A DNA stretch of 64,000 nt, from the NCBI GenBank assembly GCA_021029095.1, contig JAJOHG010000038.1, positions 186,001 to 250,000 on the forward strand, written 5' to 3'. The translations under genes were made by a program, and so were the position numbers. The notes beneath the pieces were generated by a model, which was not told the origin of the DNA, searched no databases, and was given only the letters and a program-made list of their open reading frames with translations. Within the stretch, counting starts at the first letter, position 1; each line of letters opens with the position of its first letter. Source of the stretch: Phellopilus nigrolimitatus (Eukaryota > Basidiomycota > Agaricomycetes > Hymenochaetales > Hymenochaetaceae). Below, piece by piece: positions 1-64,000 of the stretch.

Positions 1-2925
1 CGATTCCTGTTAGTTGGCGGAAACGGGTAATCAGATAGAAGTTATGATATTAAGCGCCTAAAATGCGGAAGACGTACATCAAGTCCATAATTCGCCTACT
101 GATTTTCATCAGCTGAGAGCTCCACAGGAAATTTGTAAAGGTCTTGCACTGCGACACGCCTGAGCCTACGATTTCATCCTGACCACCCCTCCCACGCCAC
201 GCCATCGTATCTAATCTATCATATACACCTCCTGCAGAGATTGTCTTCAAGCAAAACGGATCATCCATAGCGAGAGTGGTTGATTCACCCATACTCTTAG
301 TTTTCAGCTTCGGGCCTTCAGAGCCAGCGTCAACACTGCCTGCAACTTCGACATTTTGATTCTGATTGTGGATTGAGGAACTTAAAGGGAGCGAGATACC
401 GCACTCTCGCCCGACGTATAGGCTCCAGCACGCATCCTGCGCACAACCCATGTGGAAGGCCCATGCGCGATCAAAGACCTGCTGGGGCTTCAAGCGACCC
501 GCGCGGAGTAGCGGCGTGCAATCAGCACAGAGGCCGAGTGCTTGTGCAATACGCGCGGACATGCCTGCGAAGTATACATAAAAACTTTCAACTCACCTTC
601 CCTCACGATGGGGGAAGACCACGCACCAAAGTACATGAACCCGAGCGTCTGCTGGCCCATGCCACTGTAGTAACTCGCTAGCATTCCCAGTGCTTGTACC
701 GTGCTGATATTGGGTCGCGAGCACTCTTCCTCGATGTATGCTTTTGCCTCTTCTGCAAAACGCGAGCGTATCTCTCGCTTGCGAATTTCACGGTCCGTCG
801 AAAAGGCTGTCGCAACAGAAAGTAGCGTGTTATGGAGGAACGGCGAATAGTGAGCGAGTTTAGGAAGCATTGGCGATGCAGGAGATGTAGGACGGGAAGA
901 AGACGAGGGATGCAGAAAGGTATGCATGTCACGGAGGAAATATTCAGGGATAATACGCATGCCCCACGAGGAAAAGAACAAGAAAAGACGGTCAAGAAGT
1001 CTGTTAAATTAGAGGTCAAATGTTAGATACGAACAAGTAATGACCCGTAGAGTGTTATAACTTACACGTCGTGCTCGCTCCGTGACAGCGGCACGTTCTT
1101 CGGCAACCATCGATTCCAGCATTCGCTCTGGCACTCGCACCCCTTCCATATTTCCCTCGCTTGATCCCCGATCATTAAAACGTGACGCTGGGTCCTTGCT
1201 GGAGAAACAGACCGTATCGTCCTTGCTCTCGCTTTCCCCTCACTCCTGCGGTTCTTTTTGGCCGATTTCCTGAGATACGAAGGATGAGCTTGCATATGCG
1301 GAGGGAGCGCTGATGAATCAGAATGGAAGCCCTCGACGTGTGGCGTCAAGTGATTTTTTTGTAGAGGAAGACGGGATCGGCCGGTGTTCCTATCTTGCGA
1401 TGACGGATACGAATTGTGTCCACTTTCCTTTCCAATGTTCACTGTTCCTGTCCGGTAATCTTCCCGGTGAGAGTGTGTACGCAGGGTACGAAGAGGTGTA
1501 CGGTGTCGTAGGCGGAAGACAGATGTTAGGCCGTACAGATGGAGGTCGTCATGCTCACTCTGCAAAGAAAGAACCATGCAGAAAGTTAGCACGTAAGTTG
1601 AAGCGTCACTTCGTAAAAGGAAAGAAGGTACAAGCGACTCACGAAAAGGGTCTTCGTGGGAGCAACGAGCGCTTCGTTCACGTCTTCATCGCTGCCCTCA
1701 TTATCGTCGTCATTATCATAGGCGCTTTCCACATCACAATCGTCTTCAGTAGCTACACTACCACCATCCCCGTCGCTCTCGCTCTCGTCGACGTCAAACA
1801 TGGGGGTTTCATCTTGTCCGTCGGTACCACCTACATCGTCGAGGGGCACGAGTCCCCATATACCAGTCCGAAGATCGCCGATACCGTGCACTTGTTTGTC
1901 GGGTGCTTGTCGTGCATTTTGACCGGGCCCCGGGCTAAGTGAGGACGAGGACGCACGTCCCTCATGGATGATGAAGCTATTTGCCTCTTGAGCCGGGCTC
2001 GAAAGGCTCGCAACGCTCGAGGGGTTCGAATTGCTCGTACCCGAAGCGGCGTGCAGCCGCAGCGCAGCGACTTCCCGGCCCAGCCGTTCGACCTCTGCGC
2101 GAAGGACCGCGTTTTGATGTTTTAGCGCTTGTTCATGCGCACGCGTGAGCGAGCGACGTGCAGTCCTCGAGCGTCCATACGCACTGTTGGTTAGAACATA
2201 CACGAGTTATCAGCGATATGCTTGTGAAGATGAGAGCTCTGATTCTCGATAGCGTGGTTAAAAAAAGGATTGCGTACATCGTGTCCAGTCTTCTGGCAGC
2301 GTTCACATACGGGCTTTCCGCCTTCGCACTTCGTCTTCCTAGATGGGTGTATCCAATCAGTTTACGTCCAGTTTTCTTCAAGATTGAGAAATTAAAGTAA
2401 GGTGAAGTAGGTCTAGATTTCGGATTGCATAAGCCATGAAGGAGGTCGAAAAAGTCGTGCGTATATAGACAAACATGTCGGAATGGTGAAAAGGAATGAA
2501 AAACGTGTGATGCGTGCATGAGCATAGAGAAGACTAAGAATTCAACGGGAGACAATTAATAAGAAGACCAAGAAAAGAACGAGTATACCAGGAAAGCTTA
2601 TAAGAGCGATAAAGCAAGCAGGAATAACACAGAGAAAGGCAATGATGGATGACAAACAAGAAAAGACGAAAAGAATCAGAACGAAGGCACCCAGAAACAG
2701 CCTAAAGACGCAACGCGGAAAATGATATGTGAAGTAAATGAAAAAGGTAACGAGAAAGAGAACCACACACGCTTTCTTGCACTGGGCGCACGCATGTCGC
2801 GTGTATTTCCCCACGACGACACGTTTACCCTTCGTCATACGACTCTCTCCTCCTCTTGAACCTTCTCCGTTGAAACCAGAATCCATTCTCCCGAGACCAA
2901 TACTTCCTGCAGATTCAGAGCCCAT
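1..2925 (-). CDS. Zn2Cys6 fungal-specific transcription factor, C-terminus off the window
   Basis: Sequence-specific nuclear regulator. The first exon ends in CAQCKKA and the exon at 2338 continues KTKCEGGKPVCERCQKTGHD, giving a Zn2Cys6 cluster (C-x2-C-x6-C-x6-C-x2-C-x6-C) if a 432 bp intron (2770..2339) is removed; this is long for this genome. A coiled-coil linker (ALKHQNAVLRAEVERL) follows near 2090, then an acidic Asp/Ser-rich stretch, then the fungal_trans middle homology region, with FLHNTLLSVATAFS and, across a clean 62 bp intron (626..565), MYFG|MSARIAQALGL and later DACWSLYVGRE. Another intron (77..7) is cut by the window edge. Start chosen at MGSES (2925); an upstream in-frame Met lies at 3036. 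Two places do not join cleanly: the exon after the zinc cluster (near 2180) and a one-base frame change at a GGGG run near 1240. These may be assembly indels, missed introns or decay. The family call is secure; target genes cannot be inferred. Confidence 0.85.
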
Positions 2926-3617
2926 GCTACGCTTGGTTGTATAGTTTTGACTTAATCCTTCGACCTCACTGGACAACAGCTGAATTGAGAGACAATGAGA
3001 CGAACTAGAAGGAAGTTTCAGTGAAGGTGGACGCACATTGATAGTGTCGTGCGTTATGGAATGTCGACCATCCGTATACCGAGGCCGCGACCGCCTAAGC
3101 GCTTGTAATTCGACAGAGCTACCAAAGATCAGTGGAACTAGTTTTGGATGTGCGAGGTGTTACGAGGGATTTCTAGTTTTAAGAGGAAAATATCATTCAA
3201 ATTTGAGTACGTAGAGTAATAGCGTGCTGAGATACGGCTTACGTCCGGTAGGAACAAATGCGCTCTTCTAGTCCAGCTGATCGGTGACAACGCTTCAACG
3301 TATCGCAGCTGAGCAGACAACTCGTCTCGGTGAGAAATAGAGAAAGCAGACGGTATCAACCGCGAGGATGCTTGAGCGCAAGTGGCCGTCAGTGAACGAG
3401 TCGGCCGATTGACTTCGAAATTGCACAGCCACATCGGATTGTGGCCGGACCGAGCCTTTCCGGCTGACGTTAAAGACCTCATTCCCACCAGGCTGAGATC
3501 TTTCGTCATAAGTACATAATATACTTTGTCCCTCTTCCAGTAGTTTCTGGAACTACAAACACATTTGTCTGACCGTGCTATATACATCGATTCAAAAAGC
3601 ACTGTTCAAACCCTTCA
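2926..3617. other. Intergenic, no gene recognised
   Basis: Upstream region of the transcription factor and downstream flank of the tRNA. A 154-codon minus-strand frame (3138..3602) shows no domain, no supporting splice pattern and no coding-like composition, so I treat it as chance. The 5' end and promoter of the transcription factor should lie here. Confidence 0.5.
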
Positions 3618-3703
3618 TTCCCCGACCGGGAATCGAACCCGGCCCACCACGGTTCAATTATATAAGTGAAAGCGTGGGATCCTAGCCGATGGACCATCGA
3701 GGA
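3618..3703 (-). tRNA. tRNA-Glu (anticodon UUC) with a 14-nt intron
   Basis: On the minus strand a complete cloverleaf can be drawn: a 7-bp acceptor stem (TCCTCGA with TCGGGGA, one T-G pair), D-arm GGTCCATCGGCTAGGA, anticodon stem CCACG/CGTGG, loop C-TTTC-A-C with anticodon TTC, and T-arm GCCGGGTTCGATTCCCGGT. A 14-nt insert at 3653..3666 lies between anticodon-loop positions 37 and 38, the standard place for a nuclear tRNA intron. The mature tRNA would be 72 nt, with CCA not encoded. The loop TTTC identifies glutamate. Confidence 0.95.
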
Positions 3704-4014
3704 CTCATTGTACAGTCAATGTTTGGTTATATATCTAGTCTTTTTTCGTTGCTACAACCTTGCACGTTTCGAATCTATATCGCCGTTCAAAATCTTGCTG
3801 GCTGCATTCTTTCAAGAATCTTATTATATAGAACAGTCATCGTCGCAGTAGCACAAGTTTTCCACCGCCTGTTCAAGCTTCATAGTTATCGGACATAATG
3901 GATAGCAATGTTTGCAGGCACCAACCCGCGGCAGTTCCTTGTGAAGCTTCAAGGCGATCTGTAAGTTTCGCATGTACCTACATACGTACATATGAGCATT
4001 TCCAAGGCTAAAAT
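3704..4014. other. Short intergenic spacer
   Basis: Lies between the tRNA 5' end and the stop of the minus-strand gene that follows. Two overlapping 60-70 codon plus-strand frames are present but have no recognisable content. An internal polymerase III promoter would drive the tRNA, so no upstream signal is expected here. Confidence 0.4.
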
Positions 4015-5213
4015 CTACTGTGTTTCGAGTATGTAGAAGTTTGGCTCGACATTTGCCAGGCACTTGAATACCAGCTTTCCGAGAAGGAATATCGAAAACC
4101 TGACGTTCGTTTGAAAAGCCCTCGAATCCATCTCCACCACACCATCCAGGAAGCAGCTCCACGCCGCAGCAGAGTATCCGCCTCCTGCAAGTCTGCGCAT
4201 TTTCAGCATATATGGCACAGCTCTCTCCCGCTGGTCCGCAGTGAGAGATGCTAGCGCTTGCTTAAAAACAAGTGCCTTCACCCGGATAGGCAGCGTAGAC
4301 CAGTACTCGCTGTCGACAAAGTTACTCACATGCTCCTGAATACCGTGTAACACGTCCCGGAGACTCAAGTATGGATCCCCATGCTCGTCTAAGGGGCTCA
4401 GACCGGCTCTCGCAATAATGGTGAAAATAATAACCGACCCTCCAGGCCGATTCAGTCCAATCCTGACGCGCGAAAGCGGAGGGTAGAACGCAGTCCAGTT
4501 GAGCTCAGCATTCGTCAGGCGGCGTCCGTTGTATTTCGCTGACAGGAACGAAGTCGAGACATCCCAATCGAATACGGAACGGTCTTTTCCCGGAAAGATG
4601 CCCAACGCTGGATGGGTAAGCGTTCTGCTGGTGTGCAGTGACATTAAGGACGAGGGACTGTTCCCGCGCAAGAGCGCATAAACTGTCTTGCAGTTTTCAA
4701 TCGAGGGGTTGTCCTGCTGTTCGAATGTATTCGTATTAAAATCATAGTTCTCCCTGAAGACAGGAACATAGGTCAAGGCAGAACGTGAAGGCTGCGATGA
4801 AGGTCGTTATTTAAAGAATGTAAATGATGGATCGCAATTATGCATACCGGTATATAGCTTGGAAATAACGAACAAAAGTGCTTCCAAAATTTCCTGCGGA
4901 CAACGTCGCTAACCGCATTTCGCCCATACGGATGCCTTGGAGGAAAAGCTGGCTCCTTCGAAATCCACTTGGGATCCAGTCTACCAGTCATTAGCACTCG
5001 TTTCGTTGTCTCGCAAAGTTTGCGAACATCCAATGATACAGGAATAGTGGTCGCGCGGTGTTCGACGAAGACTTCAGGTACGATTGGTTCGGGTGGTTCG
5101 TGAACTATTGGCACAATGCTCTCGACAAACGGGAGTGTCTCCCGCAAAGCTTCGGCTTCGTGTTCTCGGATATGTTCTTGTCTGCTCTGATTATCAAATT
5201 CTGTTGGAGCCAT
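4015..5213 (-). CDS. DUF6699-like protein of unknown function
   Basis: Two exons. Exon 1 starts at ATG 5213 and ends at 4848; a 56 bp intron (4847..4792, donor GTATGC, acceptor GCAG) joins in phase 0 to give FPSYIP|PSRSALTYV. The C-terminal half contains LTHPALG, a VFDWDVST motif, LNWTAFYPPLSRVRI and a YLSLRDVLHGIQEHV segment. This order (short leader, WDVS, a PA/PP strand, then a DVL helix) is what I associate with the DUF6699 family, which is abundant in Agaricomycetes and has no known biochemical role. The family assignment is tentative. The N-terminal 120 residues are Pro/Glu-rich and probably disordered. The gene is a diverged relative of the two plus-strand genes at 5.9-8.8 kb, but it is in the opposite orientation and too different to be part of their recent duplication. 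Confidence 0.7.
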
Positions 5214-5885
5214 CTGCGAGCGAGTGAAACGACGTAGATGGCAGAGAAGAAGGTATACTCAGCAGCGGAACCGACTTATTGATAACAAGGTCGTTCTTGT
5301 CACAACGTGCTGGCTATAACAAGACTTCAAGGTAACATAACCACAGGCCACAGGCCACAGTGTCAGAAAGAAAGACACTGTCGCATAATAGCTAGGCCCG
5401 AAAGACATTTAGGACAAATAATACAATATCCTTCGACAATGAAACGTACGAATAAGCAAGCAGTGATGATAACCATTGTGGGTTGAAATATGGCTTATGT
5501 CTGTGGTTAAAGGAAACAACCTGAGTTTTCTGTAGGTATCAGAATCTCGGGTAAAGCGAAAAAGGGGATAGCCACGTGTTGGCCACGTGTGGAGTTTATT
5601 GACGAATTCCGAGTCATTGTTCTTGGTCTCCGTCATACTTCACACGTTAGCAAACAAGGAAACTATGGCCAGCTTTTGTCTCATAGCCATTGCTAAGAAA
5701 TCCATTATGTCGGCTATCTGTACGTTCATGAATATACAGGCTCGTTTCTCGCCCGCCATTCTCTAGTTGCTTTGTTGTCTGCGTAATCTTTGATGGCTTC
5801 ACGGTCAATGATGGATTATTGAAGTTTGAATTCTGAATACCCATAGCTCTCCTGGAAAAGTAGGGTGTCTGTACTAACTTCGACG
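5214..5885. other. Intergenic, divergent promoter region
   Basis: Lies between two divergently oriented DUF6699-like genes, so promoters for both are expected. A short repeat, CCACAGGCCACAGG, occurs near 5341. Minus-strand frames at 5409..5636 and 5647..5943 show no domain. I see no convincing TATA box or other element. Confidence 0.4.
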
Positions 5886-6949
5886 ATGCATTCTTCGTGC
5901 TTCGAAATGAACAACTTATGCTCTCAAAACTCGCGTTCTGCACACAATGATATGGCCTCTACAACAAATGCTCTGAGTTTTCGAACTTCCCATGCTATTG
6001 TGGCTGCAGAAGACTATCGCGGAACTTCTACGGGTGCAGGTTTTGACCCACAAGATCCTGCACATAAGACAGCTATAGGCGTCCATCTCGCTCCGAAGGT
6101 ATGTATGATTCTGCGTGCAGGCCGGAATCCCACTTCTGATACTCTGTCGGCAGGTCGTGGCGCAGAAATCCGGGGATATAGAAGTCGAAGATACGCTCTC
6201 CCAGAATAGCGACTTTGTTCTGAGTAGCCTTCGGTATAAAATCTCCCTCTTCTTGCACCATGTTCTGACTCGTCACTGCGAGGAATCCGACTTTGCCTGG
6301 CGCGTCTCTTCCCCAGTAACCACTGCACGCTATGGCAACGAATTAGCACCACCTTCAATTCTCTACGCCTCCGCAATAATGCCTCGACGCTCTTCTATCG
6401 AGGTTATTATTGGCGAAAGCTTTGCTTACAACGTCCACATCATCGCGACGCCGCTCACCTGTCCCACGTTGGTCGTTACCAACCACGAGACCGGAGAGCC
6501 GGAGTACAAACCAGTACTCACTGTATGCGCGGTCGTGGGAAATCTCTACAGGGCATTTAACACGCGCCTTCCTTCAGCGCATTGGCGCACGTTCAGCATC
6601 AACCAGAAGTTGGTCCTTGCTAAAGGCCTGCATACGCGGCGCAAGATGCCTATTCGCACATGTTCAACGACGCGATGTCGGTGTGGAACCACAACCTAAA
6701 CGAGGAGGAGCAGCTATGCATGGCAGTGAAGATGCACGAGCTCCTCGACGCATACGCTTTCCCCGTTGAAGAGGGTTCGATGATTAGGTTGGGGATTACA
6801 GGCGTCTTGGTTGGTGATTATCTCGGCGGGAAGACGATGTTCAAAGGTTTGCAACTCGGACAGGAGGATAAATTCATCCTTCACACGGTGTCAGCACTTA
6901 AAGTACAGCTGGCCTGTGGTCGGAGCGGTTGGATAGTTCGCATTTTATA
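5886..6949 (+). pseudogene. DUF6699-like gene, tandem copy 1, frameshifted
   Basis: Paralogue of the gene at 7591..8784. Exon 1 (first ATG 5886, start uncertain) runs to 6098. A 55 bp intron (6099..6153, GTATGT...CGGCAG) joins in phase 0 to VVAQKSGD. The second exon matches copy 2 closely from about residue 100 on: APPS(I/V)L, PPRSSIEV-type strand, PVLTVCAV, GNLYRAFNTRLP and AHWRT. Near 6645 the copy lacks one base relative to copy 2 (17 versus 18 nt between CGGCGC and ATGTTCAAC). The frame therefore ends early, while the lost C-terminus (MFNDAMSVWN to GQEDKFILHT) continues in another frame from 6660. The copy-2 stop TAA is also changed, so the displaced frame runs on to 6950. Two independent lesions favour true decay over a single read error. 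Confidence 0.75.
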
Positions 6950-7590
6950 ATATTCTCTTCTAATGTAGTTAAAAAGCTATAGGCTGAGTGCAAAGAACGG
7001 TGGGACCGCGACATGCGCAGTATGTACGAAGAATGAAGCCTCTGAGAAATCACGCGTATAAGCGTTGGTGACAATACCTGCCGCAAGGCGAAAACACCTT
7101 GTTTATAAGTGCTGATCGAGTTCTCGGAGGTGGTGCTGTGTACTACACAGAACACCTTTTCCGAACCGTGCAACTTGCGGATGCTATCTTGGTGGAGTAC
7201 GACTGACTTCTAGGTGAAGCACTCTTCAGTCGTCACCGACTATATTCAAAGCGAGGAATCTCGAGAAAGGCATTGTACATCCGGAGGCCACAGATGCATT
7301 CCACTTCGCGATTGTGGCTAGCTCTTTTGGCGAATATCGTTATGTTAAAAATCCATTGTGTTGGCTATCCGTGCCTTCTCGGACTACATGCCGGTTTATT
7401 GCTTACTGTTCTCCATTTGCTTTGATGCTCGTGTATCCGTATCTTTGACATTTGAGCCACATTCCACATCAAATTGTCAAAGCCATGACCTCCGAACACT
7501 TATATACCCCCTTGCCGCGCAAGATATGTGTACCAACTCGAACTCACCCCATACCGTTCTCCTTCAACGACTCAGTTCCCGTGCTCCGAT
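6950..7590. other. Intergenic between tandem copies
   Basis: The first about 60 bases after copy 1 (a GGCCTGTGGT block and a later AAGCTATAG) are repeated after copy 2 near 8800, so the duplicated unit includes some 3' flank. The remainder contains the copy-2 promoter. Short plus-strand frames at 7358..7652 overlap the copy-2 start in other frames and are not supported. Confidence 0.45.
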
Positions 7591-8784
7591 ATGAACAGAT
7601 TCAACTCTCTAAACTCCCACCTTCCCCCGCGGTTTCGCGCCCAAATTCATGATACCCCGAACGAACAGCAGAATCAGGAGCTTTCTGAGAGGTTATTGAC
7701 CGAAGCCGTGACGGCCTACCATCGCTCTTACTTTCCGAACGATCCGAGGCACACAGGCATTGGAGGTCTTCCCTATGTCGGGCACGGTTATTATCAGAAC
7801 ACAGGCCAACATGTTTTCCCGCACTTCCAGCCGCCGGCCCTGGTGCCAAACGCTCTGAACTCGGGAAATTCCCAAGCTACCGTTGCTCCAGAGTACTATC
7901 GTGGTAATGCGCTAGGCATGCATTTTGACCTACAGCGTAACAATGCGCACACGACACCTGCGGGCACCCACCGCGCTTTTGATGCACGTATGCTCATGTG
8001 TTCTGCCCAAACTTGTATATCTGATAGTCTATTTTTGCAGGCTGCGGAGCAGAAAGTCGAGGGAGAACAGGCTGAAGCTACGCCCAACCAGGACAAATGC
8101 GAAATCCAGTCTCTTCCAAGCAACCATCAGCATCGTGTTTCCCTCTTTTTGCATGAGGTTCTGGCGTACGGACAGTCTGACTTTACTTGGCGTGTTTCCC
8201 ATCCCGTCACCACTGCACAATGCGGCGCTGACCTGGCTCCGCCGTCGGTTTTACACTCTTCCGCCATGATACCGCCGCGTTCCTCCATCGAAGTTGTTGT
8301 CGGCGAAGGCCTCACTTACGACGTCCGCATCGTCGCGACGCCTCTCACCTGTCCTACGTTAGTCGGTACCAACCATAAGACCGGAGAGCCGGAGTACAAA
8401 CCAGTACTCACTGTATGCGCGGTCATGGGAAATCTCTACAGGGCATTTAACACGCGCCTTCCGGCAGCGCATTGGCGCACGCTCAGCATCAACCAGAAGT
8501 TGTTCCTTGCTAAAGGCCTACGTACGCGGCGCGGGGATGACAATTCGGGAATGTTCAACGACGCGATGTCGGTGTGGAACTTCAACCTGAACGAGGAGGA
8601 GCAGCGATGCGTGGAAGTGGAGATGCACCAGCTCCTCGATGCATACGCTTTCCCCGTTGAAGAGGGTTCGATGATAAGCTCGCAGATTCAAGGCGTCTTG
8701 GTTGGTGATTATCTCGGCGGGAAGACGATGTTCAAAGGCCTGCAACTCGGACAGGAGGATAAATTCATACTGCACACGGCGTAA
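7591..8784 (+). CDS. DUF6699-like gene, tandem copy 2
   Basis: Open frame of about 397 codons from MNRFNSLNSH; an in-frame upstream start lies at 7528. The N-terminal 130 residues are Pro/Asn/Tyr/His-rich. The conserved part begins at RVSLFLHEVL and includes WRVSHPVTTA, LAPPSVL, PPRSSIEVVVGE, PVLTVCAVMG and GNLYRAFNTRL, with a C-terminal helix-rich tail ending FILHTA. Function is unknown. The position of the copy-1 intron is recognisable here (7988 GTATGC to 8040 TTTTTGCAG), but it is 53 nt, and splicing it would break the frame, whereas leaving it in keeps the frame open. Either the former intron is now translated, or two bases were lost beside the donor. The open C-terminus supports a working gene. 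Confidence 0.75.
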   Translation: MNRFNSLNSHLPPRFRAQIHDTPNEQQNQELSERLLTEAVTAYHRSYFPNDPRHTGIGGLPYVGHGYYQNTGQHVFPHFQPPALVPNALNSGNSQATVAPEYYRGNALGMHFDLQRNNAHTTPAGTHRAFDARMLMCSAQTCISDSLFLQAAEQKVEGEQAEATPNQDKCEIQSLPSNHQHRVSLFLHEVLAYGQSDFTWRVSHPVTTAQCGADLAPPSVLHSSAMIPPRSSIEVVVGEGLTYDVRIVATPLTCPTLVGTNHKTGEPEYKPVLTVCAVMGNLYRAFNTRLPAAHWRTLSINQKLFLAKGLRTRRGDDNSGMFNDAMSVWNFNLNEEEQRCVEVEMHQLLDAYAFPVEEGSMISSQIQGVLVGDYLGGKTMFKGLQLGQEDKFILHTA

Positions 8785-10072
8785 GCACCTAAAGAACAGC
8801 TGGCCTGTGGTTAGAACGGTTGTTTTATATGAACTTCTTCCAGTATAGTGATAGAAGCTATAGCACATGCATATGTATCACCATTTTATATACCAATGAC
8901 GACAACGACATGAATTCACCTTGATTTCCCTTATATTTCGGATGAGAAATAGTTGGAGATGGCCTGCAAGAGTTCCTAGGTCTTTGGGGCTTCTTTGGCC
9001 ATGTGGAGAGATTTGAACAGTACACGAAAGACGAAGGTACCCAAAGTCGCGCACGCAAGCGTCTGCAGAGATATCTTTTCCGCGATGGAAAGGTTCTGTC
9101 TGGAGCAAGAAGCTATCGCACATGGTCGGAGATCTTGTATCTAAGGGCGGAACTGCGTAAGAGAACACCTTTTTAGTCATACATCTCGTGAACACAGACG
9201 TGAGGAGTAGATTAGTAATGTGCGGACTTGGACTGGGTAGAACACAGCTGGGTTTAAGCGGTAAGCTCGTCGTAGACCAAAATATGTGTGTCGGTACTAT
9301 AGAGCTACTGTTGGCATGTCAAGGCCTCATGTCAACCGAAAAAAGCTTATTTCAGAAGAACGGATTGTTTCCCTACATAAATTGATTACTTGGTATCGCC
9401 GCTTGTCGCTTTTCATGAAACTCGGGTCGGCACCTTGGATGCTGACGGACATGTACAGGAAATAAGACGAAAAAAAAAAAAAAAAAAAATCTGACGAGAA
9501 GTCGAGATCCATTTAGACGTTTCAGAGACTCAATAGAAGGTGAGGATCGGCAGGTGAGGCGCCAACTTTAAAAAGATAGTGAGCGTCAGTCTGCCTTCTG
9601 TATCTCCGCGTAGACGCTGTGATCCGTCGTCTAATCTGAAAGCGAAGACGCCGACATGTTTATATTGACCTATGCCAGAGGTTACTGTATCAGCTCAGAA
9701 GCTCCTTAAAATACATCTGATACAGAAGAGGGTGCGAACAGACCTTAAACAAAATCACGGAGTATGATTGTAATGCGGTGCAAGTATGTTGTTCAATATA
9801 TGAAGACCCAACCGAATTTCGAGCAGAATTACCCAAAAATAGAGAAGATGCGAGCGGTTCTTGCTATTGGGTTCTATTGCATTGCGTAGGTACATACTCA
9901 AATTCTGCGCGAAGAGAAGTCAAGACAGGTGCGCAGACAACAGGCATGGTGGACGCACCTGACATGTTAACTTAATCTACATACGAATGCCTTTTCGAGT
10001 AGAAAATAAATATATATGAGAATTAGGAAACAAGCGAAGTACCGAGAAGGCGTCCCACCTTATGCTTCCTTC
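8785..10072. other. Intergenic 1.3 kb with a 20-base A run
   Basis: No gene recognised. It begins with about 80 bases duplicated from behind copy 1. A run of 20 A lies at 9470..9489; taken with nothing else it does not prove a retroposed cDNA. Small frames at 8878..9195, 9188..9385 and 9778..9975 lack domains and introns. Confidence 0.5.
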
Positions 10073-11023
10073 CTAAATCTCAAAGCCCGCCGCCTTCAAC
10101 CCCTCGATCGCCTGGCGGATCTGATCTTCCGTGCTCGCCTCCAGATCGACGACAGCCACGCCGGGCTCGCCCGTCTCCTCTGGCGGCTCGAGCGTGTCGA
10201 GCTGGCTAACGAGCATACCCGCCTTCATGAAGTGTCCCTTGCGCTTCTCCATACGTGAGAAAAGCGCGTCACGCGCGCCGCGGATGTGTACAAAGAATGT
10301 GGGCAACGCCGCGGGGTGTAGCCCGCCTTCTTCCCTCGCTTCGGGCTGCGTGTGTCCGCGCAGGATGTCGCGGTAGCTCTTCTTGAGTGCACTACACCCA
10401 ACGACGATGCCGCGCCGCCGCGTGCCTTCCTCCTCCCGCTGCTTCCCATCCCCGTCTTTATCCGTATCTTTGCCCTCTTCCTGAGCCTCGGACCGCCGGA
10501 CCGCCTCTGCCCGCACGCGCTCCAGCCACGGCTTCCGGTCGGCGTCGGTCAGCGGGACACCGCGCGACATCTTGTCGACGTTCTCGCGTGGGTGCAGCTC
10601 GTCTGCGTCAGTGAACGGGAGGCCTAACGCGCCTGCGAGAGCCGCGCCGAGTGTGGACTTGCCACAGCCAGAGACTCCCTGCAATGAAGGCGAATCGTAG
10701 AAGATCTGTTAGAGCTTAAAGACAAGACGCACCATCACGACAATCATTGCCGGTGCTGTCGGCGCCCTCCCATCGTGCTCCTCTCTTGCATTTTTCCCGA
10801 CCTCCAACGCGCGCGCATCGACCCCCTCCTCATCCCGATCTTCGTACTTGCCACTGATGTCCCCGTGCGCGAAGTGCCCGGTATGCTCAGCGCCGGCGCG
10901 CAGGTCAGCCAACCGCTCTTCGTGGCTATCCGACGCTTTCGGCGTCGCTGTCACGGCATCGCCATTCTGTTTGTCTGTCTCGCGTCCGCCGTCTTTCGAA
11001 TGAGCATCGGACTCCGAGGCCAT
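10073..11023 (-). CDS. Gluconokinase (GntK type) with an acidic N-terminal extension
   Basis: Phosphorylates D-gluconate to 6-phosphogluconate with ATP in the cytosol, feeding the pentose phosphate pathway. Two exons: 11023..10733 and 10678..10073, separated by a 54 bp intron (10732..10679, GTGCGT...TTGCAG) that falls inside the Walker A region (IVVM|GVSGCGKST). Family hallmarks follow in order: GCGKST P-loop, FTDADELHP, NVDKMSRGVPLTDADRKPWL, CSALKKSYRD (lid/substrate region), GHFMKAGMLVSQLDTLE and VDLE near the C-terminus. About 298 residues, longer than the roughly 190-240 usual for fungal members. The excess is a hydrophilic Glu/Asp/Lys-rich leader of about 85 residues before the P-loop and a charged insert (EEGKDTDKDGDGK) before GIVVGCSALKK. 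Start chosen at MASESD (11023), the first Met after an untranslatable-looking leader. Confidence 0.93.
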
Positions 11024-12134
11024 GGCTTGTCTATGTCGGAGGGTGCTCGTTGGTCCCAAAGCTAGAGACCAAAAACAAAGCTGGTAGGACTGGACGTGTA
11101 ATTTAAACCGCACAAGATGTCCTGTCTATTCTCCGGGCAGACAAAAATGGTGATTTGAAGTTATTCGTAAAGTGCCAGCGGGACGACATAGCTAGCCCAG
11201 AGTGAGCTCAACAGTTTCGTCATGGCTCGGCTATTTCCAACGTCTTTGGTGATTATGTAAGCGAGCATCCCGTCGTCGGAAAGAAATATGAAACAATAGC
11301 TACTCGCCTTGCTTAGAGTTTACCTATTAGCACTTATAGGAGTAAGCAGCCGGCGATAGTTTTTACACAGTTTTTCGAATTTGATTGACGATTGATCAGC
11401 GACGAGGTGAATTTATCTCAGAAAACGAGACTATCTCACCAGATACAGTTGTGCAGTTAGGGTATTATTAGGTTCAGAGTGCTTCAGAACTTCGGAAGAA
11501 TACCAGAATGTCGTAGAGGGGTGTGTGATTCGTGATCTGCTCGCGCTGCTACATAGATATATCATTCGTATTTTCGGAAAGGATACACCGGTTGCCCTAA
11601 AGTGAAAACGGAGAAAGGTCGCATGGAGTCAATCATCCTACAAATGAATACGCAATGGCGAAAACTGGTGAATAACATATGAATCCACGTATAAGTCCGC
11701 ATCCCGTTTAATGCACTTCAAAGCACTGATATTATCAGCTGTTTTCTTGTGTAGCGGTGTTTCTCACCCTGTACGACTTAGATCGAGGAACGTAGTTGTG
11801 CCGAGCCACATTACGAATGGAGTAGCTCACCTTCCGAAGATTTCCATACATGCATATTAATTTATGCAGCTTTAATCATATTTACTACGTCACTTACACA
11901 ATGCTTAAGCTTTGCAGTCAACACCTAACTGCGAGAGCTCAATCTGATTAACTCTGGAGGCTCGGCATCAGACTTGACTGATATTAAATATATAATATAG
12001 ATAGCCTGCTTGGGCTTATTGGCACCTCGTACCGAATCTTCCGTGACAGGAGACAGGAGCAAGAGTTGAATCGGTGGACTCGAGACTTCATCACTATAGT
12101 CAGGCCTCCTCAACTTGCCTCCGAATCTCTCACC
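11024..12134. other. Intergenic 1.1 kb, nothing recognised
   Basis: AT-rich sequence between a minus-strand and a plus-strand gene, so both promoters should lie here. A minus-strand frame at 11925..12191 overlaps the start of the next gene and has no domain. I see no repeat or RNA gene. Confidence 0.5.
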
Positions 12135-13233
12135 ATGCCCTTCAATTTGTTTAGTAAAAATGCTTCGCGCAAGTTCGTCGATCTCATCCACGACGTCTCA
12201 AATAAATATGCAAATCTTGACCCTCCGCAGTTGATCCAGGCTAGTTTCATAATATGCATATGACTAGCGTATCTACTTACATCACACTTGGATTTCTTGA
12301 TGGTCTTAGGCCGGGGACTACGGCAAGATCAACAACGAGACTGGCCAGTTCGATCGGGAGGGAAATATCTATCACAACGAATCTCTCGCAGAACTCGCAG
12401 GCAAAACACCCGCTGGTTACGACAGCAGCTGAAAATATTTCTATAAACTCGCAGAATGTCAATGGCTGCGACTTTGACTATAAAACCTCATTTGTGAAAG
12501 TTGTCATTCCGCCATTGTATCCTTGCGACTAACCGGAATTGATGTGCAGAGGTATTGTTGGTCTTGCAGAGGCGCCATTCAAGACACAGTGGAAGTTCAG
12601 CGACAAACGCGGAGCTCTGCTCATCATGCACAGTGTTCGCATGACGACCGTTCCGAACGCATTCCTTGCGTACCTGGAAAAAGAGAACATAGACGTTCTG
12701 AAAGGAAACGACCTTGTGATAAGCGCGTACTCTTGTCCCGCCTTCATCCTGTATTACTCAAACAAGGGCAAGTGTCGAATCCCACTTCATCGTTCTCGAA
12801 CTGCTAAGAATCTAAGTACAGAGAGCGAGACCATCAAAATTGCTTTGCGAATGGATCTCCCAGCCCCAGACGCTCCGGGGCTTTCAGCTGGGGCACACTT
12901 TGGAGGGACATGGTGGAGCCATGGCTGTTCCGGCCTGCTACGAATGGGATTTCATTTTGAAGAATGCTACACCCCACTGTATCAACTCAAGTCGTTTGTA
13001 GAACCTCGCAGAAAGCACGGAAGCCCTACTCCTGATGCTGTTGAAAATGTATAGTGAGTTCCAAACTTTTGCTTCGAGACCGAGACCGCATGAAAATGGC
13101 CAACAGCTGGGCGGACACAAAAATTCCATGGAGATATCTCGACGAAGATGGAGAAGAAGATACGGTGAGCTCTGATTATCATCTTCATTGGCTTGCTATT
13201 GCTAATCACACTCAGAAACATGACTCAGACTGA
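12135..13233 (+). CDS. Conserved agaricomycete protein of unknown function, possibly disrupted
   Basis: At least five exons. Exon 1 (MPFNLFSKN...) ends at 12239. A 70 bp intron with a GC donor (12240..12309, CAG|GCTAGT...CTTAG) joins in phase 0 to AGDYGKINNETGQFDREGN. Downstream are GLAEAPFKTQWKF-like and DKRGALLIMH segments, a YSCPAFILYYSNKG motif, APGLSAGAHFGGTW, WSHGCSG and YTPLYQLKSF. Two clean introns (13054..13106 and 13165..13215) then give VYWADTKIPWRYLDEDGEE and the stop at 13233. I know this layout from many Agaricomycete genomes as an abundant uncharacterised family. The problem is an in-frame TGA at 12430 in exon 2, after which homology resumes one frame over (QNVNGCDFDY). No normal intron removes it, so the gene carries a one-base indel, is decaying, or has an unusual short intron. 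Confidence 0.65.
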
Positions 13234-15820
13234 GCGCAAATACTAAGCTTGGCCCGGGATTGAATTATCGAGTGTCTGCGACTCGGAGTGTATTGCATGT
13301 CAGCTTGGCGAAAAAATGCAGGAAAGGACACAATCGAGAGGTGTCGACGTTGCTACGTATAAGTGCGACTCGTACTTGTTTCAGAGGGAGTAACGCCGGT
13401 TAATACCAGCCCTTTGTAAGGTGCGATGGGCACGAAAGGGCGGATGATCACACGAAGTCGGACAGCCTGCGGACAGCCTGCGAACCGACTCGCACGTGAA
13501 TACGTGTTAACGAAGACCGGAGAAGCTAGGGGTAAAAATCTCGGATCGTGAATTAGCCCATTGAGAAGTCTGCGGCCGCAAATAAGCAGGAAGGTCTGAG
13601 CTCGTCAGCTGACGAAACCTTAGTCGAGAAATTGACGATGGGAACTTCAGATCGTGGAAAGCGGACATTCTCCCACCTCATCCCCTCCCATACGAGAAAC
13701 GGAGTCGGGGCTTGCGTTCAAAAAGACGGACAGGAAGATGATGAAGACAAGAAGCCATTGCCGGCATACATTCAGGGCACGCAGTGGTCGAGGAACAGCG
13801 GGATTGTTCAGGATTGGGCGTGGGCAAAGAGTATCCGGATATACTCAGAATTTGAGTCTTGACGGCAACGTCATAGGTATAGGAAGGAGAGTCGTCCGTC
13901 GTCAGTCGCACAGGCTGAAGAATATGAAGAGAGAAGAGACGGAGACCGTATACATGCTCACGATCGTGTGCGAGTTCTTGGGGTTGTTGGTGCTTGTTTC
14001 TAACAATATTAAAGACGCGGTCAGGTGCTGCGGAGGATAGGGAATTAATAGACGGGGTGGGTGCGTACGGCCAGGAAACAGCCGTGGTTCGCGCCAGGTT
14101 CATCTCTAGTGCCTAAAAATTCAAATTACTCCTGTCAAGCCTCATTCTAGAAGGCAGAACGCAGATACTTCATTATCCAATGCCGTGGCGGCATTACCGA
14201 GGAGACCGGTGCCTATAGAGATTTCAATAAGACGAGCATTGCAAAAGGTTCGATCGATTTGCACGGACGAGAAAATAGGTCAGACGATGAAAGAAGGGAG
14301 GTTGTGCGGCGCTAGAGTGCCTGTGAGGACCTTCAATTAACATATTCGCAAAGTTCTTGATGTCTAATGGCTCGGGAGGCGAACGGCGGGGGTGCGGCGA
14401 GCGTTCATGGGCATTGAAGCAGGACGCCATGATGCAATTGCCGTTTCGTTATTAACAAACCTGGGGAGAAGCGGTCGAGCACACCAGAAATAGAGAAGCG
14501 ATAATCTTACGTCGCCCGCAACGCGTTTTGTGCATGTTGGGGGAGCTTAAACGCTGATTGGGGAAAACGTCGATTGTAGGCCGAGGCGACAACAGGCCTA
14601 CGCATAAGCGTCAAGCATCATCTGGGGAAAGCCGTAATTTGATAGATAGATGGTCTTTCTGCGAATTTCACAGACTTCACATTATCAGCGAGCTGCCGGG
14701 GGCGGGTTCAGATGACGATCGAGGCGCCAGACTGGGACGCCAGAAGGAAACACGCTGATCACGAGCGCGAGGAAGAGAAGGGCGTCAGGCGCCAGCCACA
14801 TCTTGTCGATCCGATTGCCCTCGATAGGAAAGGCGGGAGACAGGGGCGGACGTGAAGGGAAAGGCGAGCGGATGCAGAAAAGGGTTCTTCGCGATGCGTG
14901 AAACAGAGTTTATGGGCTTGTGCGCTCGAGCGTATCAGCTATAGATGCATTCAGTTCGATATGAAAAGCATTCGGCCGGTCGGGTATAGATAGCTATGAC
15001 CAAGGCCAGAGTGCATCGGCCTATTAATTTCCCATCGAGTCTGAGGAAGAAAGATGGTCTGTATGCCGGATGGAGGGGAGAGACGGGCGGGAAAGTTTGA
15101 CTAGGTCCTCGTTCAGCGGATACGGGCAGATGCTCGGAGAATTTGTTGATGTAGTGGCGTAAAGCTGAGTAACGACGAAGGAGAAAAAATCAACAGAAAA
15201 GGGCAGCAAAAAAGTTGTCGAGGCATTAGGTAAAATTATGTCAGCAGAACACGTTACCAACGCGTTACTGTAACGCGCGGCAGATGCAGAGCGCCCGCAC
15301 CGACCTGACGGCGACGACGACAAACGCATGCTTGACACGACAGCGGCGGCCTTCCAACTTCAAAGTTACGATGACGATACAGTATGTACCCCGGAAGGCC
15401 TTTGGATGATTGAGAGACGCCGATGGGAAAGGTTCCCGTCCTTCGAGGAAATCGCCTCGAGGCAGGCACGTTGCCGGTGCCAGCGTTCCGGCCTTGCGCT
15501 GCAAGTATACGTACACTTCATCGGCCGTGTCTGAACTGTGCTACATACCCTTGTCTTTGCGCCAGCAGCATCGCAGTCTAGTTTCATGGCTTCTTTTAGA
15601 GATTCCAACCTCAAGCACTCGCGCCCGCCTGTCCAGGGTCGCGCAGCCTGGTCCTGTAGAGCTTTTTTTATTATAGCTGCTGTTAACTGCGGTCACCCGC
15701 ACCTTTCATCTCTGAGTCTGGGGAACGCCTTCTATTAACTGCGTCCTCGCACAGAACATCACCATCTTGGGTATCATATCTGTCCTGAGATCGCAGGCGG
15801 CGCATTCGACTCGGCTACAG
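13234..15820. other. Gene-poor 2.6 kb with a possible relict exon
   Basis: No complete gene recognised. On the minus strand from about 14285 to 14148 a short frame reads PIFSSVQIDRTFC, then GTGLLGNAATALDNE, ending in a stop. It looks protein-like but has no start or partner exon that I can define. An adjacent minus frame at 14224..14430 (MASCFNAHERSP...) is in a different register. The remaining frames (13632..14103, 15024..15738) are overlapping and featureless. The last few hundred bases should contain the promoter of the gene at 16003. Confidence 0.4.
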
Positions 15821-15874
15821 GTAAGTGCAAGGGTCATCTCAGAAGGAACATGTTGAGCAACTGAGAACTTTCAG
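15821..15874 (+). other. Probable 5'-UTR intron of the 16003 gene
   Basis: GCTACAG|GTAAGTGC donor and GAACTTTCAG|CTGC acceptor, 54 bp apart with a CAACTGA branch-like site 18 bases before the acceptor. This matches the size and signals of coding introns in this window. It lies about 130 bases before the chosen ATG. Confidence 0.5.
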
Positions 15875-16002
15875 CTGCACCTGAAGACTCCCCTTTGCTC
15901 TGCGTCACTTTATCAGTCAGCATCCTCGCGCATACCTGAGGAACGTTCTGCACCATCTCCAGGCCTGATCACCAGACCCCGTCTGATAAAAGTCCCCGCG
16001 CC

Positions 16003-18947
16003 ATGACCGAGTACGCGAACACGCCCTCCGTGATCGAGGAGTGGAATCACCAGCGCGACCGAACGCACACCTGGGTCACGTCGGCGCTCCCGCCCGAACA
16101 TTGCGCTCCGCCCTCGCGCACACCCTCGTCCGGTTCGGAATACGCGCGCCGCTCGCTGTGGGACGGCTCCGGTTGGGAGCCGCAAAGCGACTGCGAGAGC
16201 GCGACCAGCATCCCCCCGACGATGATGCTTCAGTACTCGAACGACCGCACCGAGATCGTCACCCCCAGCCAGAGCGAGACAAGCGGGTGGATGGGAAGGG
16301 GAAAGGGAAGGGCGCGTGCGCGGGATGAGGAGAGGACGGAGAGGGCGCCTTCTCACCATCAGCGCTCCTCTGCACACTCGCATCAGCTTCACAACTCTGT
16401 CAAACCCGTACAAACAGCGCAGACCCACCACCATCCTACGGTTCATTCTCATTCTAGCTCTGTTCGCTTGGCCCACGCCGCCGCCGCGCCCCTCCCAGAG
16501 TCGCGCTCCTCTTCTGGCGGTTCTGGCTCTGCGCGCTCACGCGAATTACGTAGCAACGAGTCTCTTCAAAGGAACCCTCGCACGTCTTCGAAGCACTCGC
16601 GTACGAGTTTCGACAGGCAGCCCTCGACGTCTCCGGGCCCTGCAGTGCACACGTCGCCTTCGCCAATTTCTCCTGTAGGGCCTGCGTCTAACGTAGCCGC
16701 TTCACACCACTCGCAGTCGCAGTCACATGCCCAGGCGTATGTTCATTCGCGTTCCCAATCGCAGACCGCGCCGCAGCCTCTCCCGCCATCCTCCTTCCGC
16801 TCGAACTCTCTCTCCACCTCCCGTACGCTCTCTTCCGACCCCGAACCGATCATAGTGCATCCGCCTGCACCTCCGCGTCGGCGTCGCAGAGTCAGTCTAC
16901 ACAATCCCACTCGAGCAGCTCTGCGTACCCGCAGTCGTATGTGCCGTCGCATTACAGCCAGCGCACCGTGCAGGCAGGCCGTCCATGTTCCCCTCCCGCC
17001 ACCGTCGACCGCCTCAGCAGTCGCTGTCCTATTACTCCCAGACCCCGAGCCAGGTCCAAATCCAGGTACAGCCGCCTTCGCATCATAGCGCCACCCCGAC
17101 GCCCTCGGCGTATCATGTGCAGATGCAGAGCCATCCTTCCGCACATGCGCCCCCGTCTACTGCTCCGCGGTCGTACTCCGCGACTACGCCCTACCAGACA
17201 CCGCTCTATGCCCTAGCCCCACTCGTCCACTCGCAGTCACACCCGCCCGCTGCGCAACCGCAATCCGCCCGCGCAAGTACGATGTCACATGGTAGCCAGG
17301 CGGGCCTGGGCGGCGGATACGTCGTCGTCAATCCGGTGGATGCCGAAGGCCAGGGCGGCGAGTGGGAGAATAGCGCAGGCTCGCGGCGGACGCCGAGATC
17401 GTGGAAGTCTCTTCAACGTCTTCGGGGGCTCGCGTCCTTCGCGGTCCCGTTCGGGTCCGCAGGCTCCACCAGACCTAGCGGCGCAGGCGCCGCCGCCAGT
17501 CCTCGGCTCGTCCGCCTCCCACCGGTCCCCGATCCACCGATCCCCGATCCACCATTCACACAGCTCCAACCCATACATGTCCCCCGTCTCCCTCGGCTCT
17601 CCGATGCGCAACTCGCCTCCGATCCCGTCCCACAATGTAAATATACATCACGACCCCGCCTTCGGCCCGAACCCGCCGTCTATCGTGTACGCGCCCGCGC
17701 GCCACGGGCAGACGACACACTATTCTCCGCCGCGGATCATGTACATACCCGGGGCGTCGCTGCGTGGACAGGCACAGGCACAGGCGCCACCCCGCGAGCG
17801 TTCACCGACTGGCTCGGTGCGGCGCGCGGCGACTATCGCTTCGCCAAGCGCAGACATGCATGAAGGTTTACCGAGGGAGGGGCTGGATGTCAGAAATGCC
17901 TGGCCGGGAGAGGGCTGGGGCGCAGAGCGCCGCGAAGGCTCGCTTATGCGCCAGGCGTCGGTCGCTCAAGACCAATTTACGCATACCTACCCTAGCCCTG
18001 TTCATGGAGATACGCACGTCCCTGCTGCTGTCGGCAGCACGGGCACGAGCACGGCCGACGCGGACGGGAACATGGCTGGGGTGGGTACGCTGCAGAACCG
18101 GAGCCGTAGTCGCAGCCGCAGTCGCGCGCGGGGCATGGCGTTCTCCGCGTCGGAGCCGCACCCTGTTGCGCCGACGGCGGTAATGATGGCAGCTCCCCCG
18201 GAAGCGCCAGGGCTAGGGTCGATACCTATGACCACGCGCCACGCAGGCTTGACACCCTACCCGACACCCCCTGGCTCGTCAGGCTCGCACCATCCTAGCA
18301 TTGCCGCGCCGGGACCTGACCCAGTCGCGGAGCCAATACATTCCGCTCGGATACCTGACAACGGGAACGTAGGCGGGAATGTAAGCGGGGGCGGGGGTGG
18401 ACTGATGTCTCGTTTCCGTGATCTGCGACTCTCGAGCGCGGTGCCGACGCCAGCTCCAGGGAGTCCCCGTCGCGGGAGGGGTCGCGAGCGGAGAGAAAAA
18501 GAGCAAGGAGCCAGCAAAAGCGCTCGAGGTGCGGAGAGAGCGTAAAGAACCGCGCGCGCTCTCCGCAGACTCAGAGGTCTCGCACAGTTCTGCGAGCACG
18601 TACTATGTTATCCAGACACCGGGGCAAAAGGTCCGAATCATAGTGAGTCTGCATGATTCATAATCCCGACCATGACTGATGTTCTATTCTAGAGGACCGA
18701 CGGTCAAACCGTTACGGCGACGACGACAGCCTCGCGCTTTTCGGCGCCTAATGCCGGCGGCTGGCTCAAAAAGGCGCTCACGCCGCGTTTTCTACATACC
18801 AGCGCAGCGGCCGTGCAACCAGCTCCCGCTATGGGCCGCATGGACAGCAGCGGAAGCAAGAAAAGGGAGGGACGAAAGCTCGTACGCCGGAACTCGACGG
18901 GCACCACCGCTCTCCTCAGCCGACAGCCGAGCGTGAACGCACCATAG
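16003..18947 (+). CDS. Long low-complexity Ser/Pro/Gln/Arg-rich protein, unknown function
   Basis: Starts MTEYANTPSVIEEWNHQRD (ATG 16003). The product is Ser/Pro/Gln/His-rich for about 900 residues. It has runs such as SQSQSTQSHSSSSAYPQ, RSPIHRSPIHHSHSS and RSRSRSRSRARG, and a conserved-looking tail, STYYVIQTPGQKVRII. There, a 50 bp intron (18643..18692) joins in phase 0 to RTDGQTVTATTTASRF, then NAGGWLKKALTPRF, and a stop at 18947. The Gly-Trp-Leu-Lys-Lys segment and the PGQKV motif are the best anchors for a homology search. The coding composition changes frame at about 16870, 16995, 17390 and 18470 without convincing introns; several switches fall in C or G runs. The protein is probably one chain interrupted by indels in the assembly, or a pseudogene. 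Disordered scaffold or regulator is only a guess. Confidence 0.6.
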
Positions 18948-20283
18948 CGCGTAGATGGTTTTACTGTAACGTTCACCAACTTAATTATGATTTCGGTGTA
19001 TTCAATCATCTATCTTCTCATCCTTTCGACCTTCTTGAAAATGTTCGTATTTCGTCCCGACTGTTATCCTTCTGTTCTTTTCCCCATCTCATTTTTCGTC
19101 AACGTACGCATCACATCGTCAATTGTTATCTTACTGTCCATCCCTCATGTTGTCTGTTTATCAATGTCTGCTACCCGTTTTGGTGAGTCCTCGCGAAACT
19201 GCCCTCAAAAGAAGTTCTGCTAATCGGCGTCTCATAGTCTTACATTCTGTCCACTGTTGTACTCTGTCTTGTAAAAAAAAGCAGTAAATGCGACCGTCTC
19301 TTGTTTTGCTTATCGCATTGATTTGTTACACTGAGAGCTCAGAAATCCCTTCAAAACTTTCAGATCTGCTTGACGTTGAGGCTCATCGAAGGTTTGCGTA
19401 GAGCAAGCCTGAGGAGGGAGTATGATTCTCGGTCCGATACGTTCCCGGCCGTCGAAGGGCGTGCAAACTGAATCTCCTCTAGTTCATCTCAGCGACAACA
19501 GCCCTCTGAAAAGTCGTTTCTGCAAATCACGTATGTGTTTCACTGCCCAGATTCAACTGAGCTTGTCAATATGAAGCTCTCTCTTAACCATCTGTAACCT
19601 ACATATGTAGACGCGACCGTCGCTGGCATGGTGGCTCACGCCGACTTGTACCGTACGTACTGAAGGTCAGTGGCTATGGGCACTATTGTTATTCATTGCA
19701 GGAAAGGCCATATGACCTGTACGTGGAGATCGGATGTCCTTGAAGATGGCATTGAAAGTCGTGCTCGAATGCTTCTGCAATGGCTTTCTCGTCGTAGTAG
19801 TCGCCGATACCGATCTTCCCATCTACATGGACCAGAATAGGACTGGGGTTGCGTTTGAGAGATCGCGTACCAAAGAGCATCTTTATCCCTAGAACCCTTT
19901 CGTAGGTGATAGTCGCAATTACGTTTTTCGCATCCACAGCCCAAGCAAACAATGACACGGGTATGGCTTCTTTGTATGTTTTGGACGTACGTAGGCACTC
20001 CCTCGTGGACTGTAACCATCGCTACTCACACAGCTCGTCCGTAGACAAAAGGCCCTTTCTGCATTTTCTCGCTTTTCAGTCTCCAGTCACATTTCATTGT
20101 CTACTGGATTTGTGTGCCACAAGACGGCCACACTCAGCCACACCCTAGTTCAACATAAATTAGCCAACAGGTAGTATGCAACTTACCTCACCACGACCAC
20201 AGCACCAGCACCTCGTCTTTCCTGCGTGACCGCGCGAGTCAACACCATCTTCGTATTAGTGATCTCAACGACAATCGCAGACA
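18948..20283. other. Intergenic 1.3 kb with a possible minus-strand coding fragment
   Basis: Between about 20030 and 19689 on the minus strand, a frame reads ECLRTSKTYKEAIPVSLFAW, then VDAKNVIATITYERVLGIK and LVHVDGKIGIGDYYDEK before its stop. The composition is protein-like and a TTACAG acceptor precedes it, but no upstream exon or start is evident, so it may be the last exon of a relict gene. The rest contains the 3' flank of the preceding gene and the promoter of the gene at 20284. Nothing else is recognised. Confidence 0.35.
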
Positions 20284-21302
20284 ATGCCAGACAACGAAAA
20301 CGAAGAGATAAGCCGGACTGCGGCCTCTCGGGTCTACATGCCATCTCTACCCATGATTCTTTTTGCTGTTGATTCCTGCAGCGCTTTCGTGCCGCTCACA
20401 GTGAAGCTTCTATTTGAATCGCATGCCCCGTTCTTGCAGATCGCCCGGCATTATGATATGATACATATGGTCAGGAATAGTTACAATGCCTCCGCTGAAA
20501 TTGCACAACAGATTTCTGCGATACAGAACTTGTACCAGGTCCAGCAGGGTTCCTCTCTGCTAAGCACCTGTGAAACGGATGGGCAAACTCGGGAGCATCT
20601 TATCGAAACTTTCATTTTGAATGAACAACGTATGGCTGCTGAACAAGGAGCGCGCGGAGTAACAGGGAAAGGATGGAAAAACAGTCAGGATCAGACTCAG
20701 GACTCCGTATGTTTATGTACGTACCTGAACATGCGCATATTGTTAACTTTTCTTCCGTTTCTTTTCCTTAGCCGCAGAAGAATCGAAAGGCAGAGAAAGA
20801 GAATTACCAAGTGAACTCGACGGATTCTGAGGCGACTCCGAACAGTGGTCGGCACACATCCTGCTACACATCCGGTGTCCAGCCAGAGAACGAGCTTGGC
20901 TACGGCTGTACGATTGTCCGTTCTTGTGTTTCGGAAGGCTTGTACCCTGAAACTCAGAATAGGTTCGTTCAAGGGAGTGTGTCTGGATCCATTCCCGAGA
21001 CGCCTTATCAGCTAGACAAAACGTCGAAATCCCCGCTTCCGTTCTCTCCCCTTGAGTTGGACGCAGAAAAGCATATGTTCGATCCCGGGCCCATCATGCT
21101 CATGCACATGCTCACGCTGGACCAGCAGGTCACTCGTGCAGAGCATGTCTCCGCTCTTGTGGCACCAAACGATGGTGACGATGGTGCACTAGACGTCAAA
21201 GGAGATACACATGTCGCTGGTAGCTCTGTGCAGTTGGCACGCCCGTCAAATCCAATTCCAAATTTGGTTCTTAATGATGATGCGAACGATCTTGCCGCCT
21301 GA
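20284..21302 (+). CDS. Two-exon hypothetical protein, 317 aa
   Basis: Starts MPDNENEEISRTAASRVY at 20284. Exon 1 ends at 20706, and a 65 bp intron (20707..20771, GTATGT...TTCCTTAG) joins in phase 0 (QDS|PQKNRKAEKEN). Exon 2 runs to the stop at 21302. The first part contains a hydrophobic stretch (MPSLPMILFAVDSCSAFVPL) that could be a membrane segment and a helical region (HLIETFILNEQRMAAEQGAR). The second part is polar with PFSPLELDAEKHMFD and IMLMHMLTLDQQVTRAEH. I do not recognise a family. The clean splice and continuous frame support a real gene. Confidence 0.6.
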
Positions 21303-24174
21303 GCGGGACGGACTGGGTTTCGAAGCATATGAAGAGGAAGGCAGACGTATATGTATGCTACGAGAACAAGTGTGATAGGTGCCAGAGTAATGTGATGTGT
21401 AGACTGTTCAAATTTTAGTTAACACACTGCGCATTGTTGCGGATAGCGTCACATACTAGCAGTAAATCGGTCGTACGCATCCCGCGGGAATCACTATGAG
21501 TCACTTAGAGGAAGCCGAATAGGAGGGAAACGCACTTCAAGACAATACACTGAGAATCGTAAAGGCGGTTTCATCACCGCAGGTCCGCTGCCATCCATGA
21601 TCATTAGTTCTTTCGTCCTGCACTGCGCGTTACACTCATGGCACGATGGTCTAGACACGTCACAAATGGAGCGCATTTTCTCCTGGGACCGATATTCTCG
21701 AACCAGTTTCAACAAATGCCCTGGCTTTGTGTGCAAGCAGCTCAGGGCCGTCCGTGAGGTTACAATCACACCGCACACGCACCTGAGGCCTAGGACTTAG
21801 TCGTGACTTTTACTTTTGCCTGTGTATCGTGCACCTTCGTCCTTGGGTATGCACCTTCGTCTGGGTACGAATGCGTGACGCATGACGCTCAGTACGGGCC
21901 GCGCCCGAGCGCCAGGGAGAGTTTCCAGTCGTGTACGTTCAAATCGCGCTAGACGATGCAAGCCTCCGGCTACGGCGATCTGTGTTCGTCTGCTTGGAGC
22001 AAAGCGAAAAGGAGCCGTGGAGGAAGAAGAATATGGGGAGGTAAGGTGGAAAAGACAAGAGAAGAGGGCTGAGATAAGCATGTAAGTTATAAAGATATTT
22101 ACTGCATCTCGACGAAGAAAGCACGTATTGCATGACATACACAGCGAACATCCCCTATCCGGCCAACTCCACCTGCACTTCCTCGGTCAGTGCGTTTAGT
22201 TCCACTGGAAGCCCGTGGGAGCAAAGAAGTCGTGCCATCTGCGTAGAGTGCGGACATAATATAGAATGATGCAAGAAAAGGCAGAAACGCAGTTCTTGCG
22301 TGGATGGATCATAGCGCGAAAGAAAGTGGATGACAAAGGGGAGCCTGTGTTTGCGCTGTGATTGGTAAGCGAAAGGGCCTTTTTACGCGCCCCGCGAACC
22401 CCTGTATTCCGTTCAAGCCCGCATCGCATTCAACGTCCAGACGCAAGGTGTCACTCGACTCGAGCATAGTTTGCAACTATACGCTCTATCTGAATGTCTC
22501 TCGTTCATCCGCCATCTTGCTCCTCCCTCATCCTGGCCTGCCCGCGACTCACGCCCGAATTCTCTGGCGCGGTCGAGAACTCCAAGCATGATGGCCGGCA
22601 AACCCTGCTTGCTGATGATGGATCCGCTGGTTACATCACCGCTTAGTTTGAGTGCTGCCCACTCCTCCCGCATCCTTACCCGCCCGAGACTCATGGGCGT
22701 AAACGAATTCTCTCGCATGCGAGACGACAAGCAAGATGGTCGACAAGCGTTGCTTCTTCTTTTTATCCTAGCATTTTTTTCCCTTTTCATTAACGATGGC
22801 CGCGTTATGTCTGCATACTCTCCTCGTGCTCGTCACCGCTCGACTGTCCTTTGAACCTGTAGCAAAATGCAAATGACCATCCAACCAGTGTACGTGCTTT
22901 GGGGCTCTATCAGCTCAGAAAAAGTGACAAATGCTCGCTTGCAAGCTCGATGCGTCACTGCGACGTTGTCGAACGTCGCTGCGAAAATTGCAAAGCAAGA
23001 GAGGCTAGCTACGTTCAGTACAGTAACAACTCTCTCCCCGCCATCTCGGCTCAAGCGCGCCGGATAGATCTAACGGGCACGATGCTGAATGGAAGACGGC
23101 CGGCGTCGCAGTACGACATTGTGTTCACTGCGTCGGCGCTGCTCGACGGTATAATGGCGGCGCCGAAAACGTCAGACATCAATACCGACCAGCCAGCATG
23201 AAACGCGGGTATCAGCCCCGCTCGCAACTGCGGTTCGGCAGCTCCACCACATCAATGTCGCCCTGCTTTTGCCGACTCACCAATTCGTTCTATCCTCATG
23301 CCTACAAGCGATAGACGTGGATAACAGCTTGGTGAGTCATTGTTGTGACTTCAAGAACGCGTTTGCGCTAGAATTGTTGAGTTTGCGACAAAGGAGAAAC
23401 ACGGACAGAGGGCACGAACTCCGACGTCCTAAGTAGTTTGTAGGATCCTAATAATATATTTAGTGGAGAGTAGCTAACCCTGTTTCATTGTAGGGGGGAC
23501 CGATGGCTAGATCTGTTGTCAATTTATTTTTCCTTTATGCCTTGCGCATTCCGCGTCAGGGATAAACTTAGGGAGGTACGCATGCTGATGCTTTCTCTCC
23601 ACCAACCTCCGTGCAGACGAAACTCGTGCATCGAACATATCAGGAAACTATGCTTTATCTATTCGGTTGTTGAGCTGAGCTCTACATTGGTTGTAGGCGG
23701 CTGTGTCAACCAACTACGATGATGACCTTCCAAGTTCTTATATCAACATAGATGTGTCGTCTCTTTTCTGTAAACCTCCTGTTATTCGTTCTGAATCGCT
23801 TTTATCTTATACTGGTGTTATTTATAGACTGTTCGCTGCTCTGTCATTTATTTCCAGGTCCTCATGGGCTTATCATCAAAAGCCGCTGTCACGCATTTCT
23901 CCTGTGCGTCTCCCATCTATTACTGCAAATTCTCGTCAACAAGTTTTGAATTTAATTCCGTCGGACAGTGCCACCTATCAGTGGTTTCCTATTTGGCACA
24001 TAACGCTGTGCGCTCTCACAAACTCACCACTGTGTCTCGGTATTACTTCCGTGATTGTTACAGAAAATATACATACCCATTGAAGACTTGAGACATGCAT
24101 CCACTTTCAAGCTTCAGCATTGCACTGACGGGGTAAATATTGGTACATGCAAACCGCATGTTCATTCATATTGT
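21303..24174. other. Gene-poor 2.9 kb, possible gene remnants
   Basis: No complete gene recognised. A minus-strand stretch from about 22375 to 22154 reads GPFAYQSQRKHRLPFVIHFL, then MARLLCSHGLPVELNALTEE before a stop, and looks like a terminal exon without identifiable partners. A plus-strand frame at 22899..23201 has a Cys-rich patch (RHCDVVERRCENCKAREASY) but no domain that I can name. The stretch 23500..24160 is AT-rich and empty. Confidence 0.35.
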
Positions 24175-24965
24175 CAGGTTCGAACCGAAAACGCTCAGCG
24201 GAATGAGGTTCGGGTCGACCGAATTCGCGGGGACGGAGTTCGGGGGTTTCGTTCGGTCGTTCGGGCTAGGCGAGAGGGCTGCCGAAGTCGACGAGGGTTC
24301 GAGCGAGCCAGTCGTTCGTGGGTTGGATAGTTCGGTCACGCGTTCGTCGAGTTGGGCACGACGGGAACGCGTTCGGGCGTATCGAGAAGGGGAGACTCAG
24401 AGAGGGAGAGCAGGAAGGAGTCCGGGGATCGGACGAGTGGGCTGAGGGATGGTTCGCCGACACTCGATACGGATGTCAGAAACGTCAATATTCAGTCTAA
24501 AGTACGAAGTACAATTTGGTGTCCTATTTATACGAAAAGACTCCTTCCCCTGTCTCTCTCCCGGGCGAGTTAATGAGTCGTCGAAACTCGCGGTTCGACT
24601 GCGGAGCGGCGTGTCCAGCACGGGGGTTGGAGAGTCGGTGTGAGCCGATCAGCGAAGCGAGTCGCGTCGGCGAGCCGGGCGCGTGGTTCGGCGAACACGG
24701 TCACATCTTCGATTCCCGACGCCTTTCGGTCGCGTCCGAATTCGGCACGTGCCCGCGGCGCGTTCGACTCGTGTTCGGGGTGCGGGCCATCTTCGGCGTT
24801 CGGCCTCCTTCGTTCGCGAACTTGGACGTCGTGTGTTCGCTTGCGATCGGTTCGAGCCCCTTCGTTCCATGTTCTCGGTTCGCGATTGGTTCGAGGCCTT
24901 CGGCCCGCCCGGCCCGTGGGTTCGGGGTTGTTCCTCGATCGTGTCACGAATGGTCGGATCGTGAC
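24175..24965. repeat. GC-rich block saturated with GTTCG/CGAAC words
   Basis: Starting at GGTTCGAACCG near 24178 and ending near 24960, the words TTCG, GTTCG, CGAA and CGAGC recur every few bases on both strands, in sharp contrast to the AT-rich flanks. All six frames stay open over long stretches because of this composition, so frames such as 24516..25031 and 24570..24947 are not evidence of genes. It could be a degenerate satellite or an old repeat relic. Confidence 0.5.
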
Positions 24966-25100
24966 ATATTACACATACTAGCCTTCAATATACAACATAC
25001 TACGGACAGTTACAGTCAGTTTCACATGTAGGATCTCAGAATTTGATATTCCTGAAATGGAGTACACTGTGTAGAAACAAAATACAATAGAACAGAGACA

Positions 25101-25731
25101 TCAGGTGAATTCCAGGTGAGTTATTCTTTTTTGCAAAAGCTCGAGGGTTTCTTCCTCATATTGAGAAAGTATATCAGAATGCTTCTGAAAAATAAGGACA
25201 GCTTTTCTGGCTATCTCCAGAGCCTTTCTATGCTGTCCAGTTACTTCGAAAACATCAGAGTATGTTTCAAGAGCCATCCCATAATCTGTATCATATTTTT
25301 GGAATTGCCTCTCCTTTAGAAGAGACTCAAAAAGTGCAACAGAGTCCTGAATATGGACAACAGCCTCTGTGTGTCTTCCCAGGCTTAAGAAGCTGCAAGA
25401 CAGGTTATTTAGAGAATTAGCAAGTTCAGGATTGAACCTGTCTGGGTCCTTCTGTGAAAGGGCCTGTCTGATGGTCACTTCTTTCTGGCTAGCCTCCAGT
25501 GCTTCCTTGTGTCTGTCCAGGTTTGACAAGTTGAAGGACAAGTTATGAAGAGAGACTGCAAGAACAGGATTAAATCTGTTTGGGTCCTTCTCTGAAAGAG
25601 CCTGTCTGATGGTGACTGCTTTCTGGATAACCTCCAGTGCCTCCTCATGCCTATCCAGTTTTGTCAAGTCAAGAGACATGTTATGAAGAGAGACAGCAAG
25701 ATCAGAATCATAGAGATTTCCATGACCTTCT
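25101..25731 (-). pseudogene. 3' part of the TPR-repeat host gene (C-terminal half)
   Basis: Encodes the C-terminal 208 residues of the gene whose 5' part is at 60592..61743. It contains TPR-type helical repeats of about 42 residues: LAVSLHNMSLDLTKLDRHEE, LAVSLHNLSFNLSNLDRHKE, LANSLNNLSCSFLSLGRHTE and a fourth, diverged MALETYSDVFEVTGQHRKA. Each is followed by a helix such as ALEVIQKAVTIRQAL. Such repeats mediate protein contacts. Stop at 25101. The frame is cut at the Copia insertion. The five bases 25727..25731 (CTTCT) are one copy of the target duplication. Removing the whole insert rejoins KLAE|GHGNLYDSDL in frame. As it stands this part has no start and no promoter. Confidence 0.9.
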
Positions 25732-26147
25732 TGTTGGAATTTCATTACTTAATTCTCTTTCCTTTCACATGATCGCTTTACTTTGCTTGCTTCGATAGTT
25801 CCATATGGTCATAGTACCGTTACCGTTCCTATCGCTCCACCATCTTTGCATCTTATTGTCTTTGCTCCATTTGGACCAATGTCCATTGTACAGTATATAT
25901 AGGACTCTATCCTGTAGGTGGACGCTTCAGACTTGTTCTCTGAAGCGTCCCTCGTGAGTGCATTGTATGCCTCCCTTTCTTTAGTATTTAGCTAACGCTC
26001 TGTACAGTGATCTTACGATCACTTAGGTATTTCTCTATCTATTAGACTTGTTCTCTGAAGCGTCCCTCTGATCTTACGATCACTTAGTCTCCGGTTGCTT
26101 GTAGCGTCCCTGCGCCGCCGCTCTCATATCTACTCGATATTCTAACA
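25732..26147 (+). repeat. Copia 5' LTR, 416 bp
   Basis: Runs from TGTTGG to TAACA, with a TATA-like CAGTATATATAGG near 25892 as a probable promoter. Inside, two words are each duplicated: GACTTGTTCTCTGAAGCGTC (near 25930 and 26046) and GATCTTACGATCACTTAG (near 26011 and 26069). The 3' LTR carries the same sequence but is split at 32485/60481. Confidence 0.93.
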
Positions 26148-26158
26148 GGTTATGAGCC
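26148..26158 (+). other. Copia primer binding site (half-tRNA type)
   Basis: GGTTATGAGCC directly follows the 5' LTR. It is the exact complement of GGCTCATAACC, which occurs in the anticodon stem-loop of initiator tRNA-Met. Copia and Ty5 prime from a tRNA-iMet cleaved in the anticodon loop, so the same mechanism is inferred here. Confidence 0.7.
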
Positions 26159-26497
26159 TTGCGCTGTAACTTTGTACTCGACTTCGCTCGCAACTGTTTT
26201 ATGCCCAAGCAGCTGCATATCTTCGCATCTGCTGCCGGATTTCACATCACCAACCCGTCTCTTCGTTCCTACACCTATCTTAGGCAACAAGGATACGACG
26301 TCCCTTCTCAGTGGATTGAGCCGCCTACTTTTGGAGATTTATTCCTGAGTACGCACCCTTTCGTCTTTGACAACTTGCTATTTTCTGGCACTCGCTCTCC
26401 ACGCCCCTGGCATTCGCCATCTCTTCCCTTCCAAGCTCCTTTCCAATTCGCCTCCACCTATCGCCAATTACCCGCATATCGCACTCGTCTCGCACCT

Positions 26498-28189
26498 ATG
26501 GCCGACTCCGTCTCTAAAGTCTTTTCCGACATCGAGAAGCTCGATGCCTCCGGCGCCAATTTCAAAATTTGGAACGCGCGCATCAAGCATGCTGCCATCG
26601 CCGTAGGAGGGCTCGATCGTCTCACGTCTGCTGGCACTAATGCTGACGAGCGCAAACTCGACGCGCAAATGCTTAGCGCTATCTGCGGTAAACTTCCCAA
26701 CTCCATCTTTATCAAGTATACAGAAGCATCTGCGACGCATACTGTGATGGCGGGATTGAAGGCTCAGTACGACATCGTTACGCCTGTTTCTGAGGCTGTC
26801 ACTGAGGCGAAACTCTGGAGCACCAAGTGCACCAACAATCGCAAGCTGGCTCAGCACCTCGACCAAATGATCAAAATTCGCGACTCGCTCCTTCATATGG
26901 GCAATACGTCTATCACCGACCGTATCTTCGTCAATGCTATCACTGCTTCCATCCCCGCCGAGTTCCAACATGTCGCTACCTCTGCTCAGAACATGCTCAG
27001 GGTACAGGATCTCGTGCAACCGCTTCCTGGTGGCGCCAACCGACAGGTTAGCCCTGAATCGCTCATCACTGAGCTTCGCGGCGCTGCCCAACAGTGGAAC
27101 CTTACGCATTCGGGTGGGAAGGATAAGGACAAAGCTAGCTCTGCGCAATCTTCTAAGCGCGGAGGACGAGGAGGTCGTGGACGTGGTCGCGGTGGTCGTG
27201 GGGGTAAAGGGAACTCTGATCGTTCTAAAGGCAAGTCTTCTGACAAGCCTGATGACGATGACGCTATCACCTGCTATAAATGCGGTGGTAAGGGACACAA
27301 ATCTCCGGCATGCCCGTCCAAGAAGAAGACGTATTCTAAGGACGAGGCTTCTACGTCGAGCGCGCAGCCTTCTGAAAAGAAGGAGGAGAAGAAGGAGAAG
27401 AAGGAGGATACTGCGCAAACCGCGCGTATTGAGGAGGCTTGGTTTACTGCTGGACCTGGCGCCTATGGCGTGCTGCCGCCGGAGATTGATTGCTCTGATT
27501 TAGCGGCGCAGGAAGACACTTATGCTGTCACCCAGGCCCATCCTGCCAATGTTTACGCTCACACTACGATTTTCGACTCTGGCGCCTCTAGCCATATGAC
27601 GCCGATTCGTGAGCGCCTCACCAACTTTACCTCCCTCACTTCGCACTCCATTCGCGCTGCTAACGACCAGCTTTTTAATGCTGAGGGCAAAGGGCATATG
27701 TCTGTGTCCATCCCCGACAAGTTCGGTGGAACGACTATACGCTTCCGCGACGTTTTGTTCGCACCTAGTATGCACGCGACCCTGATTTCTATTGGCAAGC
27801 TGAACGATGCTGGTTTTGCATGTACTTTCAAGAACGGTATGCTCATCATTCACAACCGCTCTAATGACGTTATCGCCCGCATTCCCAAACGCGAGGGACT
27901 CTATCGTCTCTTCCATGCAGATGAGGCTGGTGCTGTTGCGCCCGCTTCTCATTCTCTCTACGATATTCACTGCATGCTCGGGCACGTCAATTACGCTTAT
28001 TTGAAGTCCATGTTTCGCAACAACCGCATCTCTGGCATTGCGCTTGACCCGGCTCGCTCTGAGGAGATAGAGTGTATGCCATGTCTTAGAGCCAAAGCTC
28101 GCGCTGCCATCGTCAAAAAGGAGCGATCTTCCGCTCTCGCCAACAAGTTCGGCGATGTCCTGCACATCGATATCTGGGGTCCGGCGCGC
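26498..28189 (+). pseudogene. Copia gag, protease and N-terminal integrase
   Basis: Open frame (upstream frame from 26159; gag start chosen at MADSVSKVFSDIEKLDASG, 26498). Gag region with FKIWNARIKHA near the N-terminus, a Gly/Arg-rich basic stretch (GGRGGRGRGRGG), then a CCHC zinc knuckle, CYKCGGKGHKSPAC. The aspartic protease motif is FDSGASSHMT. The pre-integrase zinc region follows (HCMLGHVNY...CMPCLRAKAR), then HIDIWGPAR, the start of the integrase core. At 28189 the frame is cut by the insertion at 28190 and continues in phase at 29689. The whole polyprotein would be about 1389 residues. Confidence 0.93.
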
Positions 28190-29684
28190 TGTCGTGCCAA
28201 AGATGTAAATGAGAAAAACTTGGATTTTCTTTCACCTACACTTTTTTTGCCTGAGTCGGTCCGGACGTATCTTTGGTCAGAACTTTCCCAGTTGTCCGTT
28301 TTGCAAGGATTGTTTTGTTTTGTTTTGCAAGAGGTATTTTCCTTCCAAATCTTCAAGCTAGACAACTAATGTAGTGATGATAACTATGTCTTGAATAGAT
28401 CAAGCTATTGGTTCCAATCCAATACGCAAGATCCTGATGAACTAATAAATTCTTTGATGCTGCCTAGCTATTGGTTCCAATCCAATACACTAGACTTCTT
28501 GAACTTTTGAGTATCAGACCACAGAGGACTGAAGCTTGACTTGAGATAGCCCACACAGGACTATTTGACTTGACTTGAACTTGAGATAGCCCACACAGGA
28601 CTTATCTGACTTGACTTGAATGAACTTAAGATAGAAAAAAGAAAGAAAATTGTAGTTGGTACTGAGTTTTTCTGTGAGCTGAGTAGGTTTAAAAGATGGG
28701 TAGTAATTTCTTGTATTTCTAGGGCTCTCAGACTGGGCCCTTATATACTACTACAGAGATTTAAATTTAGCATATAGGTTTTTGAAATAAGTCTTCCTCA
28801 AGTTATTTATACTGCTCCTTTGCACCTTTCCTTCCTATTTTTGTCCCACTTTGCATGTTTCATCCTATTTCCGCTTCACTTTGCACCTTTCCTTCCTATT
28901 TTTGTCCCACTTTGCATGTTTCATTCTATTTTCGCTTCTACTTTGCATATTTCATCCTATTTTCGCTTCGCTTTTCATGTTTCATCCTAATTTCATCCCA
29001 CTTTGCATATTTCATCCTATTTTTCGCTTCACTTTTCATGTTTCATCCTATTTTTATTTCGCTTTCCTTGTAAGCTGTATCTCAAATTTGTTGTGCTGTG
29101 TTTGGTGTAACCAATCTTGAGATTGAATTCAGAGCTTCTTAGCAAAAAGTTCTTTGTTTTGGCTGAGAAGCATCTTGCGCGTCTTTGTGCTTTACTGCCA
29201 TCTGATCCCTACCATGCCCTGGTCCATGGCAAACATCCGTACAGCACTCTATGATCGTCTGTACCAGTTGATCGAAGAGTATTCTGAAGTGCAGGGTGAA
29301 AATGTTCATCCTGGAAGCATTGTGTATGACCCTTTTCTTGCCAGGCTGTCTGACGGCTTTTTTACTGATTAAGTTTGCCAGTATTTTGGTTGAGAAGTCC
29401 ATTGATGTGCGAATGGATCCACCTGACTTGATCGGTGAACAGCTTAGGTGCGTCTTTTTCTTTTTCTGTCTTCTTGGTTTTTGTTTAACATGCGTATTCC
29501 AGTCAGCGCCCACTTTCCGGCCATTGTGCTTCTGGTTCAATTAGTCACATGTAGAAATTGATCCTTTTATTTGTCTTTTGCTTCTTTATTTTGATGCCCG
29601 TCGCTGAATTCGGGAAGCGATAACTTTGTTCTGAGGCTTCTGTGAACTAGCCAGAATATGTCCAAATTGATTTGGCGCATGACA
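28190..29684. mobile_element. 1.5 kb TIR element (non-autonomous DNA transposon) inside Copia pol
   Basis: Imperfect terminal inverted repeats: left TGTCGTGCCAAAG, right end (reverse complement) TGTCATGCGCCAAAT. Flanked by GCGC on both sides (28186..28189 and 29685..29688), and removing it restores the integrase frame (GPAR|VKTIGRAV). No transposase frame is present. The interior has direct repeats: CTATTGGTTCCAATCCAATA at 28406 and 28467, GATAGCCCACACAGGACT at about 28542 and 28584, and a T-rich array of TTTGCAxxTTTCxTCCTATTT units at 28817..29060. Superfamily not determined. Confidence 0.8.
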
Positions 29685-32166
29685 GCGCGTCAAAACCATC
29701 GGCAGAGCTGTCTATACGCTCACTATGCTCGACGACGCTACGCGCTGGTTGGAAATGCCTCTTCTGAAGGCTAAGTCCGACGCATTTGCTACTTACGTCT
29801 CCTACGACGCTCGCCTCAAATTGCAGTCTGGTGTTTCTGTCAAGGTCCTTCACTCTGATCGTGGTTCCGAGTTTCTCTCGAAAGAATGGACTACGTACAC
29901 GGAAAGCCAAGGTACCGTGCGCAAACTTACTGTGCATGACACACCGGCGCATAATGGCGCAGTTGAACGTGCTCATGGCACTGCCTTTAATGGTGTTCGC
30001 TCTCTTCTTTCTGCCTCTGGCCTGCCGAAATGGCTTTGGGGCGAAGCACTCGCCCATGTGATCTTCATTTACAACAGAACTCCTCGCTCCGCGCTCAATG
30101 GCAAGTCGCCTTTTGAGGTACGTTATGGTACGCCCCCTAACATTTCTGGTTTACACCCATGGGGCACCATCGTCGTTGTCGCGGTGGATTCTGGTAACAA
30201 GTTGGAGGATCGCGGTGTTGAAGGTCGCTGGCTAGGCTTTGACGACACTTCCAACGGGCAACGTGTTTATTGGCCCAAGAAGAAGACAATTACCGTCGAG
30301 CGCAACATTGTTTTCACTTCGCAGGTTCAACCCGTTGAAGGGGAGCACGATATTGACATCGGTCCTATAGAGGACACTCCTGCCATTCCCAACGCCGTCG
30401 AACCCGCTTCCACTCCTGAAGAAATTTCTGAGCCGCGCGATCCTCTCATCCAGGACGGCAAACGCCAGAAGAAGGCTAGCCGCCGCGCTCTAGGTCTTGA
30501 GTACGATGAGGACGATGCAGCTAAAGACATCGCGCATTCTGTTGCTAATGTCACTTCCGAGGCGCTTGGATACGATCCCGCCACTATCGAGGAGGCTAGA
30601 CGACGCCCTGATGCTGCTGAGTGGGAAGCTGGAGTATGGGACGAGATTGGAATGCTGGAGAAACGCAAAACTTGGGAGTATGCGTATCTCCCACCTGGTC
30701 GCAAGTGCACTGGCAGTCGATATGTCTTTCGCACTAAGCTTAATGCTGATGGATCGATTGCCAAGCATAAGGTACGCTTTGTCGCACAGGGTTACTCACA
30801 AGTTGAAGGCGTCGACTATTACGACGATGACACCTTCGCTCCTGTCTGCCGACTCACCTCTGTGCGCACCATCCTCTCTATTGCAGCCATTAACGACTGG
30901 GAGATCAAACAGCTGGATGTCAAATCAGCTTATCTTTATGGCGAACTTGGTCCCGACGAGGAAATCTACATGAAACCTCCCCCTGGCATCACGCTCAAAG
31001 GCATTAAGCCTGGACAAGTTCTTCGCCTTCGCCGAGCAATCTATGGCCTTAAGCAATCTGGTCGTCGTTGGTATCAGCACCTGAAGCGCATCCTGGATTC
31101 GCTGGAGATGGTACGCTGCAACTTTGATCACGCTGTTTTCTTTCGCCGCCACCCTGCTGGTGGATTCTCGCTCATCTTCTTTCACGTCGACGACATGACC
31201 CTCGCTGCCACTTCCACGTCGCTTATGCACACAATGAAGTCCAAAATCGCTGACAAGGTCGAAGTCACTGACGCCGGCCCCATCAGCTGGCTTCTTGGCA
31301 TTGAAATCCGTCGCGACCGTGACCGTCACATCATTTCTCTTTCGCAGCAATCGTACATCAACGCGATTCTTATTCGCTATGGTTTTGAGAATGTCAAACC
31401 TCTCACCACGCCCATGGATCCGCATCTAACGCTTTCCAAGGACCAATGCGCGACGACCGCCGAAGAAATCGCCGAAATGGCGAACCGCCCTTACAATCAG
31501 GCTCTTGGAGCTCTACGATACGCCGCTGACTGCACCTGCCCCGACATCTCTTATCCACTCGGTCAGCTGGCACGCTATATGAAGAACCCCGGTAAGGCTC
31601 ACTGGACTGCTCTTAAGCACGTCTATCAGTACCTCGCCGGTAGGAAGGATTATTGGTTGAATCTGGGAGGATCAGACGAGGACAAAGGAGGATTGGTAGG
31701 ATTTTCAGACGCTGATGGCATGAGCACTGAAGGACGTCAACCGAATCTTGGGTACGTCTTCATGATTAACAACGGTGCTATTTCATGGTCTTCCAAGCGC
31801 GAACCCACCGTCTCGCTTTCCACTATGGAGGCGGAATATTATGCTCTTACGCATGCCTCGAAGGAAGCCGTCTGGGTGCGTAACTTGGTTAACGAACTTT
31901 TCGATTTCGCGAAACACCCTCTCCCTCTCAACTGCGACAACCAATCTGCTATCGCCTCTGCCAAGGACGACAAGCATCATAATCGCACCAAACACATCGA
32001 CATTCGCTATCACTTTATTCGCCAACGCATTGAAGATGGTACTATCTCGCTCGTCTACTGCCCTACGGAGGATATGACGGCGGATATCATGACGAAAGCT
32101 CTTCCATCTGTGAAGGTCAAGCACTTCGCTTCGTGTATGGGGCTCGCCCCACTCGCAAAGGCTTGA
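29685..32166 (+). pseudogene. Copia integrase core, reverse transcriptase and RNase H
   Basis: Continuation of the Copia polyprotein, in frame from 29689. Integrase core: TMLDDATRW, HSDRGSEF and AHNGAVERAHGT (DDE residues). The reverse transcriptase includes KHKVRFVAQGYSQ, LDVKSAYLYGEL, AIYGLKQSGRRW and the catalytic FHVDDMTLA (copia-type VDD). RNase H includes FSDADGMS, SLSTMEAEYYALT, CDNQSAI and HHNRTKHIDIRYH. Stop at 32164..32166, immediately followed by the polypurine tract GAAGGGGAG and the 3' LTR. Intact as a fragment, but it has no start of its own. Confidence 0.95.
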
Positions 32167-32173
32167 AGGGGAG

Positions 32174-32485
32174 TGTTGGAATTTCATTACTTAATTCTCT
32201 TTCCTTTCACATGATCGCTTTACTTTGCTTGCTTCGATAGTTCCATATGGTCATAGTACCGTTACCGTTCCTATCGCTCCACCATCTTTGCATCTTATTG
32301 TCTTTGCTCCATTTGGACCAATGTCCATTGTACAGTATATATAGGACTCTATCCTGTAGGTGGACGCTTCAGACTTGTTCTCTGAAGCGTCCCTCGTGAG
32401 TGCATTGTATGCCTCCCTTTCTTTAGTATTTAGCTAACGCTCTGTACAGTGATCTTACGATCACTTAGGTATTTCTCTATCTATT
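32174..32485 (+). repeat. Copia 3' LTR, first 312 bp
   Basis: Same sequence as the 5' LTR from TGTTGGAATTTC to CTCTATCTATT, where the KDZ element begins. The last seven bases (32479..32485, ATCTATT) are one copy of the KDZ target duplication. Confidence 0.95.
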
Positions 32486-33235
32486 CACTTCAGGCACCCC
32501 CTTACCAAGGACCTATTAGGTAGGACCGACCCATATGAGGGTTCCTTCTAATAGGTCCTGCTTGGTTATGTGAGTCCCATGGCAGTTGGGCATGCCCATA
32601 TGCCTGGGCATGCCCAACTGTGGGGATCTCAGGGTGTATTTCAGGGTCTTTGGGAATGCCCATCCTTGGGAAATCCCATAACTTGTCACTGGCTGTCAGG
32701 GGGCCCTGGTATGGGATTTCCCAGATAGTTGGACCTAATTATATAAATATTGTCCCTGTTGCACGCATTGTATCTAGCATTGTATTGGTGTGCTATAGTG
32801 TCTGCTTAACGGCTGAGCCACTGTTTGAGCTGGTCTGGGCTATACCGGGTTTGGTTTAAACAGGATTGGGTGCAGATTGGTTTGGGTCAGCAAGTACATT
32901 GATATCTCTGGTCCTTTTGGACCACAATGCTGTTGTTGGCTGCCCAAAGCCAATCAGGAGGCCTCACTAAACCATTTGATTGGTTGTAGGGACGGGCCGT
33001 GTGTACAAAGGGCAGGGACGTAATCGATTGGTTGTAGGGACAGGTTATGTGTACAAAGGGCAGGGACGTAATCGATTGGTTGTAGGGACAGGTTATGTGT
33101 ACAAAGGGCAGGGACGTAATCAACGCGAACTGAGGGCTCACTAGCCTTTCAATTGGTGGTAATGACAAGCCCTGTGTACAAGGACACCCATCCTCGGGCA
33201 TGCCCAAGTGTGGGCGTCCCCAAGGATGGGCATGC
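32486..33235 (+). repeat. Left terminal inverted repeat of the KDZ element
   Basis: The outer about 630 bp match the reverse complement of the right end essentially base for base. Inside this are tandem copies of a unit of about 48 bp (CGATTGGTTGTAGGGACAGG... to GGGACGTAAT; near 32975, 33029 and 33077), and then a shared segment ending in CCCATCCTCGGGCATGCCC. An 80-codon frame at 32620..32859 is repeated exactly at the other end and is part of the repeat, not a gene. Confidence 0.92.
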
Positions 33236-33440
33236 CCAAATGCGGACATGCGCACATTGGGCATGCCCAACGTCCTTGGGCATGCCCAAATGTGAGCATG
33301 TCCAAATGTGGACATGCGCACTTCTTGGGCGTGCCCAAGGATGGGCACGCCCAAAAGTGTGGGCATCCCCAAGGATGGGCATGCCCAAGGATAGGTGTCC
33401 CCAAGAATGGGCATGCCCAAGCATGGGCATGTGCGAGCTG
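33180..33440. repeat. Left subterminal array of GGGCATGCCC palindromes
   Basis: Dense palindromes of the form TTGGGCATGCCCAA and variants GGGCGTGCCC, GGGCACGCCC, GGGCGTCCCC and GGACATGCGCAC, spaced by ATCC, ATG or AGG linkers. They resemble multiple transposase binding sites near the ends of a large DNA transposon. All frames through the array are open because of the repeat (for example 33141..33461) and are not genes. Confidence 0.85.
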
Positions 33441-33753
33441 AGGGTTCACTAAGCTATTCAATTGGTTATTAGAAATTCACACAGGTATTTCTTATGGCAA
33501 AGCAACAGCACGGAGTGATCACACAGATCAGGCTTCAGAGGACTTGTCATTCTGTACAGTGCTAGCTGCCCTCATATATCAGAGCTACATGATCAATATA
33601 AGAGATGTCACAATAATGATATGATACAGTACTGAGCAAGCAACATGAGTAAGACAGACAAAACATTACTAAATGACCATGAGAGACCATAAGTGACCAT
33701 GATGAGTAATACATATTGGTAGTAGTGACTGGCAGTGTGTACAAGGATGCCCC

Positions 33754-34380
33754 TGGATGTATGACTGAGAACACAGGATGACTACAGTGCTCAAGCGACA
33801 TACCATATGGGGAGGATACACAAACCACCTGCATGGCGGTCAATTAGGATATGATGACCTGCAAAAAGGTGTACTCCTGAACATCGTACTGATAAAAGGA
33901 GCCTTAAGGAAGGAATAAACTTTATAAGTGTTTGAGATAATTGCCGTGAATTTTGCAGTTCTGCCTCCAACTAAGTGTCGAACTATTCTTCCAATACATG
34001 TTGAGTCCGGGCAAGGGGAAGAAGGTGAGATGTCATGTGGATGTGCTCTTGCCGATCCATTGGTTTATTGCCAATGTCGAGACACAAGAGCACATCCAAA
34101 TGACGGCTCATCATCTTCTCCTTGCCCGTATTCAACATGTGTTGTAAGAATAACTCAACATTTAATTGGAGGTAGAACTGCAAAACTTATGGCAACTGTT
34201 TTAATAATATAAAGTTCATTCCTTCCTTAAGGCTCTTTCCACCACTACGATGTTGAGGAGTATATTTTGCTGCAGGCCATGGTATCCTAATTGTCCCCCA
34301 TGCAGTTGGTCTGCATATCCCCTCCATATGGTATGTCGCTTGAGCACCGTAGTCATACCGCATTCTCAGTCATACATCCA
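33754..34380. repeat. 627 bp imperfect foldback
   Basis: The left half, from TGGATGTATGACTGAGAA, matches the reverse complement of the right half ending TTCTCAGTCATACATCCA along its whole length, with scattered mismatches. Inner landmarks are GAGCCTTAAGGAAGGAAT (33899) against its complement at about 34232, and GGATGTGCTCTTG around the centre near 34067. The 94-codon plus frame and the minus frames inside mirror each other and are not genes. Probably a foldback MITE or an old inverted duplication inside the KDZ element. Confidence 0.85.
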
Positions 34381-34561
34381 GAAATAAATAAAAAAATTGT
34401 ATCATGCCAGTAAAATGATGCAGACTCCAACTCCATACTGCACCTCAAGTATTTCAGCATCGAGCAGCACCATACCCTGTATTTATGCATACCAGAACAC
34501 TCAGCAGCACAATTACACACTGAGACCTCCTCCAACTCATCTTTAGTATTCTTTGATTGAC

Positions 34562-34815
34562 TTGGGCACGCCCATGCTTCATCTTTGGGCACGCCCACAC
34601 TTCATCTTTGGGCACGCCCACACTTCATCTTTGGGCGCGCCCACACTTCATCTTTGGGCGCGCCCACTTCATCTTTGGGCACGCCCACACTTCATCTTTG
34701 GGCGCGCCCACACTTCATCTTTGGGCACGCCCACACTTCATCTTTGGGCACGCCCACACTTCATCTTTGGGCGCGCCCACACTTCATCTTTGGGCGCGCC
34801 CAAAACTCGTCTTCG
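34562..34815. repeat. Tandem array of GGGC(A/G)CGCCC units
   Basis: About eleven copies of a unit of about 23 bp, GGGCACGCCCACACTTCATC plus TTT, alternating GGGCACGCCC and GGGCGCGCCC cores. Related in core to the palindromes of the terminal arrays. Frames through it (34553..34900) are repeat artefacts. Confidence 0.88.
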
Positions 34816-34965
34816 GCTTCATTCGTCCTTGTGCATGCCCACGAACAAAATAGATAGCAAGATAGAAAACGATCGGACTATTAGCAAGGCTGCTTACTAA
34901 TCTACTCAATACCCTGCCACATTCACCAAAACCCGAACACTACGAAGACCTTGACACTAAACTAC

Positions 34966-37396
34966 TTAATCATGTCCGTACACATATCTGTCTTCAATAG
35001 CAGGGTTGTAGACCTGCCCATCTTCAATATCTGGATCATTTGAGAGCGAGCCCCCTCCCCACATGTGAACACCATTTGCTGTGTAGCCAGGAGGGATACC
35101 GACCATCTCACCTGTCGCCGGGTCAACGTATCTCCAGAATTCATCAGTACGTCTACGCTCGCCACGACGCGGCGGCAGTCCCGGGACACGATAGGCTCCG
35201 TTCCCATCCGGATATTGCCACTCGTAGCTAACCAAACCGTCGTGCGCATCAAACTGGGGTTCAGAAGAATCCCCAACGCGTGGCCGCTTGGCAGGTGGCC
35301 CTTCTCCGTCATCCTCGGAGTGACGGATGCGATGATCAGCGCGCTGGTCTGCGACGTGAGGTACAAAGGCCGGTTTAGTCGAAAGTGGAAGCGGAGGCGG
35401 CGGCGGCCGGGTCTGTGTGGGCGGCGCAACTGATTCTGCGTGCTGTGACGACGTGTGGCCAGGGAGTGGCACTGTCTCCCGGTCAGGAGGCATAACGGCT
35501 GGGCGTGCAGGTGGATGATGGGCAGGAAATGAGTGCGGCGGAGCAGTGACACCAGCACCGGACTGAACGGAGCGGGTGGGGACTTCGGGATTGTCAGAAG
35601 GCGCCGCGTTATCATTGAGATTAGCCACCAGCTTTTGGTATGCGGCGCAGCGACTCAAAGTGAGCAGAGGGCGGCCACTGACAGATGTAACGACGGCCTT
35701 GTCCGCATTCGCCTTGAGAACCCCAGTAGCGTATGCTAAAACAAAAGTTAGCAGGCACACTCAAAATCAAAATAGATGCGTACATGAACTCATATCGACG
35801 AATCTCATGACTTGTCCTTCGAACTCCGAAAGGTCCTCCTTATTTCGCAAAGCCAACTGCTCCTTTACGATCGCGTCGGTAGCTGCTTTCAATAAACTGG
35901 CGGAAAAGTTCTTGGGAACTGGATTGGCGACACCCCATGCAAACTCCCCGCAGTCAGGTACACCGACAAGACCGAGCTGGTTTTCGACAAGCCAATCGTA
36001 GAACTTTGTGAAGCTGACGGCATGCTGGGACTTTGAGTTTTTCGTCTCCGAAGGATTAGCCTTTTCCCTGGCATCAAAGATACATGCTATTCGGAGGCAT
36101 TGAGTACAAAAGACAACAAAAATAAATGGCGGGGTACGCACCAGCCGAAGCATTCAGATTCTCGGATAACAGGCTACGTCGGCCGTCACGCTCGTCGCTT
36201 CTCCCTTTCTTCCAATATATCTTTTTCAGCAGGGGTATACCCTCATGCTTCATGATTCCGCGCGCGCGTAGATCTGCGAGCCTATAAAGACAGTTAAAGC
36301 TTTGCGTTTGACTGAACCTGATATTACGCACCTGATTACCGTCTCCAGGTCATCCCCCATCTTGGACCAATTCACATCATCTGACTGGAATGCGAGCTCG
36401 GCGATCTCGGAACCAGCGACGAACCCAGAAACAAGTTTGGCATTAGGATTGTCCGAAAGGTTGACCGCGAGGGCGATATAGACGGTTTTTGTCTCGGCAT
36501 ACTGACGCTGAGCCTACAACCAAAGTTAGAATAGCACAGAAGTTAAACTATAATTGACGTACGAAGTGTTCGAACTCCTTCTGCCCAGGACGAAGTAATG
36601 ATCTGAGATTACTGCATGTCGCGAGATGGGTCTTCTGTATAGACTCGCGCCACTCGTACTGCTCACGAAAGAGCTCTCTTACTTCTTCTGCGCTGCGCCC
36701 GTCATCCTCCGGATGTTTCTCTCGGTAGGCCGCTAAAGCCTCTGCTTTGTAATCCGCAGGATCCACTTGTTCGCAAAAGTCAGCCTCGTAAGTATAGTGC
36801 ATAAGAAAGAAAGGAAAAGAAAGAAAAAAAAAACTGACTATCTTCTGGAATTGGGTGGTGCACAGAGTACCAACTTTGCCAAACATTAAACGGGTTTGGA
36901 TCGCGCGTCTCCTTCGAGATGAGGCCAAGATGCTTCAAAAGCACGTCGACCTTCTTATTGTTCGTAGTGGCAATCCCACAGAGCACTTTGTAGAAATCCC
37001 TATACGCTGCATCACAATCACCCTTCGCAGCAGCTGACAATGGTCCTGGTTTCAAATCTATCTCATCCCCGCCGTCGTCGTCCTCCTCATCTGCCTCGTT
37101 CATCTTGGTAGCTTTAGCTTTTGATGACTTAACGGCCCTGCGTGAGGGCCTGCGTGAGCGCTTCTTCTTCGCCCCAGGCGTATCGTCGTCACTGCTAAGG
37201 ACGATGTCGCTTCGAGTCTCGAAATCATCATCTTCATCCATTTCCTCTTGCGACATCACTCGCCTCTTCTCAGGAACACTCAGCCTCCTCTTCTCCGCAC
37301 GGTTTGCAGTAGTCGCGTAGTCATCAGACGAACAGTTTCCGTCGTCATCGTCTCCGTCTCCGTCATCGTCATCGCCTCCGTCTCCGTCTCCGTCTC

Positions 37397-37436
<40 letters not shown>

Positions 37437-39223
37437 ATCCTCAGCACCATCGTGCCTGCGAGAGCCACGACCTTCAGAATCGTCAAGATCACCGTCAAGA
37501 TCACCGTCGGAAGGTACTATTTCGAGAGAAGTTGATCTAATACGAGCAGGTACGGCATCACGATCCGGGACTAAAGTAATTTGTTAGTTTTCGTATAATA
37601 GATTACTGAATTCACTCACCACCGGGTTGTGAGTCGGGATCTTCAAGTTCGTATCCGTGCAGACGAAGAAACCAAGCCATTTGCTGTCGATCATCTCCGT
37701 ACACACCTCGCATGTCAGCTAGAAGCTTGTCCCGTGCAATGCGACTCGTTGCTCCCTCGTTATTCACTGGAGACGGAGCTGGGGTTGGGGAGCGGAGATT
37801 TGCATGAAGCGTAGGCAAAGTCGTCTGACTAGCAGAAAAGGTTTGCGGCGTAATGGAAAACGGTCTCGTCGCCGTGGGCACACGAGGTGGCGCACGTGGA
37901 AATATTGTCCTTGTCACGACGCCTTTATTGACAACCGTCTGCATGCGAGCGGGCAGAGGGGGTGTCTTCGGCGTTTTGCCGTTAGAAAGTCGATGGAAGT
38001 GACTGCGGTGTCGTAAATTGAATGGATCCTGCTCAAGATCGAATGCGCTCTGTCGAACCTAGCAATAGATGTAAATTAGCTTAGTTGGCGGACATTAAGA
38101 ATTGTCTCACATTCAGTCTATCACGCTGTTCCACGGCCGCATCGCGAGCAGCCTGTTCACGAGCTGAGGCCTCTTTGCGCAATGCCAGATCATCGTCGAG
38201 GGCCTTCTTGCGCGCAGCCAAGTCACCGGCAGCGGCAATCTCTTGAGCCAGGAGTTCGGCAGCAGCATCTTCACGAGTGATCCGCTCAATAAGTTCGGTC
38301 TCTTCACGCGCGGCCTGCTCAGCGCGCGCGATCTCTTCACGCACGGCCTGCTCAACGCGTGCGGCCTGCTCAACGCGTGCGGCCTGCTCAACGCGTGCGG
38401 CCTCAGCGCGTGCCATCTCTTCACGCACGGCCTGCTCAGTGTGTGCGGTCTGCTCAGCGCGCGCGGCCTCTTCACGCACAGCCTGCTCAGCGCGCGCGGC
38501 CTCAGCGCGTGCGGCCTGCTCAGCGCGTGCGGTCTCTTCAAGTGCGGCCTGCTCAGCGCGCGCGGCCTCTTCACGCACAGCCTGCTCAGCGCGCGCGGCC
38601 TCAGCGCGTGCGGCCTGCTCAGCGCGTGCGGTCTCTTCAAGTGCGGCCTGCTCAGCGCGCGTGGTCTCTTCACGCGCGGCCTGCTCAGCGCGCGCGGTCT
38701 CTTCACGTGCAGCCTTCTCGGCGCGCGCGACCTTAGCCTTCTCGGCGCGCGCTGCCTTAGCCTTCTCGGTGCGCGCTGCCTTAGCCTTCTCAGCGCGCGC
38801 TGCCTTAGCCTTCTCGGCGCGCGCGGTCTTCTTGAGTGCGCTCTGCTCAGCTTTATTGGCAGTAGTCGCTGCTACCCTGCTCTTCTTCTCCTAAAGAAAT
38901 GAATAATTAGTATCGTATTAACGCAGACATAAGAACATCACGCACACCATAGATCCTTCTCTCTGTAACAGTTCCGCTCTTGGATCTTGTGAGGAGGCCT
39001 TGGTAATCCGCAGGTCCGGCTCCAGTACTGCTCGTCTCCTCGTTGGTTTCCTTGTTGAGCTCCGTGAGCGTAACTTTGTATTCAATTTGCGAAAAAGCAT
39101 ACTTGAGCAGCCAGTTTGTCCTTCTTTCTCGCATTAGCTGCGAGGAATTCATTCTCAAGTCAATGCATAATCGAAATGCAGAGGTTTAAAAGACATACCG
39201 GGCGTTGCATTCGAGTCACTCAT
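34966..39223 (-). CDS. KDZ passenger gene: acidic, coiled-coil protein of unknown function
   Basis: Multi-exon minus-strand gene. Start chosen at MSDSNATP (39223), then introns give ANARKKDKLAAQ and ETNEETSSTGAGPADYQGLL. Next is a long Ala/Glu/Arg coiled coil (38110..38890, repeats of ARAEQAAREEA), then VRQSAFDLEQDPFNL and DRQQMAWFLRLHGYELEDP. A highly acidic stretch (Asp/Asn/Gly runs from GAC and GAT repeats, 37330..37440) contains a possible nuclear basic patch, KKKRSRRPSRRAVK. The conserved-looking core is DFYKVLCGIATTNNKKVDVL, DPNPFNVWQSWYSVH and HPEDDGRSAEEVRELFREQYEW, followed by SKMGDDLETVI and KFYDWLVENQLGLVGVPDC-type segments. The C-terminal exon is Pro-rich and ends EDRYVYGHD. No family is recognised. 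Splice sites at 36330, 36146, 36080 and 35740 look normal. It lies entirely inside the KDZ element, so it moves with it. Confidence 0.75.
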
Positions 39224-39620
39224 GTTTATTCTCGCAACGAGCCAAACGACGATGTCCTCAAAGCAGACAAAACAGTGAAGGGAAGAAACGCCAAAGTCAG
39301 ACTGACAATTTCAAGGCAAAATGTGGCTGGGAAACGTACGTGTGGACCGAATTCAGACGAAATCCGATACGACGGTCCAAAGTCAGCCGAAATAAGCGAG
39401 ACATAAGCGAGACTTTTCTCAAAGAACGTACTGCGCGCGAGTTGCAACCTAAATGAGAATTAGTCAGTGAAATATTAAGTTCGCGATGAATTGCGTACGC
39501 GCCTTTTTTTCCGTGATGAAACAAATTCGCTTGATGGATCTTAACGCCGGTAAATAGACTCACCGATTCCGAGACGCAGAAAGCAGCATGTATTCACATC
39601 GTATTACATTATGTACACGA
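39224..39620. other. Spacer between two KDZ passenger genes
   Basis: 397 bp between the start of the coiled-coil gene and the stop of the Spt5-like gene, both minus strand. It should contain the promoter of the former and the 3' end of the latter. Short frames here on both strands (39205..39456, 39297..39563) are featureless. Confidence 0.4.
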
Positions 39621-40043
39621 CTATGACTCCACTGCTGTTGCATCAATGCGCGTTATGTTCCCTACCGGCTCCGGCACGTTCCAGCGCGTGCCGTCCAGTT
39701 CCGCGAGCCAAGCAGACTTAAAGGCATTGTCGGCTTTCACGAAGGCATTCACCTTGACAATTTTCCCGACGTTTTCCGCATTCCCGTTGATCACCAATGC
39801 CGTGCCCCCTTTTTTGGGGAGCTTCGGGCCTAAATCGCGAACATCTACATCTTCAGATCGGACCGTCGACGCGGGTGTCTGCAAGACGACGCGTACACGA
39901 CATCGGTTGTGCTCAACGACACATCGCGTATGATCGAAGCTGTCCTTAGTCCCCTCTTCCAAAAAAGTAGGGCGCGAGGGCGACGATAGGCGAGTAAAAT
40001 GCACCTTGTTCCCGGGAAAGTGCGCCTGGATAGAGGGCGCGAA
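39621..40043 (-). pseudogene. Spt5-like KDZ passenger gene, 3' part cut off by Gypsy
   Basis: C-terminal part of the KOW-motif gene whose 5' part is at 50514..52568. It reads APSIQAHFPGNKVHF, then CVVEHNRCRVRVVLQT, GPKLPKKGGTALVINGNAEN and WLAELDGTRWNVPEP to the stop at 39621. It looks like a further KOW-type beta barrel (ALVINGNAENVGKIVKV). Joining across the Gypsy element with one GCGAA gives GMWLF|APSIQ in frame. Confidence 0.85.
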
Positions 40044-40439
40044 TGTTAGAGCACACCACAAACACAAAGGCTGAGGCGCAGACTCCAAAGCACAAGACGA
40101 CGAGAAAGAGAATGTAGAGCTGACTTAGTAGGGATCACACTTTATGGTGGATATTCTAAGAGAACTCGATTGAGTCTCCCAGTCATGTATTGCCTCCTTA
40201 TATACCTTAGTCTAGTGCGCACAGACCAAGCAGTACACTACCTAATATAGTTACACTAGTGGAGCGAGTGGAGCTAATGATGTCATAAGTGATGTCATCG
40301 TCAATGATGTCACTATGATGTCATGGTCTAGACTACAATGTCATAATGACGTCATTGTAGAACGTTCTAGGCAGTCACGTGACTGAGAGGTCGCAAGTTC
40401 AAGACAAGGTAAAGGTAAAATAAAGTACGTGTCATAACA
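40044..40439 (-). repeat. Gypsy 3' LTR, 396 bp (intact)
   Basis: In the coding sense it begins TGTTATGACACG and ends GTGCTCTAACA. Contains several TGATGTCAT/ATGACGTCAT palindromic words and a TATA box (GGTATATAAGG, near 40200). About 33 bases downstream of the TATA box lies AATCGAGTTCT (40171..40161), the likely transcript start. The polypurine tract AAAGAGGGGG lies just upstream (about 40443..40452). Confidence 0.95.
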
Positions 40440-40450
40440 TCACCCCCTCT

Positions 40451-43400
40451 TTAAGGATCGACTTCCAGACGATTAACAAAATCAGATGGGGTAGTGGTGA
40501 AGTTCTCATAGGGTCGGAATTTCAAGGCTTGGAAATCAATCATGCTGATGGCTCGGGGTGCAGCTGGGTGCTTTTTGTAGAAGTCATTTATCAAACCCCT
40601 TGAACGCTTGCAATTTTCCTGTGGTTCCCAAGTATTGTTCTCATCTGTGTAGCCCTTCCATTTGACTAAAAACTCCAACTTTCCCCGCCTCTGTCTTGCG
40701 TCCAAAATTTCTTCCACCTCATAGTCCTTCTCTTCTCCAACCTCAATCGCTGGTGGTGGCAGAGCCCTTTGTCCAGGGATGCTTGCGGCGGTGTGTAGAC
40801 GTATGCGCGAAACATTGACAACTGGATGAATCTTTATGGTGGACGGAAGTCGCAATTGCACAGCATTAGGGGAGATGATACGCGTGATAGGGTATGGGCC
40901 AATCCTCTTTTCTGCAAGTTTCCGCGAGGGTCGATTTATTTTAAGATTTGTTGTATCCAGCCAAACCTTGTCCCCTACTTTGTATTTTGGAGCATCCCCT
41001 CGCCTCTGATCCGCATACTTCTGCATCTCATCTTTTGCTTTTTCTAAAGCAGACTTCGCTTCCTCATGTATCCCCTTCATCCGATTTGCAAAATCCTCTG
41101 CCGCCTCCACCTTTGAATCCCTTCGCACCTCAAAACCCATCCGTGGATTTCGTCCATAAACAGAATAGAATGGAGAAACCTTTGTGGCTGTTTGTACTTT
41201 ATTATTGTACGCAAATTCTGCCATAGCAGTCCAGGATGGCCAGTTTTCTTGGCGATGATCAATAAACATCCTTAAATACTGCTCGATTTCTTGATTCATT
41301 CGTTCTGTTTGTCCGTCTGTTTGTGGGTGATATGCTGTAGACAGTTTTGTTTTGATCCCCAAAATGCCATTTAGCTCTTTCATGAATGCAGACGCAAATT
41401 GTGGACCTCGATCTGAAATCACCGTCAATGGTAAACCATGGATTTTCCACACATGGTCTCGGTACAACGCAGCTAAGCCTAGAGCCGATGTCTCCTCTCT
41501 TGTGTTGATCACGTGGATTTGTTTTGAAAAGCGATCGCAAACCACTAAGAGCGCATTAAAGCCCTGTGCTTCTGGTAATCCGGTCACAAAATCCACTGAT
41601 ATGTCCTCCCAAGGTGCAGTAGGAGTTTGATTAGGCATCAATTTTCCGGCAGGTTTTTCTGGAAATATTTTGTAGCGTGCGCATGTATCACAGCCTTTGA
41701 CATAAGTTTGAACAAACTTAGTCATTCCTGGCCACCAATAGTTTCGCGCAATTAATTCCAATGTCTTCCAGTTTCCTGGGTGTCCTGCCACTGCTGAGTC
41801 ATGATGTAGTTTGACAATTTCTCTCCTAATCTGACCATCTTTGGGGACGTACACCTTTCCTCGATAGAGAATCAGGCCCTGTTCTTCCTCCCATTCCTCG
41901 CCTCTCAACCGCCTCGTTCCCGACTTTCGCAGTTCATCCGCCGCTTTCACCACTGCTTCGTCCCAATCCTTAGCCCCTCTGATCTGCGTCAATAATTCTT
42001 TTTCTGCCCCTTCTAACAGCACATGACCTTGCTGAGTCGCTTTAATTCTGAAAAATTCTGGTTTCAACAGGACTACGTCTTTGTTGTCATTCTCCACCCC
42101 CTCTTTAAGGTCCACTCGTCTCGAGAGGGCATCAGTTTTACGCATTGTTGCACCAGGTTTATGAATAATTTCAAAATCAAATCGAGAAAGGAATAAGGAC
42201 CAGCGCGCTTGTCGACGGTTAAGTTTTTTGGCTTTCATGAAATATTCCAGGTTTTTATGATCGGTCCAGATTTCGAATTTATGGGTGGAGCCTTCTAGGT
42301 GATGACGCCATGCTTCTAGCGCTCGCATGATTCCCAATAATTCTTTGTCATGCACGTCATAATTTCTCTCGACATCATTCAAGGATTTAGACAAGTATGC
42401 ACAAGGCCTCCATAGACCGTCATCGCATTTCATTGAAAGTACGGCTCCTGTGGCAAAGTCCTGATGCGTCTGATTCAACTCGCATTTCTTTCCTTGAATC
42501 TGGAATGACTACAACTGGTCTAGCGCAGAATCGTGCTTTTAGTTCGTCAAATGCCTTTTGTTCCTTCTCTCCCCACTTCCAAGTCTTGTCTTTCTTTTTC
42601 AAGTCATTTAAGGGTCTGGTGATCTTTGCAAAATCTTTTATGAAGCGACGATAGAAGTTTGCAAAACCCAAAAATGACTCGACGTCCTTGACTTTCTTTG
42701 GAACAGGCCAATTCTTCACTCCCTCCACTTTGTCCTCCATCATACTAACTTCACCATTCCGAATCATCATTCCCAAAAACTCCACCTCTTCTACGCCAAA
42801 GACACATTTTTCAGGTTTTAGGAATAGATCATTTTCGCGAAGCCTTTTCAGGATCTCTTTTACGATGCGATCATTTTCTTCCATAGTTTCAGTAAAAACC
42901 AAAATGTCATCAATGTAGATAACAACGACTCCTTCAATCATTAGGTCATTGAATATGTCGTTCATCATGTTTTGAAAGGTGCTTGGTGCATTACACAATC
43001 CAAAGGTCATGACTAATGGTTCATACGCTCCCCTACTTGTCGCAAAGGCCGCCTTCCACTCGTCACCCTCTTTAATTCGAACATTGTGATACCCCCAGCG
43101 CAAATCCATTTTTGAGAAGTACTTAGCGCCTTTGAGTTTATCAATGATGTCCGATATCAAAGGAAGTGGATACGCATTCTTGACAGTACCGGAGTTTAGA
43201 TACCGATGGTCTGTAATCATCCGACGTTTTCCATCTTTTTTGTTGATAAAGAAGATGGGTGACGTCATTGGCGACTTTGATGGCCGAATATATCCTTTTG
43301 CCTCCTGTTCCTGAATAAAGCGTCCAACCTCGTCATCCTCATCCTGAGACAATGGATAAACTTTTGACTTTTTAGGCACGAAGTCAGGTTTTAGGCTTAT

Positions 43401-44309
43401 TTCATGATCCCATGGTTTTCTTGTTGGGAGCCGTTCTGACGTTTTCTGATCAAATACGTCCAGGAATTCATGAAACCTTTCTGGCACCTTGCTTTTCCAG
43501 TCTGGCGGTTCTGCCACCTTCCAATTGAGGGGTTTGGGGTCAGGATTAGAGCCATCTTTCTCGTCAACGTAACGCAGCCAGAACATCTCTTCCACAATCC
43601 TCCTATCCAACTCATCCTCCTCATCATCATCCTCATCGGCTATCAAGCCCGGCATAGGTTTTATTGTTCGTATCCTAGCCTCCTCCTCTCGCTTTTCTCG
43701 CTTCTGCAGTGATTGACATGTTTTTGGGCATCGAGTCAGCTTTACTTCGCCTGAGCTCCAATCGATTTCTGGATTATGTCTTTTTAACCATGGGTGCCCT
43801 AAGATGACAGTGGTTTTACCCAGGTTACAGATTTCGAAAGTTGCCTTTTCTCGATGTTCCCCATACTGCACAATTAAGTCTACTTCCTCATCTATTGACC
43901 CTCCTTGGTTCTTTGTCCCATCTACATTGTAGACCGGTATGCTTCGTGCAAGCTTACGTGTCTTTAGACGGTTTGATTTTACAAATTCGGTGTCAATGAA
44001 GAGGCCAGTAGCACCACTATCCAGTAGCGCTTCTACATCCAGTCTTTCGTTGGTGTCGCTAGTCTGCAATGTGATTCGCATTGCGACATGTCGACTGTTG
44101 ACCGATCGAATGAATTTCTTCTCTCCTTTTCCTTCCTTTTCCGGTGATGAATTGCGACAAGAACATGTATTCGAATGGGGAATTAAGCACGCCCTTTTGG
44201 CGCCGAGCTCTGAACCAGTCAGAGACCCCCCTGAACCTTTACAGTCTAATATTACATCATCATTCAAAGAAGAAAATCGATTCTGAGTCACAAGCGGGAG
44301 ATTGTTCAC
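40451..44309 (-). pseudogene. Gypsy pol (PR-RT-RH-IN-chromodomain) with a frameshift
   Basis: Two overlapping frames: 44309..42420 and 42478..40451. The first has an aspartic protease (ALLDSGATGLFID), the reverse transcriptase (KKDGKRRMITDHRYLN, MDLRWGYHNVRI, VVIYIDDILVF) and the start of RNase H (VESDASG). One extra base near 42458 breaks the frame within RNase H. The second frame resumes FATGAVLS and continues through [11 protein letters not shown], the integrase zinc finger ([10 protein letters not shown]...CDTCARYK), the catalytic core ([28 protein letters not shown]) and a chromodomain ([20 protein letters not shown], then [13 protein letters not shown]). Pol begins in the -1 frame relative to gag. 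The single indel could also be an assembly error. Confidence 0.93.
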
Positions 44310-45517
44310 TTGGACTCGGTTTGAAAACCCTGCTCCTTAGCCTTCGCTTCTAGAGCATCCTTATCCTTCTGTGCAGCAGCTTCCTGAGCGAAGTAGTCGC
44401 GCATCTGGTCATACGTCATCGCCCTGACATCGAGGCCCACTCTACAGTCCCTCGCATAATGTCCAAGACGACCGCATTTGAAACATTTCACCGGCGGCCT
44501 ACGGCCCGTCCGGTCCACATCCATCGCATTAGGGTCTCTAGGCGCTCCCGTGGTCGACGTCCCTGACGCACCCAGCTGAGCCCTACCCTGTCCATAACTT
44601 TGTTGCACCGGCACCTGTGGTGGCTGGTACGTCCTCGTCTGAGTCTGGGTTTGCGGCGCCTTCCCTGCATTCCCTGACTGTCCTGGAGTCACCCGCTTTT
44701 GCTCTGCTGCACCACGACGATAGGCTTCGCTTTCTCGCCACTGCCGATCGAGTCGCTGGGCCCACTCGTACCATCCATCGACAAATGCTCCCGACCCTGG
44801 TGGGTGTTCGAACCGTTCAAGGGTTGTAGGCATTGCCGGTAATGCGTACAGACGCGCAAGTAGCTGACCATTAATTCTCTTTTTGAACGCTTCAATCAAT
44901 GCAGCATCATTATAACCAGTTCGCGCAGCAAGGTCTTGGAACTTTACTATGAATGCATCCGCCGATTCTGTTCCTTGGCGTATATTCTCCAGCTTGGAGA
45001 TAGCCGTAGCCTTGGGGTTGGGATCCGCGAAGCGTAATGAGAAGACATCCGCGAAGCTCTGCCATGTAGGGAAGACCGCAGGAGGGAGAGGTTGGGGTGG
45101 GTTGGCATTTTGTGCTGCCTGGCGATTTCGTGTGTTTTCCTGCAATTTGTCCAACTGCATTTGTTTCCAATCGTTCACCACCTCCCCTTGCATGTACGAA
45201 AGCGCAAATGTCACTTCATCGCCCACAGCTGGGAACGCTGCGTCGTGTGTTGCAATGTAGATTCGTACTGCAAGTAACCATCCTTCCGCCTCTTCCCTCT
45301 TTCCATCATAGATCGGTGGTAAGGCAGTTTTAGGCATGGGGGGTCTGGGCGGTGCAGGAGGGGGAACTGGTGCAAGCACTGGCGCCTGAGGTGGGTTGGC
45401 CGCAAGGGTGGCAACATTATTGGTAAGAGCGGCCAACTGTGCACCCAAGTTCACCACATCCTGCGACAGAGTCCCGATGATGTTCAGCAACTGCTGTTCC
45501 GTAAAGTTGCCTGCCAT
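44306..45517 (-). CDS. Gypsy Gag with CCHC zinc knuckle
   Basis: 403 residues from MAGNFTEQQLLNIIGTL. A Pro/Ala-rich leader is followed by the retrotransposon Gag core (YDGKREEAEGWLLAVRIYI, WQSFADVFSLRFADP, ISKLENIRQGTESADAFIVK), a Gln/Thr-rich linker and a CCHC knuckle (CFKCGRLGHYARDC) that binds RNA. The stop TGA overlaps the pol frame by a few bases in the -1 register (AAGTGAAC), a typical place for -1 frameshifting or reinitiation. The frame itself is intact. Confidence 0.95.
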   Translation of the reverse strand: MAGNFTEQQLLNIIGTLSQDVVNLGAQLAALTNNVATLAANPPQAPVLAPVPPPAPPRPPMPKTALPPIYDGKREEAEGWLLAVRIYIATHDAAFPAVGDEVTFALSYMQGEVVNDWKQMQLDKLQENTRNRQAAQNANPPQPLPPAVFPTWQSFADVFSLRFADPNPKATAISKLENIRQGTESADAFIVKFQDLAARTGYNDAALIEAFKKRINGQLLARLYALPAMPTTLERFEHPPGSGAFVDGWYEWAQRLDRQWRESEAYRRGAAEQKRVTPGQSGNAGKAPQTQTQTRTYQPPQVPVQQSYGQGRAQLGASGTSTTGAPRDPNAMDVDRTGRRPPVKCFKCGRLGHYARDCRVGLDVRAMTYDQMRDYFAQEAAAQKDKDALEAKAKEQGFQTESK

Positions 45518-46155
45518 GTCTGGGAAAACTAACTAGCAACGAGATATGTTTCGGTATATAATTCTACTAACTACGGCGCCGCCAGGCACACACGCTTCAG
45601 CAATTGCACGAGAGGGCTACGACGTGGTGTTCGCCTGTCCCTTACTACTCGTGGGGTATCGTTCCCAATAGCTCGGCTTAAGCCTATGCTACCAAAAGTT
45701 CACCAAGCGCGTGGGGTGCGATTTAATAAAGCAGGGAGAAGAAAGTGGATACGCGGCGAGTCGGTAGTGGAACCTGACACTCTGATTTCCGCGTATGTGG
45801 GAGTATGGGGTTTCCTATCAAAAAGCCGCGCGTCAATCAAAGGATCAACGACGGTAAGGACGAAGTCGCGGGAACCGAAGGTGAGGTCGTTCTTGATAGT
45901 GTTGGCGTTGAAGGTAGAAGATGGAGAGTCGATGTGTGTGTCGGAAGTGCTGTTCAGGTCGGAGGTGATGTCCTCGAGGTCGAAGGTCGTACCGTTCTGA
46001 ACGCACGCGTCGGGTGTGAGGTGAAATGGTGAAGTGATGAGAACAGGCCGCCGCAACGTGTCGCGACGACAAGGCAAGAGTTTATAGAGGTGAGGGCGAG
46101 TTTAGAGATGAGAGAGATAACTGGAGAATGCGCAATGAGGAGAATCGAGTTCTAC
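45518..46155 (-). other. Gypsy 5' leader with self-priming site
   Basis: 638 bp between the 5' LTR and gag. Two bases after the LTR lies AGAACTCGATT (46153..46143), the exact 11-base complement of AATCGAGTTCT at the inferred transcript start in the LTR. This is the arrangement of Tf1/sushi-type self-priming elements and no tRNA-type site (TGG...) is present. A 125-codon minus frame at 45700..46077 (DLEDITSDLNSTSD) may be spurious. Confidence 0.7.
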
Positions 46156-46492
46156 TGTTAGAGCACACCACAAACACAAAGGCTGAGGCGCAGACTCCAA
46201 AGCACAAGACGACGAGAAAGAGAATGTAGAGCTGACTTAGTAGGGATCACACTTTATGGTGGATATTCTAAGAGAACTCGATTGAGTCTCCCAGTCATGT
46301 ATTGCCTCCTTATATACCTTAGTCTAGTGCGCACAGACCAAGCAGTACACTACCTAATATAGTTACACTAGTGGAGCGAGTGGAGCTAATGATGTCATAA
46401 GTGATGTCATCGTCAATGATGTCACTATGATGTCATGGTCTAGACTACAATGTCATAATGACGTCATTGTAGAACGTTCTAGGCAGTCACGT
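46156..46492 (-). repeat. Gypsy 5' LTR, larger piece
   Basis: 337 bp of the LTR including the TATA box and the AATCGAGTTCT start site (46283..46273). Cut at 46492 by the inner LTR element; the remaining piece is 50451..50513. 337 plus 59 (after removing one ACGT) equals 396, the length of the intact LTR. Confidence 0.95.
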
Positions 46493-47219
46493 TTTACGAG
46501 ACCCTTTCGGGCAAGTAGCGCAGACGGTCAAGGACAGCCCACAGGGTTCGGGGAATCTACAGTGCCTTGATCAAGAAGAGGCGAAAGCCAACAGGGGACT
46601 CAACACTGGGACGACGCGACGCTTACTCACTCCCTCTCTATCGATGCTGTCGAGACGGCGACCCAGTGAGGTCGTGGCCGCGGACCGTTCGAGATGGACG
46701 ACAGTGTCGAGTAAGGTTCAGAAGTGAAGACGGTGTCGAGAAACGGATCAAGTGTCGATCGCGAAGTCAAGAAGAGCGAACGGGAGGTCGAGAAGAGAGA
46801 AGATGAGAAGTGTGTGTCAATCCTATTCAGTGCCGTGATCGCGAAGGGGAAGCCCGTACGATCGCAAAGGGGCGGGAACTCCCCAGAGGGGGGAACCTCG
46901 TACAAGATGCCTCTATCTCGACTAAATACCGAATCAATGTTCTGTCTACGGTCCGTGCGCGATCCCTGTAAGGAAACTGATCAAGAGTGCTCCGCGATGT
47001 CTCCGCGACTCGACTCATCATCCCTGTGTCATCTGCGTCGATCCTCGATCCTTGATCCACGTCCGCGTTCGCACTCGATCCTTGATCCTTGATCCATGTC
47101 CACTTTCGTGCTCGATCCTCTCTGCTCGTCCTCGATCCTTGATCTGTCTCAGTGCTCAACCGCGATCCTGTACCTGCTTCGCAACAATATCGGAAGGTAG
47201 CCAGTGGTACACTGGTACA
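46493..47219 (-). repeat. Inner element, left LTR (3' LTR in its own sense)
   Basis: On the plus strand begins TTTACGAGACCC and ends CACTGGTACA. Contains repeated GATCC(T/A)(C/T)GATC-like words near 47040..47130. Frames inside (46567..46806, 46627..46905) recur identically at 49798..50136 and are LTR sequence, not genes. Confidence 0.92.
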
Positions 47220-47459
47220 CCTCCCCCTGACTTTGAAATAGTGACCATCCTTGGTCACTGCCCTGTGGGACGGGACGAGGGTGCATAGTTAGTCGAGGTC
47301 GATGGTAATGTAGTCACGGTTGTCGGGTGCAGGGTCGCGGGGAGGGGTGGGAGTTGGCGTGGCATCAACATTGGTGTCGTCATCATCAAGAGGGGTGTCG
47401 AGGGTCGCGATCCAAATCGAGGTCGAGAAACGCCAGCGGTCCCCACCACGGGTGAGGTT

Positions 47460-49600
47460 GAGAAGTCGGTGGACGCAGGTCGAGAAAGCGGTGGATTAGG
47501 GCGAGAAGTCGGGATTCGGCAAACCCTGCGACAAGCAGGATCCAGAAAGCGGCGGATGGGGTCGAGAAATCACAGACAGGGCCAAGAAATCACAGGCGGG
47601 GTCGAGAAATTGGTGGACCTGCAAAGAGCAGGATCGAGGAAGCGGTGGAATCTGCAATGGGTAGGATCGAGAAGGCGGCAGACAGATCAAGAAGTCAATG
47701 GACCCGCAATGGGCAGGGTCAAGAAAGAGGCTGAATTTCTGCAATAGGCAGGGTCAAGAAAGCGGCGGAACCTTTGACGGGCAGGATCAAGAAGGTGGTG
47801 GACAGATCAAGAAGTCGGTTGACCCGCAACGAGCATGGTCAAGAAAGCGGCAGAACCTGTGACGGGCAGGATCAAGAAATCGGTGGACCCTGCAACGGGC
47901 AGGATTGAGAAAGCGGTGGACGGATTGAGAAAGCGGCGGACCCTGCAACGGGCAGGATCGAGAAGTCGGCAGAACCTGCAACGGGCAGGATCAAGAAAGC
48001 GGCGGAGCCTGCAACGGGCAGGATCGAGAAGTCGGCCCCTCGCAGGATCAAGAAAGCGGCGGAGCCTGCGACGGGCAGGATCGAGAAAGCGGCAGAACCT
48101 GCAACGGGCAGGATCAAGAAAGCGGCGGAGCCTGCAACGGGCAGGATCGAGAAGTCGGCCCCTCGCAGGATCAAGAAAGCGGCGGAGCCTGCGACGGGCA
48201 GGATCGAGAAAGCGGCAGAACCTGCGACGGGCAGGATCGAGAAGTCGGCAGAACCTGCGACGGGCAGGATCGAGAAGTCGGCAGAACCTGCGACGGGCAG
48301 GATCAAGAAAGCGGCAGAGCCTGCGACGGGCAGGATCGAAAAGTCGGCAAGAAATCGGCGGACCCTGCAACGGGCAGGATCGAGAAAGCGGCAGAGCCTG
48401 CAACGGGCAGGATCGAGAAGTCGGCAGAACCTGCGACGGGCAGGATCGAGAAGTCGGCAAGAAATCGGCGGACCCTGCAACGGGCAGGATCGAGAAGTCG
48501 GCAGAACCTGCAACGGGCAGGATCGAGAAGTCGGCAGAACCTGCGAGGGGCAGGATCAAGAAAGCGGCAGAACCTGCGACGGGCAGGATCGAGAAGTCGG
48601 CGGAGCCTGCAACGGGCAGGATCGAGAAGTCGGTGGACGGATCGAGAAGTTGCAGCATCTGCGACGGGCAGGATCAAGAAATCAGCAGACCCTGCGACGG
48701 GCAGGATCAAGAAGTCGGCGGATGGGGTTGAGAAGTCGGAATTTGGCGGATCCTGCGACGGGCAGGATCGAGAGAGTGGCGGACGGGTCGAGAAATTGGC
48801 GGATGGATTCGGGGAAGTGGCAGACGGATCAAGAAAGTGGTGGACCCTGCGACAGGCAGGATCAAGAAAGTGGCGGAACCTGTGATGGGCAGGATTGAGA
48901 AGGCGGCGGATGGATCGCAAAAGCCGTGGACCCTGCAACGGGCAGGATCAAGAAAGGAGAAAGTGATGGATCCTGCAACGGGCAGGATCGAGAAAGCGGC
49001 GGATCAGGTCACGAGGCCGTGGCAAGCTGTTCGAGAGGAGTGAGGGGACTATCTGAAAAGAGGTCCAGATGGCCGTGGTCGATCAAGAAGTTCTGGAGGC
49101 TGTTTCGATATCTGTGAGATGGGAGACAGAGACGTGTCGAGGCGACCGGGATCGTCACTGAGATGCCCGTGTCCAGTCTGCTGTACGTCCTCGATCTGGG
49201 GAGTGTGACTGGGATCGCGATCTGGATCGTCAAGCACGTTGCAGAGCACTCCTAGCACAGGCAGGATCAAGAAAGCGATGGACTGACTCTGTGATGGGAA
49301 GGATCGAGAAAGCGGCAGACCAGGTTGAGAAAGTGGCGGACCCTGCGACGGGCAGGATTGAGAAGGCGGCAGAACCTGCAACGTGCAGGATCAAGAGAGT
49401 GGCGGATGGGTCAAGAAATCGTTGGATGGGGTCGAGAAAGTGGGATTTGGCGGGCCCTGCGACAGGCAGGATCAAGAAAGGAGAAAGTGATGGATCCCGC
49501 AATGGGCAGAATCGAGAAAGCGGCGGACGGATCAAGAAGTCGGTGGACGTCCTCGATCTTGGGAGTGCGTCTTGGATCGCGATCTGGATCATCGAGTGCG
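47460..49600. repeat. Minisatellite interior of the non-coding LTR element
   Basis: Tens of copies of units of about 30-36 bp built on CTGC(A/G)ACGGGCAGGATC plus GAGAAGTCGGCAGAAC or AAGAAAGCGGCGGAGC. Some larger blocks are themselves repeated (48020..48100 and 48140..48215). Unit lengths divisible by three keep several frames open on both strands (for example 47835..48731 and 47807..48658); these are artefacts of the repeat. Confidence 0.93.
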
Positions 49601-49723
49601 TCGCGGAGCGCTCCTAGTAGGTTACGGCCTTCGTGCGGCAGGGCTGGAGCGTGATCGCAGTCGTTTGGCGTGTCGAGTCTTGGTCAGCTAGACACTTTGA
49701 AACCCCCCGCGGTTGGTTCCAGG

Positions 49724-50450
49724 TTTACGAGACCCTTTCGGGCAAGTAGCGCAGACGGTCAAGGACAGCCCACAGGGTTCGGGGAATCTACAGTGCCTTG
49801 ATCAAGAAGAGGCGAAAGCCAACAGGGGACTCAACACTGGGACGACGCGACGCTTACTCACTCCCTCTCTATCGATGCTGTCGAGACGGCGACCCAGTGA
49901 GGTCGTGGCCGCGGACCGTTCGAGATGGACGACAGTGTCGAGTAAGGTTCAGAAGTGAAGACGGTGTCGAGAAACGGATCAAGTGTCGATCGCGAAGTCA
50001 AGAAGAGCGAACGGGAGGTCGAGAAGAGAGAAGATGAGAAGTGTGTGTCAATCCTATTCAGTGCCGTGATCGCGAAGGGGAAGCCCGTACGATCGCAAAG
50101 GGGCGGGAACTCCCCAGAGGGGGGAACCTCGTACAAGATGCCTCTATCTCGACTAAATACCGAATCAATGTTCTGTCTACGGTCCGTGCGCGATCCCTGT
50201 AAGGAAACTGATCAAGAGTGCTCCGCGATGTCTCCGCGACTCGACTCATCATCCCTGTGTCATCTGCGTCGATCCTCGATCCTTGATCCACGTCCGCGTT
50301 CGCACTCGATCCTTGATCCTTGATCCATGTCCACTTTCGTGCTCGATCCTCTCTGCTCGTCCTCGATCCTTGATCTGTCTCAGTGCTCAACCGCGATCCT
50401 GTACCTGCTTCGCAACAATATCGGAAGGTAGCCAGTGGTACACTGGTACA
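49724..50450 (-). repeat. Inner element, right LTR (5' LTR in its own sense)
   Basis: Same 727 bp as the left copy. I found no difference on reading, which points to a very recent insertion. The primer site TGGAACCAACC follows in the minus sense. Confidence 0.92.
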
Positions 50451-50513
50451 ACGTGACTGAGAGGTCGCAAGTTCAAGACAAGGTAAAGGTAAAATAAAGT
50501 ACGTGTCATAACA
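50451..50513 (-). repeat. Gypsy 5' LTR, outer piece
   Basis: Begins with the second ACGT target copy (50451..50454), continues GACTGAGAGGTCGC and ends GTCATAACA at 50513, followed by the GCGAA target duplication of the Gypsy element. Confidence 0.95.
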
Positions 50514-52568
50514 GCGAAGAGCCACATGCCACGGCCAGAAAAATCTTGGAGAAAAGGAGAAGAATCATGAATAAAATGGAACACGTTCGCCGTTGCCAGA
50601 TGATGCGTACCTGAAGGAGGTGGGAGAACCGTTATCGTGCCGTCGGCCGCCGAATCACGAGCTGCCGTCATGTCCAACTCGCCGACCACCCACGCTGCCG
50701 CTTCCCCGTCAATAGGGAGCTCGCTGCTCTCAGGCGGCGGAGTCGATGAACGCGTAGCGCCGGACGGTCCGGGTAGCGAGGGTCCGGGTAGCGAGGGTTC
50801 GGGTAGTGCGCGAAATTTCTCGGCGTACCGCTCTCGCTCAGTTTCGGTGAGAGGAAACTTTCCGTCCAGACACACGATCGCCTTCCTGTAATTTAAGTAA
50901 AAAAGGGTTCAATAAGCAGAAGTAAATAGAACTTACACCGCGATCAAGTTTTTCCAATCGACGACGAACTCGGAGGATCCGAGTACGCCATCGCGCGAAA
51001 TGCGCGCGATTCTCTTCGTCGGGTGGGTATCCAGAACGTAGCCGTAAGAGCCCTTTGAATATTTGTCTTGTTTGACATAGATTCGCAGGCCGCGGTAGTT
51101 GTCGTGGTGTCGAGGAGGACCCTCTATTGACGCGAATGGTTGAATGTTTTCCATCCTAAAGTCGGGGTCATACGTCTCGACCCATTTGGTACGACAAGTC
51201 ACCTGAATCATAGCAGTTAGATTAGAAACAGTAGTTTTGTAATTCGAACGAACCGTACGACGAGTTTCAACCTCGAGGAAGCTAAGTTCGTCGTCGTTGA
51301 CCATCGTTATCATTCCTTCGACCGGTGGCTCGACGAATTTCATTCTGACGTGGTCTCCGAGGTTCAGAATGCGTCGCACTTCATCGTGAGGAACCCATAA
51401 CGTGTTAAATTTCACTGTTCCAGCCCAGTCGAGGACGTCGCGAACGAGAACTCGTTCGTCCTCGATAGTACTGACGACGCCTCTCAGAAGGGCCAGAGAT
51501 CCAGAAATCATGCGGACTTTATCTCCGCAACGCAAGAACGGTTCACCTATTTCTAGCGAGGCGAGATTACTTTCTCGCAATGCAAATGCACCTATATCGC
51601 AGAACGTAGGATTTGCTTTCTTCACGAAGTGAAGCGCCGGGACTTTGAACTCGCATAGTCCGTTTCTAAACAACCGACGTCTGAAACGGAACTTGGTATC
51701 GGAGAGTGTTTTAATCTTTTCGCCCTCACATAGCTCAGAAATTTTTTCTAAATTAAAAAGTAAAGGCGGGGGGCGAGACGTTTGTTTCTTATCTCTCGTT
51801 CCAATGCGAGGCACGACAGCCACAGTAACTGAGTCGCTCGTATCTGAGACGGTGCGAACTCTCGCGAGGTCACCTTTATACGTGCCTCGTCGAAGAGTAA
51901 CCCAGTCGTCGACCTTGTAATGAGGTAGCGGGTCGTTTTTATCTCGAAGTTTGAGCACTTGATGGTGCTCCTCGTATGGAACTGAGAGGAATGGCGCTCG
52001 CTCCAGTCCAGCGAGATTCTGACACGCATCGCGAATGATTGCTGAGTTCGGCGCTAAGACATAAACCCGCGAGTGCAAAGACGAGACGGAAAATGCACGA
52101 GACGGTTCCAACAGACGCTCATTGAGACGGTCCGCATTCGACGGCTCCAGTTTTTCCTATTAAACTTGTGTAAATACTCTGAGCAAATTCCCGAGCCACA
52201 ACGTACCGGAACGTGGATCATCCACATATGCAATTGAGTTGAAAGCCGACTCCTTTCCACTTCCCTCTCTCTTCTGCTGCGCTCTTTGATTCTCCTTGCC
52301 GTTGTCTCATTGTCAAAGTCTTCGACCGAACGAGCGCCCGTGCCCCGTGTAGACGAAGCGTAGACGCGCGAAGGCGTCTCATCTCTGACATCGTCGTCGT
52401 CGATGAAGTCATTTGCTAGATAGTTCAATATTAGCTTTCTGCATTTTAGCTTTACAAAGCAGTGTCACCTTCCTCTTCGTCTTCCGAAGTTTCTTCGTCG
52501 TCGTCCGCGACAGTGGCTTCGACGTCTAACAGCGCCTCGACGCCACTGACTCGCGTTCGTTTCGACAT
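50514..52568 (-). pseudogene. Spt5-like (acidic, NGN-like, KOW) KDZ passenger gene, 5' part
   Basis: Exons: 52568..52469, 52415..52207, 52156..50937 (probably with a further 51 bp in-frame intron near 51200), 50885..50611 and 50544..50514. The Gypsy insertion then splits the last exon. All phases agree, and the joined gene would be about 735-750 residues. The N-terminus is acidic (DDDEETSEDEEE, NDFIDDDDVRDE) followed by a basic helix (RRIKERSRREREVERSR), as in Spt5. HMWMIHV and RVYVLAPNSAIIRDACQNL fit an NGN-like domain, and HYKVDDWVTLRRGTYKGDLARV is a KOW motif, with further barrels (CGDKVRMISGSLALLRGVV, GDHVRMKFVEPPVEGMI). Spt5 is an RNA polymerase II elongation factor; whether this copy acts so is unknown. 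It ends at the 50518..50514 target copy. Confidence 0.85.
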
Positions 52569-52986
52569 CTATATTTCTTGTTAGCAACAAAACTATCTCG
52601 TATTACCCAGGCCTCCTCGTCTTGAAAGCACTTACCTCGGTCTTTTGTTTCTTTCTGCTAATCTACAGAAAGGCCGCTTTACTCTTTTTTTACGCTCTTT
52701 TGAATACAATGGTTTTTGCGAGTTGGTTCAATTAACTATCAGTCTAGCAGTATGCGGACAATAGTACACGATAGAGAGGAAAGGATAGCAGGATGAGAGC
52801 AAAACGAAAACAGCAAAGCAAATACGAAAGCAAAGCAAAACGAAAACAGCAAAGCAAATACGAAAGCAATACGACAAATGAGATCCTCAACGACAAAAAA
52901 AAGACCCCCAGACCACGAGGAACAGGAACACGAAGTAAAAAAGGAAAGAAACGAAGGAAAGGGAAGCGAGTCCTCTACAGCGTGTA
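52569..52986. other. Upstream region of the Spt5-like gene
   Basis: 418 bp containing the presumed promoter of the minus-strand Spt5-like gene and an A-rich stretch at 52797..52870 with repeated GCAAAGCAAATACGAAAGCA words. No gene recognised. Confidence 0.5.
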
Positions 52987-53094
52987 GTGTCACTCCGGCG
53001 TAGAGGGAGGACGGCGAGCGCGTGGAGGAGTCGGCGAGCGCGTGGAGGAGGGACGGCGAGCGTGCAGAGACGAGACGGCGAGCGCACGGAGATG

Positions 53095-53830
53095 GCGTGG
53101 CGGGGGCGTCGAGGAGTTGACGAACGTGCGGAGGAGATGGCTAGGCGTGTGCGTGGACGAGTTGGCGAACGCGCGGAGGAGATGGCTAGGCGTGTGCGTG
53201 GACGAGTTGGCGAACGCGCGGAGGAGATGGCTAGGCGTGTGCGTGGACGAGTTGGCGAACGCGCGGAGGAGATGGCTAGGCGTGTGCGTGGACGAGTTGG
53301 CGAACGCGCGGAGGAGATGGCTAGGCGTGTGCGTGGACGAGTTGACGTAGGCGCGGAGGAGAGGGCTAGGCGTGTGCGTGGAGGAGTTGGCGAACGCGCG
53401 GAGGAGAGGGCTAGGCGTGTGCGTGGACGAGTTGGCGAACGCGCGGAGGAGAGGGCTAGGCGTGTGCGTGGACGAGTTGGCGAACGCGCGGAGGAGAGGG
53501 CTAGGCGTGTGCGTGGACGAGTTGGCGAACGCACGGAGGAGACGGCTAGGCGGGTGCGTGGACGAGTTGGCGCGCGCGCGGAGGAGGGGGGACAGTGAGC
53601 GCATGGAGGAAGATGGTGAGCGCGTGGTAGAAGACGGTGAGCGCGTGGAGGGAGACGGTGTAGACATGGAGGGAGACGGTGAGCGCGTGGAGGGAGATGG
53701 TGTAGACATGGAGGGAGACGGTGAGCGCGTGGAGGGAGACGGTGAGCGCGTGGAGGGAGACGGTGTAGACATGGAGGGAGACGGTGAGCGCGTGGAGGGA
53801 GACGGTGTAGACATGGAGACGGTGGGAGAG
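53095..53830. repeat. Two minisatellites of 45 bp and about 42 bp units
   Basis: From 53095 to 53585 there are about ten copies of a 45 bp unit (GTTGGCGAACGCGCGGAGGA, then GATGGCTAGGCGTGTGCGTG plus GACGA). From 53600 to 53820 a second array uses GGTGAGCGCGTGGAGGGAGA and GGTGTAGACATGGAGGGAGA. Both strands hold long open frames (353 codons minus, 203 plus) as a by-product. Whether any is translated cannot be told. Confidence 0.9.
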
Positions 53831-53931
53831 GAGAAGGCGAGCGCGCTGAGGGAGATGACGAACTCACTATGGAAGAGGGAGGAGCTCGCTGTGAAAGACG
53901 ATGAGCTCGCTGTGGAAGACGATCCCGCTGC

Positions 53932-54167
53932 GGAGATGGTGGTGGTTCGAAGAAGAGATGGAAAGGTTGTCCAAAAGCGGAATCGGACCTTGATGACTAG
54001 CAATCCAGATTCGGAAAGATCAGCTGACTTCCAGATCACGTGTGGGGACAAACAGACCTGCGCTCGGGAAGTCAGCTGATCTTTCCGAATCTGGATTGCT
54101 AGTCATCAAGGTCCGATTCCGCTTTCGGACAACCTTTCCATCTCTTCTTCGAACCACCACCATCTCC
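53932..54167. repeat. Nearly perfect inverted repeat, 101 bp arms, 34 bp spacer
   Basis: Left arm 53932..54032 begins GGAGATGGTGGTGGTTCG and ends AGCTGACTTCC; right arm 54067..54167 is its reverse complement with about one mismatch (CCAAAAG against CCGAAAG). The spacer is AGATCACGTGTGG... to CTGCGCTC. It sits at the boundary of two minisatellite domains and could form a long hairpin in DNA or RNA. Confidence 0.93.
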
Positions 54168-54179
54168 AGCTTCTTTACA

Positions 54180-54775
54180 GCGAGCTCACCGTCTTCCTCG
54201 GCGAGCTCACCGTCTTCCTCATCGTGCTCGCCGTCTTCCCCATCGCCTTCGCCGTCTTCCTCAACGCCCTCGCCGTTTCCCTCAGCGCCCTCGCCGGCTC
54301 CCTCAGCGCACTTGCCGCCTTCCTCAGCGCCCCCGCCGCCTTCCTTAACGCACTCGCCGTCTTCCTCAACGCACTCGCCGCCTTCCTCAACGCACTCGCC
54401 GCCTTCCTCAGCGCGCGCATTCTCTTCCTCAGCACGCACACTGCCTCTCTCAGCGTGCCCCCCCTCTCCCTCAGCGCCCTCGCCGTTTCCCTCAGCGCCC
54501 TTACCGTCTCCCTCAGCGCCCTTATTGTCTCCTTCAGCGTCCCCGCCGCCTTTCTCAATGCCCTCGCCGTCTTACTCAACGCCCTCGCCGTCTTCCTCAG
54601 CATCCTCGACGCCCCCGCTTTTTTTTTCGGCGCCGTCGCCGCCTCGCTCAGCGCTCTCGCCTCCTTCAGCGCGCACTCCGTCTCCCTCAACGCTCGCCCC
54701 CTTTTCGTCTGCGTGCTCGCCGTCTCCCTTAGCGCCCTTGTCGTCTGCCTCAGCGCCCTCTACCATGCTTGCCGT
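54180..54775. repeat. 21 bp-type minisatellite (CTCGCCGTCTTCCTCAACGC)
   Basis: Units of about 21 bp such as CTCGCCG(C/T)CTTCCTCAACGC and variants. In one plus frame they encode Leu/Ala-rich heptads (ALAVFLNALAAFLN) and in one minus frame basic heptads (ALRETARALRKT). Composition resembles the mirror of the array on the other side of the inverted repeat. Not scored as a gene. Confidence 0.85.
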
Positions 54776-54781
54776 CGTTAA

Positions 54782-55351
54782 CTTATCTGCGCGTACGAAG
54801 CATCCTTTCATGTGAGTCGCGGTCTTTTTTCTCTCTTTCTTGCAATTGTATTCATGTGCCCTTTTACCAGGTCTCGCTGCCTGCATCTCTGGGGGCTTTC
54901 ACTGTCGGGTCTATCTGGAATGTATATGAGGTATGTGGTTCTTTGTTCGTATAAATTGTTTATTAGTCCTAAATATCTTGCAAGTTGGGTCTGACCTGGC
55001 CAGCCCGCGCACTCCTTTTTTTCCGTTGTGTTCGTTCATGAGGCCTTTTACCGTAGAATAGTTCAAGTACATTCTAGACAAATGAGGGTGAAAAAATGCA
55101 AGGGAAAAAAGAAAGAAAAAAACGTGCACAGTAAGAGCCGAAGGCTTTGAAGCTCGCGGGAGCGCGTGGCTTGCGGTAACTAAGAAACGTGTGTCATCAA
55201 TTGAGTAAGAGAAGTTTGGTGCGTCGGTTAGGCATCACTAGCACAGTTTACCAGCCGCGCTCGGAATAGCCGGGTTCTGCTTGAGTTTAGGTGCGCAGAT
55301 TTTTTTTCTTCTTGATTGAGCGCTCCCATTTCTTACATCTCTTTCTCGAGC
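54782..55351 (+). other. Upstream region of the KDZ transposase
   Basis: 570 bp between the minisatellite and the transposase ATG. A pyrimidine-rich stretch (TTTTTTTTCTTCTTGATTG, near 55300) lies shortly before the ATG at 55352. No gene or clear TATA box seen. Confidence 0.45.
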
Positions 55352-58300
55352 ATGAAGTTTGGTCGTAGGAAACTCAAAAGGCTGCATGCCGAGGCTGCAA
55401 AGGACAAGCCCAATGGTCTTATCGAAGGGCCGTCAACATCACAGTTTATCGCTAGCTCTCCAAAAAAAATATTTCCACCTCCTTTAGTTTTTCTTCACGG
55501 AAATAGGACACTTGTTGAAATTCCAGGGGCTCGATCAGCACGACCTCCTAAGAATCCAGCCGAGTCTGCGGTTGCAGCTGCAGCCTCAGCCACCGACGAC
55601 AATCCTTTTATTGTACCAAATGACACTAAACACAAGACCTATATAGGCGGCGTGCCGTTGTTCATATCATCGCGGCAATTTCCTCTTGACCCCGCAATCT
55701 CGAGACATAGGCGGAAAAGGATCAGACAATGCGAGAGGTGGAAAGAGGTGCTTCCTTCTCTCATTGACCCTTTCCTGGACGTTCTTCGTCGATCCGAGTC
55801 GTTGCGCAATCCTGTCCCACCGCCCGAGTTGTCAAGCTGCAGTTGTGCCAGTGAACGGAAAACCATACATGTTGTCTGTGTTTATTTCCAAAGTGAGTCC
55901 TCGCTCTGTTTATATATATATTTATATATATTTGATCTTCAGTGTTGTATACATCATTCAGCTCTCAGTATCGTCTCTATCGAAATATGTTCATGTCGTA
56001 GTGCTCCTCTTCAACTACTCGAACGTGGTCTTTTCGGGTGCGCGCCATGCCTACCTACGCTCGCGGTCGACTTGAATCTGCTAGATTTCTGTGCGGAGCT
56101 CTTCCTGCGTACTCCGCCGAATCAAACTGCGTTTTGCAATACTTTAGAACATTTTTTGAAAGCTCGTGGTTACGCGATGGAATCAAATGTGAGTACTGCA
56201 CATAACTTTAACTGCTTTTGCTAAGCTTTATTCTCCTGCAGGATTCTCTTCGAAAACGATTCAGCAAGTCTTTACAGTGGTTTTGCGCTCTGCGAGATGC
56301 GGCGCGGAACCATGTTGATGATTTTATAGTATCATCGTCGACCTGTCATACCGCAGACAACCGCAAACGAAGGGGGCACGTCATGAACATGGGTGACGGG
56401 TCGCTTCATTCCGTTGAGCGGGATAACTCTCCTTCTGAGGCTGGTTCTAGTCGGATGGAGAGTGAGGAACCTGGTCCCGAACCCGAATCGACTCCAGAAA
56501 GCCACCATCGGCCTTCTCCATACCTGCAAAGTCGATGTCCCCTTTGTTTCGGAGGAAGATCGTGGGCACACGATCCTAATTCAATGTAAGCTAACATTTA
56601 CGTCCATCATACTATCTGGTCATCTAACGTAGCGCTTTCGATTCCGCAGAATTGATATTGCAGTCTGCCTCGACGCCTGCTTCCAGCAAAAGCGAGGACA
56701 AACTGATAGCGGACCTCCTTATCGTCATCCGAATTCTGTTTTCTTGGATGAGAGGGTAGTTAAAGCGATGGAGGAGGAGGTCGAGACGCTCAGGCCCATG
56801 CGTAATAGGAGCGCTCGTAATGCTGGTTCGGTTGATGCCGCTCGCGCAAAGTCGCGTCCGCTGAAAGTCTCAAACGAGACTTTGGACGAATGCGAGGCCT
56901 CGTATAAAGCGGCAGATGAACGCCGTCAAAAAGCAAGTACACGGTTCTTCTCTGATACAGGTCTCATGGCTCTTCTTTGCCGCCACGATCGTGTGCTTTG
57001 GCTTGCCAACATGCAGTCCGCGGGTGAAAAGCAATATTACGCGCTTGCCTTGCTGCGCGCTCTTTTTGATAACTTACCCAACGACGCGGTAGTCGGAGTG
57101 CTTTACGATGTAGGATGTCAGCTGCACCGAAGCATTGTGAAGTGGGATTTCCTTCCAGAATTAGCAGAAAGAATGGTTTTCGCGCTCGCTGTTTTCCATG
57201 CGTTTGGCCATCAATGGGCTTGTCAACTCGTATACCACCCTCGAAAATGCGCGGGCTTTGGTCTTACAGATGGTGAAGGATGCGAGCGCTTTTGGAGCTC
57301 TATAAAACATCTGATTTCTACCTTGCGGATAAGCGGCGTGCGTAGTACCTCTCGAGCATCTTCAACCAGCTGACATTCATTCATCAGTTTTACCAACGAC
57401 TTAACCTGATCGACGCGCAAGTGCAATTCCTCAGTAACAGCAATCTTTTTAAACTTGGAGCATGGTTATTCAACCGCACTCGGCAATGCTACGAACGACT
57501 TCACGCCGCTGAGAAGGAAATGGTGAAGTGCTCTATTCCAGAAGGCGAGCTCGCGCTGGAATGGGAGAACCAAGTGGACGAGCAATGCAAAGCTTTACCA
57601 CGTAAGTAGGTTTTTTGTAATCAGCTGCGAAATTAAGTAATCTTTATGAACAGGTCAGTCGAAGTCTGCAGCACGTAATGCGGTAGAAGCAATTTGTAGT
57701 CTGCGTTCTCGGAGCAACACTGTCCTTCAGCGCATCCGCATCCTTCAACGGAATATGGTGAATGAAGATTTTAATGCCAATGAAAATCAGAAAGCAATCA
57801 GAGAGCTGGAGGCTGCGTACACGCGCCTCATCAAGGAACTGACTACAAAGGAGCGTGCTCTCGGCGCCGGAGACAAATTCAAGCTCGAGTCGCTCAAAGA
57901 CAGTACTTTTGTCAATGACCGCATGAATGCTCGTGCGGTCAAGTCTCGTCTACGATCGAAGCTTCAAAACCGCAAATTCGAGCTTCAGTGCAATGAGCGG
58001 CCCTACAGCACTCAAAAGTCGTCTTCCAGTGGTCAGATTCCTTTATTTTCCTTATCTGCGTGTTTACGCTTAACTGTCTACTTTCCGCTAGATCGTAAGA
58101 AATCAGAACTTATCGAGACGCAAGTGAAGCGCCGTGACCCAGGCATTGTCCAGTTGACAAAAAAGTACAATGCGCTCTGTGATTCTCTGCGTAGATTGGC
58201 TAGGGAAGGAAGAGCACCACGAGGCGCGAAATGTCCGGAACCTCTCACCATCAAAGGTCTATTCGACATGGATATTGATGATGCAATTTGGCAAGATGTT

Positions 58301-59018
58301 GGGCTTTATGATGATGATGATGGTGACATTCCTCGGTGGTTAAGTGACGAGAACGTTAGGAAAGGCATCAAGGCTCTTCTCGAAGTTAGGCGCTGTCGCG
58401 AGGAGCTGCAGCGACTAGCTAAAGAGAGATTTGCGATGCAGGACTGGTTCGCAGAGACTTGGTCGCAAACCTCGAAAGCGTTTGAGTCGTCTTGTGAGTT
58501 AATCTGATTTTAATACCGCAGGACTTTACTAACCATTGCTCTCTCACTTCACAGTCCCGATGTCTGGTTTGCGTTATGCCATTGACAGGCGAAGACAAGA
58601 GCTCCTTTCTCTCCATGATGAATGGCGTCGTAGGGTACAAACCATTCCATTCGCGAGTACCCTCCCTGAAACATGGGGGCCGACCAATGAAGACCTCGCA
58701 AGCTTTCATCGGCTTGAATCAGTTGCTCAGTGTTTTCCTCTTAGCTCTTTAACAGGAATTCAGACAGACTCGGATTCTGATAATGATTCCAGCCGAGATA
58801 TTGAAGAAGATGGCGAGTTTTTGGAACTGGCAGAGGCTATTGAATCTGATAATAATGTGCACGCTGTTCCCATTGACGAGCTGGACTTCCAAAATTATGT
58901 AGATGAGACGCCTCTCCCACCTGATGACGATATAGATAGTCCTTCTTGTGACTCTCCTTCTCCGAAGAAAAGGGCTCGCATCGGTCATGTAATCTATTCT
59001 TTAAGTAATCACACTTAA
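55352..59018 (+). CDS. KDZ transposase, intact, eight exons
   Basis: DNA transposase of the Kyakuja-Dileera-Zisupton superfamily, expected to cut and paste the surrounding element. Exons: 55352..55892, 55962..56188, 56242..56585, 56650..57337, 57388..57601, 57654..58031, 58092..58493 and 58555..59018. All phases agree and sum to 1086 codons including stop. The N-terminal region has a CxC zinc cluster (SCSCAS...EICSCRSAPLQLLERGLFGC). Catalytic-region motifs follow: VCLDACFQQKR (first Asp), FFSDTGLMALLCRHDR, VGVLYDVGCQLHRS (second Asp), FHAFGHQWACQLVYHPRKC and LTDGEGCERFWSS (Glu). The C-terminal region has DIDDAIWQDVGLY, WLSDENVRKGIKALLEVRRC and an acidic tail (DSDSDNDSSRDIEEDGE). Start at MKFGRRK. 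No stop or frameshift was seen, so it may be functional. The assignment rests on motif layout. Confidence 0.93.
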
Positions 59019-59107
59019 TTAATATCATTTCATATAATATTCCTTTATTAAAATACTTTCTAAGTTGTGAAAATTTGCATTCAGCCAACTCCTCTTTAGT
59101 ATCATTT

Positions 59108-59680
59108 GTTTGGCTAGGATGCCCATCCTTGGGCGTGCCCATCATTGGGGACGCCCATCCTTGGGGATGCCCAATATTTTGGGCGTGCCCATCCTTGGGC
59201 ATGCCCAATATTTTGGGCGTGCCCATCATTGGGGACGCCCATCCTTGGGGACGCCCATCCTTGGGCATGCCCAATATTTTGGGCGTGCCCATCATTGGGG
59301 ACGCCCATCCTTGGGGACGCCCATCCTTGGGCATGCCCATCCTTGGGCATGCCCAATATTTTGGGCGTGCCCATCATTGGGGACGCCCATCCTTGGGGAC
59401 GCCCACGCTTGGGCATGCCCAATATTTTGGGCGTGCCCATCATTGGGCATGCCCAATATTTTGGGCGTGCCCATCATTGGGGACGCCCATCCTTGGGGAC
59501 GCCCACGCTTGGGCATGCCCAATATTTTGGGCGTGCCCATCATTGGGAGCGCCCATCCTTGGGGACGCCCAAATGTGCGCATGTCCAAATGTGGACATGC
59601 GCACATTTGGGCACATTTGGGCATGCCCATCATCCTTGGGGACGCCCACACTTGGGCATGCCCGAGGATGGGTGTCCTTG
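59108..59680. repeat. Right subterminal array of GGGCATGCCC palindromes
   Basis: About thirty palindromic cores (GGGCGTGCCC, GGGCATGCCC, GGGGACGCCC) joined by ATCC, ATCATT or AATATTTT linkers, mirroring the array at the left end. A unit of about 66 bp containing CCCAATATTTTGGGCGTG recurs. Frames such as 59145..59894 are repeat artefacts. Confidence 0.9.
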
Positions 59681-60480
59681 TACACAGGGCTTGTCATTAC
59701 CACCAATTGAAAGGCTAGTGAGCCCTCAGTTCGCGTTGATTATGTCCCTGCCCTTTGTACACATAACCCGTCCCTACAACCAATTGAATGGTTTAGTGAG
59801 CCCTCAGTTCGCGTTGATTATGTCCCTGCCCTTTGTACACATAACCTGTCCCTACAACCAATTGAATGGTTTAGTGAGCCTCAGTTCGCGTTGATTACGT
59901 CCCTGCCCTTTGTACACATAACCTGTCCCTACAACCAATCGATTACGTCCCTGCCCTTTGTACACACGGCCCGTCCCTACAACCAATCAAATGGTTTAGT
60001 GAGGCCTCCTGATTGGCTTTGGGCAGCCAACAACAGCATTGTGGTCCAAAAGGACCAGAGATATCAATGTACTTGCTGACCCAAACCAATCTGCACCCAA
60101 TCCTGTTTAAACCAAACCCGGTATAGCCCAGACCAGCTCAAACAGTGGCTCAGCCGTTAAGCAGACACTATAGCACACCAATACAATGCTAGATACAATG
60201 CGTGCAACAGGGACAATATTTATATAATTAGGTCCAACTATCTGGGAAATCCCATACCAGGGCCCCCTGACAGCCAGTGACAAGTTATGGGATTTCCCAA
60301 GGATGGGCATTCCCAAAGACCCTGAAATACACCCTGAGATCCCCACAGTTGGGCATGCCCAGGCATATGGGCATGCCCAACTGCCATGGGACTCACATAA
60401 CCAAGCAGGACCTATTAGAAGGAACCCTCATATGGGTCGGTCCTACCTAATAGGTCCTTGGTAAGGGGGTGCCTGAAGTG
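59625..60480 (-). repeat. Right terminal inverted repeat of the KDZ element
   Basis: Reverse complement of the left terminus. About 100 bp longer because the tandem section here has a different arrangement, with units containing AACGCGAACTGAGGGCTCAC and CAATTGGTTGTAGGGAC instead of only the CGATTGG form. It ends CCCCCTTACC-type sequence (inverted) then GCCTGAAGTG at 60480. Confidence 0.92.
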
Positions 60481-60591
60481 ATCTATTAGACTTGTTCTCT
60501 GAAGCGTCCCTCTGATCTTACGATCACTTAGTCTCCGGTTGCTTGTAGCGTCCCTGCGCCGCCGCTCTCATATCTACTCGATATTCTAACA
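60481..60591 (+). repeat. Copia 3' LTR, last part
   Basis: Begins with the second ATCTATT (60481..60487) and continues AGACTTGTTCTC to ATTCTAACA. 312 bp plus 104 bp (after removing one ATCTATT) equals 416 bp, the exact length of the 5' LTR. Confidence 0.95.
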
Positions 60592-61743
60592 CTTCTGCTA
60601 ACTTCTGAATGACATCAGTGTTTAGCCTGTTAAGCTGCAATGATTCATTGTGAAGTCCTATATCATGTAAGACAAGTGCAAGTGTAAGGGCTCTATAAAA
60701 CCATGCAATAGTAGGCATCTCTGAAGTATGATCATCAAATATTCGAAGAAGGGAAATGACTTCAATCAGAGCATCCTCTGTCTTTCTCTTGGGGTTGGAG
60801 TAATCAGGCTTGTGGTAAAGGTAGTCTGGAGTGTAATACTGTGGAAGAGCAGTTCTATCTGGGGAGAATATAACTGGCTCTTTTCCCAAAGCCTGTTCCA
60901 GTGCTTTGATTTTGAGAGACAATGCCCAGGCATCAGCATCTTTGCTGGCAGCAGCTACATCCTAAATCCAAAAGATTGTCTAAGCAGATATGCAATTCAT
61001 ACTGAACAGGAAGTTTACAAGAGAAGCTTTCTTCAAAGACTTCTTCTTCGCCGTCGTGTCCATCTCATCAATGCCGAGAAGTCTGTCAGCTTGCGCCGGA
61101 TCTCTCTGAGCTGCTTGGATAAGAATTGTCAAATCCTGGGCCAAAGCTATCGCCCCAGACAGGATCTCAGGAGAACTTGCACTAGTTTGAGCAACGATCT
61201 GTACGTTAGTCCTCACCTGAAAAAGCACAGTCAGCAATAGGCTGAGTCGATCTGAGAAACAATCTACCATGAATCCAAGCTTAGCCTCAGCAATTTCGTT
61301 TCTCAGTTCCTTTATTTCATCTTTGATTTTAGTAGCAGTGAGCAGAGCTAAGCCTTTACGAATGGGATTCTTGCTCTGCTGCTGGACCAAAAGTTTCTGG
61401 GATCGATCGAGAAGGTTTTCGAGACCACTGGAAGGATTCAGCATCCAGCAGTGAATGATGTGTGGGTTAACATACCTCTTCAACAGCGACATATTGTGAT
61501 CCAAGCCAGGAAGATTGTCGCTGACATGACCCTTTCGAAGGCCTTCGAGATCTTCGATCTCATTGAGAAGTTTAGCAGAAAGCCGATACAATGCTGTCTG
61601 ATTCTCTCGACACTGAAACCATGACAATCATATTTTAAGCACTTTCTGTTAGGATAAACTAATATGCGACGTACCTCTTCGAGAGCTTCCTTTATCTTCC
61701 ATGCACGCTCGACGAGGTCAGGAATGCCTGTTGCAAAATCCAT
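60592..61743 (-). pseudogene. 5' part of the TPR-repeat host gene (helical N-terminal domain)
   Basis: Start MDFATGIPDLVERAWKIKEA at 61743. Exons 61743..61675, 61612..61019 and 60961..60592, with introns of 62 and 57 bp in phase 0. The N-terminal 220 residues are almost all helix (ENQTALYRLSAKLLNEIEDL, then IRKGLALLTATKIKDEIKEL). They resemble the MLKL/HeLo-like helical bundles at the start of many agaricomycete NLR-type proteins; this is an inference. No NTPase domain is present. The last exon reads TALPQYYTPDYLYHKPD, MPTIAWFYRALTLALVLHD and DVIQKLAE, where the Copia element interrupts. Joined to 25726..25101 the gene is 1659 nt (552 residues) in one frame. It is broken here; a truncated N-terminal product may still be made. 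Confidence 0.88.
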
Positions 61744-63667
61744 CTAGCACCGCAAGATAAGACACGATTTCGCAAGGACACGCGATCTGCGACAGATACG
61801 AACTCTGAACTGGCAGAAAGTTCAGTAAACACAGAAGAAGTCTTAGTGCAAGAGTTAAGAGGACGCGAATGCGCGAGCGACGCTGGTAAGGCCAGAGATG
61901 ATGGGGGTGAAAGGGCAAGGGGAGCGACGCAGAGCGAATGCGCAGTTCAATCGTGCCCGTGGGATGGTGATGGAAGCTCTGCCTCGAGGCGGTGTGCTCG
62001 ACTTCGAAAAAGTTAGATGCAAGTCCTTCGAGAGCAAAATCTAATAATTGACGCTGGGGAATGTGTGATCTGAACTTTATCTTGGAATGACATTGCTTTC
62101 GCAGTGGTTATGCCAAAGACATGTAAGTACATTTTCCGTTATTATCTATGTGATTGGGCCGCTCAACATTGTCACTTATACATGTTCTTACGGGAAGATT
62201 TGGTCCGCCCGCATCCTGTGCGCCAGGCCCCAATATCTGCTTCCTCGGATCGAAGCTATCGGATGAGAACGCCCAGGGATGCCGGCCATTTTCGTACACG
62301 CATACACACGCACTAGAGCCTTATCCTGGAATGGAATCAGTATTCGTAGTTGTTAAGTGTGCTGAATATTCACGAAATTATATTTTCCCATTAGCCAATT
62401 GCGACACTAGGCAGCGTTCTTGTTTATAGATGTGCAGCGTGCAGAATGAATTGGCCACCCGCATCTCAGTCCCCAGGTCCACACACGTGTTCGGAACCGT
62501 TCAAGAGCAACCCTTGACTCCGAATGCCAGATGTGTTTTCTTTTCTGCACACCTGGGCCTTTGATCTCTGCGACGAAGTTTTCAAGCTTTCTGTAAAAAT
62601 AAACCTAAAATAAAAGGTAAGCTCGACGAGCACTAACATCTCCCACCTGAAAATGTATGTCGAATAGACGCCGGTTTCCGCCTCAATCGATAGGAAGTCT
62701 GCTGCTCCTGTTCATGTCACACCGCGTTGCTTGTCGTTCATCACGTTGCAGTAGACCTGCGGCACAAAGATCGAACGTCAATCGGTGGGGGATCTAAAAG
62801 AAAACTAACGGAGAGAAGAGCAAGGAAGACAGTCGCACATCAGAACACAGCAAGTACTTCGTACTCGGTGCAAAGCACTTCTTTGATTCTCCCATCGCGC
62901 CCAGGACCGGGTGCGGTACGACGTCCTTCTTCCGATCACATAGTACACTCGCCGGCTCCCCTGGCGCCGACTCAGTGCGAAGCTTATCACTCCTATGCTC
63001 CTTGCGTCGTCAATGGGAACACACTTGGCGCTAGTATCCATAATACTTTCCCAGCGCGAGTGCCTCGGCCAGCTGCACATGCGGAGATTGCTCGCCCTTG
63101 TTCATCAAGTGCGTGCCCGAGGAGCAAAGGCAGTCCGATAAGAAGCCAAGGTAGGCTAATCCGCTCTTGAAGAACTTTGGGAGTGGGGAGCTCATGATCA
63201 ACGGTTATCGCAGCTTAGCAAATAAATAACGTACAGTCACGATTAATAGGGAATGTAGGACGCAGATAAAGCTTTTGTGCGAGTTCGTTGGTCTTGCTCG
63301 AGCAAGATGGTAGACCCTGGACGAGCGCGCGCAGACAGAGGCCCACCAAGACGCTGAATTGCGGATTCGTACATACAGCGTCGGACTTCCTCAAGAAACT
63401 TTAGCGCGAGCACTGAAACGGCAGAAAAGGCGAAAAACACACCGAACGTTCCTGGAGCTCTGGATTCGATGTGCATAGGTAGTTTATTGCGCGCGCTCGA
63501 ACTTGAACTTCTAGTTCATTAGTCTAGCTCGTTAGGCACGTTAAGGGGCGCCCAGCATAGACAGACGTTACATCCGATGAAGCTGCATCAATCAACATCA
63601 TGAAACCTGTTAGCCGAACGCATCAATTCATAGCTCACGTCTGCGTGCTGTTCTCCCCGAGGAGCTT
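61744..63667. other. Intergenic 1.9 kb right of the broken gene
   Basis: Contains the promoter of the TPR gene near 61744..62000. Plus frames at 62104..62429 and 62727..63170 and minus frames at 61855..62037 and 63243..63476 have no domain. The last (GTFGVFFAFSAVSVLALKFL) could encode a membrane helix but has no supporting exons. Confidence 0.4.
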
Positions 63668-63817
63668 CAGTTCGCGGGCAAAGTGTTCGTCGTGAACGTG
63701 CTGTACGCGTGGACGAAGGCCTCCAACAGCCTCTGCTCTGTTCCTTTTCGCACCGATGTCTGTAGTTCAGCGAGATACTTTTCTTCGTATGCGTCCCTCT
63801 TCCACCCCTTCAGCCTC
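63668..63817 (-). CDS. Possible terminal exon of a minus-strand gene
   Basis: After a CGACTGACAG acceptor at about 63818, a frame reads LKGWKRDAYEEKYLAELQTS, then TEQRLLEAFVHAYSTFTT and stops at 63668. The composition is protein-like and helical, but the upstream exons would lie in the last bases of the window or beyond and I cannot define them. Family unknown. Confidence 0.3.
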
Positions 63818-64000
63818 TGTCAGTCGTCTTAGCTTTTTCCCCATTGAATAGTTAGGCTCTTTTCTACTGAATGGTCGGAGGAGAGATGGTCTCGCAAAAC
63901 GAATTCTTTCATCGGTCGATCATTCTGTCTTTCCCTTCAACACAAAATGCCAGCATAGTCCAAAGTAATAAATTAAGATCACGCATCTACTAGCTCAGCA
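63818..64000. other. Window edge, nothing recognised
   Basis: AT-rich sequence with no frame, repeat or RNA gene that I can support. Confidence 0.4.

Follow-up and report, generated by a model that had tools for sequence, protein, structure and literature searches.

Five nested transposable element insertions in one copy of a TPR gene of Phellopilus nigrolimitatus, with an empty counterpart at each level

In Phellopilus nigrolimitatus, five transposable elements have inserted into one copy of a TPR gene, nested four levels deep, and each nesting level has a natural empty counterpart within the same assembly. The nested structure is real, and very probably records a stepwise, recent pile-up of ordinary transpositions at this gene copy. 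It lies in a window of 64,000 nt (GCA_021029095.1, contig JAJOHG010000038.1, 186,001 to 250,000), the whole stretch that was analysed; positions are window coordinates unless a contig is named, and C-numbers denote other contigs of the assembly. The stack totals 34,860 bp (25732..60591), the length of a Ty1/copia element together with all its nested inserts: a solo LTR in its pol, a large KDZ DNA transposon in its 3' LTR, a Ty3/gypsy element in a passenger gene of the KDZ, and a further LTR element in an LTR of the Gypsy. A preliminary description had proposed five insertions at four levels in one host gene, and the exact junctions and natural empty copies bear it out. All five target duplications (CTTCT, GCGC, ATCTATT, GCGAA and ACGT) are exact and each is present twice; the pieces of the two split LTRs, whose lengths had been added up (312+104=416 and 337+59=396), match the intact LTRs letter for letter; and the interrupted frames, earlier said to rejoin in phase, are open in natural copies of the TPR gene, the Copia pol and the passenger gene.

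The host gene lies on the minus strand, its exons mapped from the uninterrupted copy on C249 after splicing. Exon 1 (69 nt, 61675..61743) opens with the start codon at 61743, and exon 2 (594 nt) spans 61019..61612; the intron ends are GTACGT..TTTCAG and GTAAAC..ATTTAG. Exon 3 is cut in two: 365 nt precede the insertion (60597..60961), followed by one CTTCT copy (60592-60596), and 631 nt follow it (25101..25731, stop codon at 25101-25103), including the other CTTCT copy (25727..25731) and a match to TPR_10/TPR_12. On C249, the gene runs uninterrupted over 552 aa (1659 nt with the stop) with a single CTTCT; over 2236 positions, the flanks of the filled and empty copies show 7 differences. This empty copy shows that the Ty1/copia element inserted into exon 3, where it interrupts the 552-codon host frame after codon 344. 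Read from its sequence, the filled gene would give a predicted product of 366 residues, 22 of them from the Copia LTR, which would be without the part matching TPR families.

The Copia element, on the plus strand, has a complete 5' LTR of 416 bp (25732..26147), other copies of which lie on C236 and C45, and a 3' LTR divided into its first 312 bp (32174..32485) and its last 104 bp (60488..60591). The gag-pol is divided as well, into an upstream piece (26231..28189; Pol_BBD, Retrotran_gag_2 and a weak gag_pre-integrs in the stretch searched for domains, 26231-28369) and a downstream piece (29725..32166; integrase core, SH3 and RVT_2). With the pieces searched separately, Retrotran_gag_2 and rve, the latter just under the cut-off, stand upstream of RVT_2; this order, the 5-bp target duplication and the TG..CA LTRs are those of a Ty1/copia element. 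No second complete copy was seen in the assembly. C45 holds a 5' part and C236 a 3' part, which are probably halves of one copy, since CAGAG stands at both outer edges. In the pol on C236, the GCGC site has no insert and one frame is open across the 251 bases read.

The KDZ transposon (32486..60480, plus strand; 27,995 bp with its inserts) sits in the Copia 3' LTR exactly as had been proposed, between ATCTATT copies at 32479-32485 and 60481-60487. The site is empty in both (2/2) other full-length Copia LTRs, a count that excludes three partial LTR rows, and these empty LTRs show that the large KDZ inserted at this place. Inverted repeats of 588 bp, identical to each other, form its termini (CACTTCAGGC..GCCTGAAGTG) and enclose a transposase exon (56744..57373, plus strand; PF18758, E 4.4e-53) and an ORF (55316..56224, plus strand) with a weak-to-moderate match to KDZ-associated cysteine clusters, CxC1 being above the cut-off and CxC2 below. 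Duplications of 7 bp flank 8 of 9 KDZ pairs, the window included and unpaired termini excluded; the KDZ on C578 has none. The 7-bp duplications and CA..TG ends are those of Kyakuja elements, but the termini are not devoid of inverted repeats as in two Laccaria families, and the 588-bp repeats lead us to file the element as KDZ, Kyakuja-like only. Against a twin on C555, the left end shows 4 differences in 1,866 aligned positions, apart from a gap of 222 bp and another at the edge, and the right end shows 26 in 1,837, mostly close to gaps; the comparison says that the KDZ arrived recently and gives no finer ranking.

KDZ elements of this assembly carry an SPT5-like gene. In the window it lies on the minus strand, with a main exon encoding KOW domains (50936..52111) and a presumed last-exon part severed by the Gypsy (39621..40043), of which L088 is a natural open copy; the far side of the cut begins at 50514. 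The protein matches solved SPT5 chains at 1.4e-13, yet a search with it returned a single match at E<=1e-3, this genome's own protein; having missed the others, the search is uninformative on how widely the gene is spread. The 9 KDZ ORFs scanned gave no TET/JBP match, and no open-licence paper was found that treats a KDZ transposase together with Spt5. TET/JBP enzymes are thought to serve the related Kyakuja elements in such a way, and by analogy the KOW protein might be a regular cargo of the large KDZ elements of this fungus that tunes transcription elongation or silencing for the element, its gene disabled here by the Gypsy in one recently mobile copy; we put this forward as a tentative and rather doubtful idea.

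The placement of the Gypsy in the passenger gene, between GCGAA copies at 40039-40043 and 50514-50518, is also exact. In 5/5 other passenger-gene places the site is empty and the gene flanks meet, with a 3-5 base overlap, and one frame is open in the empty site read on C555; these empty KDZ copies show that a chromovirus-type Gypsy entered the SPT5-like gene. With its inner element it measures 10,470 bp (40044..50513, minus strand), with a 3' LTR of 396 bp (40044..40439) and a 5' LTR in pieces of 337 bp (46156..46492) and 59 bp (50455-50513). Its domains follow the chromoviral order RVT_1, RT_RNaseH, Integrase_H2C2, rve and a C-terminal Chromo (E 4.1e-16), on a pol in two frames that change within the RNase H. 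Among its sister copies, a 5-bp duplication flanks 7 of 8 other pairs; the one on C45 matches in 4/5 letters.

The inner LTR element (46493..50450, 3,958 bp; minus strand, inferred from its TG end and purine tract) divides the Gypsy 5' LTR, with ACGT at 46489-46492 and 50451-50454, again exactly as described. Its two LTRs of 727 bp (46493-47219 and 49724-50450) are identical, and the interior (47220-49723) is largely tandem repeats; the 4 ORFs scanned, out of 9 of at least 100 aa, gave no recognised protein and one weak match below the cut-off. Other Gypsy LTRs are uninterrupted, 38 other rows (n=41 rows; 40 scored of 97 candidates) running from 1 to 396 as a single match. The element may be of the non-autonomous, TRIM/LARD-like kind, for which an autonomous partner sharing its LTRs would be expected. 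Pairs of inner-family LTRs about 11 kb apart exist elsewhere.

Nesting tells only part of the order in time. The preliminary description took each insertion to be datable by its target duplication and spoke of an unusually complete relative chronology, which is too strong. A target duplication proves insertion and carries no age information, and dating by it was rejected. The comparison of LTR pairs that had been suggested was run and gave 0 differences in the 416-, 396- and 727-bp pairs (upper bounds at 95% of about 0.7%, 0.8% and 0.4%); identical pairs set only upper age bounds, so a ranking by LTR age was rejected too. Two strict orders remain of the chronology, the Copia preceding the KDZ and the Gypsy preceding the inner element: reverse transcription would duplicate an insert within one LTR into both LTRs or drop it, and these inserts sit in one LTR only. 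No order can be given for the solo LTR relative to the KDZ, the Gypsy or the inner element, and the steps beyond the two strict orders are nesting order only.

Cut-and-paste transposons take along the inserts they contain. Since a KDZ moves as DNA, the Gypsy, perhaps with its inner element, may have reached the KDZ at a previous location and been carried into the Copia LTR when the KDZ jumped; nesting depth would then not equal time order. The KDZ copy on C555 does hold large DNA of its own (12,055 bases between matches to window 53252 and 53378), but the Gypsy is absent from 5/5 other passenger-gene copies, though their histories need not be common, and we hold such a ride to be possible, if somewhat less than probable. 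The LTR pairs, with 0 differences each, give no decision here.

A stepwise pile-up looks recent, and appears real as well, because a second, near-identical copy of the TPR gene is intact in the same assembly. Identity with C249 reaches 99.6-99.7% in the flanks, and 100% over window 61760-64000; of its 29,314 bases, 1-4952 and 17265-21463 were compared and are 99-100% identical and collinear. C249 has a 12.3-kb insertion of its own at 24937..24944. Its near-identical uninterrupted gene suggests that the stack most likely lies on one allele of the dikaryon, the other nucleus keeping the intact allele, a reading drawn from identity and collinearity and not from phasing. The TPR gene also has family copies, on C616 and C57, and C249 could be a recent segmental duplicate rather than a second allele; this is improbable, full-length family members being only 77-79% identical, against 99.6-100% for C249. 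Whether allele or duplicate, C249 is a valid empty site.

The insert in the Copia pol (28190..29684, 1,495 bp, TG..CA; minus strand, inferred from relatives) is flanked exactly by GCGC (28186-28189 and 29685-29688), but what had been called a TIR element is a solo LTR. A solo LTR is what LTR-LTR recombination leaves behind, one LTR within one duplication, and here a single LTR stands between two copies of the same duplication, without interior. Its relatives occur as direct repeats, paired as the two LTRs of a retrotransposon: C609 has two identical copies of 1,523 bp, equally oriented and with starts 7.4 kb apart, which together are bracketed by one 4-bp duplication, ACGC. Next to one of these LTRs stand a putative primer-binding-like TGG and a gag-like ORF containing a CCHC knuckle, and next to the other a purine-rich tract. 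For this family, the zinc knuckle, primer-binding site and purine tracts are our own reading; three ORFs from its loci gave no gag or retrotransposon match in Pfam, weak rows falling below the cut-off. A MITE-like DNA transposon would account for the 4-bp duplication and the loosely inverted ends (TGTCGTGCC.. / ..GGCGCATGACA), but such ends are expected of TG..CA LTRs anyway and the C609 copies are direct repeats, jointly flanked, not elements bounded by their own ends; the TIR reading, very improbable, was rejected. A solo LTR implies one retrotransposon insertion and one LTR-LTR recombination at the GCGC site: a second LTR retrotransposon inserted in the Copia pol, and recombination, to judge by the relatives, would later have left the solo LTR.

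We give almost no credence to an assembler having joined unrelated repeats: the five inserts all come from repeat families, the LTR pairs are identical and the junctions are read from the assembly, which leaves a mis-join or a collapsed repeat within the stack as a formal possibility, but a mis-join would not yield an exact target duplication at all five nested junctions, nor an empty counterpart elsewhere for each. A chance origin of the target duplications was likewise rejected, at 0.1-0.4% for each of 4-5 bp and 6e-5 for that of 7 bp.

The two LTR families whose members lie in the Copia pol and the Gypsy LTR have CG-centred 4-bp duplications in all insertions compared. For the inner family these are 11/11, picked from 40 rows and including a pair on C224 with ACGG on both sides; those on C112 and C231 have their right flank in common and are maybe not independent. 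For the solo-LTR family they are 5/5, the members with both outer edges at hand (rows C112, C55, C123, C616 and C625:644464, with one edge or none, were left out). The Gypsy 5' LTR received an LTR element without recognised genes, from a family that prefers CG-centred 4-bp targets.

The stack is a well-documented instance of an ordinary type of structure, and such piles are common. Judged from titles and abstract openings among the matches listed, the locus is not reported in the open-licence literature on nested insertions, KDZ/Kyakuja, CG targeting, P. nigrolimitatus and Hymenochaetales. It offers a clean worked example of one gene copy lost under layered insertions while the other stays intact, and shows that nesting is a limited guide to time once one layer is a DNA transposon. 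The CG-centred targets of two LTR families and the SPT5-like cargo of the KDZ are less settled than the nesting.

Beside solo LTRs generally, the one in the Copia pol has the same features, the sole difference being its location inside another retrotransposon. ZAM of Drosophila, according to its report (PMC2527525), is an LTR retroelement with a CG-rich target choice (CGCGCg); the families described here are alike in choosing CG-rich targets, but are fungal, and their constant core is a CG dinucleotide within the 4-bp duplication. Kyakuja elements, in their description (PMC12730594), are reported with 7-bp duplications, and our KDZ shares these, the CA..TG ends, the transposase domain and a CxC-type cysteine cluster; it differs in its 588-bp inverted termini, which the two Laccaria families do not have, and in its cargo, an SPT5-like gene, with no TET/JBP match in the 9 ORFs scanned. 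Finally, a survey of 12 plant genomes (PMC6911290) describes nested LTR retrotransposon clusters in which LTRs are reported not to be common targets. There, as here, younger elements lie within older ones; in P. nigrolimitatus, by contrast, a large DNA transposon forms one level, LTRs received two of the inserts, and the same assembly also contains the host gene in an intact copy.

All junctions of the five nested insertions in the host TPR gene were checked letter by letter. The outermost, a Copia element (25732-60591), is bounded by CTTCT on both sides; it holds one insert in its pol gene (28190-29684, GCGC on both sides) and a KDZ element (32486-60480, ATCTATT on both sides). The latter carries a Gypsy element (40044-50513, GCGAA on both sides), itself interrupted by an inner LTR element (46493-50450, ACGT on both sides). 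Letter comparison confirmed that the split Copia LTR (312 + 104) adds up to the intact 416-bp LTR, and the split Gypsy LTR (337 + 59) to the intact 396 bp. The two 727-bp LTRs of the inner element are identical, and the KDZ element ends in inverted repeats that agree over 588 bp without a difference. The preliminary description of nested insertions was correct, and its support now exceeds what the window sequence alone could give. The stack is an ordinary kind of structure, well documented here in a 56.4-Mb assembly (635 contigs) of Phellopilus nigrolimitatus, a wood decay fungus of the Hymenochaetales; the window covers 186001-250000 of its contig C312.

The same locus occurs without the stack on another contig, C249, which matches the window to 25731 and resumes from 60592; the two matches overlap by exactly 5 bases, CTTCT. 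Over 2236 positions, the flanks show 7 differences, and window 61760-64000 is listed as 100% identical to C249:19223-21463. Spliced from three exons (69, 594 and 996 nt), the C249 gene encodes 552 residues and measures 1659 nt including the stop, precisely the length predicted for the host gene. In the window copy, the frame enters the Copia LTR past codon 344 and ends at 366 residues. The part of the gene that follows the insertion shows similarity to TPR_10 and TPR_12; Pfam gave no match for the exon-3 piece before it, nor for most of exon 2. The top match in a protein search with the gene product (65% identity, full coverage) is also from P. nigrolimitatus. In this unphased comparison, we interpret C249 as representing the other nuclear haplotype.

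C249:1-4952 corresponds to window 19989-24944 (99%) and C249:17265-18059 to window 24937-25731, leaving on C249 about 12.3 kb absent from the window, at 24937-24944, some 790 bp away from where Copia inserted. Judged by its ends, TGTAGCTTGG...TTCCAACA, flanked by two GATCG copies, this insertion looks like another LTR retrotransposon. The window also has a 795-bp repeat with TG..CA ends at 24172-24966, matched at nine other places (82-98%); it looks like an older solo LTR, and no clear duplication was seen around it.

Sites inside the stack are found empty as well. The Copia copy on C236 is insert-free at the GCGC site, and the KDZ site is uninterrupted in both other full-length Copia LTRs (C236, C45). 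Matches to the SPT5-like passenger gene of KDZ, on either side of Gypsy, overlap by 3-5 bases at all five other places (C555, C13, C168, C567, C434). The polyprotein frame on C236, over the 251 bases read across the site, and the passenger-gene frame on C555, read in a copy lacking Gypsy, are both open, in keeping with the rejoining in phase claimed for them. Among the 41 Gypsy-LTR matches listed (40 of 97 candidates scored), 38 others span 1-396 across the inner-element site.

The insert in Copia pol had been taken for a TIR element. Its relatives on C609 (69925-71434 and 77370-78883) speak against this: they are paired copies in the same orientation, identical over 1,523 bp and jointly bounded by ACGC. 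Aligned to these relatives, the window copy, which starts with TG and finishes with CA, shows 10 differences in 1,492 aligned positions and a further 34 gap positions. By our own motif reading, the minus-strand interior of the family opens with AAATTGGTACCCACGG, a plausible primer-binding site, continues with a gag-like ORF that encodes a CCHC knuckle, and finishes in the purine-rich GTTGGGGGTGGA. A Pfam search of three ORFs from the family's loci gave no retroviral match. From these sequence features, we conclude that the family is an LTR retrotransposon and the window copy a solo LTR.

Target duplications, by which each insertion was said to be datable, prove insertion, not age. Comparison of the LTR pairs of Copia (416 bp), Gypsy (396 bp) and the inner element (727 bp) gave 0 differences in each, so that no element is measurably older than another. 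Owing to reverse transcription, an insert in only one LTR postdates integration of the element concerned; Copia therefore strictly precedes KDZ, and Gypsy strictly precedes the inner element in its 5' LTR. These steps of the proposed chronology stand, whereas nesting leaves the arrival of Gypsy relative to KDZ unfixed. The solo LTR is likely, though not strictly, later than Copia and is unordered against all others.

The Gypsy pol frame shifts within RNase H (42420-42478); in the window copy, pol is probably broken despite the identical LTRs. Outside the stack, a 563-bp direct repeat (6370-6931 and 8260-8822, 88% identity) overlaps two similar ORFs and is perhaps a tandem gene duplication.

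For the inner-element LTR family (40 matches listed), we compared edges at the window element, at nine further LTR pairs and at a lone LTR; the insertions on C112 and C231 have one flank in common. The 4-bp duplications are GCGC (five), GCGG (two), ACGG (two), CCGC (one) and, in the window (46489-46492, 50451-50454), ACGT. CG is central in 11/11 and makes up only 6.9% of window dinucleotides, which indicates a strong target preference. The solo-LTR family, counted over those copies for which both outer edges were available, likewise has CG central in all five 4-bp duplications: GCGC (window, 28186-28189 and 29685-29688; C605; C625), ACGC (C609) and GCGT (C179). The inner element's interior (47220-49723) is mostly tandem repeats of about 33 bp; four of its nine ORFs of at least 100 aa were scanned, with one weak match below the cut-off. 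LTR pairs about 11 kb apart occur elsewhere in the family and may be its autonomous partners. The CG targeting by two LTR families merits separate study; ZAM of Drosophila (PMC2527525) provides a precedent for CG-rich targeting.

The KDZ transposase exon matches PF18758 (4.4e-53), and an ORF upstream matches CxC1 above and CxC2 below the cut-off. The 588-bp termini recur in a twin at C555:304757-334694, which also contains an additional 12 kb of its own. The SPT5-like (KOW) gene, in the window split into 50936-52111 and 39621-40043, occurs at six genome places, window counted. Paired KDZ termini enclose it at four (window, C555, C13, C168); on C567 and C434 it lies close to KDZ-like DNA, with no terminus pair listed around it. 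Its product matches solved SPT5 chains at 1.4e-13, and a protein search returned a single protein, from P. nigrolimitatus. The gene is a recurring cargo of KDZ elements and merits separate study. Directly inside both termini (32958-33430 and 59119-59880), 16-bp units of the GGGCATGCCC type form arrays, accompanied by longer repeats; these are possibly transposase binding sites. KDZ duplications are 7 bp in eight of nine pairs, window counted; PMC12730594 reports duplications of 7 bp in Kyakuja and of 8 bp in Zisupton. We call the window element only Kyakuja-like, because the two Laccaria families described there lack inverted ends, in contrast to its 588-bp inverted termini.
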